From positions 310,001-374,000 of the forward strand of contig CAMPDV010000269.1 in NCBI GenBank assembly GCA_946699065.1: a stretch of 64,000 nucleotides of DNA. The letters run 5' to 3'. Each line of letters starts with the position of its first letter. The first letter of the stretch is position 1. Positions 1-64,000 of this stretch are shown piece by piece. The DNA comes from Loxodes magnus. Lineage: Eukaryota > Ciliophora > Karyorelictea > Loxodida > Loxodidae. The translations under genes and the position numbers were made by a program. The notes beneath the pieces are model-generated. The model saw only the letters and a program-made list of their open reading frames with translations, was not told the DNA's origin and did no database searches.

Positions 1-395
1 TCTGAATCACTGGATATAGCCACAGATGATACAGAACTAGTGCGACCACTCATGGTCTTACAAGTACCTGTCTTGACGTTCCATAGTCTCACCGTATTAT
101 CACTACTTCCCGATACGATGAACTCTGAATCACTGGATATAGCCACAGATAATACAGAACTAGAGTGACCACTCATGGTCTTACAAGTACCTGTCTTGAC
201 GTTCCATAGTCTCACCGTATAATCATGACTTCCCGATACGATGAACTCTGAATCAATGGATATAGCCACAGATGATACATAACTAGTGTGACCACTCATG
301 GTCTTACAGGTACCTGTCTTGACGTTCCATAGTCTCACCGTATAATCATGACTTCCCGATACGATGAACTCTGAATCAATGGATATAGCCACAGA

Positions 396-1199
396 TCATA
401 CATAACCAGTGTGACCACTCATGGTCTTACAGGTACCTGTCTTGACGTTCCATAGTCTCACCGTATAATCATGACTTCCCGATACGATGAACTCTGAATC
501 AATGGATATAGCCACAGATGATACATAATCTGTGTGACCACTCATGGTCTTACAGGTACCTGTCTTGACGTCCCATAGTCTCACCGTATAATCATGACTT
601 CCCGATACGATGAACTCTGAATCACTGGATATAGCCACAGATAGTACATAATGTGTGTGACCACTCATGGTCTTACAGGTACCTGTCTTGACGTTCCATA
701 GTCTCACCGTATAATCATGACTTCCCGATACGATGAACTCTGAATCAATGGATATAGCCACAGATGATACAGAATAAGTGAGACCACTCTTGGTCTTACA
801 GGTACCTGTCTTGACGTTCCATAGTCTCACTGTCGAATCTCTACTTCCCGATACGATGAACTCTGAATCACTGGATATAGCCACAGATGATACAGAATAA
901 GTGAGACCACTCTTGGTCTTACAGGTACCTGTCTTGACGTTCCATAGTCTCACCGTATAATCATGACTTCCCGATACGATGAACTCTGAATCAATGGATA
1001 TAGCCACAGCATATACAGAATTTGTGTGACCACTCATGGTCTTACAGGTACCTGTCTTGACGTTCCATAGTCTCACCGTATTATCACTACTTCCCGATAC
1101 GATGAACTCTGAATCACTGGATATAGCCACAGATGATACAGAATAAGTGAGACCACTCTTGGTCTTACAGGTACCTGTCTTGACGTTCCATAGTCTCAC
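396..1199 (-). CDS. Stop-free WD40 run, 7 blades (267 codons)
   Basis: Seven tetrad tryptophans (VRLW) lie between the TGA at 396 and the upstream TGA at 1257. From the protein N-side the turns after the first VRLW are SDN, HDY, RDS, HDY, HDY, HDY. Three blades carry the linked K15-L18-Y20 form (KSGLTYSV). One blade has V-Y-A-V in place of V-S-S-V (near 1010). The nominal start is the GTG of VRLW because column 25 of the upstream unit is GAG rather than GTG, so the start is an artefact of the repeat. The count matches one propeller, but other runs range from 1 to 10 blades, so this may be chance. Confidence 0.45.
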   Translation of the reverse strand: MRLWNVKTGTCKTKSGLTYSVSSVAISSDSEFIVSGSSDNTVRLWNVKTGTCKTMSGHTNSVYAVAISIDSEFIVSGSHDYTVRLWNVKTGTCKTKSGLTYSVSSVAISSDSEFIVSGSRDSTVRLWNVKTGTCKTKSGLTYSVSSVAISIDSEFIVSGSHDYTVRLWNVKTGTCKTMSGHTHYVLSVAISSDSEFIVSGSHDYTVRLWDVKTGTCKTMSGHTDYVSSVAISIDSEFIVSGSHDYTVRLWNVKTGTCKTMSGHTGYV

Positions 1200-1749
1200 T
1201 GTCGAATCTCTACTTCCCGATACGATGAACTCTGAATCACTGGATATAGCCTCAGATCATACAGAATTTGTGTGACCACTCATGGTCTTACAGGTACCTG
1301 TCTTGACGTTCCATAGTCTCACCGTATAATCATGACTTCCCGATACGATGAACTCTGAATCACTGGATATAGTCACAGATGATACAGAACTAGTGCGACC
1401 ACTCATGGTCTTACAAGTACCTGTCTTGACGTTCCATAGTCTCACCGTATAATCATGACTTCCCGATACGATGAACTCTGAATCAATGGATATAGCCACA
1501 GATCATACAGAATTTGTGTGACCACTCATGGTCTTACAGGTACCTGTCTTGACGTTCCATAGTCTCACCGTATTATCACTACTTCCCGATACGATGAACT
1601 CTGAATCACTGGATATAGCCACAGATGATACAGAATAAGTGAGACCACTCTTGGTCTTACAGGTACCTGTCTTGACGTTCCATAGTCTCACCGTATAATC
1701 ATGACTTCCCGATACGATGAACTCTGAATCACTGGATATAGCCACAGAT

Positions 1750-3225
1750 AGTACAGAATTTGTGTGACCACTCATGGTCTTACAGGTACCTGTCTTGACG
1801 TTCCATAGTCTCACCGTATAATCATGACTTCCCGATACGATGAACTCTGAATCAATGGATATAGCCACAGATGATACATAACTAGTGTGACCACTCATGG
1901 TCTTACAGGTACCTGTCTTGACGTTCCATAGTCTCACCGTATTATCACTACTTCCCGATACGATGAACTCTGAATCAATGGATATAGCCACAGATCATAC
2001 ATAACCAGTGTGACCACTCATGGTCTTACAGGTACCTGTCTTGACGTCCCATAGTCTCACCGTCTCATCTCAACTTCCCGATACGATGAACTCTGAATCA
2101 CTGGATATAGCCACAGATCATACAGAATAAGTGAGACCACTCTTGGTCTTACAGGTACCTGTCTTGACGTTCCATAGTCTCACCGTATAATCATGACTTC
2201 CCGATACGATGAACTCTGAATCAATGGATATAGACACAGATCATACAGAATTTGTGTGACCACTCATGGTCTTACAAGTACCTGTCTTGACGTTCCATAG
2301 TCTCACCGTATAATCATGACTTCCCGATACGATGAACTCTGAATCAATGGATATAGACACAGATAGTACATAATGTGTGTGACCACTCATGGTCTTACAG
2401 GTACCTGTCTTGACGTTCCATAGTCTCACCGTATAATCATGACTTCCCGATACGATGAACTCTGAATCACTGGATATAGCCACAGATGATACAGAACTAG
2501 TGCGACCACTCATGGTCTTACAAGTACCTGTCTTGACGTTCCATAGTCTCACCGTATAATCATGACTTCCCGATACGATGAACTCTGAATCACTGGATAT
2601 AGCCTCAGATCATACAGAATTTGTGTGACCACTCATGGTCTTACAGGTACCTGTCTTGACGTTCCATAGTCTCACCGTCTCATCTCTACTTCCCGATACG
2701 ATGAACTCTGAATCACTGGATATAGCCACAGATGATACAGAACTAGTGCGACCACTCATGGTCTTACAAGTACCTGTCTTGACGTTCCATAGTCTCACCG
2801 TATTATCACTACTTCCCGATACGATGAACTCTGAATCACTGGATATAGCCACAGATGATACAGAATAAGTGAGACCACTCATGGTCTTACAGGTACCTGT
2901 CTTGACGTCCCATAGTCTCACCGTCTCTTCTCTACTTCCCGATACGATGAACTCTGAATCACTGGATATAGCCACAGATCATACAGAATTTGTGTGACCA
3001 CTCATGGTCTTACAGGTACCTGTCTTGACGTTCCATAGTCTCACCGTATAATCATGACTTCCCGATACGATGAACTCTGAATCAATGGATATAGCCACAG
3101 ATCATACATAACCAGTGTGACCACTCATGGTCTTACAGGTACCTGTCTTGACGTTCCATAGTCTCACCGTATAATCATGACTTCCCGATACGATGAACTC
3201 TGAATCAATGGATATAGACACAGAT
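1750..3225 (-). repeat. 12-unit higher-order repeat, copy 1
   Basis: This 1,476-bp block contains diagnostic stops at 1995, 2070, 2118, 2241, 2610, 2979 and 3102. All recur at +1,476 bp. It includes one of only two column-39 TGA codons (2070-2072). The left boundary is set by 1749 (CTA-type column 23) against 3225 (TGA). Confidence 0.85.
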
Positions 3226-4700
3226 CATACAGAATTTGTGTGACCACTCATGGTCTTACAGGTACCTGTCTTGACGTTCCATAGTCTCACCGTATAATCA
3301 TGACTTCCCGATACGATGAACTCTGAATCAATGGATATAGCCACAGATGATACATAACTAGTGTGACCACTCATGGTCTTACAGGTACCTGTCTTGACGT
3401 TCCATAGTCTCACCGTATTATCACTACTTCCCGATACGATGAACTCTGAATCAATGGATATAGCCACAGATCATACATAACCAGTGTGACCACTCATGGT
3501 CTTACAGGTACCTGTCTTGACGTCCCATAGTCTCACCGTCTCATCTCAACTTCCCGATACGATGAACTCTGAATCACTGGATATAGCCACAGATCATACA
3601 GAATAAGTGAGACCACTCTTGGTCTTACAGGTACCTGTCTTGACGTTCCATAGTCTCACCGTATAATCATGACTTCCCGATACGATGAACTCTGAATCAA
3701 TGGATATAGACACAGATCATACAGAATTTGTGTGACCACTCATGGTCTTACAAGTACCTGTCTTGACGTTCCATAGTCTCACCGTATAATCATGACTTCC
3801 CGATACGATGAACTCTGAATCAATGGATATAGACACAGATAGTACATAATGTGTGTGACCACTCATGGTCTTACAGGTACCTGTCTTGACGTTCCATAGT
3901 CTCACCGTATAATCATGACTTCCCGATACGATGAACTCTGAATCACTGGATATAGCCACAGATGATACAGAACTAGTGCGACCACTCATGGTCTTACAAG
4001 TACCTGTCTTGACGTTCCATAGTCTCACCGTATAATCATGACTTCCCGATACGATGAACTCTGAATCACTGGATATAGCCTCAGATCATACAGAATTTGT
4101 GTGACCACTCATGGTCTTACAGGTACCTGTCTTGACGTTCCATAGTCTCACCGTCTCATCTCTACTTCCCGATACGATGAACTCTGAATCACTGGATATA
4201 GCCACAGATGATACAGAACTAGTGCGACCACTCATGGTCTTACAAGTACCTGTCTTGACGTTCCATAGTCTCACCGTATTATCACTACTTCCCGATACGA
4301 TGAACTCTGAATCACTGGATATAGCCACAGATGATACAGAATAAGTGAGACCACTCATGGTCTTACAGGTACCTGTCTTGACGTCCCATAGTCTCACCGT
4401 CTCTTCTCTACTTCCCGATACGATGAACTCTGAATCACTGGATATAGCCACAGATCATACAGAATTTGTGTGACCACTCATGGTCTTACAGGTACCTGTC
4501 TTGACGTTCCATAGTCTCACCGTATAATCATGACTTCCCGATACGATGAACTCTGAATCAATGGATATAGCCACAGATCATACATAACCAGTGTGACCAC
4601 TCATGGTCTTACAGGTACCTGTCTTGACGTTCCATAGTCTCACCGTATAATCATGACTTCCCGATACGATGAACTCTGAATCAATGGATATAGACACAGA
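3226..4700 (-). repeat. 12-unit higher-order repeat, copy 2
   Basis: Stops at 3471, 3546, 3594, 3717, 4086, 4455 and 4578 mirror copy 1. The match ends by 4701, where TGA is replaced by the THYVL codon CTA. A two-unit repeat (HDY/THYVL, 246 bp) follows between about 4,700 and 4,950. Confidence 0.85.
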
Positions 4701-5689
4701 TAGTACATAATGTGTGTGACCACTCATGGTCTTACAGGTACCTGTCTTGACGTTCCATAGTCTCACCGTATAATCATGACTTCCCGATACGATGAACTCT
4801 GAATCAATGGATATAGCCACAGATCATACATAACCAGTGTGACCACTCATGGTCTTACAGGTACCTGTCTTGACGTTCCATAGTCTCACCGTATAATCAT
4901 GACTTCCCGATACGATGAACTCTGAATCAATGGATATAGACACAGATAGTACATAATGTGTGTGACCACTCATGGTCTTACAGGTACCTGTCTTGACGTT
5001 CCATAGTCTCACCGTATAATCATGACTTCCCGATACGATGAACTCTGAATCACTGGATATAGCCACAGATGATACAGAACTAGTGCGACCACTCATGGTC
5101 TTACAAGTACCTGTCTTGACGTTCCATAGTCTCACCGTATAATCATGACTTCCCGATACGATGAACTCTGAATCACTGGATATAGCCTCAGATCATACAG
5201 AACTAGTGCGACCACTCATGGTCTTACAGGTACCTGTCTTGACGTTCCATAGTCTCACTGTCGAATCTCTACTTCCCGATACGATGAACTCTGAATCACT
5301 GGATATAGCCACAGATAATACAGAACTAGAGTGACCACTCATGGTCTTACAGGTACCTGTCTTGACGTTCCATAGTCTCACCGTCTCATCTCTACTTCCC
5401 GATACGATGAACTCTGAATCACTGGATATAGCCACAGATGATACAGAACTAGTGTGACCACTCATGGTCTTACAGGTACCTGTCTTGACGTCCCATAGTC
5501 TCACCGTTTTATCATAACTTCCCGATACGATGAACTCTGAATCACTGGATATAGCCACAGATCTTACATATCTAGTGTGACCACTCATGGTCTTACAGGT
5601 ACCTGTCTTGACGTCCCATAGTCTCACCGTTTTATCATAACTTCCCGATACGATGAACTCTGAATCACTGGATATAGCCACAGCATATA

Positions 5690-5704
5690 CATAATGTGTG
5701 ACCA
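5690..5704. other. 2-bp deletion (frameshift) in a GT run
   Basis: The landmarks at 5647 and 5768 are 121 bp apart instead of 123. The unit encodes the H-T-H-Y-V variant, whose plus strand normally has three GT steps before GACCAC; here one GT is missing. This is a dinucleotide-slippage signature, either biological or a sequencing or assembly error. Confidence 0.9.
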
Positions 5705-8033
5705 CTCATGGTCTTACAGGTACCTGTCTTGACGTCCCATAGTCTCACCGTTTTATCATAACTTCCCGATACGATGAACTCTGAATCACTGGATATAGCC
5801 ACAGATGATACATAACTAGTGTGACCACTCATGGTCTTACAGGTACCTGTCTTGACGTTCCATAGTCTCACCGTATAATCATGACTTCCCGATACGATGA
5901 ACTCTGAATCAATGGATATAGCCACAGATAGTACATAATGTGTGTGACCACTCATGGTCTTACAGGTACCTGTCTTGACGTTCCATAGTCTCACCGTCTC
6001 ATCTCTACTTCCCTATACGATGAACTCTGAATCACTGGATATAGCCACAGATAGTACATAATGTGTGTGACCACTCATGGTCTTACAGGTACCTGTCTTG
6101 ACGTCCCATAGTCTCACCGTATAATCATAACTTCCCGATACGATGAACTCTGAATCACTGGATATAGCCACAGATGATACAGAACTAGTGCGACCACTCA
6201 TGGTCTTACAAGTACCTGTCTTGACGTTCCATAGTCTCACCGTATAATCATGACTTCCCGATACGATGAACTCTGAATCAATGGATATAGACACAGATAG
6301 TACATAATGTGTGTGACCACTCATGGTCTTACAGGTACCTGTCTTGACGTTCCATAGTCTCACTGTCGAATCTCTACTTCCCGATACGATGAACTCTGAA
6401 TCACTGGATATAGCCACAGATGATACATAACTAGTGTGACCACTCATGGTCTTACAGGTACCTGTCTTGACGTTCCATAGTCTCACCGTATTATCACTAC
6501 TTCCCGATACGATGAACTCTGAATCACTGGATATAGCCACAGATGATACAGAATAAGTGAGACCACTCATGGTCTTACAAGTACCTGTCTTGACGTTCCA
6601 TAGTCTCACCGTATTATCACTACTTCCCGATACGATGAACTCTGAATCAATGGATATAGACACAGATCATACAGAATTTGTGTGACCACTCATGGTCTTA
6701 CAGGTACCTGTCTTGACGTTCCATAGTCTCACCGTATAATCATGACTTCCCGATACGATGAACTCTGAATCAATGGATATAGCCACAGATCATACATAAC
6801 CAGTGTGACCACTCATGGTCTTACAGGTACCTGTCTTGACGTTCCATAGTCTCACCGTATAATCATGACTTCCCGATACGATGAACTCTGAATCAATGGA
6901 TATAGCCACAGATGATACATAACTAGTGTGACCACTCATGGTCTTACAGGTACCTGTCTTGACGTTCCATAGTCTCACCGTCTCATCTCTACTTCCCGAT
7001 ACGATGAACTCTGAATCACTGGATATAGCCACAGATGATACAGAATAAGTGAGACCACTCTTGGTCTTACAGGTACCTGTCTTGACGTTCCATAGTCTCA
7101 CCGTATAATCATGACTTCCCGATACGATGAACTCTGAATCAATGGATATAGCCACAGATGATACATAACTAGTGTGACCACTCATGGTCTTACAGGTACC
7201 TGTCTTGACGTTCCATAGTCTCACCGTATTATCATCACTTCCCGATACGATGAACTCTGAATCACTGGATATAGCCACAGATGATACAGAATAAGTGAGA
7301 CCACTCTTGGTCTTACAGGTACCTGTCTTGACGTTCCATAGTCTCACCGTATTATCACTACTTCCCGATACGATGAACTCTGAATCACTGGATATAGCCT
7401 CAGATCATACAGAATAAGTGAGACCACTCTTGGTCTTACAGGTACCTGTCTTGACGTCCCATAGTCTCACCGTATAATCATAACTTCCCGATACGATGAA
7501 CTCTGAATCACTGGATATAGACACAGATCATACAGAACTAGTGCGACCACTCATGGTCTTACAGGTACCTGTCTTGACGTTCCATAGTCTCACTGTCGAA
7601 TCTCTACTTCCCGATACGATGAACTCTGAATCACTGGATATAGCCTCAGATCATACAGAATTTGTGTGACCACTCATGGTCTTACAGGTACCTGTCTTGA
7701 CGTTCCATAGTCTCACCGTATAATCATGACTTCCCGATACGATGAACTCTGAATCAATGGATATAGCCACAGATCATACAGAACTAGAGTGACCACTCAT
7801 GGTCTTACAGGTACCTGTCTTGACGTTCCATAGTCTCACCGTATAATCACTACTTCCCGATACGATGAACTCTGAATCAATGGATATAGCCACAGATGAT
7901 ACATAACTAGTGTGACCACTCATGGTCTTACAGGTACCTGTCTTGACGTCCCATAGTCTCACCGTATAATCATAACTTCCCGATACGATGAACTCTGAAT
8001 CACTGGATATAGCCACAGATGATACATAATGTG
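5698..8033 (-). other. WD40 reading-frame block 2
   Basis: The units between the two 2-bp deletions are in their own phase, about 19 blades. Column-23 TGA codons begin at 6667, 6790, 7405, 7528, 7651 and 7774, and one column-36 TAG lies at 6013. The unusual YDK turn clusters at the block 1/2 junction (about 5,460-5,770), where D rather than N follows the tetrad tryptophan. Confidence 0.8.
6013..6663 (-). CDS. Stop-free WD40 run ending in TAG (216 codons)
   Basis: This is the only run in block 2 that ends in TAG; it stops just before the SGS turn of an RDE blade. Turns from the N-side are SDN, SDN, RDS, HDY, YDY. The first residues read S-I-S-I instead of A-I-S, the A26S form that usually goes with an I29 unit. 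YDY is paired with D at column 6, as in most of the window. No ribosome-binding or promoter-like sequence is possible in front of the GTG, because the upstream DNA is another blade. Confidence 0.4.
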   Translation of the reverse strand: MSISIDSEFIVSGSSDNTVRLWNVKTGTCKTMSGLTYSVSSVAISSDSEFIVSGSSDNTVRLWNVKTGTCKTMSGHTSYVSSVAISSDSEFIVSGSRDSTVRLWNVKTGTCKTMSGHTHYVLSVSISIDSEFIVSGSHDYTVRLWNVKTGTCKTMSGRTSSVSSVAISSDSEFIVSGSYDYTVRLWDVKTGTCKTMSGHTHYVLSVAISSDSEFIV

Positions 8034-8038
8034 TGACC
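8026..8038. other. 2-bp deletion (frameshift) in the same GT run
   Basis: The landmarks at 7982 and 8103 are 121 bp apart. The same GT step is lost in the same H-T-H-Y-V context as near 5698. The two events share the sequence position but sit in units with different neighbours (YDK/Y-A upstream against YDY/S-S here), so either the defect moved by conversion or the site slips repeatedly. Confidence 0.9.
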
Positions 8039-8386
8039 ACTCATGGTCTTACAGGTACCTGTCTTGACGTTCCATAGTCTCACCGTATAATCATGACTTC
8101 CCGATACGATGAACTCTGAATCAATGGATATAGCCACAGATGATACATAACTAGTGTGACCACTCATGGTCTTACAGGTACCTGTCTTGACGTTCCATAG
8201 TCTCACCGTATTATCACTACTTCCCGATACGATGAACTCTGAATCACTGGATATAGCCACAGATGATACATAACTAGTGTGACCACTCATGGTCTTACAG
8301 GTACCTGTCTTGACGTTCCATAGTCTCACTGTCTCATCTCTACTTCCCTATACGATGAACTCTGAATCACTGGATATAGCCACATA

Positions 8387-9121
8387 TCATACATAACTAG
8401 TGTGACCACTCATGGTCTTACAGGTACCTGTCTTGACGTCCCATAGTCTCACCGTATAATCATAACTTCCCGATACGATGAACTCTGAATCACTGGATAT
8501 AGCCACAGATGATACAGAACTAGTGTGACCACTCATGGTCTTACAAGTACCTGTCTTGACGTTCCATAGTCTCACCGTATAATCATGACTTCCCGATACG
8601 ATGAACTCTGAATCAATGGATATAGCCACAGATGATACATAACTAGTGTGACCACTCATGGTCTTACAGGTACCTGTCTTGACGTTCCATAGTCTCACTG
8701 TCGAATCTCTACTTCCGGATACGATGAACTCTGAATCACTGGATATAGCCACAGCATATACATAACTAGTGTGACCACTCATGGTCTTACAGGTACCTGT
8801 CTTGACGTTCCATAGTCTCACCGTATAATCATGACTTCCCGATACGATGAACTCTGAATCACTGGATATAGCCACAGATCTTACAGAATTAATGTGACCA
8901 CTCATGGTCTTACAGGTACCTGTCTTGACGTTCCATAGTCTCACCGTATAATCATGACTTCCCGATACGATGAACTCTGAATCAATGGATATAGCCACAG
9001 ATGATACATAACTAGTGTGACCACTCATGGTCTTACAGGTACCTGTCTTGACGTTCCATAGTCTCACCGTATTATCACTACTTCCCGATACGATGAACTC
9101 TGAATCACTGGATATAGCCAC
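8387..9121 (-). CDS. Stop-free WD40 run, 6 blades
   Basis: Turns from the N-side are SDN, HDY, HDY, RDS, HDY, YDY. Two rare blade tops occur here: H-I-N-S-V-R (8881-8893) and T-S-Y-V-Y-A (near 8757). Both recur together 17,466 bp (142 units) away in 25976-26587, which marks them as homologous positions of the 71-unit repeat. The serine at column 36 of one unit uses TCC instead of TCG because of a private C-to-G change at 8717. The stop is a TGA followed by TAT. Confidence 0.45.
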   Translation of the reverse strand: MAISSDSEFIVSGSSDNTVRLWNVKTGTCKTMSGHTSYVSSVAISIDSEFIVSGSHDYTVRLWNVKTGTCKTMSGHINSVRSVAISSDSEFIVSGSHDYTVRLWNVKTGTCKTMSGHTSYVYAVAISSDSEFIVSGSRDSTVRLWNVKTGTCKTMSGHTSYVSSVAISIDSEFIVSGSHDYTVRLWNVKTGTCKTMSGHTSSVSSVAISSDSEFIVSGSYDYTVRLWDVKTGTCKTMSGHTSYV

Positions 9122-11215
9122 AGATCATACAGAACTAGTGCGACCACTCATGGTCTTACAGGTACCTGTCTTGACGTTCCATAGTCTCACTGTCGAATCT
9201 CTACTTCCCGATACGATGAACTCTGAATCACTGGATATAGCCACAGATAATACAGAACTAGAGTGACCACTCATGGTCTTACAGGTACCTGTCTTGACGT
9301 TCCATAGTCTCACCGTCTCATCTCTACTTCCCGATACGATGAACTCTGAATCACTGGATATAGCCACAGATGATACAGAACTAGTGTGACCACTCATGGT
9401 CTTACAGGTACCTGTCTTGACGTTCCATAGTCTCACCGTATTATCACTACTTCCCGATACGATGAACTCTGAATCACTGGATATAGCCACAGATCATACA
9501 GAACTAGTGCGACCACTCATGGTCTTACAGGTACCTGTCTTGACGTTCCATAGTCTCACCGTATTATCACTACTTCCCGATACGATGAACTCTGAATCAC
9601 TGGATATAGCCACAGATGATACAGAATAAGTGAGACCACTCTTGGTCTTACAGGTACCTGTCTTGACGTTCCATAGTCTCACCGTATAATCATGACTTCC
9701 CGATACGATGAACTCTGAATCAATGGATATAGCCACAGATCATACAGAATTTGTGTGACCACTCATGGTCTTACAGGTACCTGTCTTGACGTTCCATAGT
9801 CTCACCGTATTATCACTACTTCCCGATACGATGAACTCTGAATCACTGGATATAGCCACAGATGATACAGAATAAGTGAGACCACTCTTGGTCTTACAGG
9901 TACCTGTCTTGACGTTCCATAGTCTCACTGTCGAATCTCTACTTCCCGATACGATGAACTCTGAATCACTGGATATAGCCTCAGATCATACAGAATTTGT
10001 GTGATCACTCATGGTCTTACAGGTACCTGTCTTGACGTTCCATAGTCTCACCGTATAATCATGACTTCCCGATACGATGAACTCTGAATCAATGGATATA
10101 GCCACAGATCATACATAACCAGTGTGACCACTCATGGTCTTACAGGTACCTGTCTTGACGTTCCATAGTCTCACCGTATAATCATGACTTCCCGATACGA
10201 TGAACTCTGAATCAATGGATATAGCCACAGATGATACATAACTAGTGTGACCACTCATGGTCTTACAGGTACCTGTCTTGACGTTCCATAGTCTCACCGT
10301 ATTATCACTACTTCCCGATACGATGAACTCTGAATCACTGGATATAGCCACAGATGATACAGAATAAGTGAGACCACTCTTGGTCTTACAGGTACCTGTC
10401 TTGACGTTCCATAGTCTCACCGTATAATCATGACTTCCCGATACGATGAACTCTGAATCAATGGATATAGCCACAGATGATACAGAATAAGTGAGACCAC
10501 TCTTGGTCTTACAGGTACCTGTCTTGACGTCCCATAGTCTCACTGTCGAATCTCTACTTCCCGATACGATGAACTCTGAATCACTGGATATAGCCTCAGA
10601 TCATACAGAATTTGTGTGACCACTCATGGTCTTACAGGTACCTGTCTTGACGTTCCATAGTCTCACCGTATAATCATGACTTCCCGATACGATGAACTCT
10701 GAATCACTGGATATAGCCACAGATGATACAGAACTAGTGCGACCACTCATGGTCTTACAAGTACCTGTCTTGACGTTCCATAGTCTCACCGTCTCTTCTC
10801 TACTTCCCGATACGATGAACTCTGAATCACTGGATATAGCCACAGATAGTACATAATGTGTGTGACCACTCATGGTCTTACAGGTACCTGTCTTGACGTT
10901 CCATAGTCTCACCGTATAATCATGACTTCCCGATACGATGAACTCTGAATCAATGGATATAGCCACAGATCATACATAACCAGTGTGACCACTCATGGTC
11001 TTACAGGTACCTGTCTTGACGTTCCATAGTCTCACCGTCTCATCTCTACTTCCCGATACGATGAACTCTGAATCACTGGATATAGCCACAGATGATACAT
11101 AACCAGTGTGACCACTCATGGTCTTACAGGTACCTGTCTTGACGTCCCATAGTCTCACCGTATAATCATGACTTCCCGATACGATGAACTCTGAATCACT
11201 GGATATAGCCACAGA

Positions 11216-11896
11216 TCATACAGAACTAGAGTGACCACTCATGGTCTTACAGGTACCTGTCTTGACGTTCCATAGTCTCACCGTATAATCACTACTTCCC
11301 GATACGATGAACTCTGAATCACTGGATATAGCCACAGATAGTACATAATGTGTGTGACCACTCATGGTCTTACAGGTACCTGTCTTGACGTCCCATAGTC
11401 TCACCGTATAATCATAACTTCCCGATACGATGAACTCTGAATCACTGGATATAGCCACAGATGATACAGAACTAGTGCGACCACTCATGGTCTTACAAGT
11501 ACCTGTCTTGACGTTCCATAGTCTCACCGTATAATCATGACTTCCCGATACGATGAACTCTGAATCAATGGATATAGACACAGATAGTACATAATGTGTG
11601 TGACCACTCATGGTCTTACAGGTACCTGTCTTGACGTTCCATAGTCTCACCGTATAATCATGACTTCCCGATACGATGAACTCTGAATCAATGGATATAG
11701 CCACAGATGATACATAACTAGTGTGACCACTCATGGTCTTACAGGTACCTGTCTTGACGTTCCATAGTCTCACCGTATTATCACTACTTCCCGATACGAT
11801 GAACTCTGAATCACTGGATATAGCCACAGATGATACATAACTAGTGTGACCACTCATGGTCTTACAGGTACCTGTCTTGACGTTCCATAGTCTCAC
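11216..11896 (-). CDS. Stop-free WD40 run, 6 blades (HOR copy 1)
   Basis: Six VRLW motifs, with turns SDN, HDY, HDY, YDY, SDY after the first. A TAG unit (11915) sits immediately upstream, followed by a TGA-TAT unit at 11954. Blade tops in order are TSYVS, TSYVS, THYVL, R-TSSVS, THYVL and HSSSV, ending at the TGA. The run is repeated with the same protein sequence at 19949 and 28682. Confidence 0.45.
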   Translation of the reverse strand: MRLWNVKTGTCKTMSGHTSYVSSVAISSDSEFIVSGSSDNTVRLWNVKTGTCKTMSGHTSYVSSVAISIDSEFIVSGSHDYTVRLWNVKTGTCKTMSGHTHYVLSVSISIDSEFIVSGSHDYTVRLWNVKTGTCKTMSGRTSSVSSVAISSDSEFIVSGSYDYTVRLWDVKTGTCKTMSGHTHYVLSVAISSDSEFIVSGSSDYTVRLWNVKTGTCKTMSGHSSSV

Positions 11897-12076
11897 TGTC
11901 TCATCTCTACTTCCCTATACGATGAACTCTGAATCACTGGATATAGCCACATATCATACATAACTAGTGTGACCACTCATGGTCTTACAGGTACCTGTCT
12001 TGACGTCCCATAGTCTCACCGTATAATCATGACTTCCCGATACGATGAACTCTGAATCAATGGATATAGCCACAGA

Positions 12077-12688
12077 TCATACAGAATTTGTGTGACCACT
12101 CATGGTCTTACAGGTACCTGTCTTGACGTTCCATAGTCTCACCGTATAATCATGACTTCCCGATACGATGAACTCTGAATCAATGGATATAGCCACAGAT
12201 GATACATAACTAGTGTGACCACTCATGGTCTTACAGGTACCTGTCTTGACGTTCCATAGTCTCACCGTATTATCACTACTTCCCGATACGATGAACTCTG
12301 AATCACTGGATATAGCCACAGATGATACAGAACTAGTGCGACCACTCATGGTCTTACAAGTACCTGTCTTGACGTTCCATAGTCTCACCGTATTATCACT
12401 ACTTCCCGATACGATGAACTCTGAATCACTGGATATAGCCACAGATAATACAGAACTAGAGTGACCACTCATGGTCTTACAAGTACCTGTCTTGACGTTC
12501 CATAGTCTCACCGTATAATCATGACTTCCCGATACGATGAACTCTGAATCAATGGATATAGCCACAGATGATACATAACTAGTGTGACCACTCATGGTCT
12601 TACAGGTACCTGTCTTGACGTTCCATAGTCTCACCGTATTATCACTACTTCCCGATACGATGAACTCTGAATCACTGGATATAGCCAC
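12077..12688 (-). CDS. Stop-free WD40 run, 5 blades (HOR copy 1)
   Basis: Turns are SDN, HDY, SDN, SDN, HDY; tops are TSYVS, HSSSVL, R-TSSVS, TSYVS, TNSV. It is bounded by TGA on both sides. The copies at 20810 and 29543 keep all five turns. The 20810 copy differs by one residue, D for N after the tetrad tryptophan of its second blade (near 21231). Confidence 0.4.
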   Translation of the reverse strand: MAISSDSEFIVSGSSDNTVRLWNVKTGTCKTMSGHTSYVSSVAISIDSEFIVSGSHDYTVRLWNVKTGTCKTMSGHSSSVLSVAISSDSEFIVSGSSDNTVRLWNVKTGTCKTMSGRTSSVSSVAISSDSEFIVSGSSDNTVRLWNVKTGTCKTMSGHTSYVSSVAISIDSEFIVSGSHDYTVRLWNVKTGTCKTMSGHTNSV

Positions 12689-13798
12689 AGATCATACAGA
12701 ACTAGTGCGACCACTCATGGTCTTACAGGTACCTGTCTTGACGTTCCATAGTCTCACTGTCGAATCTCTACTTCCCGATACGATGAACTCTGAATCACTG
12801 GATATAGCCACAGATAATACAGAACTAGAGTGACCACTCATGGTCTTACAGGTACCTGTCTTGACGTTCCATAGTCTCACCGTCTCATCTCTACTTCCCG
12901 ATACGATGAACTCTGAATCACTGGATATAGCCACAGATGATACAGAACTAGTGTGACCACTCATGGTCTTACAGGTACCTGTCTTGACGTTCCATAGTCT
13001 CACCGTATTATCACTACTTCCCGATACGATGAACTCTGAATCACTGGATATAGCCACAGATCATACAGAACTAGTGCGACCACTCATGGTCTTACAGGTA
13101 CCTGTCTTGACGTTCCATAGTCTCACCGTATTATCACTACTTCCCGATACGATGAACTCTGAATCACTGGATATAGCCACAGATGATACAGAATAAGTGA
13201 GACCACTCTTGGTCTTACAGGTACCTGTCTTGACGTTCCATAGTCTCACCGTATAATCATGACTTCCCGATACGATGAACTCTGAATCAATGGATATAGC
13301 CACAGCATATACAGAATTTGTGTGACCACTCATGGTCTTACAGGTACCTGTCTTGACGTTCCATAGTCTCACCGTATTATCACTACTTCCCGATACGATG
13401 AACTCTGAATCACTGGATATAGCCACAGATGATACAGAATAAGTGAGACCACTCTTGGTCTTACAGGTACCTGTCTTGACGTTCCATAGTCTCACTGTCG
13501 AATCTCTACTTCCCGATACGATGAACTCTGAATCACTGGATATAGCCTCAGATCATACAGAATTTGTGTGACCACTCATGGTCTTACAGGTACCTGTCTT
13601 GACGTTCCATAGTCTCACCGTATAATCATGACTTCCCGATACGATGAACTCTGAATCACTGGATATAGTCACAGATGATACAGAACTAGTGCGACCACTC
13701 ATGGTCTTACAAGTACCTGTCTTGACGTTCCATAGTCTCACCGTATAATCATGACTTCCCGATACGATGAACTCTGAATCAATGGATATAGCCACAGA

Positions 13799-14779
13799 TC
13801 ATACAGAATTTGTGTGACCACTCATGGTCTTACAGGTACCTGTCTTGACGTTCCATAGTCTCACCGTATTATCACTACTTCCCGATACGATGAACTCTGA
13901 ATCACTGGATATAGCCACAGATGATACAGAATAAGTGAGACCACTCTTGGTCTTACAGGTACCTGTCTTGACGTTCCATAGTCTCACCGTATAATCATGA
14001 CTTCCCGATACGATGAACTCTGAATCAATGGATATAGCCACAGATGATACATAACTAGTGTGACCACTCATGGTCTTACAGGTACCTGTCTTGACGTTCC
14101 ATAGTCTCACCGTATTATCATCACTTCCCGATACGATGAACTCTGAATCACTGGATATAGCCACAGATGATACAGAATAAGTGAGACCACTCTTGGTCTT
14201 ACAGGTACCTGTCTTGACGTTCCATAGTCTCACCGTATAATCATGACTTCCCGATACGATGAACTCTGAATCAATGGATATAGCCACAGATAATACAGAA
14301 TTTGTGTGACCACTCATGGTCTTACAAGTACCTGTCTTGACGTTCCATAGTCTCACCGTATAATCATGACTTCCCGATACGATGAACTCTGAATCAATGG
14401 ATATAGCCACAGATGATACATAACTAGTGTGACCACTCATGGTCTTACAGGTACCTGTCTTGACGTTCCATAGTCTCACCGTATTATCATCACTTCCCGA
14501 TACGATGAACTCTGAATCACTGGATATAGCCACAGATGATACAGAATAAGTGAGACCACTCTTGGTCTTACAGGTACCTGTCTTGACGTTCCATAGTCTC
14601 ACCGTATAATCATGACTTCCCGATACGATGAACTCTGAATCAATGGATATAGCCACAGATAATACAGAACTAGAGTGACCACTCATGGTCTTACAGGTAC
14701 CTGTCTTGACGTTCCATAGTCTCACCGTATAATCATGACTTCCCGATACGATGAACTCTGAATCAATGGATATAGCCAC
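13799..14779 (-). CDS. Stop-free WD40 run, 8 blades (326 codons)
   Basis: Turns are HDY, HDY, DDN, HDY, HDY, DDN, HDY, SDN. DDN is a turn variant largely confined to this part of the 71-unit repeat. Within the run a five-blade motif (HDY-HDY-DDN-HDY plus a TNSVL top) partly repeats itself, showing a still smaller internal duplication. The same 326-codon run appears at 31265 and 32372, and with two changes at 35693. In the corresponding place of copy 2 it is split by a single TCA-to-TGA difference at 23147. Confidence 0.45.
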   Translation of the reverse strand: MAISIDSEFIVSGSHDYTVRLWNVKTGTCKTMSGHSSSVLSVAISIDSEFIVSGSHDYTVRLWNVKTGTCKTKSGLTYSVSSVAISSDSEFIVSGSDDNTVRLWNVKTGTCKTMSGHTSYVSSVAISIDSEFIVSGSHDYTVRLWNVKTGTCKTMSGHTNSVLSVAISIDSEFIVSGSHDYTVRLWNVKTGTCKTKSGLTYSVSSVAISSDSEFIVSGSDDNTVRLWNVKTGTCKTMSGHTSYVSSVAISIDSEFIVSGSHDYTVRLWNVKTGTCKTKSGLTYSVSSVAISSDSEFIVSGSSDNTVRLWNVKTGTCKTMSGHTNSV

Positions 14780-15520
14780 AGATCATACATAACCAGTGTG
14801 ACCACTCATGGTCTTACAAGTACCTGTCTTGACGTTCCATAGTCTCACCGTATAATCATGACTTCCCGATACGATGAACTCTGAATCAATGGATATAGCC
14901 ACAGATCATACAGAATTTGTGTGACCACTCATGGTCTTACAGGTACCTGTCTTGACGTTCCATAGTCTCACCGTATTATCACTACTTCCCGATACGATGA
15001 ACTCTGAATCACTGGATATAGCCACAGATGATACAGAATAAGTGAGACCACTCTTGGTCTTACAGGTACCTGTCTTGACGTTCCATAGTCTCACCGTATA
15101 ATCATGACTTCCCGATACGATGAACTCTGAATCAATGGATATAGCCACAGATCATACAGAATTTGTGTGACCACTCATGGTCTTACAGGTACCTGTCTTG
15201 ACGTTCCATAGTCTCACCGTATTATCACTACTTCCCGATACGATGAACTCTGAATCACTGGATATAGCCACAGATGATACAGAATAAGTGAGACCACTCA
15301 TGGTCTTACAGGTACCTGTCTTGACGTTCCATAGTCTCACCGTATAATCATGACTTCCCGATACGATGAACTCTGAATCACTGGATATAGTCACAGATGA
15401 TACAGAACTAGTGCGACCACTCATGGTCTTACAAGTACCTGTCTTGACGTTCCATAGTCTCACCGTATAATCATGACTTCCCGATACGATGAACTCTGAA
15501 TCAATGGATATAGCCACAGA

Positions 15521-16378
15521 TCATACAGAATTTGTGTGACCACTCATGGTCTTACAGGTACCTGTCTTGACGTTCCATAGTCTCACCGTATTATCACTAC
15601 TTCCCGATACGATGAACTCTGAATCACTGGATATAGCCACAGATGATACAGAATAAGTGAGACCACTCTTGGTCTTACAGGTACCTGTCTTGACGTTCCA
15701 TAGTCTCACCGTATAATCATGACTTCCCGATACGATGAACTCTGAATCAATGGATATAGCCACAGATGATACATAACTAGTGTGACCACTCATGGTCTTA
15801 CAGGTACCTGTCTTGACGTTCCATAGTCTCACCGTATTATCATCACTTCCCGATACGATGAACTCTGAATCACTGGATATAGCCACAGATGATACAGAAT
15901 AAGTGAGACCACTCTTGGTCTTACAGGTACCTGTCTTGACGTTCCATAGTCTCACCGTATAATCATGACTTCCCGATACGATGAACTCTGAATCAATGGA
16001 TATAGCCACAGATAATACAGAATTTGTGTGACCACTCATGGTCTTACAAGTACCTGTCTTGACGTTCCATAGTCTCACCGTATAATCATGACTTCCCGAT
16101 ACGATGAACTCTGAATCAATGGATATAGCCACAGATGATACATAACTAGTGTGACCACTCATGGTCTTACAGGTACCTGTCTTGACGTTCCATAGTCTCA
16201 CCGTATTATCATCACTTCCCGATACGATGAACTCTGAATCACTGGATATAGCCACAGATGATACAGAATAAGTGAGACCACTCTTGGTCTTACAGGTACC
16301 TGTCTTGACGTTCCATAGTCTCACCGTATAATCATGACTTCCCGATACGATGAACTCTGAATCAATGGATATAGCCAC
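15521..16378 (-). CDS. Stop-free WD40 run, 7 blades (285 codons)
   Basis: Exactly seven whole unit lengths lie between two TGA codons, enough for one canonical propeller. Turns are HDY, DDN, HDY, HDY, DDN, HDY, SDN. It is the 13799 run minus its first blade, displaced by 14 units (1,722 bp). At the equivalent position copies 2 and 3 have different blades (24623 and 33356 onward), so this segment was exchanged inside the higher-order repeat without changing its length. Confidence 0.45.
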   Translation of the reverse strand: MAISIDSEFIVSGSHDYTVRLWNVKTGTCKTKSGLTYSVSSVAISSDSEFIVSGSDDNTVRLWNVKTGTCKTMSGHTSYVSSVAISIDSEFIVSGSHDYTVRLWNVKTGTCKTMSGHTNSVLSVAISIDSEFIVSGSHDYTVRLWNVKTGTCKTKSGLTYSVSSVAISSDSEFIVSGSDDNTVRLWNVKTGTCKTMSGHTSYVSSVAISIDSEFIVSGSHDYTVRLWNVKTGTCKTKSGLTYSVSSVAISSDSEFIVSGSSDNTVRLWNVKTGTCKTMSGHTNSV

Positions 16379-19300
16379 AGATCATACATAACTAGTGTGA
16401 CCACTCATGGTCTTACAGGTACCTGTCTTGACGTTCCATAGTCTCACCGTATAATCATGACTTCCCGATACGATGAACTCTGAATCAATGGATATAGCCA
16501 CAGATGATACATAACTAGTGTGACCACTCATGGTCTTACAGGTACCTGTCTTGACGTTCCATAGTCTCACCGTATTATCACTACTTCCCGATACGATGAA
16601 CTCTGAATCACTGGATATAGCCACAGATGATACAGAATAAGTGAGACCACTCTTGGTCTTACAGGTACCTGTCTTGACGTTCCATAGTCTCACTGTCGAA
16701 TCTCTACTTCCCGATACGATGAACTCTGAATCACTGGATATAGCCTCAGATCATACAGAATTTGTGTGACCACTCATGGTCTTACAGGTACCTGTCTTGA
16801 CGTTCCATAGTCTCACCGTATAATCATGACTTCCCGATACGATGAACTCTGAATCACTGGATATAGCCACAGATGATACATAACTAGTGTGACCACTCAT
16901 GGTCTTACAGGTACCTGTCTTGACGTTCCATAGTCTCACTGTCTCATCTCTACTTCCCTATACGATGAACTCTGAATCACTGGATATAGCCACATATCAT
17001 ACATAACTAGTGTGACCACTCATGGTCTTACAGGTACCTGTCTTGACGTCCCATAGTCTCACCGTATAATCATAACTTCCCGATACGATGAACTCTGAAT
17101 CAATGGATATAGCCACAGATCATACAGAATTTGTGTGACCACTCATGGTCTTACAAGTACCTGTCTTGACGTTCCATAGTCTCACCGTATAATCATGACT
17201 TCCCGATACGATGAACTCTGAATCAATGGATATAGCCACAGATCATACATAACCAGTGTGACCACTCATGGTCTTACAGGTACCTGTCTTGACGTTCCAT
17301 AGTCTCACCGTATTATCACTACTTCCCGATACGATGAACTCTGAATCACTGGATATAGCCACAGATGATACAGAATTTGTGTGACCACTCATGGTCTTAC
17401 AGGTACCTGTCTTGACGTTCCATAGTCTCACCGTATTATCACTACTTCCCGATACGATGAACTCTGAATCACTGGATATAGCCACAGATCATACAGAACT
17501 AGTGCGACCACTCATGGTCTTACAGGTACCTGTCTTGACGTTCCATAGTCTCACCGTATTATCACTACTTCCCGATACGATGAACTCTGAATCACTGGAT
17601 ATAGCCACAGATCTTACAGAATTAATGTGACCACTCATGGTCTTACAGGTACCTGTCTTGACGTTCCATAGTCTCACCGTATAATCATGACTTCCCGATA
17701 CGATGAACTCTGAATCAATGGATATAGCCACAGATGATACATAACTAGTGTGACCACTCATGGTCTTACAGGTACCTGTCTTGACGTTCCATAGTCTCAC
17801 CGTATTATCACTACTTCCCGATACGATGAACTCTGAATCACTGGATATAGCCACAGATCATACAGAACTAGTGCGACCACTCATGGTCTTACAGGTACCT
17901 GTCTTGACGTTCCATAGTCTCACTGTCGAATCTCTACTTCCCGATACGATGAACTCTGAATCACTGGATATAGCCACAGATAATACAGAACTAGAGTGAC
18001 CACTCATGGTCTTACAGGTACCTGTCTTGACGTTCCATAGTCTCACCGTCTCATCTCTACTTCCCGATACGATGAACTCTGAATCACTGGATATAGCCAC
18101 AGATGATACAGAACTAGTGTGACCACTCATGGTCTTACAGGTACCTGTCTTGACGTTCCATAGTCTCACCGTATTATCACTACTTCCCGATACGATGAAC
18201 TCTGAATCACTGGATATAGCCACAGATCATACAGAACTAGTGCGACCACTCATGGTCTTACAGGTACCTGTCTTGACGTTCCATAGTCTCACCGTATTAT
18301 CACTACTTCCCGATACGATGAACTCTGAATCACTGGATATAGCCACAGATGATACAGAATAAGTGAGACCACTCTTGGTCTTACAGGTACCTGTCTTGAC
18401 GTTCCATAGTCTCACCGTATAATCATGACTTCCCGATACGATGAACTCTGAATCAATGGATATAGCCACAGATCATACAGAATTTGTGTGACCACTCATG
18501 GTCTTACAGGTACCTGTCTTGACGTTCCATAGTCTCACCGTATTATCACTACTTCCCGATACGATGAACTCTGAATCACTGGATATAGCCACAGATGATA
18601 CAGAATAAGTGAGACCACTCTTGGTCTTACAGGTACCTGTCTTGACGTTCCATAGTCTCACTGTCGAATCTCTACTTCCCGATACGATGAACTCTGAATC
18701 ACTGGATATAGCCTCAGATCATACAGAATTTGTGTGATCACTCATGGTCTTACAGGTACCTGTCTTGACGTTCCATAGTCTCACCGTATAATCATGACTT
18801 CCCGATACGATGAACTCTGAATCAATGGATATAGCCACAGATCATACATAACCAGTGTGACCACTCATGGTCTTACAGGTACCTGTCTTGACGTTCCATA
18901 GTCTCACCGTATAATCATGACTTCCCGATACGATGAACTCTGAATCAATGGATATAGCCACAGATGATACATAACTAGTGTGACCACTCATGGTCTTACA
19001 GGTACCTGTCTTGACGTTCCATAGTCTCACCGTATTATCACTACTTCCCGATACGATGAACTCTGAATCACTGGATATAGCCACAGATGATACAGAATAA
19101 GTGAGACCACTCTTGGTCTTACAGGTACCTGTCTTGACGTTCCATAGTCTCACCGTATAATCATGACTTCCCGATACGATGAACTCTGAATCAATGGATA
19201 TAGCCACAGATGATACAGAATAAGTGAGACCACTCTTGGTCTTACAGGTACCTGTCTTGACGTCCCATAGTCTCACTGTCGAATCTCTACTTCCCGATAC

Positions 19301-19948
19301 GATGAACTCTGAATCACTGGATATAGCCTCAGATCATACAGAATTTGTGTGACCACTCATGGTCTTACAGGTACCTGTCTTGACGTTCCATAGTCTCACC
19401 GTATAATCATGACTTCCCGATACGATGAACTCTGAATCACTGGATATAGCCACAGATGATACAGAACTAGTGCGACCACTCATGGTCTTACAAGTACCTG
19501 TCTTGACGTTCCATAGTCTCACCGTCTCTTCTCTACTTCCCGATACGATGAACTCTGAATCACTGGATATAGCCACAGATAGTACATAATGTGTGTGACC
19601 ACTCATGGTCTTACAGGTACCTGTCTTGACGTTCCATAGTCTCACCGTATAATCATGACTTCCCGATACGATGAACTCTGAATCAATGGATATAGCCACA
19701 GATCATACATAACCAGTGTGACCACTCATGGTCTTACAGGTACCTGTCTTGACGTTCCATAGTCTCACCGTCTCATCTCTACTTCCCGATACGATGAACT
19801 CTGAATCACTGGATATAGCCACAGATGATACATAACCAGTGTGACCACTCATGGTCTTACAGGTACCTGTCTTGACGTCCCATAGTCTCACCGTATAATC
19901 ATGACTTCCCGATACGATGAACTCTGAATCACTGGATATAGCCACAGA

Positions 19949-20629
19949 TCATACAGAACTAGAGTGACCACTCATGGTCTTACAGGTACCTGTCTTGACG
20001 TTCCATAGTCTCACCGTATAATCACTACTTCCCGATACGATGAACTCTGAATCACTGGATATAGCCACAGATAGTACATAATGTGTGTGACCACTCATGG
20101 TCTTACAGGTACCTGTCTTGACGTCCCATAGTCTCACCGTATAATCATAACTTCCCGATACGATGAACTCTGAATCACTGGATATAGCCACAGATGATAC
20201 AGAACTAGTGCGACCACTCATGGTCTTACAAGTACCTGTCTTGACGTTCCATAGTCTCACCGTATAATCATGACTTCCCGATACGATGAACTCTGAATCA
20301 ATGGATATAGACACAGATAGTACATAATGTGTGTGACCACTCATGGTCTTACAGGTACCTGTCTTGACGTTCCATAGTCTCACCGTATAATCATGACTTC
20401 CCGATACGATGAACTCTGAATCAATGGATATAGCCACAGATGATACATAACTAGTGTGACCACTCATGGTCTTACAGGTACCTGTCTTGACGTTCCATAG
20501 TCTCACCGTATTATCACTACTTCCCGATACGATGAACTCTGAATCACTGGATATAGCCACAGATGATACATAACTAGTGTGACCACTCATGGTCTTACAG
20601 GTACCTGTCTTGACGTTCCATAGTCTCAC
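19949..20629 (-). CDS. Stop-free WD40 run, 6 blades (HOR copy 2)
   Basis: Protein-identical counterpart of 11216-11896, exactly 8,733 bp downstream. It has the same upstream TAG (20648) and TGA-TAT (20687) units. Confidence 0.4.
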   Translation of the reverse strand: MRLWNVKTGTCKTMSGHTSYVSSVAISSDSEFIVSGSSDNTVRLWNVKTGTCKTMSGHTSYVSSVAISIDSEFIVSGSHDYTVRLWNVKTGTCKTMSGHTHYVLSVSISIDSEFIVSGSHDYTVRLWNVKTGTCKTMSGRTSSVSSVAISSDSEFIVSGSYDYTVRLWDVKTGTCKTMSGHTHYVLSVAISSDSEFIVSGSSDYTVRLWNVKTGTCKTMSGHSSSV

Positions 20630-20809
20630 TGTCTCATCTCTACTTCCCTATACGATGAACTCTGAATCACTGGATATAGCCACATATCATACATAACTAG
20701 TGTGACCACTCATGGTCTTACAGGTACCTGTCTTGACGTCCCATAGTCTCACCGTATAATCATGACTTCCCGATACGATGAACTCTGAATCAATGGATAT
20801 AGCCACAGA

Positions 20810-21421
20810 TCATACAGAATTTGTGTGACCACTCATGGTCTTACAGGTACCTGTCTTGACGTTCCATAGTCTCACCGTATAATCATGACTTCCCGATACG
20901 ATGAACTCTGAATCAATGGATATAGCCACAGATGATACATAACTAGTGTGACCACTCATGGTCTTACAGGTACCTGTCTTGACGTTCCATAGTCTCACCG
21001 TATTATCACTACTTCCCGATACGATGAACTCTGAATCACTGGATATAGCCACAGATGATACAGAACTAGTGCGACCACTCATGGTCTTACAAGTACCTGT
21101 CTTGACGTTCCATAGTCTCACCGTATTATCACTACTTCCCGATACGATGAACTCTGAATCACTGGATATAGCCACAGATAATACAGAACTAGAGTGACCA
21201 CTCATGGTCTTACAAGTACCTGTCTTGACGTCCCATAGTCTCACCGTATAATCATGACTTCCCGATACGATGAACTCTGAATCAATGGATATAGCCACAG
21301 ATGATACATAACTAGTGTGACCACTCATGGTCTTACAGGTACCTGTCTTGACGTTCCATAGTCTCACCGTATTATCACTACTTCCCGATACGATGAACTC
21401 TGAATCACTGGATATAGCCAC
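20810..21421 (-). CDS. Stop-free WD40 run, 5 blades (HOR copy 2)
   Basis: Counterpart of 12077-12688 at +8,733 bp. It has one replacement: the second blade has D rather than N at column 6, while keeping the HDY turn. In the rest of the window D6 usually travels with a tyrosine turn (YDY, YDK), so this looks like a short conversion tract or a point change. Confidence 0.4.
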   Translation of the reverse strand: MAISSDSEFIVSGSSDNTVRLWNVKTGTCKTMSGHTSYVSSVAISIDSEFIVSGSHDYTVRLWDVKTGTCKTMSGHSSSVLSVAISSDSEFIVSGSSDNTVRLWNVKTGTCKTMSGRTSSVSSVAISSDSEFIVSGSSDNTVRLWNVKTGTCKTMSGHTSYVSSVAISIDSEFIVSGSHDYTVRLWNVKTGTCKTMSGHTNSV

Positions 21422-22531
21422 AGATCATACAGAACTAGTGCGACCACTCATGGTCTTACAGGTACCTGTCTTGACGTTCCATAGTCTCACTGTCGAATCT
21501 CTACTTCCCGATACGATGAACTCTGAATCACTGGATATAGCCACAGATAATACAGAACTAGAGTGACCACTCATGGTCTTACAGGTACCTGTCTTGACGT
21601 TCCATAGTCTCACCGTCTCATCTCTACTTCCCGATACGATGAACTCTGAATCACTGGATATAGCCACAGATGATACAGAACTAGTGTGACCACTCATGGT
21701 CTTACAGGTACCTGTCTTGACGTTCCATAGTCTCACCGTATTATCACTACTTCCCGATACGATGAACTCTGAATCACTGGATATAGCCACAGATCATACA
21801 GAACTAGTGCGACCACTCATGGTCTTACAGGTACCTGTCTTGACGTTCCATAGTCTCACCGTATTATCACTACTTCCCGATACGATGAACTCTGAATCAC
21901 TGGATATAGCCACAGATGATACAGAATAAGTGAGACCACTCTTGGTCTTACAGGTACCTGTCTTGACGTTCCATAGTCTCACCGTATAATCATGACTTCC
22001 CGATACGATGAACTCTGAATCAATGGATATAGCCACAGCATATACAGAATTTGTGTGACCACTCATGGTCTTACAGGTACCTGTCTTGACGTTCCATAGT
22101 CTCACCGTATTATCACTACTTCCCGATACGATGAACTCTGAATCACTGGATATAGCCACAGATGATACAGAATAAGTGAGACCACTCTTGGTCTTACAGG
22201 TACCTGTCTTGACGTTCCATAGTCTCACTGTCGAATCTCTACTTCCCGATACGATGAACTCTGAATCACTGGATATAGCCTCAGATCATACAGAATTTGT
22301 GTGACCACTCATGGTCTTACAGGTACCTGTCTTGACGTTCCATAGTCTCACCGTATAATCATGACTTCCCGATACGATGAACTCTGAATCACTGGATATA
22401 GTCACAGATGATACAGAACTAGTGCGACCACTCATGGTCTTACAAGTACCTGTCTTGACGTTCCATAGTCTCACCGTATAATCATGACTTCCCGATACGA
22501 TGAACTCTGAATCAATGGATATAGCCACAGA

Positions 22532-23143
22532 TCATACAGAATTTGTGTGACCACTCATGGTCTTACAGGTACCTGTCTTGACGTTCCATAGTCTCACCGT
22601 ATTATCACTACTTCCCGATACGATGAACTCTGAATCACTGGATATAGCCACAGATGATACAGAATAAGTGAGACCACTCTTGGTCTTACAGGTACCTGTC
22701 TTGACGTTCCATAGTCTCACCGTATAATCATGACTTCCCGATACGATGAACTCTGAATCAATGGATATAGCCACAGATGATACATAACTAGTGTGACCAC
22801 TCATGGTCTTACAGGTACCTGTCTTGACGTTCCATAGTCTCACCGTATTATCATCACTTCCCGATACGATGAACTCTGAATCACTGGATATAGCCACAGA
22901 TGATACAGAATAAGTGAGACCACTCTTGGTCTTACAGGTACCTGTCTTGACGTTCCATAGTCTCACCGTATAATCATGACTTCCCGATACGATGAACTCT
23001 GAATCAATGGATATAGCCACAGATAATACAGAATTTGTGTGACCACTCATGGTCTTACAAGTACCTGTCTTGACGTTCCATAGTCTCACCGTATAATCAT
23101 GACTTCCCGATACGATGAACTCTGAATCAATGGATATAGCCAC
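22532..23143 (-). CDS. Stop-free WD40 run, 5 blades (HOR copy 2)
   Basis: Turns are HDY, HDY, DDN, HDY, SDN. It corresponds to the downstream five-eighths of the 13799 and 31265 runs. It is shorter only because column 23 at 23147 is TGA where the other two copies have TCA (14414, 31880), with the same flanking sequence. Confidence 0.4.
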   Translation of the reverse strand: MAISIDSEFIVSGSHDYTVRLWNVKTGTCKTMSGHTNSVLSVAISIDSEFIVSGSHDYTVRLWNVKTGTCKTKSGLTYSVSSVAISSDSEFIVSGSDDNTVRLWNVKTGTCKTMSGHTSYVSSVAISIDSEFIVSGSHDYTVRLWNVKTGTCKTKSGLTYSVSSVAISSDSEFIVSGSSDNTVRLWNVKTGTCKTMSGHTNSV

Positions 23144-23884
23144 AGATCATACATAACTAGTGTGACCACTCATGGTCTTACAGGTACCTGTCTTGACGTT
23201 CCATAGTCTCACCGTATTATCATCACTTCCCGATACGATGAACTCTGAATCACTGGATATAGCCACAGATGATACAGAATAAGTGAGACCACTCTTGGTC
23301 TTACAGGTACCTGTCTTGACGTTCCATAGTCTCACCGTATAATCATGACTTCCCGATACGATGAACTCTGAATCAATGGATATAGCCACAGATAATACAG
23401 AACTAGAGTGACCACTCATGGTCTTACAGGTACCTGTCTTGACGTTCCATAGTCTCACCGTATAATCATGACTTCCCGATACGATGAACTCTGAATCAAT
23501 GGATATAGCCACAGATCATACATAACCAGTGTGACCACTCATGGTCTTACAAGTACCTGTCTTGACGTTCCATAGTCTCACCGTATAATCATGACTTCCC
23601 GATACGATGAACTCTGAATCAATGGATATAGCCACAGATCATACAGAATTTGTGTGACCACTCATGGTCTTACAGGTACCTGTCTTGACGTTCCATAGTC
23701 TCACCGTATTATCACTACTTCCCGATACGATGAACTCTGAATCACTGGATATAGCCACAGATGATACAGAATAAGTGAGACCACTCTTGGTCTTACAGGT
23801 ACCTGTCTTGACGTTCCATAGTCTCACCGTATAATCATGACTTCCCGATACGATGAACTCTGAATCAATGGATATAGCCTCAGA

Positions 23885-24619
23885 TCATACAGAATTTGTG
23901 TGACCACTCATGGTCTTACAGGTACCTGTCTTGACGTTCCATAGTCTCACCGTATTATCATCACTTCCCGATACGATGAACTCTGAATCACTGGATATAG
24001 CCACAGATGATACAGAATAAGTGAGACCACTCTTGGTCTTACAGGTACCTGTCTTGACGTTCCATAGTCTCACCGTATAATCATGACTTCCCGATACGAT
24101 GAACTCTGAATCAATGGATATAGCCACAGATAATACAGAATTTGTGTGACCACTCATGGTCTTACAAGTACCTGTCTTGACGTTCCATAGTCTCACCGTA
24201 TAATCATGACTTCCCGATACGATGAACTCTGAATCAATGGATATAGCCACAGATGATACATAACTAGTGTGACCACTCATGGTCTTACAGGTACCTGTCT
24301 TGACGTTCCATAGTCTCACCGTATTATCATCACTTCCCGATACGATGAACTCTGAATCACTGGATATAGCCACAGATGATACAGAATAAGTGAGACCACT
24401 CTTGGTCTTACAGGTACCTGTCTTGACGTTCCATAGTCTCACCGTATAATCATGACTTCCCGATACGATGAACTCTGAATCAATGGATATAGCCACAGAT
24501 AATACAGAACTAGAGTGACCACTCATGGTCTTACAGGTACCTGTCTTGACGTTCCATAGTCTCACCGTATAATCATGACTTCCCGATACGATGAACTCTG
24601 AATCAATGGATATAGCCAC
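23885..24619 (-). CDS. Stop-free WD40 run, 6 blades (HOR copy 2)
   Basis: Turns are HDY, HDY, DDN, HDY, HDY, DDN, ending with a TNSV top at a TGA followed by GAG (V25E). The matching TGA unit of copy 1 (15152) keeps GTG there, so the V25E haplotype has entered or been lost at this site since the copies separated. Confidence 0.4.
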   Translation of the reverse strand: MAISIDSEFIVSGSHDYTVRLWNVKTGTCKTMSGHSSSVLSVAISIDSEFIVSGSHDYTVRLWNVKTGTCKTKSGLTYSVSSVAISSDSEFIVSGSDDNTVRLWNVKTGTCKTMSGHTSYVSSVAISIDSEFIVSGSHDYTVRLWNVKTGTCKTMSGHTNSVLSVAISIDSEFIVSGSHDYTVRLWNVKTGTCKTKSGLTYSVSSVAISSDSEFIVSGSDDNTVRLWNVKTGTCKTMSGHTNSV

Positions 24620-25975
24620 AGATCATACATAACCAGTGTGACCACTCATGGTCTTACAGGTACCTGTCTTGACGTTCCATAGTCTCACCGTATTATCATG
24701 ACTTCCCGATACGATGAACTCTGAATCAATGGATATAGCCACAGATAATACAGAACTAGAGTGACCACTCATGGTCTTACAGGTACCTGTCTTGACGTTC
24801 CATAGTCTCACCGTATAATCATGACTTCCCGATACGATGAACTCTGAATCAATGGATATAGCCACAGATAATACAGAACTAGTGTGACCACTCATGGTCT
24901 TACAGGTACCTGTCTTGACGTTCCATAGTCTCACCGTATTATCACTACTTCCCGATACGATGAACTCTGAATCACTGGATATAGCCACAGATCATACATA
25001 ACCAGTGTGACCACTCATGGTCTTACAGGTACCTGTCTTGACGTTCCATAGTCTCACCGTCTCATCTCTACTTCCCGATACGATGAACTCTGAATCAATG
25101 GATATAGCCACAGATCATACATAACTAGTGTGACCACTCATGGTCTTACAGGTACCTGTCTTGACGTTCCATAGTCTCACCGTATAATCATGACTTCCCG
25201 ATACGATGAACTCTGAATCAATGGATATAGCCACAGATGATACATAACTAGTGTGACCACTCATGGTCTTACAGGTACCTGTCTTGACGTTCCATAGTCT
25301 CACCGTATTATCACTACTTCCCGATACGATGAACTCTGAATCACTGGATATAGCCACAGATGATACAGAATAAGTGAGACCACTCTTGGTCTTACAGGTA
25401 CCTGTCTTGACGTTCCATAGTCTCACTGTCGAATCTCTACTTCCCGATACGATGAACTCTGAATCACTGGATATAGCCTCAGATCATACAGAATTTGTGT
25501 GACCACTCATGGTCTTACAGGTACCTGTCTTGACGTTCCATAGTCTCACCGTATAATCATGACTTCCCGATACGATGAACTCTGAATCACTGGATATAGC
25601 CACAGATGATACATAACTAGTGTGACCACTCATGGTCTTACAGGTACCTGTCTTGACGTTCCATAGTCTCACTGTCTCATCTCTACTTCCCTATACGATG
25701 AACTCTGAATCACTGGATATAGCCACATATCATACATAACTAGTGTGACCACTCATGGTCTTACAGGTACCTGTCTTGACGTCCCATAGTCTCACCGTAT
25801 AATCATAACTTCCCGATACGATGAACTCTGAATCAATGGATATAGCCACAGATCATACAGAATTTGTGTGACCACTCATGGTCTTACAAGTACCTGTCTT
25901 GACGTTCCATAGTCTCACCGTATAATCATGACTTCCCGATACGATGAACTCTGAATCAATGGATATAGCCACAGA

Positions 25976-26587
25976 TCATACATAACCAGTGTGACCACTC
26001 ATGGTCTTACAGGTACCTGTCTTGACGTTCCATAGTCTCACCGTATTATCACTACTTCCCGATACGATGAACTCTGAATCACTGGATATAGCCACAGATG
26101 ATACAGAATTTGTGTGACCACTCATGGTCTTACAGGTACCTGTCTTGACGTTCCATAGTCTCACCGTATTATCACTACTTCCCGATACGATGAACTCTGA
26201 ATCACTGGATATAGCCACAGCATATACATAACTAGTGTGACCACTCATGGTCTTACAGGTACCTGTCTTGACGTTCCATAGTCTCACCGTATAATCATGA
26301 CTTCCCGATACGATGAACTCTGAATCACTGGATATAGCCACAGATCTTACAGAATTAATGTGACCACTCATGGTCTTACAGGTACCTGTCTTGACGTTCC
26401 ATAGTCTCACCGTATAATCATGACTTCCCGATACGATGAACTCTGAATCAATGGATATAGCCACAGATGATACATAACTAGTGTGACCACTCATGGTCTT
26501 ACAGGTACCTGTCTTGACGTTCCATAGTCTCACCGTATTATCACTACTTCCCGATACGATGAACTCTGAATCACTGGATATAGCCAC
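25976..26587 (-). CDS. Stop-free WD40 run, 5 blades (HOR copy 2/3 junction)
   Basis: Turns are SDN, HDY, HDY, SDN, SDN. It carries the rare H-I-N-S-V-R and T-S-Y-V-Y-A tops that also occur at 8.7-8.9 kb. At the copy 1/2 junction (17489-17854) only the H-I-N-S-V-R blade survives, so a blade pair was lost or gained there. Confidence 0.4.
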   Translation of the reverse strand: MAISSDSEFIVSGSSDNTVRLWNVKTGTCKTMSGHTSYVSSVAISIDSEFIVSGSHDYTVRLWNVKTGTCKTMSGHINSVRSVAISSDSEFIVSGSHDYTVRLWNVKTGTCKTMSGHTSYVYAVAISSDSEFIVSGSSDNTVRLWNVKTGTCKTMSGHTNSVSSVAISSDSEFIVSGSSDNTVRLWNVKTGTCKTMSGHTGYV

Positions 26588-28681
26588 AGATCATACAGAA
26601 CTAGTGCGACCACTCATGGTCTTACAGGTACCTGTCTTGACGTTCCATAGTCTCACTGTCGAATCTCTACTTCCCGATACGATGAACTCTGAATCACTGG
26701 ATATAGCCACAGATAATACAGAACTAGAGTGACCACTCATGGTCTTACAGGTACCTGTCTTGACGTTCCATAGTCTCACCGTCTCATCTCTACTTCCCGA
26801 TACGATGAACTCTGAATCACTGGATATAGCCACAGATGATACAGAACTAGTGTGACCACTCATGGTCTTACAGGTACCTGTCTTGACGTTCCATAGTCTC
26901 ACCGTATTATCACTACTTCCCGATACGATGAACTCTGAATCACTGGATATAGCCACAGATCATACAGAACTAGTGCGACCACTCATGGTCTTACAGGTAC
27001 CTGTCTTGACGTTCCATAGTCTCACCGTATTATCACTACTTCCCGATACGATGAACTCTGAATCACTGGATATAGCCACAGATGATACAGAATAAGTGAG
27101 ACCACTCTTGGTCTTACAGGTACCTGTCTTGACGTTCCATAGTCTCACCGTATAATCATGACTTCCCGATACGATGAACTCTGAATCAATGGATATAGCC
27201 ACAGATCATACAGAATTTGTGTGACCACTCATGGTCTTACAGGTACCTGTCTTGACGTTCCATAGTCTCACCGTATTATCACTACTTCCCGATACGATGA
27301 ACTCTGAATCACTGGATATAGCCACAGATGATACAGAATAAGTGAGACCACTCTTGGTCTTACAGGTACCTGTCTTGACGTTCCATAGTCTCACTGTCGA
27401 ATCTCTACTTCCCGATACGATGAACTCTGAATCACTGGATATAGCCTCAGATCATACAGAATTTGTGTGATCACTCATGGTCTTACAGGTACCTGTCTTG
27501 ACGTTCCATAGTCTCACCGTATAATCATGACTTCCCGATACGATGAACTCTGAATCAATGGATATAGCCACAGATCATACATAACCAGTGTGACCACTCA
27601 TGGTCTTACAGGTACCTGTCTTGACGTTCCATAGTCTCACCGTATAATCATGACTTCCCGATACGATGAACTCTGAATCAATGGATATAGCCACAGATGA
27701 TACATAACTAGTGTGACCACTCATGGTCTTACAGGTACCTGTCTTGACGTTCCATAGTCTCACCGTATTATCACTACTTCCCGATACGATGAACTCTGAA
27801 TCACTGGATATAGCCACAGATGATACAGAATAAGTGAGACCACTCTTGGTCTTACAGGTACCTGTCTTGACGTTCCATAGTCTCACCGTATAATCATGAC
27901 TTCCCGATACGATGAACTCTGAATCAATGGATATAGCCACAGATGATACAGAATAAGTGAGACCACTCTTGGTCTTACAGGTACCTGTCTTGACGTCCCA
28001 TAGTCTCACTGTCGAATCTCTACTTCCCGATACGATGAACTCTGAATCACTGGATATAGCCTCAGATCATACAGAATTTGTGTGACCACTCATGGTCTTA
28101 CAGGTACCTGTCTTGACGTTCCATAGTCTCACCGTATAATCATGACTTCCCGATACGATGAACTCTGAATCACTGGATATAGCCACAGATGATACAGAAC
28201 TAGTGCGACCACTCATGGTCTTACAAGTACCTGTCTTGACGTTCCATAGTCTCACCGTCTCTTCTCTACTTCCCGATACGATGAACTCTGAATCACTGGA
28301 TATAGCCACAGATAGTACATAATGTGTGTGACCACTCATGGTCTTACAGGTACCTGTCTTGACGTTCCATAGTCTCACCGTATAATCATGACTTCCCGAT
28401 ACGATGAACTCTGAATCAATGGATATAGCCACAGATCATACATAACCAGTGTGACCACTCATGGTCTTACAGGTACCTGTCTTGACGTTCCATAGTCTCA
28501 CCGTCTCATCTCTACTTCCCGATACGATGAACTCTGAATCACTGGATATAGCCACAGATGATACATAACCAGTGTGACCACTCATGGTCTTACAGGTACC
28601 TGTCTTGACGTCCCATAGTCTCACCGTATAATCATGACTTCCCGATACGATGAACTCTGAATCACTGGATATAGCCACAGA

Positions 28682-29362
28682 TCATACAGAACTAGAGTGA
28701 CCACTCATGGTCTTACAGGTACCTGTCTTGACGTTCCATAGTCTCACCGTATAATCACTACTTCCCGATACGATGAACTCTGAATCACTGGATATAGCCA
28801 CAGATAGTACATAATGTGTGTGACCACTCATGGTCTTACAGGTACCTGTCTTGACGTCCCATAGTCTCACCGTATAATCATAACTTCCCGATACGATGAA
28901 CTCTGAATCACTGGATATAGCCACAGATGATACAGAACTAGTGCGACCACTCATGGTCTTACAAGTACCTGTCTTGACGTTCCATAGTCTCACCGTATAA
29001 TCATGACTTCCCGATACGATGAACTCTGAATCAATGGATATAGACACAGATAGTACATAATGTGTGTGACCACTCATGGTCTTACAGGTACCTGTCTTGA
29101 CGTTCCATAGTCTCACCGTATAATCATGACTTCCCGATACGATGAACTCTGAATCAATGGATATAGCCACAGATGATACATAACTAGTGTGACCACTCAT
29201 GGTCTTACAGGTACCTGTCTTGACGTTCCATAGTCTCACCGTATTATCACTACTTCCCGATACGATGAACTCTGAATCACTGGATATAGCCACAGATGAT
29301 ACATAACTAGTGTGACCACTCATGGTCTTACAGGTACCTGTCTTGACGTTCCATAGTCTCAC
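28682..29362 (-). CDS. Stop-free WD40 run, 6 blades (HOR copy 3)
   Basis: Third protein-identical copy of 11216-11896, at +17,466 bp. TAG (29381) and TGA-TAT (29420) units again lie directly upstream. Confidence 0.4.
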   Translation of the reverse strand: MRLWNVKTGTCKTMSGHTSYVSSVAISSDSEFIVSGSSDNTVRLWNVKTGTCKTMSGHTSYVSSVAISIDSEFIVSGSHDYTVRLWNVKTGTCKTMSGHTHYVLSVSISIDSEFIVSGSHDYTVRLWNVKTGTCKTMSGRTSSVSSVAISSDSEFIVSGSYDYTVRLWDVKTGTCKTMSGHTHYVLSVAISSDSEFIVSGSSDYTVRLWNVKTGTCKTMSGHSSSV

Positions 29363-29542
29363 TGTCTCATCTCTACTTCCCTATACGATGAACTCTGAAT
29401 CACTGGATATAGCCACATATCATACATAACTAGTGTGACCACTCATGGTCTTACAGGTACCTGTCTTGACGTCCCATAGTCTCACCGTATAATCATGACT
29501 TCCCGATACGATGAACTCTGAATCAATGGATATAGCCACAGA

Positions 29543-30154
29543 TCATACAGAATTTGTGTGACCACTCATGGTCTTACAGGTACCTGTCTTGACGTTCCAT
29601 AGTCTCACCGTATAATCATGACTTCCCGATACGATGAACTCTGAATCAATGGATATAGCCACAGATGATACATAACTAGTGTGACCACTCATGGTCTTAC
29701 AGGTACCTGTCTTGACGTTCCATAGTCTCACCGTATTATCACTACTTCCCGATACGATGAACTCTGAATCACTGGATATAGCCACAGATGATACAGAACT
29801 AGTGCGACCACTCATGGTCTTACAAGTACCTGTCTTGACGTTCCATAGTCTCACCGTATTATCACTACTTCCCGATACGATGAACTCTGAATCACTGGAT
29901 ATAGCCACAGATAATACAGAACTAGAGTGACCACTCATGGTCTTACAAGTACCTGTCTTGACGTTCCATAGTCTCACCGTATAATCATGACTTCCCGATA
30001 CGATGAACTCTGAATCAATGGATATAGCCACAGATGATACATAACTAGTGTGACCACTCATGGTCTTACAGGTACCTGTCTTGACGTTCCATAGTCTCAC
30101 CGTATTATCACTACTTCCCGATACGATGAACTCTGAATCACTGGATATAGCCAC
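29543..30154 (-). CDS. Stop-free WD40 run, 5 blades (HOR copy 3)
   Basis: Protein-identical to 12077-12688, with N at column 6 of the second blade. The D in copy 2 is therefore the odd one out of three. Confidence 0.4.
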   Translation of the reverse strand: MAISSDSEFIVSGSSDNTVRLWNVKTGTCKTMSGHTSYVSSVAISIDSEFIVSGSHDYTVRLWNVKTGTCKTMSGHSSSVLSVAISSDSEFIVSGSSDNTVRLWNVKTGTCKTMSGRTSSVSSVAISSDSEFIVSGSSDNTVRLWNVKTGTCKTMSGHTSYVSSVAISIDSEFIVSGSHDYTVRLWNVKTGTCKTMSGHTNSV

Positions 30155-31264
30155 AGATCATACAGAACTAGTGCGACCACTCATGGTCTTACAGGTACCT
30201 GTCTTGACGTTCCATAGTCTCACTGTCGAATCTCTACTTCCCGATACGATGAACTCTGAATCACTGGATATAGCCACAGATAATACAGAACTAGAGTGAC
30301 CACTCATGGTCTTACAGGTACCTGTCTTGACGTTCCATAGTCTCACCGTCTCATCTCTACTTCCCGATACGATGAACTCTGAATCACTGGATATAGCCAC
30401 AGATGATACAGAACTAGTGTGACCACTCATGGTCTTACAGGTACCTGTCTTGACGTTCCATAGTCTCACCGTATTATCACTACTTCCCGATACGATGAAC
30501 TCTGAATCACTGGATATAGCCACAGATCATACAGAACTAGTGCGACCACTCATGGTCTTACAGGTACCTGTCTTGACGTTCCATAGTCTCACCGTATTAT
30601 CACTACTTCCCGATACGATGAACTCTGAATCACTGGATATAGCCACAGATGATACAGAATAAGTGAGACCACTCTTGGTCTTACAGGTACCTGTCTTGAC
30701 GTTCCATAGTCTCACCGTATAATCATGACTTCCCGATACGATGAACTCTGAATCAATGGATATAGCCACAGCATATACAGAATTTGTGTGACCACTCATG
30801 GTCTTACAGGTACCTGTCTTGACGTTCCATAGTCTCACCGTATTATCACTACTTCCCGATACGATGAACTCTGAATCACTGGATATAGCCACAGATGATA
30901 CAGAATAAGTGAGACCACTCTTGGTCTTACAGGTACCTGTCTTGACGTTCCATAGTCTCACTGTCGAATCTCTACTTCCCGATACGATGAACTCTGAATC
31001 ACTGGATATAGCCTCAGATCATACAGAATTTGTGTGACCACTCATGGTCTTACAGGTACCTGTCTTGACGTTCCATAGTCTCACCGTATAATCATGACTT
31101 CCCGATACGATGAACTCTGAATCACTGGATATAGTCACAGATGATACAGAACTAGTGCGACCACTCATGGTCTTACAAGTACCTGTCTTGACGTTCCATA
31201 GTCTCACCGTATAATCATGACTTCCCGATACGATGAACTCTGAATCAATGGATATAGCCACAGA

Positions 31265-32245
31265 TCATACAGAATTTGTGTGACCACTCATGGTCTTACA
31301 GGTACCTGTCTTGACGTTCCATAGTCTCACCGTATTATCACTACTTCCCGATACGATGAACTCTGAATCACTGGATATAGCCACAGATGATACAGAATAA
31401 GTGAGACCACTCTTGGTCTTACAGGTACCTGTCTTGACGTTCCATAGTCTCACCGTATAATCATGACTTCCCGATACGATGAACTCTGAATCAATGGATA
31501 TAGCCACAGATGATACATAACTAGTGTGACCACTCATGGTCTTACAGGTACCTGTCTTGACGTTCCATAGTCTCACCGTATTATCATCACTTCCCGATAC
31601 GATGAACTCTGAATCACTGGATATAGCCACAGATGATACAGAATAAGTGAGACCACTCTTGGTCTTACAGGTACCTGTCTTGACGTTCCATAGTCTCACC
31701 GTATAATCATGACTTCCCGATACGATGAACTCTGAATCAATGGATATAGCCACAGATAATACAGAATTTGTGTGACCACTCATGGTCTTACAAGTACCTG
31801 TCTTGACGTTCCATAGTCTCACCGTATAATCATGACTTCCCGATACGATGAACTCTGAATCAATGGATATAGCCACAGATGATACATAACTAGTGTGACC
31901 ACTCATGGTCTTACAGGTACCTGTCTTGACGTTCCATAGTCTCACCGTATTATCATCACTTCCCGATACGATGAACTCTGAATCACTGGATATAGCCACA
32001 GATGATACAGAATAAGTGAGACCACTCTTGGTCTTACAGGTACCTGTCTTGACGTTCCATAGTCTCACCGTATAATCATGACTTCCCGATACGATGAACT
32101 CTGAATCAATGGATATAGCCACAGATAATACAGAACTAGAGTGACCACTCATGGTCTTACAGGTACCTGTCTTGACGTTCCATAGTCTCACCGTATAATC
32201 ATGACTTCCCGATACGATGAACTCTGAATCAATGGATATAGCCAC
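31265..32245 (-). CDS. Stop-free WD40 run, 8 blades (HOR copy 3)
   Basis: Same eight turns as 13799-14779 (HDY, HDY, DDN, HDY, HDY, DDN, HDY, SDN). It is followed one unit later by another copy of itself at 32372, so this segment is duplicated at 9-unit spacing (1,107 bp) inside copy 3. Confidence 0.45.
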   Translation of the reverse strand: MAISIDSEFIVSGSHDYTVRLWNVKTGTCKTMSGHSSSVLSVAISIDSEFIVSGSHDYTVRLWNVKTGTCKTKSGLTYSVSSVAISSDSEFIVSGSDDNTVRLWNVKTGTCKTMSGHTSYVSSVAISIDSEFIVSGSHDYTVRLWNVKTGTCKTMSGHTNSVLSVAISIDSEFIVSGSHDYTVRLWNVKTGTCKTKSGLTYSVSSVAISSDSEFIVSGSDDNTVRLWNVKTGTCKTMSGHTSYVSSVAISIDSEFIVSGSHDYTVRLWNVKTGTCKTKSGLTYSVSSVAISSDSEFIVSGSSDNTVRLWNVKTGTCKTMSGHTNSV

Positions 32246-32371
32246 AGATCATACATAACCAGTGTGACCACTCATGGTCTTACAAGTACCTGTCTTGACG
32301 TTCCATAGTCTCACCGTATAATCATGACTTCCCGATACGATGAACTCTGAATCAATGGATATAGCCACAGA

Positions 32372-33352
32372 TCATACAGAATTTGTGTGACCACTCATGG
32401 TCTTACAGGTACCTGTCTTGACGTTCCATAGTCTCACCGTATTATCACTACTTCCCGATACGATGAACTCTGAATCACTGGATATAGCCACAGATGATAC
32501 AGAATAAGTGAGACCACTCTTGGTCTTACAGGTACCTGTCTTGACGTTCCATAGTCTCACCGTATAATCATGACTTCCCGATACGATGAACTCTGAATCA
32601 ATGGATATAGCCACAGATGATACATAACTAGTGTGACCACTCATGGTCTTACAGGTACCTGTCTTGACGTTCCATAGTCTCACCGTATTATCATCACTTC
32701 CCGATACGATGAACTCTGAATCACTGGATATAGCCACAGATGATACAGAATAAGTGAGACCACTCTTGGTCTTACAGGTACCTGTCTTGACGTTCCATAG
32801 TCTCACCGTATAATCATGACTTCCCGATACGATGAACTCTGAATCAATGGATATAGCCACAGATAATACAGAATTTGTGTGACCACTCATGGTCTTACAA
32901 GTACCTGTCTTGACGTTCCATAGTCTCACCGTATAATCATGACTTCCCGATACGATGAACTCTGAATCAATGGATATAGCCACAGATGATACATAACTAG
33001 TGTGACCACTCATGGTCTTACAGGTACCTGTCTTGACGTTCCATAGTCTCACCGTATTATCATCACTTCCCGATACGATGAACTCTGAATCACTGGATAT
33101 AGCCACAGATGATACAGAATAAGTGAGACCACTCTTGGTCTTACAGGTACCTGTCTTGACGTTCCATAGTCTCACCGTATAATCATGACTTCCCGATACG
33201 ATGAACTCTGAATCAATGGATATAGCCACAGATAATACAGAACTAGAGTGACCACTCATGGTCTTACAGGTACCTGTCTTGACGTTCCATAGTCTCACCG
33301 TATAATCATGACTTCCCGATACGATGAACTCTGAATCAATGGATATAGCCAC
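32372..33352 (-). CDS. Stop-free WD40 run, 8 blades (local duplicate)
   Basis: Protein-identical to 31265-32245, 1,107 bp away. In copy 1 the equivalent place holds two TGA-bounded pieces (14906 and 15152) and the 15521 run, so copy 3 has more of the DDN-rich segment within the same overall 71-unit length. Confidence 0.45.
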   Translation of the reverse strand: MAISIDSEFIVSGSHDYTVRLWNVKTGTCKTMSGHSSSVLSVAISIDSEFIVSGSHDYTVRLWNVKTGTCKTKSGLTYSVSSVAISSDSEFIVSGSDDNTVRLWNVKTGTCKTMSGHTSYVSSVAISIDSEFIVSGSHDYTVRLWNVKTGTCKTMSGHTNSVLSVAISIDSEFIVSGSHDYTVRLWNVKTGTCKTKSGLTYSVSSVAISSDSEFIVSGSDDNTVRLWNVKTGTCKTMSGHTSYVSSVAISIDSEFIVSGSHDYTVRLWNVKTGTCKTKSGLTYSVSSVAISSDSEFIVSGSSDNTVRLWNVKTGTCKTMSGHTNSV

Positions 33353-35692
33353 AGATCATACATAACCAGTGTGACCACTCATGGTCTTACAGGTACCTGT
33401 CTTGACGTTCCATAGTCTCACCGTATTATCATGACTTCCCGATACGATGAACTCTGAATCAATGGATATAGCCACAGATAATACAGAACTAGAGTGACCA
33501 CTCATGGTCTTACAGGTACCTGTCTTGACGTTCCATAGTCTCACCGTATAATCATGACTTCCCGATACGATGAACTCTGAATCAATGGATATAGCCACAG
33601 ATAATACAGAACTAGTGTGACCACTCATGGTCTTACAGGTACCTGTCTTGACGTTCCATAGTCTCACCGTATTATCACTACTTCCCGATACGATGAACTC
33701 TGAATCACTGGATATAGCCACAGATCATACATAACCAGTGTGACCACTCATGGTCTTACAGGTACCTGTCTTGACGTTCCATAGTCTCACCGTCTCATCT
33801 CTACTTCCCGATACGATGAACTCTGAATCAATGGATATAGCCACAGATCATACATAACTAGTGTGACCACTCATGGTCTTACAGGTACCTGTCTTGACGT
33901 TCCATAGTCTCACCGTATAATCATGACTTCCCGATACGATGAACTCTGAATCAATGGATATAGCCACAGATGATACATAACTAGTGTGACCACTCATGGT
34001 CTTACAGGTACCTGTCTTGACGTTCCATAGTCTCACCGTATTATCACTACTTCCCGATACGATGAACTCTGAATCACTGGATATAGCCACAGATGATACA
34101 GAATAAGTGAGACCACTCTTGGTCTTACAGGTACCTGTCTTGACGTTCCATAGTCTCACTGTCGAATCTCTACTTCCCGATACGATGAACTCTGAATCAC
34201 TGGATATAGCCTCAGATCATACAGAATTTGTGTGACCACTCATGGTCTTACAGGTACCTGTCTTGACGTTCCATAGTCTCACCGTATAATCATGACTTCC
34301 CGATACGATGAACTCTGAATCACTGGATATAGCCACAGATGATACATAACTAGTGTGACCACTCATGGTCTTACAGGTACCTGTCTTGACGTTCCATAGT
34401 CTCACTGTCTCATCTCTACTTCCCTATACGATGAACTCTGAATCACTGGATATAGCCACATATCATACATAACTAGTGTGACCACTCATGGTCTTACAGG
34501 TACCTGTCTTGACGTCCCATAGTCTCACCGTATAATCATAACTTCCCGATACGATGAACTCTGAATCAATGGATATAGCCACAGATCATACAGAATTTGT
34601 GTGACCACTCATGGTCTTACAAGTACCTGTCTTGACGTTCCATAGTCTCACCGTATAATCATGACTTCCCGATACGATGAACTCTGAATCAATGGATATA
34701 GCCACAGATCATACATAACCAGTGTGACCACTCATGGTCTTACAGGTACCTGTCTTGACGTTCCATAGTCTCACCGTATTATCACTACTTCCCGATACGA
34801 TGAACTCTGAATCACTGGATATAGCCACAGATGATACAGAATTTGTGTGACCACTCATGGTCTTACAGGTACCTGTCTTGACGTTCCATAGTCTCACCGT
34901 ATTATCACTACTTCCCGATACGATGAACTCTGAATCACTGGATATAGCCACAGATCATACAGAACTAGTGCGACCACTCATGGTCTTACAGGTACCTGTC
35001 TTGACGTTCCATAGTCTCACCGTATTATCACTACTTCCCGATACGATGAACTCTGAATCACTGGATATAGCCACAGATGATACAGAATAAGTGAGACCAC
35101 TCTTTGTCTTACAGGTACCTGTCTTGACGTTCCATAGTCTCACCGTATAATCATGACTTCCCGATACGATGAACTCTGAATCAATGGATATAGCCACAGA
35201 TCATACAGAATTTGTGTGACCACTCATGGTCTTACAGGTACCTGTCTTGACGTTCCATAGTCTCACCGTATTATCACTACTTCCCGATACGATGAACTCT
35301 GAATCACTGGATATAGCCACAGATGATACAGAATAAGTGAGACCACTCTTGGTCTTACAGGTACCTGTCTTGACGTTCCATAGTCTCACTGTCGAATCTC
35401 TACTTCCCGATACGATGAACTCTGAATCACTGGATATAGCCTCAGATCATACAGAATTTGTGTGACCACTCATGGTCTTACAGGTACCTGTCTTGACGTT
35501 CCATAGTCTCACCGTATAATCATGACTTCCCGATACGATGAACTCTGAATCAATGGATATAGCCACAGATCATACATAACCAGTGTGACCACTCATGGTC
35601 TTACAGGTACCTGTCTTGACGTTCCATAGTCTCACCGTATAATCATGACTTCCCGATACGATGAACTCTGAATCAATGGATATAGCCACAGA

Positions 35693-36673
35693 TCATACAG
35701 AATTTGTGTGACCACTCATGGTCTTACAGGTACCTGTCTTGACGTTCCATAGTCTCACCGTATTATCACTACTTCCCGATACGATGAACTCTGAATCACT
35801 GGATATAGCCACAGATGATACAGAATAAGTGAGACCACTCTTGGTCTTACAGGTACCTGTCTTGACGTTCCATAGTCTCACCGTATAATCATGACTTCCC
35901 GATACGATGAACTCTGAATCAATGGATATAGCCACAGATGATACATAACTAGTGTGACCACTCATGGTCTTACAGGTACCTGTCTTGACGTTCCATAGTC
36001 TCACCGTATTATCATCACTTCCCGATACGATGAACTCTGAATCACTGGATATAGCCACAGATGATACAGAATAAGTGAGACCACTCTTGGTCTTACAGGT
36101 ACCTGTCTTGACGTCCCATAGTCTCACCGTATAATCATAACTTCCCGATACGATGAACTCTGAATCAATGGATATAGCCACAGATAATACAGAATTTGTG
36201 TGACCACTCATGGTCTTACAAGTACCTGTCTTGACGTTCCATAGTCTCACCGTATAATCATGACTTCCCGATACGATGAACTCTGAATCAATGGATATAG
36301 CCACAGATGATACATAACTAGTGTGACCACTCATGGTCTTACAGGTACCTGTCTTGACGTTCCATAGTCTCACCGTATTATCATCACTTCCCGATACGAT
36401 GAACTCTGAATCACTGGATATAGCCACAGATGATACAGAATAAGTGAGACCACTCTTGGTCTTACAGGTACCTGTCTTGACGTTCCATAGTCTCACCGTA
36501 TAATCATGACTTCCCGATACGATGAACTCTGAATCAATGGATATAGCCACAGATAATACAGAACTAGAGTGACCACTCATGGTCTTACAGGTACCTGTCT
36601 TGACGTTCCATAGTCTCACCGTATAATCATGACTTCCCGATACGATGAACTCTGAATCAATGGATATAGCCAC
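35693..36673 (-). CDS. Stop-free WD40 run, 8 blades (variant)
   Basis: Matches the 13799, 31265 and 32372 runs, except that its fifth blade has turn YDY with D at column 6 where the others have HDY with N. Both changes together within about 25 bp of coding sequence point to a short conversion tract donated by a YDY unit. It sits just beyond the truncated third copy of the 71-unit repeat. Confidence 0.45.
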   Translation of the reverse strand: MAISIDSEFIVSGSHDYTVRLWNVKTGTCKTMSGHSSSVLSVAISIDSEFIVSGSHDYTVRLWNVKTGTCKTKSGLTYSVSSVAISSDSEFIVSGSDDNTVRLWNVKTGTCKTMSGHTSYVSSVAISIDSEFIVSGSHDYTVRLWNVKTGTCKTMSGHTNSVLSVAISIDSEFIVSGSYDYTVRLWDVKTGTCKTKSGLTYSVSSVAISSDSEFIVSGSDDNTVRLWNVKTGTCKTMSGHTSYVSSVAISIDSEFIVSGSHDYTVRLWNVKTGTCKTKSGLTYSVSSVAISSDSEFIVSGSSDNTVRLWNVKTGTCKTMSGHTNSV

Positions 36674-36922
36674 AGATCATACATAACCAGTGTGACCACT
36701 CATGGTCTTACAGGTACCTGTCTTGACGTTCCATAGTCTCACCGTATTATCATGACTTCCCGATACGATGAACTCTGAATCAATGGATATAGCCACAGAT
36801 AATACAGAACTAGAGTGACCACTCATGGTCTTACAGGTACCTGTCTTGACGTTCCATAGTCTCACCGTATAATCATGACTTCCCGATACGATGAACTCTG
36901 AATCAATGGATATAGCCACAGA

Positions 36923-37780
36923 TCATACATAACCAGTGTGACCACTCATGGTCTTACAGGTACCTGTCTTGACGTTCCATAGTCTCACCGTATTATCATG
37001 ACTTCCCGATACGATGAACTCTGAATCAATGGATATAGCCACAGATAATACAGAACTAGAGTGACCACTCATGGTCTTACAGGTACCTGTCTTGACGTTC
37101 CATAGTCTCACCGTATAATCATGACTTCCCGATACGATGAACTCTGAATCAATGGATATAGCCACAGATAATACAGAACTAGTGTGACCACTCATGGTCT
37201 TACAGGTACCTGTCTTGACGTTCCATAGTCTCACCGTATTATCACTACTTCCCGATACGATGAACTCTGAATCACTGGATATAGCCACAGATAGTACATA
37301 ATGTGTGTGACCACTTATGGTCTTACAGGTACCTGTCTTGACGTCCCATAGTCTCACCGTATAATCATAACTTCCCGATACGATGAACTCTGAATCACTG
37401 GATATAGCCACAGATGATACAGAACTAGTGCGACCACTCATGGTCTTACAAGTACCTGTCTTGACGTTCCATAGTCTCACCGTATTATCACTACTTCCCG
37501 ATACGATGAACTCTGAATCACTGGATATAGCCACAGATAATACAGAACTAGAGTGACCACTCATGGTCTTACAGGTACCTGTCTTGACGTTCCATAGTCT
37601 CACCGTATAATCATGACTTCCCGATACGATGAACTCTGAATCAATGGATATAGCCACAGATGATACATAACTAGTGTGACCACTCATGGTCTTACAGGTA
37701 CCTGTCTTGACGTTCCATAGTCTCACCGTATTATCACTACTTCCCGATACGATGAACTCTGAATCACTGGATATAGCCAC
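36923..37780 (-). CDS. Stop-free WD40 run, 7 blades (285 codons)
   Basis: Turns are SDN, HDY, SDN, YDY, SDN, HDY, HDN. Column 15 of one blade is isoleucine (C-to-T at 37316 on the plus strand), a change I saw nowhere else. Seven full units lie between stops. The downstream-facing end (HDY, HDN and a TGYV top before TGA) duplicates the preceding two-unit run 36677-36919. Confidence 0.45.
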   Translation of the reverse strand: MAISSDSEFIVSGSSDNTVRLWNVKTGTCKTMSGHTSYVSSVAISIDSEFIVSGSHDYTVRLWNVKTGTCKTMSGHSSSVLSVAISSDSEFIVSGSSDNTVRLWNVKTGTCKTMSGRTSSVSSVAISSDSEFIVSGSYDYTVRLWDVKTGTCKTISGHTHYVLSVAISSDSEFIVSGSSDNTVRLWNVKTGTCKTMSGHTSSVLSVAISIDSEFIVSGSHDYTVRLWNVKTGTCKTMSGHSSSVLSVAISIDSEFIVSGSHDNTVRLWNVKTGTCKTMSGHTGYV

Positions 37781-40700
37781 AGATCATACATAACCAGTGT
37801 GACCACTCATGGTCTTACAGGTACCTGTCTTGACGTTCCATAGTCTCACCGTCTCATCTCTACTTCCCTATACGATGAACTCTGAATCACTGGATATAGC
37901 CACAGATAGTACATAATGTGTGTGACCACTCATGGTCTTACAGGTACCTGTCTTGACGTTCCATAGTCTCACTGTCGAATCTCTACTTCCCGATACGATG
38001 AACTCTGAATCACTGGATATAGCCTCAGATCATACAGAATTTGTGTGACCACTCATGGTCTTACAGGTACCTGTCTTGACGTTCCATAGTCTCACCGTAT
38101 AATCATGACTTCCCGATACGATGAACTCTGAATCAATGGATATAGCCACAGATCATACAGAATTTGTGTGACCACTCATGGTCTTACAGGTACCTGTCTT
38201 GACGTTCCATAGTCTCACCGTCTTATCATAACTTCCCGATACGATGAACTCTGAATCACTGGATATAGCCACAGATCATACATAACCAGTGTGACCACTC
38301 ATGGTCTTACAGGTACCTGTCTTGACGTTCCATAGTCTCACCGTCTCATCTCTACTTCCCGATACGATGAACTCTGAATCACTGGATATAGCCACAGATG
38401 ATACAGAATTTGTGTGACCACTCATGGTCTTACAGGTACCTGTCTTGACGTCCCATAGTCTCACCGTATAATCATAACTTCCCGATACGATGAACTCTGA
38501 ATCACTGGATATAGCCACAAATGATACAGAACTAGTGCGACCACTCATGGTCTTACAAGTACCTGTCTTGACGTTCCATAGTCTCACCGTATTATCACTA
38601 CTTCCCGATACGATGAACTCTGAATCAATGGATATAGACACAGATCATACAGAATTTGTGTGACCACTCATGGTCTTACAGGTACCTGTCTTGACGTTCC
38701 ATAGTCTCACCGTATAATCATGACTTCCCGATACGATGAACTCTGAATCAATGGATATAGCCACAGATGATACATAACTAGTGTGACCACTCATGGTCTT
38801 ACAGGTACCTGTCTTGACGTTCCATAGTCTCACCGTCTCATCTCTACTTCCCGATACGATGAACTCTGAATCACTGGATATAGCCACAGATCATACATAA
38901 CCAGTGTGACCACTCATGGTCTTACAGGTACCTGTCTTGACGTTCCATAGTCTCACCGTCTCATCTCTACTTCCCTATACGATGAACTCTGAATCACTGG
39001 ATATAGCCACAGATAGTACATAACCAGTGTGACCACTCATGGTCTTACAGGTACCTGTCTTGACGTCCCATAGTCTCACCGTATAATCATGACTTCCCGA
39101 TACGATGAACTCTGAATCAATGGATATAGCCACAGATGATACATAACTAGTGTGACCACTCATGGTCTTACAGGTACCTGTCTTGACGTTCCATAGTCTC
39201 ACCGTATTATCACTACTTCCCGATACGATGAACTCTGAATCACTGGATATAGCCTCAGATCATACAGAATAAGTGAGACCACTCTTGGTCTTACAGGTAC
39301 CTGTCTTGACGTTCCATAGTCTCACTGTCGAATCTCTACTTCCCGATACGATGAACTCTGAATCACTGGATATAGCCACAGATAATACAGAACTAGAGTG
39401 ACCACTCATGGTCTTACAGGTACCTGTCTTGACGTTCCATAGTCTCACCGTATTATCACTACTTTCCGATACGATGAACTCTGAATCACTGGATATAGCC
39501 ACAGATAATACAGAACTAGAGTGACCACTCATGGTCTTACAGGTACCTGTCTTGACGTTCCATAGTCTCACCGTATTATCACTACTTTCCGATACGATGA
39601 ACTCTGAATCACTGGATATAGCCTCAGATCATACAGAATAAGTGAGACCACTCTTGGTCTTACAGGTACCTGTCTTGACGTTCCATAGTCTCACCGTCTC
39701 ATCTCTACTTCCCGATACGATGAACTCTGAATCAATGGATATAGCCACAGATGATACATAACTAGTGTGACCACTCATGGTCTTACAGGTACCTGTCTTG
39801 ACGTTCCATAGTCTCACCGTATAATCATGACTTCCCGATACGATGAACTCTGAATCAATGGATATAGCCACAGATGATACATAACTAGTGTGACCACTCA
39901 TGGTCTTACAGGTACCTGTCTTGACGTTCCATAGTCTCACCGTATTATCACTACTTCCCGATACGATGAACTCTGAATCACTGGATATAGCCTCAGATCA
40001 TACAGAATAAGTGAGACCACTCTTGGTCTTACAGGTACCTGTCTTGACGTCCCATAGTCTCACTGTCGAATCTCTACTTCCCGATACGATGAACTCTGAA
40101 TCACTGGATATAGCCACAGATGATACAGAATAAGTGAGACCACTCTTGGTCTTACAGGTACCTGTCTTGACGTTCCATAGTCTCACCGTATTATCACTAC
40201 TTCCCGATACGATGAACTCTGAATCACTGGATATAGCCACAGATGATACAGAATAAGTGAGACCACTCTTGGTCTTACAGGTACCTGTCTTGACGTTCCA
40301 TAGTCTCACCGTATAATCATGACTTCCCGATACGATGAACTCTGAATCAATGGATATAGCCACAGATGATACATAACCAGTGTGACCACTCATGGTCTTA
40401 CAGGTACCTGTCTTGACGTTCCATAGTCTCACCGTATAATCATGACTTCCCGATACGATGAACTCTGAATCACTGGATATAGCCACAGATCATACAGAAT
40501 AAGTGAGACCACTCTTGGTCTTACAGGTACCTGTCTTGACGTTCCATAGTCTCACTGTCGAATCTCTACTTCCCGATACGATGAACTCTGAATCACTGGA
40601 TATAGCCTCAGATCATACAGAATTTGTGTGACCACTCATGGTCTTACAGGTACCTGTCTTGACGTTCCATAGTCTCACCGTATAATCATGACTTCCCGAT

Positions 40701-43700
40701 ACGATGAACTCTGAATCAATGGATATAGCCACAGATGATACATAACTAGTGTGACCACTCATGGTCTTACAGGTACCTGTCTTGACGTTCCATAGTCTCA
40801 CCGTATAATCATGACTTCCCGATACGATGAACTCTGAATCAATGGATATAGCCACAGATGATACATAACTAGTGTGACCACTCATGGTCTTACAGGTACC
40901 TGTCTTGACGTTCCATAGTCTCACCGTATTATCACTACTTCCCGATACGATGAACTCTGAATCACTGGATATAGCCTCAGATCATACAGAATTTGTGTGA
41001 CCACTCATGGTCTTACAGGTACCTGTCTTGACGTTCCATAGTCTCACCGTATAATCATGACTTCCCGATACGATGAACTCTGAATCAATGGATATAGCCA
41101 CAGATGATACATAACTAGTGTGACCACTCATGGTCTTACAGGTACCTGTCTTGACGTTCCATAGTCTCACCGTCTCATCTCTACTTCCCTATACGATGAA
41201 CTCTGAATCACTGGATATAGCCACAGATAGTACATAATGTGTGTGACCACTCATGGTCTTACAGGTACCTGTCTTGACGTCCCATAGTCTCACTGTCGAA
41301 TCTCTACTTCCCGATACGATGAACTCTGAATCACTGGATATAGCCTCAGATCATACAGAATTTGTGTGACCACTCATGGTCTTACAGGTACCTGTCTTGA
41401 CGTTCCATAGTCTCACCGTATAATCATGACTTCCCGATACGATGAACTCTGAATCAATGGATATAGCCACAGATCATACATAACCAGTGTGACCACTCAT
41501 GGTCTTACAGGTACCTGTCTTGACGTTCCATAGTCTCACCGTATAATCATGACTTCCCGATACGATGAACTCTGAATCAATGGATATAGCCACAGATGAT
41601 ACATAACTAGTGTGACCACTCATGGTCTTACAGGTACCTGTCTTGACGTTCCATAGTCTCACCGTATTATCACTACTTCCCGATACGATGAACTCTGAAT
41701 CACTGGATATAGCCACAGATCATACATAACCAGTGTGACCACTCATGGTCTTACAGGTACCTGTCTTGACGTTCCATAGTCTCACCGTCTCATCTCTACT
41801 TCCCTATACGATGAACTCTGAATCACTGGATATAGCCACAGATAGTACATAATGTGTGTGACCACTCATGGTCTTACAGGTACCTGTCTTGACGTCCCAT
41901 AGTCTCACCGTATAATCATGACTTCCCGATACGATGAACTCTGAATCACTGGATATAGCCACAGATGATACAGAACTAGTGCGACCACTCATGGTCTTAC
42001 AAGTACCTGTCTTGACGTTCCATAGTCTCACCGTATTATCACTACTTCCCGATACGATGAACTCTGAATCAATGGATATAGACACAGATCATACAGAATT
42101 TGTGTGACCACTCATGGTCTTACAGGTACCTGTCTTGACGTTCCATAGTCTCACCGTATAATCATGACTTCCCGATACGATGAACTCTGAATCAATGGAT
42201 ATAGCCACAGATCATACATAACCAGTGTGACCACTCATGGTCTTACAGGTACCTGTCTTGACGTTCCATAGTCTCACCGTATTATCACTACTTCCCGATA
42301 CGATGAACTCTGAATCACTGGATATAGCCACAGATCATACATAACCAGTGTGACCACTCATGGTCTTACAGGTACCTGTCTTGACGTTCCATAGTCTCAC
42401 CGTCTCATCTCTACTTCCCGATACGATGAACTCTGAATCACTGGATATAGCCACAGATAATACAGAACTAGAGTGACCACTCATGGTCTTACAGGTACCT
42501 GTCTTGACGTTCCATAGTCTCACCGTATTATCACTACTTTCCGATACGATGAACTCTGAATCACTGGATATAGCCTCAGATCATACAGAATAAGTGAGAC
42601 CACTCTTGGTCTTACAGGTACCTGTCTTGACGTTCCATAGTCTCACCGTATTATCACTACTTCCCGATACGATGAACTCTGAATCACTGGATATAGCCTC
42701 AGATCATACAGAATAAGTGAGACCACTCTTGGTCTTACAGGTACCTGTCTTGACGTCCCATAGTCTCACTGTCGAATCTCTACTTCCCGATACGATGAAC
42801 TCTGAATCACTGGATATAGCCACAGATAATACATAACTAGTGTGACCACTCATGGTCTTACAGGTACCTGTCTTGACGTTCCATAGTCTCACCGTATTAT
42901 CACTACTTCCCGATACGATGAACTCTGAATCACTGAATATAGCCACAGATCATACATAACCAGTGTGACCACTCATGGTCTTACAGGTACCTGTCTTGAC
43001 GTTCCATAGTCTCACCGTCTCATCTCTACTTCCCTATACGATGAACTCTGAATCACTGGATATAGCCACAGATAGTACATAATGTGTGTGACCACTCATG
43101 GTCTTACAGGTACCTGTCTTGACGTCCCATAGTCTCACCGTATAATCATAACTTCCCGATACGATGAACTCTGAATCACTGGATATAGCCACAGATGATA
43201 CAGAACTAGTGCGACCACTCATGGTCTTACAAGTACCTGTCTTGACGTTCCATAGTCTCACCGTATTATCACTACTTCCCGATACGATGAACTCTGAATC
43301 AATGGATATAGACACAGATCATACAGAATTTGTGTGACCACTCATGGTCTTACAGGTACCTGTCTTGACGTTCCATAGTCTCACCGTATAATCATGACTT
43401 CCCGATACGATGAACTCTGAATCAATGGATATAGCCACAGATGATACATAACTAGTGTGACCACTCATGGTCTTACAGGTACCTGTCTTGACGTTCCATA
43501 GTCTCACCGTATTATCACTACTTCCCGATACGATGAACTCTGAATCACTGGATATAGCCACAGATCATACATAACCAGTGTGACCACTCATGGTCTTACA
43601 GGTACCTGTCTTGACGTTCCATAGTCTCACCGTCTCATCTCTACTTCCCTATACGATGAACTCTGAATCACTGGATATAGCCACAGATAGTACATAACCA

Positions 43701-44102
43701 GTGTGACCACTCATGGTCTTACAGGTACCTGTCTTGACGTCCCATAGTCTCACCGTATAATCATGACTTCCCGATACGATGAACTCTGAATCAATGGATA
43801 TAGCCACAGATGATACATAACTAGTGTGACCACTCATGGTCTTACAGGTACCTGTCTTGACGTTCCATAGTCTCACCGTATTATCACTACTTCCCGATAC
43901 GATGAACTCTGAATCACTGGATATAGCCTCAGATCATACAGAATAAGTGAGACCACTCTTGGTCTTACAGGTACCTGTCTTGACGTCCCATAGTCTCACT
44001 GTCGAATCTCTACTTCCCGATACGATGAACTCTGAATCACTGGATATAGCCACAGATAATACAGAACTAGAGTGACCACTCATGGTCTTACAGGTACCTG
44101 TC

Positions 44103-44225
44103 TTGACGTCCCATAGTCTCACCGTATAATCTCCACTTCCCGATACGATGAAATCTGAATCACTGGATATAGCCACAGCATATACAGAACTAGTGTAACC
44201 ACTCATGGTCTTACAGGTACCTGTC
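44103..44225 (-). repeat. Most divergent single unit in the array
   Basis: This blade combines three changes I saw nowhere else: GDY turn (44132-44134), E32D (44153) and H18Y (44197). It also has the less common D6 and V-Y-A-V. It is still exactly 123 bp, in frame, and keeps the tetrad tryptophan and S-G-S. Confidence 0.8.
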
Positions 44226-44998
44226 TTGACGTTCCATAGTCTCACCGTATTATCACTACTTTCCGATACGATGAACTCTGAATCACTGGATATAGCCTCA
44301 GATCATACAGAATAAGTGAGACCACTCTTGGTCTTACAGGTACCTGTCTTGACGTTCCATAGTCTCACCGTCTCATCTCTACTTCCCGATACGATGAACT
44401 CTGAATCAATGGATATAGCCACAGATGATACATAACTAGTGTGACCACTCATGGTCTTACAGGTACCTGTCTTGACGTTCCATAGTCTCACCGTATAATC
44501 ATGACTTCCCGATACGATGAACTCTGAATCAATGGATATAGCCACAGATCATACATAACCAGTGTGACCACTCATGGTCTTACAGGTACCTGTCTTGACG
44601 TTCCATAGTCTCACCGTATAATCATGACTTCCCGATACGATGAACTCTGAATCAATGGATATAGCCACAGATGATACATAACTAGTGTGACCACTCATGG
44701 TCTTACAGGTACCTGTCTTGACGTTCCATAGTCTCACCGTCTCATCTCTACTTCCCTATACGATGAACTCTGAATCACTGGATATAGCCACAGATAGTAC
44801 ATAACCAGTGTGACCACTCATGGTCTTACAGGTACCTGTCTTGACGTCCCATAGTCTCACCGTATAATCATGACTTCCCGATACGATGAACTCTGAATCA
44901 ATGGATATAGCCACAGATGATACATAACTAGTGTGACCACTCATGGTCTTACAGGTACCTGTCTTGACGTTCCATAGTCTCACCGTCTCATCTCTACT

Positions 44999-46480
44999 TC
45001 CCTATACGATGAACTCTGAATCAATGGATATAGCCACAGATGATACAGAATAAGTGAGACCACTCTTGGTCTTACAGGTACCTGTCTTGACGTTCCATAG
45101 TCTCACTGTCGAATCTCTACTTCCCGATACGATGAACTCTGAATCACTGGATATAGCCTCAGATCATACAGAATTTGTGTGACCACTCATGGTCTTACAG
45201 GTACCTGTCTTGACGTTCCATAGTCTCACCGTATAATCATGACTTCCCGATACGATGAACTCTGAATCAATGGATATAGCCACAGATGATACATAACTAG
45301 TGTGACCACTCATGGTCTTACAGGTACCTGTCTTGACGTTCCATAGTCTCACCGTCTCATCTCTACTTCCCTATACGATGAACTCTGAATCAATGGATAT
45401 AGCCACAGATGATACAGAATAAGTGAGACCACTCTTGGTCTTACAGGTACCTGTCTTGACGTTCCATAGTCTCACTGTCGAATCTCTACTTCCCGATACG
45501 ATGAACTCTGAATCACTGGATATAGCCTCAGATCATACAGAATTTGTGTGACCACTCATGGTCTTACAGGTACCTGTCTTGACGTTCCATAGTCTCACCG
45601 TATAATCATGACTTCCCGATACGATGAACTCTGAATCAATGGATATAGCCACAGATGATACATAACTAGTGTGACCACTCATGGTCTTACAGGTACCTGT
45701 CTTGACGTTCCATAGTCTCACCGTCTCATCTCTACTTCCCTATACGATGAACTCTGAATCACTGGATATAGCCACAGATAGTACATAATGTGTGTGACCA
45801 CTCATGGTCTTACAGGTACCTGTCTTGACGTCCCATAGTCTCACTGTCGAATCTCTACTTCCCGATACGATGAACTCTGAATCACTGGATATAGCCTCAG
45901 ATCATACAGAATTTGTGTGACCACTCATGGTCTTACAGGTACCTGTCTTGACGTTCCATAGTCTCACCGTATAATCACTACTTCCCGATACGATGAACTC
46001 TGAATCAATGGATATAGCCACAGATGATACATAACTAGTGTGACCACTCATGGTCTTACAGGTACCTGTCTTGACGTTCCATAGTCTCACCGTCTCATCT
46101 CTACTTCCCTATACGATGAACTCTGAATCACTGGATATAGCCACAGATAGTACATAATGTGTGTGACCACTCATGGTCTTACAGGTACCTGTCTTGACGT
46201 CCCATAGTCTCACTGTCGAATCTCTACTTCCCGATACGATGAACTCTGAATCACTGGATATAGCCTCAGATCATACAGAATTTGTGTGACCACTCTTGGT
46301 CTTACAGGTACCTGTCTTGACGTTCCATAGTCTCACCGTATTATCACTACTTTCCGATACGATGAACTCTGAATCACTGGATATAGCCACAGATAATAAA
46401 GAACTAGAGTGACCACTCATGGTCTTACAGGTACCTGTCTTGACGTTCCATAGTCTCACCGTCTCATCTCTACTTCCCTA
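44999..46480 (-). repeat. 3-unit (369-bp) higher-order repeat with a TAG in each
   Basis: TAG codons at 45002, 45371, 45740, 46109 and 46478 are exactly 369 bp apart. They alternate with V25E-type TGA units at 45164, 45533, 45902 and 46271, also 369 bp apart. Each trimer comprises an RDE/TAG unit, an RDS unit and an HDY-like unit. The third unit mutates along the ladder (SDY at about 45977, G37E at about 46352). Confidence 0.85.
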
Positions 46481-49468
46481 TACGATGAACTCTGAATCAC
46501 TGGATATAGCCACAGATAGTACATAATGTGTGTGACCACTCATGGTCTTACAGGTACCTGTCTTGACGTCCCATAGTCTCACCGTATAATCATAACTTCC
46601 CGATACGATGAACTCTGAATCACTGGATATAGCCACAGATGATACAGAACTAGTGCGACCACTCATGGTCTTACAAGTACCTGTCTTGACGTTCCATAGT
46701 CTCACCGTATTATCACTACTTCCCGATACGATGAACTCTGAATCAATGGATATAGACACAGATCATACAGAATTTGTGTGACCACTCATGGTCTTACAGG
46801 TACCTGTCTTGACGTTCCATAGTCTCACCGTATAATCATGACTTCCCGATACGATGAACTCTGAATCAATGGATATAGCCACAGATCATACATAACCAGT
46901 GTGACCACTCATGGTCTTACAGGTACCTGTCTTGACGTTCCATAGTCTCACCGTATAATCATGACTTCCCGATACGATGAACTCTGAATCAATGGATATA
47001 GCCACAGATGATACATAACTAGTGTGACCACTCATGGTCTTACAGGTACCTGTCTTGACGTTCCATAGTCTCACCGTATTATCACTACTTCCCGATACGA
47101 TGAACTCTGAATCACTGGATATAGCCTCAGATCATACAGAATAAGTGAGACCACTCTTGGTCTTACAGGTACCTGTCTTGACGTCCCATAGTCTCACCGT
47201 ATAATCATGACTTCCCGATACGATGAACTCTGAATCAATGGATATAGCCACAGATGATACATAACTAGTGTGACCACTCATGGTCTTACAGGTACCTGTC
47301 TTGACGTTCCATAGTCTCACCGTATTATCATCACTTCCCGATACGATGAACTCTGAATCACTGGATATAGCCACAGATGATACAGAATAAGTGAGACCAC
47401 TCTTGGTCTTACAGGTACCTGTCTTGACGTTCCATAGTCTCACCGTATTATCACTACTTCCCGATACGATGAACTCTGAATCACTGGATATAGCCTCAGA
47501 TCATACAGAATAAGTGAGACCACTCTTGGTCTTACAGGTACCTGTCTTGACGTCCCATAGTCTCACCGTATAATCATAACTTCCCGATACGATGAACTCT
47601 GAATCACTGGATATAGCCACAGATGATACAGAACTAGTGCGACCACTCATGGTCTTACAAGTACCTGTCTTGACGTTCCATAGTCTCACCGTATTATCAC
47701 TACTTTCCGATACGATGAACTCTGAATCACTGGATATAGCCACAGATAATAAAGAACTAGAGTGACCACTCATGGTCTTACAGGTACCTGTCTTGACGTT
47801 CCATAGTCTCACCGTATTATCACTACTTCCCGATACGATGAACTCTGAATCACTGGATATAGCCTCAGATCATACAGAATAAGTGAGACCACTCTTGGTC
47901 TTACAGGTACCTGTCTTGACGTTCCATAGTCTCACTGTCGAATCTCTACTTCCCGATACGATGAACTCTGAATCACTGGATATAGCCACAGATAATACAG
48001 AACTATAGTGACCACTCATGGTCTTACAGGTACCTGTCTTGACGTTCCATAGTCTCACCGTATAATCTGCACTTCCCGATACGATGAACTCTGAATCACT
48101 GGATATAGCCACAGATGATACAGAATAAGTGAGACCACTCTTGGTCTTACAGGTACCTGTCTTGACGTTCCATAGTCTCACCGTATAATCATGACTTCCC
48201 GATACGATGAACTCTGAATCACTGGATATAGCCACAGCATATACATGACCAGTGTGACCACTCATGGTCTTACAGGTACCTGTCTTGACGTTCCATAGTC
48301 TCACCGTATAATCATGACTTCCCGATACGATGAACTCTGAATCACTGGATATAGCCACAGATCTTACAGAATTTTTGTGACCACTCATGGTCTTACAGGT
48401 ACCTGTCTTGACGTTCCATAGTCTCACCGTCTCATCTCTACTTCCCGATACGATGAACTCTGAATCACTGGATATAGCCACAGATGATACATAACCAGTG
48501 TGACCACTCATGGTCTTACAGGTACCTGTCTTGACGTTCCATAGTCTCACCGTATTATCACTACTTCCCGATACGATGAACTCTGAATCAATGGATATAG
48601 CCACAGATGATACATAATCTGTGTGACCACTCATGGTCTTACAGGTACCTGTCTTGACGTTCCATAGTCTCACCGTATAATCATGACTTCCCGATACGAT
48701 GAACTCTGAATCAATGGATATAGCCACAGATGATACATAACTAGTGTGACCACTCATGGTCTTACAGGTACCTGTCTTGACGTTCCATAGTCTCACCGTA
48801 TAATCATGACTTCCCGATACGATGAACTCTGAATCACTGGATATAGCCACAGATGATACATAACTAGTGTGACCACTCATGGTCTTACAGGTACCTGTCT
48901 TGACGTTCCATAGTCTCACCGTATAATCATGACTTCCCGATACGATGAACTCTGAATCACTGGATATAGCCACAGATCATACATAACCAGTGTGAACACT
49001 CATGGTCTTACAGGTACCTGTATTGACGTTCCATAGTCTCACCGTATTATCACTACTTCCCGATACGATGAACTCTGAATCACTGGATATAGCCACAGCA
49101 TATACATGACCAGTGTGACCACTCATGGTCTTACAGGTACCTGTCTTGACGTTCCATAGTCTCACCGTATTATCATGACTTCCCGATACGATGAACTCTG
49201 AATCACTGGATATAGCCACAGATGATACAGAATAAGTGAGACCACTCTTGGTCTTACAGGTACCTGTCTTGACGTTCCATAGTCTCACCGTATAATCATG
49301 ACTTCCCGATACGATGAACTCTGAATCAATGGATATAGCCACAGATGATACATAACTAGTGTGACCACTCATGGTCTTACAGGTACCTGTCTTGACGTTC
49401 CATAGTCTCACCGTATTATCACTACTTCCCGATACGATGAACTCTGAATCACTGGATATAGCCACAGA
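45779..49468 (-). repeat. 30-unit higher-order repeat, copy 1 (3,690 bp)
   Basis: Every stop here (45902, TAG 46109, 46271, TAG 46478, 46763, 46886, 47132, 47501, 47870, 48977) recurs at +3,690 bp. The translated runs are identical. The rare ADY turn, H-K-N-S-V-R top and K8N blade are all included. Confidence 0.88.
47870..48973 (-). CDS. Stop-free WD40 run, 9 blades (367 codons)
   Basis: Turns are HDY, HDY, HDY, SDN, RDE, HDY, HDY, ADY, RDS. This run has an unusual concentration of rare tops: H-K-N-S-V-R, H-T-G-H-V-Y-A and H-Y-S-S-V-L, plus the ADY turn (GCA codon, near 48067). The tops vary at columns 19-23 while the scaffold stays constant. The run has an exact protein duplicate 3,690 bp away at 51560. 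Confidence 0.5.
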   Translation of the reverse strand: MAISSDSEFIVSGSHDYTVRLWNVKTGTCKTMSGHTSYVSSVAISSDSEFIVSGSHDYTVRLWNVKTGTCKTMSGHTSYVSSVAISIDSEFIVSGSHDYTVRLWNVKTGTCKTMSGHTDYVSSVAISIDSEFIVSGSSDNTVRLWNVKTGTCKTMSGHTGYVSSVAISSDSEFIVSGSRDETVRLWNVKTGTCKTMSGHKNSVRSVAISSDSEFIVSGSHDYTVRLWNVKTGTCKTMSGHTGHVYAVAISSDSEFIVSGSHDYTVRLWNVKTGTCKTKSGLTYSVSSVAISSDSEFIVSGSADYTVRLWNVKTGTCKTMSGHYSSVLSVAISSDSEFIVSGSRDSTVRLWNVKTGTCKTKSGLTYSV

Positions 49469-49534
49469 TAGTACATAATGTGTGTGACCACTCATGGTCT
49501 TACAGGTACCTGTCTTGACGTCCCATAGTCTCAC
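48977..49534 (-). CDS. Stop-free WD40 run, 5 blades, with K8N and G17V
   Basis: After the first VRLW the turns are SDN, HDY, HDN, SDN. The last blade has N for K at column 8 (49022) and V for G at column 17 (S-V-H-T), so the GH dipeptide is lost in that blade. The first two blades differ from the duplicate at 52667 (THYVL with D6 here, L-TYSVS with N6 there), which fixes the 30-unit duplication boundary near 49469. Confidence 0.4.
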   Translation of the reverse strand: MRLWDVKTGTCKTMSGHTHYVLSVAISSDSEFIVSGSSDNTVRLWNVKTGTCKTMSGHTSYVSSVAISIDSEFIVSGSHDYTVRLWNVKTGTCKTKSGLTYSVSSVAISSDSEFIVSGSHDNTVRLWNVKTGTCKTMSGHTGHVYAVAISSDSEFIVSGSSDNTVRLWNVNTGTCKTMSVHTGYV

Positions 49535-52500
49535 TGTCGAATCTCTACTTCCCGATACGATGAACTCTGAATCACTGGATATAGCCTCAGATCATACAGA
49601 ATTTGTGTGACCACTCATGGTCTTACAGGTACCTGTCTTGACGTTCCATAGTCTCACCGTATAATCACTACTTCCCGATACGATGAACTCTGAATCAATG
49701 GATATAGCCACAGATGATACATAACTAGTGTGACCACTCATGGTCTTACAGGTACCTGTCTTGACGTTCCATAGTCTCACCGTCTCATCTCTACTTCCCT
49801 ATACGATGAACTCTGAATCACTGGATATAGCCACAGATAGTACATAATGTGTGTGACCACTCATGGTCTTACAGGTACCTGTCTTGACGTCCCATAGTCT
49901 CACTGTCGAATCTCTACTTCCCGATACGATGAACTCTGAATCACTGGATATAGCCTCAGATCATACAGAATTTGTGTGACCACTCTTGGTCTTACAGGTA
50001 CCTGTCTTGACGTTCCATAGTCTCACCGTATTATCACTACTTTCCGATACGATGAACTCTGAATCACTGGATATAGCCACAGATAATAAAGAACTAGAGT
50101 GACCACTCATGGTCTTACAGGTACCTGTCTTGACGTTCCATAGTCTCACCGTCTCATCTCTACTTCCCTATACGATGAACTCTGAATCACTGGATATAGC
50201 CACAGATAGTACATAATGTGTGTGACCACTCATGGTCTTACAGGTACCTGTCTTGACGTCCCATAGTCTCACCGTATAATCATAACTTCCCGATACGATG
50301 AACTCTGAATCACTGGATATAGCCACAGATGATACAGAACTAGTGCGACCACTCATGGTCTTACAAGTACCTGTCTTGACGTTCCATAGTCTCACCGTAT
50401 TATCACTACTTCCCGATACGATGAACTCTGAATCAATGGATATAGACACAGATCATACAGAATTTGTGTGACCACTCATGGTCTTACAGGTACCTGTCTT
50501 GACGTTCCATAGTCTCACCGTATAATCATGACTTCCCGATACGATGAACTCTGAATCAATGGATATAGCCACAGATCATACATAACCAGTGTGACCACTC
50601 ATGGTCTTACAGGTACCTGTCTTGACGTTCCATAGTCTCACCGTATAATCATGACTTCCCGATACGATGAACTCTGAATCAATGGATATAGCCACAGATG
50701 ATACATAACTAGTGTGACCACTCATGGTCTTACAGGTACCTGTCTTGACGTTCCATAGTCTCACCGTATTATCACTACTTCCCGATACGATGAACTCTGA
50801 ATCACTGGATATAGCCTCAGATCATACAGAATAAGTGAGACCACTCTTGGTCTTACAGGTACCTGTCTTGACGTCCCATAGTCTCACCGTATAATCATGA
50901 CTTCCCGATACGATGAACTCTGAATCAATGGATATAGCCACAGATGATACATAACTAGTGTGACCACTCATGGTCTTACAGGTACCTGTCTTGACGTTCC
51001 ATAGTCTCACCGTATTATCATCACTTCCCGATACGATGAACTCTGAATCACTGGATATAGCCACAGATGATACAGAATAAGTGAGACCACTCTTGGTCTT
51101 ACAGGTACCTGTCTTGACGTTCCATAGTCTCACCGTATTATCACTACTTCCCGATACGATGAACTCTGAATCACTGGATATAGCCTCAGATCATACAGAA
51201 TAAGTGAGACCACTCTTGGTCTTACAGGTACCTGTCTTGACGTCCCATAGTCTCACCGTATAATCATAACTTCCCGATACGATGAACTCTGAATCACTGG
51301 ATATAGCCACAGATGATACAGAACTAGTGCGACCACTCATGGTCTTACAAGTACCTGTCTTGACGTTCCATAGTCTCACCGTATTATCACTACTTTCCGA
51401 TACGATGAACTCTGAATCACTGGATATAGCCACAGATAATAAAGAACTAGAGTGACCACTCATGGTCTTACAGGTACCTGTCTTGACGTTCCATAGTCTC
51501 ACCGTATTATCACTACTTCCCGATACGATGAACTCTGAATCACTGGATATAGCCTCAGATCATACAGAATAAGTGAGACCACTCTTGGTCTTACAGGTAC
51601 CTGTCTTGACGTTCCATAGTCTCACTGTCGAATCTCTACTTCCCGATACGATGAACTCTGAATCACTGGATATAGCCACAGATAATACAGAACTATAGTG
51701 ACCACTCATGGTCTTACAGGTACCTGTCTTGACGTTCCATAGTCTCACCGTATAATCTGCACTTCCCGATACGATGAACTCTGAATCACTGGATATAGCC
51801 ACAGATGATACAGAATAAGTGAGACCACTCTTGGTCTTACAGGTACCTGTCTTGACGTTCCATAGTCTCACCGTATAATCATGACTTCCCGATACGATGA
51901 ACTCTGAATCACTGGATATAGCCACAGCATATACATGACCAGTGTGACCACTCATGGTCTTACAGGTACCTGTCTTGACGTTCCATAGTCTCACCGTATA
52001 ATCATGACTTCCCGATACGATGAACTCTGAATCACTGGATATAGCCACAGATCTTACAGAATTTTTGTGACCACTCATGGTCTTACAGGTACCTGTCTTG
52101 ACGTTCCATAGTCTCACCGTCTCATCTCTACTTCCCGATACGATGAACTCTGAATCACTGGATATAGCCACAGATGATACATAACCAGTGTGACCACTCA
52201 TGGTCTTACAGGTACCTGTCTTGACGTTCCATAGTCTCACCGTATTATCACTACTTCCCGATACGATGAACTCTGAATCAATGGATATAGCCACAGATGA
52301 TACATAATCTGTGTGACCACTCATGGTCTTACAGGTACCTGTCTTGACGTTCCATAGTCTCACCGTATAATCATGACTTCCCGATACGATGAACTCTGAA
52401 TCAATGGATATAGCCACAGATGATACATAACTAGTGTGACCACTCATGGTCTTACAGGTACCTGTCTTGACGTTCCATAGTCTCACCGTATAATCATGAC

Positions 52501-53158
52501 TTCCCGATACGATGAACTCTGAATCACTGGATATAGCCACAGATGATACATAACTAGTGTGACCACTCATGGTCTTACAGGTACCTGTCTTGACGTTCCA
52601 TAGTCTCACCGTATAATCATGACTTCCCGATACGATGAACTCTGAATCACTGGATATAGCCACAGATCATACATAACCAGTGTGAACACTCATGGTCTTA
52701 CAGGTACCTGTATTGACGTTCCATAGTCTCACCGTATTATCACTACTTCCCGATACGATGAACTCTGAATCACTGGATATAGCCACAGCATATACATGAC
52801 CAGTGTGACCACTCATGGTCTTACAGGTACCTGTCTTGACGTTCCATAGTCTCACCGTATTATCATGACTTCCCGATACGATGAACTCTGAATCACTGGA
52901 TATAGCCACAGATGATACAGAATAAGTGAGACCACTCTTGGTCTTACAGGTACCTGTCTTGACGTTCCATAGTCTCACCGTATAATCATGACTTCCCGAT
53001 ACGATGAACTCTGAATCAATGGATATAGCCACAGATGATACATAACTAGTGTGACCACTCATGGTCTTACAGGTACCTGTCTTGACGTTCCATAGTCTCA
53101 CCGTATTATCACTACTTCCCGATACGATGAACTCTGAATCACTGGATATAGCCACAGA
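49469..53158 (-). repeat. 30-unit higher-order repeat, copy 2 (3,690 bp)
   Basis: Stops at 49592, TAG 49799, 49961, TAG 50168, 50453, 50576, 50822, 51191, 51560 and 52667 mirror copy 1. I found no difference by eye inside the pair. The copy ends near 53159, where an L-TYSVS unit replaces the THYVL unit that starts copy 2. Confidence 0.88.
51560..52663 (-). CDS. Stop-free WD40 run, 9 blades (duplicate)
   Basis: Protein-identical to 47870-48973 including the ADY turn and the H-K-N-S-V-R top, as expected for the second copy of the 3,690-bp duplication. Confidence 0.5.
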   Translation of the reverse strand: MAISSDSEFIVSGSHDYTVRLWNVKTGTCKTMSGHTSYVSSVAISSDSEFIVSGSHDYTVRLWNVKTGTCKTMSGHTSYVSSVAISIDSEFIVSGSHDYTVRLWNVKTGTCKTMSGHTDYVSSVAISIDSEFIVSGSSDNTVRLWNVKTGTCKTMSGHTGYVSSVAISSDSEFIVSGSRDETVRLWNVKTGTCKTMSGHKNSVRSVAISSDSEFIVSGSHDYTVRLWNVKTGTCKTMSGHTGHVYAVAISSDSEFIVSGSHDYTVRLWNVKTGTCKTKSGLTYSVSSVAISSDSEFIVSGSADYTVRLWNVKTGTCKTMSGHYSSVLSVAISSDSEFIVSGSRDSTVRLWNVKTGTCKTKSGLTYSV

Positions 53159-53980
53159 TGATACAGAATAAGTGAGACCACTCTTGGTCTTACAGGTACC
53201 TGTCTTGACGTTCCATAGTCTCACTGTCGAATCTCTACTTCCCGATACGATGAACTCTGAATCACTGGATATAGCCTCAGATCATACAGAATTTGTGTGA
53301 CCACTCATGGTCTTACAGGTACCTGTCTTGACGTTCCATAGTCTCACCGTATAATCATGACTTCCCGATACGATGAACTCTGAATCAATGGATATAGCCA
53401 CAGATCATACATAACCAGTGTGACCACTCATGGTCTTACAGGTACCTGTCTTGACGTTCCATAGTCTCACCGTATAATCATGACTTCCCGATACGATGAA
53501 CTCTGAATCAATGGATATAGCCACAGATGATACATAACTAGTGTGACCACTCATGGTCTTACAGGTACCTGTCTTGACGTCCCATAGTCTCACCGTATAA
53601 TCATAACTTCCCGATACGATGAACTCTGAATCAATGGATATAGACACAGATCATACAGAATTTGTGTGACCACTCATGGTCTTACAGGTACCTGTCTTGA
53701 CGTTCCATAGTCTCACCGTATAATCATGACTTCCCGATACGATGAACTCTGAATCACTGGATATAGCCACAGATCATACAGAACTAGTGCGACCACTCAT
53801 GGTCTTACAGGTACCTGTCTTGACGTTCCATAGTCTCACCGTATTATCACTACTTCCCGATACGATGAACTCTGAATCAATGGATATAGCCACAGATGAT
53901 ACATAACTAGTGTGACCACTCATGGTCTTACAGGTACCTGTCTTGACGTTCCATAGTCTCACCGTCTCATCTCTACTTCC

Positions 53981-55246
53981 CTATACGATGAACTCTGAAT
54001 CAATGGATATAGCCACAGATGATACATAACTAGTGTGACCACTCATGGTCTTACAGGTACCTGTCTTGACGTCCCATAGTCTCACCGTTTTATCATAACT
54101 TCCCGATACGATGAACTCTGAATCACTGGATATAGCCACAGATGATACAGAACTAGTGCGACCACTCATGGTCTTACAAGTACCTGTCTTGACGTTCCAT
54201 AGTCTCACCGTCTCATCTCTACTTCCCGATACGATGAACTCTGAATCACTGGATATAGCCACAGATAGTACATAATGTGTGTGACCACTCATGGTCTTAC
54301 AGGTACCTGTCTTGACGTCCCATAGTCTCACCGTATAATCATAACTTCCCGATACGATGAACTCTGAATCACTGGATATAGCCACAGATGATACAGAACT
54401 AGTGCGACCACTCATGGTCTTACAAGTACCTGTCTTGACGTTCCATAGTCTCACCGTATTATCACTACTTCCCGATACGATGAACTCTGAATCACTGGAT
54501 ATAGCCACAGATGATACAGAATAAGTGAGACCACTCATGGTCTTACAGGTACCTGTCTTGACGTTCCATAGTCTCACCGTCTCATCTCTACTTCCCGATA
54601 CGATGAACTCTGAATCACTGGATATAGCCACAGATAGTACATAATGTGTGTGACCACTCATGGTCTTACAGGTACCTGTCTTGACGTCCCATAGTCTCAC
54701 CGTATAATCATAACTTCCCGATACGATGAACTCTGAATCACTGGATATAGACACAGATGATACAGAACTAGTGTGACCACTCATGGTCTTACAGGTACCT
54801 GTCTTGACGTTCCATAGTCTCACCGTCTCATCTCTACTTCCCGATACGATGAACTCTGAATCACTGGATATAGCCACAGATAGTACATAATGTGTGTGAA
54901 CACTCATGGTCTTACAGGTACCTGTCTTGACGTCCCATAGTCTCACCGTATAATCATAACTTCCCGATACGATGAACTCTGAATCACTGGATATAGCCAC
55001 AGATGATACAGAACTAGTGCGACCACTCATGGTCTTACAAGTACCTGTCTTGACGTTCCATAGTCTCACCGTATTATCACTACTTCCCGATACGATGAAC
55101 TCTGAATCACTGGATATAGCCACAGATAATACAGAACTAGAGTGACCACTCATGGTCTTACAAGTACCTGTCTTGACGTTCCATAGTCTCACCGTATAAT
55201 CATGACTTCCCGATACGATGAACTCTGAATCACTGGATATAGCCAC
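53981..55246 (-). CDS. Longest stop-free WD40 run, 10 blades (421 codons)
   Basis: This is the longest standard-code open run in the window, ending at a column-36 TAG. Turns from the N-side are HDY, SDN, YDY, RDE, YDY, RDE, SDN, YDY, RDE, YDK. YDY and RDE blades alternate, a two-blade pattern seen mainly between 54 and 57 kb. Tops alternate between R/H-TSSVS and THYVL. One blade has V for G at column 17 (S-V-H-T), and one has A26S. TGA is absent for 1.27 kb, while the window average is about one per three blades. If any piece encodes a protein under the standard code, this and 55703-58075 are the best candidates, but no non-repeat N-terminus exists. Confidence 0.5.
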   Translation of the reverse strand: MAISSDSEFIVSGSHDYTVRLWNVKTGTCKTMSGHSSSVLSVAISSDSEFIVSGSSDNTVRLWNVKTGTCKTMSGRTSSVSSVAISSDSEFIVSGSYDYTVRLWDVKTGTCKTMSVHTHYVLSVAISSDSEFIVSGSRDETVRLWNVKTGTCKTMSGHTSSVSSVSISSDSEFIVSGSYDYTVRLWDVKTGTCKTMSGHTHYVLSVAISSDSEFIVSGSRDETVRLWNVKTGTCKTMSGLTYSVSSVAISSDSEFIVSGSSDNTVRLWNVKTGTCKTMSGRTSSVSSVAISSDSEFIVSGSYDYTVRLWDVKTGTCKTMSGHTHYVLSVAISSDSEFIVSGSRDETVRLWNVKTGTCKTMSGRTSSVSSVAISSDSEFIVSGSYDKTVRLWDVKTGTCKTMSGHTSYVSSVAISIDSEFIV

Positions 55247-55702
55247 AGATCATACAGAATAAGTGAGACCACTCTTGGTCTTACAGGTACCTGTCTTGAC
55301 GTTCCATAGTCTCACCGTATTATCACTACTTCCCGATACGATGAACTCTGAATCACTGGATATAGCCACAGATAATACAGAACTAGAGTGACCACTCATG
55401 GTCTTACAGGTACCTGTCTTGACGTTCCATAGTCTCACCGTATTATCACTACTTCCCGATACGATGAACTCTGAATCACTGGATATAGCCACAGATGATA
55501 CATAACTAGTGTGACCACTCATGGTCTTACAGGTACCTGTCTTGACGTTCCATAGTCTCACCGTATTATCACTACTTCCCGATACGATGAACTCTGAATC
55601 ACTGGATATAGCCACAGATCATACAGAACTAGAGTGACCACTCATGGTCTTACAGGTACCTGTCTTGACGTTCCATAGTCTCACCGTCTCATCTCTACTT
55701 CC

Positions 55703-56845
55703 CTATACGATGAACTCTGAATCAATGGATATAGCCACAGATGATACATAACTAGTGTGACCACTCATGGTCTTACAGGTACCTGTCTTGACGTCCCATA
55801 GTCTCACCGTATAATCATAACTTCCCGATACGATGAACTCTGAATCACTGGATATAGCCACAGATGATACAGAACTAGTGCGACCACTCATGGTCTTACA
55901 AGTACCTGTCTTGACGTTCCATAGTCTCACCGTCTCGTCTCTACTTCCCGATACGATGAACTCTGAATCACTGGATATAGCCACAGATAGTACATAATGT
56001 GTGTGACCACTCATGGTCTTACAGGTACCTGTCTTGACGTTCCATAGTCTCACCGTCTCATCTCTACTTCCCGATACGATGAACTCTGAATCACTGGATA
56101 TAGCCACAGATAGTACATAATGTGTGTGACCACTCATGGTCTTACAGGTACCTGTCTTGACGTCCCATAGTCTCACCGTATAATCATAACTTCCCGATAC
56201 GATGAACTCTGAATCACTGGATATAGACACAGATGATACAGAACTAGTGTGACCACTCATGGTCTTACAGGTACCTGTCTTGACGTTCCATAGTCTCACC
56301 GTCTCATCTCTACTTCCCGATACGATGAACTCTGAATCACTGGATATAGCCACAGATAGTACATAATGTGTGTGAACACTCATGGTCTTACAGGTACCTG
56401 TCTTGACGTCCCATAGTCTCACCGTATAATCATAACTTCCCGATACGATGAACTCTGAATCACTGGATATAGCCACAGATGATACATAACTAGTGTGACA
56501 ACTCATGGTCTTACAGGTACCTGTCTTGACGTTCCATAGTCTCACCGTATTATCACTACTTCCCGATACGATGAACTCTGAATCACTGGATATAGCCACA
56601 GATAATACAGAACTAGAGTGACCACTCATGGTCTTACAGGTACCTGTCTTGACGTTCCATAGTCTCACCGTATTATCACTACTTCCCGATACGATGAACT
56701 CTGAATCACTGGATATAGCCACAGATGATACATAACTAGTGTGACCACTCATGGTCTTACAGGTACCTGTCTTGACGTTCCATAGTCTCACCGTATTATC
56801 ACTACTTCCCGATACGATGAACTCTGAATCACTGGATATAGCCAC
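55703..56845 (-). CDS. Stop-free WD40 run ending in TAG, 9 blades (380 codons)
   Basis: Turns are SDN, SDN, SDN, YDY, RDE, YDY, RDE, RDE, YDY, and the stop is TAG before the next SGS. Two GH dipeptides are altered, S-C-H-T (near 56500) and S-V-H-T (near 56376). A synonymous GAC aspartate (A-to-G at 55937) is private to this run. Its N-side three SDN blades match those of 55250-55615 and 56849-58075 at 1,230-bp spacing. Confidence 0.45.
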   Translation of the reverse strand: MAISSDSEFIVSGSSDNTVRLWNVKTGTCKTMSGHTSYVSSVAISSDSEFIVSGSSDNTVRLWNVKTGTCKTMSGHSSSVLSVAISSDSEFIVSGSSDNTVRLWNVKTGTCKTMSCHTSYVSSVAISSDSEFIVSGSYDYTVRLWDVKTGTCKTMSVHTHYVLSVAISSDSEFIVSGSRDETVRLWNVKTGTCKTMSGHTSSVSSVSISSDSEFIVSGSYDYTVRLWDVKTGTCKTMSGHTHYVLSVAISSDSEFIVSGSRDETVRLWNVKTGTCKTMSGHTHYVLSVAISSDSEFIVSGSRDETVRLWNVKTGTCKTMSGRTSSVSSVAISSDSEFIVSGSYDYTVRLWDVKTGTCKTMSGHTSYVSSVAISIDSEFIV

Positions 56846-56848
56846 AGA

Positions 56849-58075
56849 TCATACAGAACTAGAGTGACCACTCATGGTCTTACAGGTACCTGTCTTGACG
56901 TTCCATAGTCTCACCGTATAATCACTACTTCCCGATACGATGAACTCTGAATCACTGGATATAGCCACAGATGATACAGAATAAGTGAGACCACTCTTGG
57001 TCTTACAGGTACCTGTCTTGACGTTCCATAGTCTCACTGTCGAATCTCTACTTCCCGATACGATGAACTCTGAATCACTGGATATAGCCACAGATAGTAC
57101 ATAATGTGTGTGACCACTCATGGTCTTACAGGTACCTGTCTTGACGTCCCATAGTCTCACCGTATAATCATAACTTCCCGATACGATGAACTCTGAATCA
57201 CTGGATATAGCCACAGATGATACAGAACTAGTGCGACCACTCATGGTCTTACAAGTACCTGTCTTGACGTTCCATAGTCTCACCGTATTATCACTACTTC
57301 CCGATACGATGAACTCTGAATCACTGGATATAGCCACAGATAATACAGAACTAGAGTGACCACTCATGGTCTTACAAGTACCTGTCTTGACGTTCCATAG
57401 TCTCACCGTATAATCATGACTTCCCGATACGATGAACTCTGAATCACTGGATATAGCCACAGATGATACATAACTAGTGTGACCACTCATGGTCTTACAG
57501 GTACCTGTCTTGACGTTCCATAGTCTCACTGTCGAATCTCTACTTCCCGATACGATGAACTCTGAATCACTGGATATAGCCACAGATAATACAGAACTAG
57601 AGTGACCACTCATGGTCTTACAGGTACCTGTCTTGACGTTCCATAGTCTCACCGTCTCATCTCTACTTCCCGATACGATGAACTCTGAATCACTGGATAT
57701 AGCCACAGATGATACAGAACTAGTGTGACCACTCATGGTCTTACAGGTACCTGTCTTGACGTTCCATAGTCTCACCGTATTATCACTACTTCCCGATACG
57801 ATGAACTCTGAATCACTGGATATAGCCACAGATAATACAGAACTAGAGTGACCACTCATGGTCTTACAGGTACCTGTCTTGACGTTCCATAGTCTCACCG
57901 TATTATCACTACTTCCCGATACGATGAACTCTGAATCACTGGATATAGCCACAGATGATACATAACTAGTGTGACCACTCATGGTCTTACAGGTACCTGT
58001 CTTGACGTTCCATAGTCTCACCGTATTATCACTACTTCCCGATACGATGAACTCTGAATCACTGGATATAGCCAC
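56849..58075 (-). CDS. Stop-free WD40 run, 10 blades (408 codons)
   Basis: Turns are SDN, SDN, SDN, RDE, RDS, HDY, SDN, YDY, RDS, SDY, giving six different turn types in ten blades, among the most diverse of any run here. Tops include TSYVS, HSSSVL, TSSVS, R-TSSVS, THYVL and L-TYSVS. It is bounded by TGA on both sides. The C-side six blades recur in 58079-58813. Confidence 0.5.
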   Translation of the reverse strand: MAISSDSEFIVSGSSDNTVRLWNVKTGTCKTMSGHTSYVSSVAISSDSEFIVSGSSDNTVRLWNVKTGTCKTMSGHSSSVLSVAISSDSEFIVSGSSDNTVRLWNVKTGTCKTMSGHTSSVSSVAISSDSEFIVSGSRDETVRLWNVKTGTCKTMSGHSSSVLSVAISSDSEFIVSGSRDSTVRLWNVKTGTCKTMSGHTSYVSSVAISSDSEFIVSGSHDYTVRLWNVKTGTCKTMSGHSSSVLSVAISSDSEFIVSGSSDNTVRLWNVKTGTCKTMSGRTSSVSSVAISSDSEFIVSGSYDYTVRLWDVKTGTCKTMSGHTHYVLSVAISSDSEFIVSGSRDSTVRLWNVKTGTCKTKSGLTYSVSSVAISSDSEFIVSGSSDYTVRLWNVKTGTCKTMSGHSSSV

Positions 58076-58078
58076 AGA

Positions 58079-58813
58079 TCATACAGAACTAGAGTGACCA
58101 CTCATGGTCTTACAGGTACCTGTCTTGACGTTCCATAGTCTCACCGTATAATCACTACTTCCCGATACGATGAACTCTGAATCACTGGATATAGCCACAG
58201 ATGATACAGAATAAGTGAGACCACTCTTGGTCTTACAGGTACCTGTCTTGACGTTCCATAGTCTCACTGTCGAATCTCTACTTCCCGATACGATGAACTC
58301 TGAATCACTGGATATAGCCACAGATAGTACATAATGTGTGTGACCACTCATGGTCTTACAGGTACCTGTCTTGACGTCCCATAGTCTCACCGTATAATCA
58401 TAACTTCCCGATACGATGAACTCTGAATCACTGGATATAGCCACAGATGATACAGAACTAGTGCGACCACTCATGGTCTTACAAGTACCTGTCTTGACGT
58501 TCCATAGTCTCACCGTATTATCACTACTTCCCGATACGATGAACTCTGAATCACTGGATATAGCCACAGATAATACAGAACTAGAGTGACCACTCATGGT
58601 CTTACAAGTACCTGTCTTGACGTTCCATAGTCTCACCGTATAATCATGACTTCCCGATACGATGAACTCTGAATCAATGGATATAGCCACAGATGATACA
58701 TAACTAGTGTGACCACTCATGGTCTTACAGGTACCTGTCTTGACGTTCCATAGTCTCACCGTATTATCACTACTTCCCGATACGATGAACTCTGAATCAC
58801 TGGATATAGCCAC
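58079..58813 (-). CDS. Stop-free WD40 run, 6 blades
   Basis: Turns are SDN, HDY, SDN, YDY, RDS, SDY. From the HDY blade on it matches the C-side of 56849-58075 at +1,230 bp, except that the blade near 58674 has I at column 29 where the other has S. Confidence 0.4.
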   Translation of the reverse strand: MAISSDSEFIVSGSSDNTVRLWNVKTGTCKTMSGHTSYVSSVAISIDSEFIVSGSHDYTVRLWNVKTGTCKTMSGHSSSVLSVAISSDSEFIVSGSSDNTVRLWNVKTGTCKTMSGRTSSVSSVAISSDSEFIVSGSYDYTVRLWDVKTGTCKTMSGHTHYVLSVAISSDSEFIVSGSRDSTVRLWNVKTGTCKTKSGLTYSVSSVAISSDSEFIVSGSSDYTVRLWNVKTGTCKTMSGHSSSV

Positions 58814-59288
58814 AGATCATACAGAACTAGTGCGACCACTCATGGTCTTACAGGTACCTGTCTTGACGTTCCATAGTCTCACTGTCGAATCTCTACTTCC
58901 CGATACGATGAACTCTGAATCACTGGATATAGCCACAGATAATACAGAACTAGAGTGACCACTCATGGTCTTACAGGTACCTGTCTTGACGTTCCATAGT
59001 CTCACCGTATTATCACTACTTCCCGATACGATGAACTCTGAATCACTGGATATAGCCACAGATCATACAGAACTAGTGCGACCACTCATGGTCTTACAGG
59101 TACCTGTCTTGACGTTCCATAGTCTCACCGTATTATCACTACTTCCCGATACGATGAACTCTGAATCACTGGATATAGCCACAGATAATACAGAACTAGA
59201 GTGACCACTCATGGTCTTACAGGTACCTGTCTTGACGTTCCATAGTCTCACCGTATTATCACTACTTCCCGATACGATGAACTCTGAA

Positions 59289-59298
59289 TCACTGATAT
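59289..59298. other. 1-bp deletion (frameshift) in a GG pair
   Basis: The landmarks at 59271 and 59393 are 122 bp apart. The ACTGGATA element present in other units reads ACTGATA here. It is the only single-base length change I found. A homopolymer dropout from long-read sequencing is as likely as a real mutation. Confidence 0.9.
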
Positions 59299-59999
59299 AG
59301 CCTCAGATCATACAGAATAAGTGAGACCACTCTTGGTCTTACAGGTACCTGTCTTGACGTTCCATAGTCTCACCGTATTATCACTACTTCCCGATACGAT
59401 GAACTCTGAATCACTGGATATAGCCACAGATGATACAGAACTAGTGCGACCACTCATGGTCTTACAGGTACCTGTCTTGACGTTCCATAGTCTCACCGTA
59501 TTATCACTACTTCCCGATACGATGAACTCTGAATCACTGGATATAGCCACAGATCATACAGAATTTGTGTGACCACTCATGGTCTTACAGGTACCTGTCT
59601 TGACGTTCCATAGTCTCACCGTATTATCACTACTTCCCGATACGATGAACTCTGAATCACTGGATATAGCCACAGATAATACAGAACTAGAGTGACCACT
59701 CATGGTCTTACAGGTACCTGTCTTGACGTTCCATAGTCTCACCGTATTATCACTACTTCCCGATACGATGAACTCTGAATCACTGGATATAGCCACAGAT
59801 GATACATAACTAGTGTGACCACTCATGGTCTTACAGGTACCTGTCTTGACGTTCCATAGTCTCACCGTATAATCATGACTTCCCGATACGATGAACTCTG
59901 AATCAATGGATATAGCCACAGATGATACATAATCTGTGTGACCACTCATGGTCTTACAGGTACCTGTCTTGACGTTCCATAGTCTCACCGTATTATCAC

Positions 60000-61460
60000 T
60001 ACTTCCCGATACGATGAACTCTGAATCACTGGATATAGCCTCAGATCATACAGAATAAGTGAGACCACTCTTGGTCTTACAGGTACCTGTCTTGACGTTC
60101 CATAGTCTCACTGTCGAATCTCTACTTCCCGATACGATGAACTCTGAATCACTGGATATAGCCACATATCATACAGAATTTGTGTGACCACTCATGGTCT
60201 TACAGGTACCTGTCTTGACGTTCCATAGTCTCACCGTATTATCACTACTTTCCGATACGATGAACTCTGAATCACTGGATATAGCCACAGATAATACAGA
60301 ACTAGAGTGACCACTCATGGTCTTACAGGTACCTGTCTTGACGTTCCATAGTCTCACCGTATTATCACTACTTCCCGATACGATGAACTCTGAATCAATG
60401 GATATAGCCTCAGATCATACAGAATAAGTGAGACCACTCTTGGTCTTACAGGTACCTGTCTTGACGTTCCATAGTCTCACTGTCGAATCTCTACTTCCCG
60501 ATACGATGAACTCTGAATCAATGGATATAGCCACAGATGATACATAACTAGTGTGACCACTCATGGTCTTACAGGTACCTGTCTTGACGTTCCATAGTCT
60601 CACCGTATAATCATGACTTCCCGATACGATGAACTCTGAATCAATGGATATAGCCACAGATGATACATAACTAGTGTGACCACTCATGGTCTTACAAGTA
60701 CCTGTCTTGACGTTCCATAGTCTCACCGTATTATCACTACTTCCCGATACGATGAACTCTGAATCACTGGATATAGCCACAGATGATACATAACTAGTGT
60801 GACCACTCATGGTCTTACAGGTACCTGTCTTGACGTTCCATAGTCTCACCGTATAATCATGACTTCCCGATACGATGAACTCTGAATCAATGGATATAGC
60901 CACAGATGATACATAACTAGTGTGACCACTCATGGTCTTACAGGTACCTGTCTTGACGTTCCATAGTCTCACCGTATTATCACTACTTCCCGATACGATG
61001 AACTCTGAATCACTGGATATAGCCTCAGATCATACAGAATAAGTGAGACCACTCTTGGTCTTACAGGTACCTGTCTTGACGTTCCATAGTCTCACTGTCG
61101 AATCTCTACTTCCCGATACGATGAACTCTGAATCACTGGATATAGCCACATATCATACAGAATTTGTGTGACCACTCATGGTCTTACAGGTACCTGTCTT
61201 GACGTTCCATAGTCTCACCGTATTATCACTACTTTCCGATACGATGAACTCTGAATCACTGGATATAGCCACAGATAATACAGAACTAGAGTGACCACTC
61301 ATGGTCTTACAGGTACCTGTCTTGACGTTCCATAGTCTCACCGTATTATCACTACTTCCCGATACGATGAACTCTGAATCAATGGATATAGCCTCAGATC
61401 ATACAGAATAAGTGAGACCACTCTTGGTCTTACAGGTACCTGTCTTGACGTTCCATAGTC
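60000..61460 (-). repeat. 8-unit spaced (984-bp) duplication, about 4 units conserved
   Basis: Stops 60046, 60169 and 60415 recur at 61030, 61153 and 61399. Both sets include the TGA-TAT unit, the G37E (S-E-S) unit and a V25E unit with I29. Beyond 60475 and 61460 the turn differs (RDS against HDY), so the duplicated core is about 0.45 kb. Confidence 0.75.
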
Positions 61461-62010
61461 TCACCGTATAATCATGACTTCCCGATACGATGAACTCTGA
61501 ATCAATGGATATAGCCACAGATGATACATAACTAGTGTGACCACTCATGGTCTTACAGGTACCTGTCTTGACGTTCCATAGTCTCACCGTATTATCACTA
61601 CTTCCCGATACGATGAACTCTGAATCACTGGATATAGCCACAGATAATACAGAACTAGAGTGACCACTCATGGTCTTACAGGTACCTGTCTTGACGTTCC
61701 ATAGTCTCACCGTCTCATCTCTACTTCCCGATACGATGAACTCTGAATCACTGGATATAGCCACAGATGATACAGAACTAGTGCGACCACTCATGGTCTT
61801 ACAGGTACCTGTCTTGACGTTCCATAGTCTCACCGTATTATCACTACTTCCCGATACGATGAACTCTGAATCACTGGATATAGCCACAGCATATACATGA
61901 CCAGTGTGACCACTCATGGTCTTACAGGTACCTGTCTTGACGTTCCATAGTCTCACCGTCTCATCTCTACTTCCCGATACGATGAACTCTGAATCAATGG
62001 ATATAGACAC
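61399..62010 (-). CDS. Stop-free WD40 run, 5 blades
   Basis: Turns are RDE, SDN, RDE, SDN, HDY. It starts with the S-I-S-I form and includes one T-G-H-V-Y-A top (near 61890), otherwise seen at 48.2, 49.1, 51.9, 52.8 and 63.4 kb. It ends at TGA followed by GAG (V25E). Confidence 0.4.
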   Translation of the reverse strand: MSISIDSEFIVSGSRDETVRLWNVKTGTCKTMSGHTGHVYAVAISSDSEFIVSGSSDNTVRLWNVKTGTCKTMSGRTSSVSSVAISSDSEFIVSGSRDETVRLWNVKTGTCKTMSGHSSSVLSVAISSDSEFIVSGSSDNTVRLWNVKTGTCKTMSGHTSYVSSVAISIDSEFIVSGSHDYTVRLWNVKTGTCKTKSGLTYSV

Positions 62011-62013
62011 AGA

Positions 62014-62994
62014 TCATACAGAATTTGTGTGACCACTCATGGTCTTACAGGTACCTGTCTTGACGTTCCATAGTCTCACCGTATAATCATGACTTCCCGA
62101 TACGATGAACTCTGAATCAATGGATATAGCCACAGATGATACATAATCTGTGTGACCACTCATGGTCTTACAGGTACCTGTCTTGACGTTCCATAGTCTC
62201 ACCGTATTATCATGACTTCCCGATACGATGAACTCTGAATCACTGGATATAGCCACAGATAATACAGAACTAGAGTGACCACTCATGGTCTTACAGGTAC
62301 CTGTCTTGACGTTCCATAGTCTCACCGTATAATCATGACTTCCCGATACGATGAACTCTGAATCACTGGATATAGCCACAGATGATACATAACTAGAGTG
62401 ACCACTCATGGTCTTACAGGTACCTGTCTTGACGTTCCATAGTCTCACCGTATTATCACTACTTCCCGATACGATGAACTCTGAATCACTGGATATAGCC
62501 ACAGATGATACAGAATAAGTGAGACCACTCTTGGTCTTACAGGTACCTGTCTTGACGTTCCATAGTCTCACCGTATAATCATGACTTCCCGATACGATGA
62601 ACTCTGAATCAATGGATATAGCCACAGATGATACATAACTAGTGTGACCACTCATGGTCTTACAGGTACCTGTCTTGACGTTCCATAGTCTCACCGTATT
62701 ATCACTACTTCCCGATACGATGAACTCTGAATCACTGGATATAGCCACAGATGATACAGAATAAGTGTGACCACTCTTGGTCTTACAGGTACCTGTCTTG
62801 ACGTTCCATAGTCTCACCGTATAATCATGACTTCCCGATACGATGAACTCTGAATCACTGGATATAGCCACAGATGATACATAACTAGTGTGACAACTCA
62901 TGGTCTTACAGGTACCTGTCTTGACGTTCCATAGTCTCACCGTCTCATCTCTACTTCCCGATACGATGAACTCTGAATCACTGGATATAGCCAC
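62014..62994 (-). CDS. Stop-free WD40 run, 8 blades (326 codons)
   Basis: Turns are RDE, HDY, SDN, HDY, SDN, HDY, HDN, HDY. It contains recombinant tops not seen in the 71-unit repeat: K-S-G-H-T-Y-S (K15 with H18, not the usual L18, near 62770) and H-S-S-Y. One GH is replaced by CH (near 62895). Although the same length as the 13799 family, its blade order is unrelated. Confidence 0.45.
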   Translation of the reverse strand: MAISSDSEFIVSGSRDETVRLWNVKTGTCKTMSCHTSYVSSVAISSDSEFIVSGSHDYTVRLWNVKTGTCKTKSGHTYSVSSVAISSDSEFIVSGSSDNTVRLWNVKTGTCKTMSGHTSYVSSVAISIDSEFIVSGSHDYTVRLWNVKTGTCKTKSGLTYSVSSVAISSDSEFIVSGSSDNTVRLWNVKTGTCKTMSGHSSYVSSVAISSDSEFIVSGSHDYTVRLWNVKTGTCKTMSGHSSSVLSVAISSDSEFIVSGSHDNTVRLWNVKTGTCKTMSGHTDYVSSVAISIDSEFIVSGSHDYTVRLWNVKTGTCKTMSGHTNSV

Positions 62995-63243
62995 AGATCA
63001 TACAGAATTTGTGTGACCACTCATGGTCTTACAGGTACCTGTCTTGACGTTCCATAGTCTCACCGTATAATCATGACTTCCCGATACGATGAACTCTGAA
63101 TCACTGGATATAGCCACAGATGATACATAACTAGTGTGACAACTCATGGTCTTACAGGTACCTGTCTTGACGTTCCATAGTCTCACCGTATAATCATGAC
63201 TTCCCGATACGATGAACTCTGAATCACTGGATATAGCCACAGA

Positions 63244-63801
63244 TCATACATAACCAGTGTGACCACTCATGGTCTTACAGGTACCTGTATTGACGTTCCA
63301 TAGTCTCACCGTATTATCACTACTTCCCGATACGATGAACTCTGAATCACTGGATATAGCCACAGCATATACATGACCAGTGTGACCACTCATGGTCTTA
63401 CAGGTACCTGTCTTGACGTTCCATAGTCTCACCGTATTATCACTACTTCCCGATACGATGAACTCTGAATCACTGGATATAGCCACAGATGATACAGAAT
63501 AAGTGAGACCACTCTTGGTCTTACAGGTACCTGTCTTGACGTTCCATAGTCTCACCGTATAATCATGACTTCCCGATACGATGAACTCTGAATCAATGGA
63601 TATAGCCACAGATGATACATAACTAGTGTGACCACTCATGGTCTTACAGGTACCTGTCTTGACGTTCCATAGTCTCACCGTATTATCACTACTTCCCGAT
63701 ACGATGAACTCTGAATCACTGGATATAGCCACAGATGATACAGAATAAGTGTGACCACTCTTGGTCTTACAGGTACCTGTCTTGACGTTCCATAGTCTCA
63801 C
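63244..63801 (-). CDS. Stop-free WD40 run, 5 blades, with K8N
   Basis: After the first VRLW, turns are SDN, HDY, SDN, SDN. Column 8 is N in the last blade (C-to-A at 63289), as at 49022 and 52712, and a T-G-H-V-Y-A top follows in the same order as at 48977-49534. This links the window's end to the 30-unit duplication, although here G17 is intact (GH rather than VH). Confidence 0.4.
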   Translation of the reverse strand: MRLWNVKTGTCKTKSGHTYSVSSVAISSDSEFIVSGSSDNTVRLWNVKTGTCKTMSGHTSYVSSVAISIDSEFIVSGSHDYTVRLWNVKTGTCKTKSGLTYSVSSVAISSDSEFIVSGSSDNTVRLWNVKTGTCKTMSGHTGHVYAVAISSDSEFIVSGSSDNTVRLWNVNTGTCKTMSGHTGYV

Positions 63802-64000
63802 TGTCGAATCTCTACTTCCCGATACGATGAACTCTGAATCACTGGATATAGCCTCAGATCATACAGAATTTGTGTGACCACTCATGGTCTTACAGGTACC
63901 TGTCTTGACGTTCCATAGTCTCACCGTATAATCATGACTTCCCGATACGATGAACTCTGAATCAATGGATATAGCCACAGATGATACATAACTAGTGTGA

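Follow-up and report, generated by a model that had tools for sequence, protein, structure and literature searches.

TGA as a tryptophan allele in a genome-scale WD40 blade array of Loxodes magnus

The locus studied here raises two questions: how a stop-type codon is read when it recurs in frame at one position of a WD40 repeat, and whether the array that carries it is a gene. The window, by which we mean the whole 64-kb stretch of DNA analysed, holds 516 full 41-codon WD40 units of 123 bp and 3 frameshifted ones on its minus strand, located from 520 anchors, and all of its WD40 units lie on that strand. Autocorrelation gave a period of 123 with 92.7% identity at lag 123, that is, near-identical blades, as in HIC WD40 genes. 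The three off-length units (121, 121 and 122 bp) are all frameshifts; the initial annotation did not mention these and did not name the column of TAG codons described below. The features to which we refer are as follows.

1..64000, minus strand: tandem array of 123-bp (41-codon) WD40 blade units, from unit anchors and autocorrelation
59237..59359, minus strand: frameshifted unit of 122 bp, the reading frame shifting from minus-strand anchor 4641 to anchor 4763
7948..8069, minus strand: frameshifted unit of 121 bp (anchors 55931 and 56052)
5613..5734, minus strand: frameshifted unit of 121 bp (anchors 58266 and 58387)
42113..42973, minus strand: seven consecutive units, five of which carry TGA at R1; predicted to form a propeller with TGA read as Trp

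Distribution of TGA and of variable sites in the blade

We numbered columns from the V of V-S-G-S-x-D-x-T-V-R-L-W (column 1), which places the variable residue of V-x-S-V at column 30 (column 23 in the initial annotation). Previously, TGA had been estimated to fill this column in about 170 of 520 units, with TGG absent and TCA, TTA, CTA, AGA and TAT as the other codons; our counts over the 516 full units agree, at TCA 231, TGA 169, TTA 57, CTA 40, TAT 13, AGA 6 and TGG 0. The tetrad Trp at column 12 is TGG in 516/516 units, again as described. TGA is paired with six different tops (TNSV 68, TGYV 42, TYSV 22, TSSV 19, TSYV 11 and SSSV 7), where at least five had been reported.

Stop-type codons occupy 3 of the 41 columns in the window, with 2 TGA at column 5 and 24 TAG at column 2 besides the TGA of column 30, so the earlier figure of 38 stop-free columns holds at this scale. 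When the count is extended to 202 kb of this contig, with 1,613 units of 123 bp of which a few are off register, such columns number 9 of 41, and the column-30 concentration persists: TGA was found at columns 30 (498), 5 (17) and 3 (5), TAG at columns 2 (56), 7 (10), 12 (1) and 39 (1), and TAA at columns 28 (3) and 38 (2). Six columns have a consensus codon one step from TGA, and among the 1,608 registered units we observed 497 TGA at column 30, 5 at column 3 and 0 at columns 10, 12, 19 and 38. Because the other columns equally close to TGA hold 0-5 such codons against 497, the restriction of TGA to column 30 does not look like chance. Genome-wide, one fixed 21-base context contains TGA in 70,049 occurrences and TGG in 6.

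Column 30 is one of the top-face positions D-1, R1-2 and R1, defined in PMC3419727 and corresponding here to columns 5, 28 and 30. Common variation affects 8 of the 9 sites in these columns, versus 26 of 123 overall (hypergeometric p = 1.2e-5). Variants present in at least 4 copies comprise 58 nonsynonymous and 4 synonymous changes (p = 1.5e-4), those in 2-3 copies 17 and 4, with no departure from neutral, and singletons 12 and 13, a synonymous excess (p = 0.003, from 25 variants under an approximate mutation model).

We then considered the units at 42113..42973 as protein. Pfam WD40 matched their in-frame translation in 7 stretches, and with TGA read as Trp AlphaFold2 predicted a closed seven-bladed propeller (best model mean pLDDT 88.8, pTM 0.87), with one of the five models reaching a mean pLDDT of only 39.8. 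The structures nearest to the predicted propeller by Foldseek are solved WD40 propellers. By sequence and by fold, 2ymu and the WRAP/Tako designer propellers rank among the best matches, but these are compact solved propellers and not a genomic satellite. The suggestion that Trp is often found at this position in related WD40 proteins held in part for the closest solved one, 2ymu: several of its blades read V-W-G-V, but others carry R or N, and the designer propeller 7big has T.

The reading of TGA in Loxodes magnus genes

In the published code of Loxodes magnus (NCBI table 27), UAA and UAG specify Gln and UGA is Trp or stop; UGA in the karyorelict code terminates only close to the mRNA 3' end, and coding UGA is depleted shortly ahead of the stop (PMC11441545). 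Conserved genes of the same genome, which the initial annotation had proposed as a check, were aligned. The 18 dynein DHC_N2 paralogues contain 47 in-frame TGA codons, of which 41 occupy columns that are Trp in the majority of the other paralogues, where the background frequency of W is 1.8%; the remaining 6 lie in columns without a Trp majority and count against this reading. One dynein paralogue compared with PDB entries had TGA aligned to W in 7/7 cases (9fqr_X1, a solved dynein) and 6/7 cases (9d2f_U).

TAG and TAA are likewise found in frame, with 1-12 TAG and 5-19 TAA in each of the 28 strong among 46 dynein DHC_N2 matches. Of 31 HSP90 matches, the 14 best hold 7-11 TAG and 5-10 TAA and have no internal TGA. 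TGA occurs in 11 of the 31 HSP90 matches; these are lower-ranked and unaligned, and count against the pattern. Two HSP90 copies (L010 and L012) end in MEEVD-TGA, so that TGA also serves as a stop, as shown for HSP90 alone. These findings demonstrate that TAA and TAG are sense codons in this genome, the residue being Gln according to the published code.

Because dynein TGAs align to Trp, and because the gene L059 described below carries TGA at both ligand and structural Trp positions, we conclude that TGA within genes is Trp, and that TGA at V-x-S-V is the Trp allele of R1, a top-face contact residue of the blade. Of the four candidate explanations first offered, translation by a variant code was thus the correct one; since TGA is Trp in dynein genes, no array-specific device is required, and editing, suppression and a defective haplotype are unneeded. 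This assignment is already known and ordinary for the Loxodes magnus code, and the code question is settled.

A further check proposed at the outset, a search for tRNA-Trp(UCA), did not find this tRNA: two strict patterns gave 6 and 3 places, none identified as a tRNA, and other tRNA sequences could escape such patterns. The first pattern matched nearly the same AT-rich sequence six times, five times on contig C45 and once on C7715, and none of these resembles a tRNA, nor does the one inspected of the three from the second. This result counts against TGA as Trp, although in Condylostoma, according to passages of PMC4967479, tRNA-Trp(UCA) was likewise not found, and there mass spectrometry and ribosome profiling are reported to show that UGA is read as Trp. 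Our observations share with the table 27 code of Loxodes and Parduczia the use of TAA and TAG as sense codons, of internal TGA as Trp and of TGA as the stop ending HSP90, with no tested difference; what is unusual is only that TGA codons are so concentrated in a single column of the amplified unit.

A seven-bladed gene and the scale of the array

L059 is a seven-bladed WD40 gene whose N-terminus combines a weak RING-like match, below the profile cut-off, with a coiled coil and pentapeptide repeats. Its blades 2, 3 and 4 match the window consensus at 117, 114 and 112 of 123 nt (91-95% identity), and blades 1, 5, 6 and 7 at only 77, 74, 61 and 43 (35-63%). The array unit therefore corresponds to the middle part (blades 2-4) of this gene. 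L059 is otherwise open. In its blades 2 and 3 TGA occupies R1, and in blade 6 it replaces TGG as the codon of the tetrad Trp (RI-W-D).

The N- and C-terminal modules of L059 belong to a large, diverged family, and 150/150 copies of the 119-aa C-terminal module among the matches listed, L059 included, carry one or more TGA. When N- and C-terminal matches within 20 kb of one another were paired, a limit that a gene enclosing a longer array would escape, 12 of 13 gene pairs among the matches listed lay 582-603 bp apart, a seven-bladed size, and the other 351 bp. Membership in the NACHT-type NLRs was considered and rejected, L059 having pentapeptide repeats and the sub-threshold RING match instead; a NACHT search of the whole genome gave 31 matches, with a best E of 6.7e-7, and among the matches listed none comes closer than about 200 kb to an array or a WD40 gene.

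The array itself spans at least C269:210083-412015 (202 kb) with unit spacing uninterrupted by any gap, and 6/6 samples of 400 bp each from between C269:1 and 190400 consist of the same kind of unit. One blade 33-mer has 395,671 exact occurrences (about 49 Mb, or 6.9% of the assembly of 705,730,643 bp), compared with 0 for its reversed control. Of the 1,642 unit spacings across the 202 kb, 26 are not divisible by three, and a single frameshifted unit recurs in 7 copies, an amplified frameshift; the longest in-frame runs are 419, 417 and 290 units. We note that the singleton synonymous excess and the in-frame runs of up to 419 units speak against a purely untranslated satellite.

Origin of the array and alternative readings

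The initial annotation had taken the array as a gene. Given its scale, its amplified frameshifts and the existence of separate seven-bladed genes, we read it instead as a gene-derived satellite, of which most copies are probably untranslated. Our overall account, which we consider very probable, combines the TGA=Trp code with a blade from a seven-bladed gene family that was amplified into a satellite and is mostly untranslated. The alleles at R1, R1-2 and D-1 would be the outcome of diversifying selection on expressed genes, such that the diversified ligand positions of the array would stem from selection in the RING-like/pentapeptide/WD40 gene family. The clustering of common variation in the three top-face columns and the 58 nonsynonymous to 4 synonymous variants present in at least 4 copies speak for such selection. 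Unequal crossing-over or gene conversion may have homogenised the remainder of the blade, and the same exchange would have amplified it into satellite arrays, in which Trp-TGA blades, frameshifted ones too, may have spread by chance.

It is unlikely, in our estimation, that the arrays are translated, either as giant WD40 proteins or as many genes, with TGA as Trp and the frameshifts as gene ends or assembly errors. Such translation would fit the synonymous excess among singletons, the three long in-frame runs, the confident predicted propeller of seven units, and a second WD40 array family (at C1503) that stops with TGA ahead of AT-rich sequence. It is opposed by the 202 kb of ungapped unit spacing, by the 26 frame-changing indels, some of them amplified, and by the seven-bladed size of 12 of the 13 pairs found within the 20-kb limit among the matches listed.

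A defective haplotype, in which TGA would truly terminate and have been carried along in the amplification of a dead WD40 gene under a TGA-stop code, would draw on the termination of two HSP90 copies by TGA and on the amplified frameshifts, but it is highly improbable: the alignment of dynein TGA to Trp already contradicts it, as do the TGA codons that L059, an otherwise open gene of the same blade family, carries where a ligand or structural Trp belongs, and the TGA found in every listed C-terminal module. We give scarcely any credence to A-to-I editing of UGA or ordinary stop suppression restricted to the array: no observation was found in their favour, TGA as Trp in dynein genes makes such a device superfluous, and the Condylostoma passages report that UGA is read as Trp. 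On the dynein and L059 codons we reject a standard-code pseudogene, editing and suppression.

Returning to the amplified satellite blade, its closest counterparts among known systems include the Podospora NWD genes (het-d, het-e and hnwd), which likewise have near-identical blades with variation focused on top-face residues, and the homogenisation of L059 blades 2-4 with the array might reflect concerted evolution like theirs. Differences are that no NACHT was seen here, the N-terminus being RING-like (weak), coiled coil and pentapeptide, that only 3 of 7 blades are of the shared type in the single gene read (L059), and that the Podospora S strain has 69 blade copies (PMC1805685) against more than 395,000 here, in arrays of satellite size. 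Gene-derived satellite DNA in general shares the long homogenised tandem arrays of tens of megabases; here, by contrast, the repeat unit coincides exactly with one protein blade, and the sites that vary cluster at binding residues. Open-licence literature yielded nothing on Loxodes and WD40, nor matching work on WD40 satellites, megasatellites, ciliates or gene-derived satellites, and the main text of the Loxodes genome paper (PMC11441545) mentions none of WD40, WD repeat, beta-propeller or satellite.

The TGA code being known, the new aspect is the scale of the array: a single protein blade accounts for at least about 7% of the assembled genome, with its variation concentrated at binding residues. 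Where a code lacks a dedicated stop, the openness of a frame cannot be taken as evidence for a gene, and frameshifts and substitution patterns are needed instead. We suggest tentatively, and with considerable doubt, that the arrays might act as an archive, on the scale of the genome, of diversified blades for ligand binding, which would recombine with expressed seven-bladed RING-like/pentapeptide/WD40 genes, many of them outward-facing near contig ends, whose middle blades would be renewed from hundreds of thousands of units, with Trp (TGA) as one selectable allele. If genes and arrays do exchange blades, the recognition repertoire would be far larger than that of the Podospora S strain with its 69 units.

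TGA in the blade array and in conserved genes

The window proved to be a single minus-strand tandem array with a self-identity of 92.7% at a lag of 123 bases, comprising 516 WD40 units that measure 123 bp each and three that differ in length. Counting codons per column, we observed TGA in column 30 (V-x-S-V) in 169 of the 516 units, alongside TCA (231), TTA (57), CTA (40), TAT (13) and AGA (6), with TGG in 0/516; the tetrad Trp in column 12 was TGG in every one of the 516. The TGA allele was combined with six different tops (blade variants TNSV, TGYV, TYSV, TSSV, TSYV and SSSV). These counts bear out the initial annotation's account of the TGA column, its codons and the absent TGG. Its survey of stop-type codons was right in confining them to three of 41 columns, yet left the TAG column unnamed and the three frameshifted units unmentioned; besides column 30, TGA appears in column 5 (2 units) and TAG in column 2 (24 units), with no stop-type codon elsewhere. 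Genome-wide, in one fixed sequence context, column 30 is TGA 70,049 times versus TGG six times. The six sole TGG places are C6:83590, C110:734605, C193:55950, C271:193053, C1388:7856 and C3018:51819, C numbers being contigs of the same assembly.

Loxodes magnus is a ciliate of the Karyorelictea. The 14 best of 31 HSP90 matches carried 7-11 TAG and 5-10 TAA internally and no TGA, and the two copies whose ends were inspected (L010 and L012) remained open to MEEVD and then TGA, indicating that TAA and TAG are sense codons and that TGA can act as a stop. TGA was present in 11 of the 31 matches, all lower-ranked. HSP90 genes also form a tandem array at C140:595230-626002 with a period of ~2.25 kb, some copies being partial.

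We then evaluated TGA in the dynein linker domain DHC_N2, for which 46 matches comprised 28 strong ones and 18 weak ones that were left out; all 18 TGA-bearing paralogues among the strong matches were aligned with TGA translated as X. Their 47 TGAs spread over 14 columns, and Trp was the majority residue of the other paralogues at 41 of them against a Trp background of 1.8% of residues, the other six falling in columns with no Trp majority. When the dynein paralogue L046 was compared independently with PDB chains, W stood opposite 7/7 TGAs in 9fqr_X1 and 6/7 in 9d2f_U, the seventh facing S near the alignment end. Together, these findings indicate that TGA within genes of this genome encodes Trp, one of the four candidate explanations first offered, and almost certainly does so by the known karyorelict code. 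The 706-Mbp macronuclear assembly of L. magnus is described under code table 27, whose sole stop, UGA, encodes Trp if sufficiently upstream of the poly-A tail (PMC11441545). A tRNA-Trp with a UCA anticodon was not found by two strict sequence patterns; it likewise went undetected by Swart et al. in Condylostoma, where UGA was identified as Trp by mass spectrometry (PMC4967479).

The variable column and the propeller fold

In a published binding scheme, columns 30, 28 and 5 correspond to positions R1, R1-2 and D-1, whose residues protrude from the top face or join in binding there, and the R1 residues found include Trp (PMC3419727). Among solved structures, 2ymu is the nearest in sequence, and where its blades align with column 30 they variously show V-W-G-V, V-R-G-V and V-N-G-V; the designer propeller 7big shows V-T-G-V there. 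When TGA was translated as Trp, seven consecutive units matched Pfam WD40 seven times, and four of five structure predictions reached a mean pLDDT of 87.9-88.8 (the fifth, 39.8); the best (88.8, pTM 0.87) was a predicted 28-strand propeller, and the solved folds nearest to it are WD40 propellers.

A seven-bladed gene and its relatives

Closely related blades occur in a gene that we call L059:

C2:231201-234700, L059 gene, open frame with TGA as Trp

Its product has seven WD40 blades, preceded by an N-terminal RING-like zinc finger (Pfam E 0.038, under its cut-off), a coiled coil judged by eye from sequence, and a stretch of pentapeptide repeats (E 1.9e-10). Blades 2, 3 and 4 share 117, 114 and 112 of 123 nucleotides with the window consensus, and blades 1, 5, 6 and 7 share 77, 74, 61 and 43. 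Blades 2 and 3 carry TGA at R1, and blade 6 carries it at the tetrad Trp, a structural position; a further TGA, at residue 829, may be the stop of the gene or another sense codon.

The N-terminal module had at least 84 scored matches among 3,313 candidates, L059 included; the other 83 covered residues 1-507 or more at a listed identity of 54-72%, values that are underestimates, with TAA and TAG apparently scored as mismatches. This RING-like/coiled-coil/pentapeptide family is large, with members at C2:232470-233996, on C148 and C555, and 81 others. The C-terminal module, placed within a gene in L059 only, had at least 150 matches among 71,978 candidates, each of the 150 listed having one TGA or more. 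Pairing required the same contig and strand within 20 kb, to which a gene with a long internal array is invisible; of the 13 pairs among the modules listed, 12 had a separation of 582-603 bp and the remaining one 351 bp. The former distance leaves room for five blades, and those 12 genes therefore have seven-blade size. Among the matches listed, C-modules within 10 kb of a contig's low end were 26 minus versus 2 plus, and N-modules 14 versus 0 within 5 kb and 18 versus 3 within 10 kb, so that most of these modules point outward. Such a bias would reflect either genes that lie near telomeres and face outward or a break of the assembly within arrays downstream of the genes.

A second WD40 array family has 42-residue blades (WDFQTGSCLRTFTGHADSVLSIAISPDQKWIVSASYDKTIKV) at loci L003 and L005 (C1503), L057 (C6957) and L058 (C119). 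In the pieces inspected, TGA occupied three columns, V-W-S, D-W-V-R and R-T-W; the L003 array terminates in V-TGA-N-F-TGA, followed by AT-rich sequence.

Extent, selection and origin of the array

On the window's own contig, unit spacing continues throughout C269:210001-412032 (202,032 bases), up to the contig end, with 1,643 unit anchors all on one strand, the first at 210083 and the last at 412015, and the same kind of unit was present in 6/6 400-bp samples from base 1 to 190,400. The assembly contains 395,671 exact copies of one 33-base stretch of the unit (reversed pattern, 0), which at 123 bp per unit amounts to 48.7 Mb or 6.9% of 705,730,643 bases, a lower bound for the assembly counting exact matches only, in which array lengths may be wrong. 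The Loxodes genome paper ascribes the size difference between its two assemblies to misassembled low-complexity repeats, and its main text does not name the ~49 Mb of blade DNA as such (PMC11441545).

Of 1,642 unit spacings, 26 were frame-shifting and two were in-frame deletions. These 28 odd units fall into 15 kinds, one present seven times; frameshifts were thus amplified along with the array. In a code without a dedicated stop codon an open frame is no proof, and the indels argue against a single long frame under constraint. In-frame runs nevertheless extend to 419, 417 and 290 units.

Substitutions across 1,608 registered units, for which ~75% nonsynonymous is expected, differed with copy number. 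Variants in four or more copies were 58 nonsynonymous versus 4 synonymous (p = 1.5e-4). Commonly variable sites made up 8/9 in columns 5, 28 and 30 versus 26/123 overall (p = 1.2e-5), or 15/18 upon adding columns 7, 26 and 27, picked post hoc, and all three codon positions vary in columns 5, 7 and 30 (permutation p = 0.002). This pattern is consistent with diversifying selection and resembles that reported for the Podospora NWD genes (PMC1805685). Variants in 2-3 copies looked neutral (17 versus 4), and singletons (12 versus 13, p = 0.003) fit purifying selection and argue against a wholly untranslated array, on the basis of 25 variants.

We consider it probable that the array is for the most part satellite DNA descended from the middle blades of the L059 gene family. 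In L059 itself, blades 2-4 are homogenised and the blades on either side of them diverged, which suggests that arrays and genes may exchange blades.
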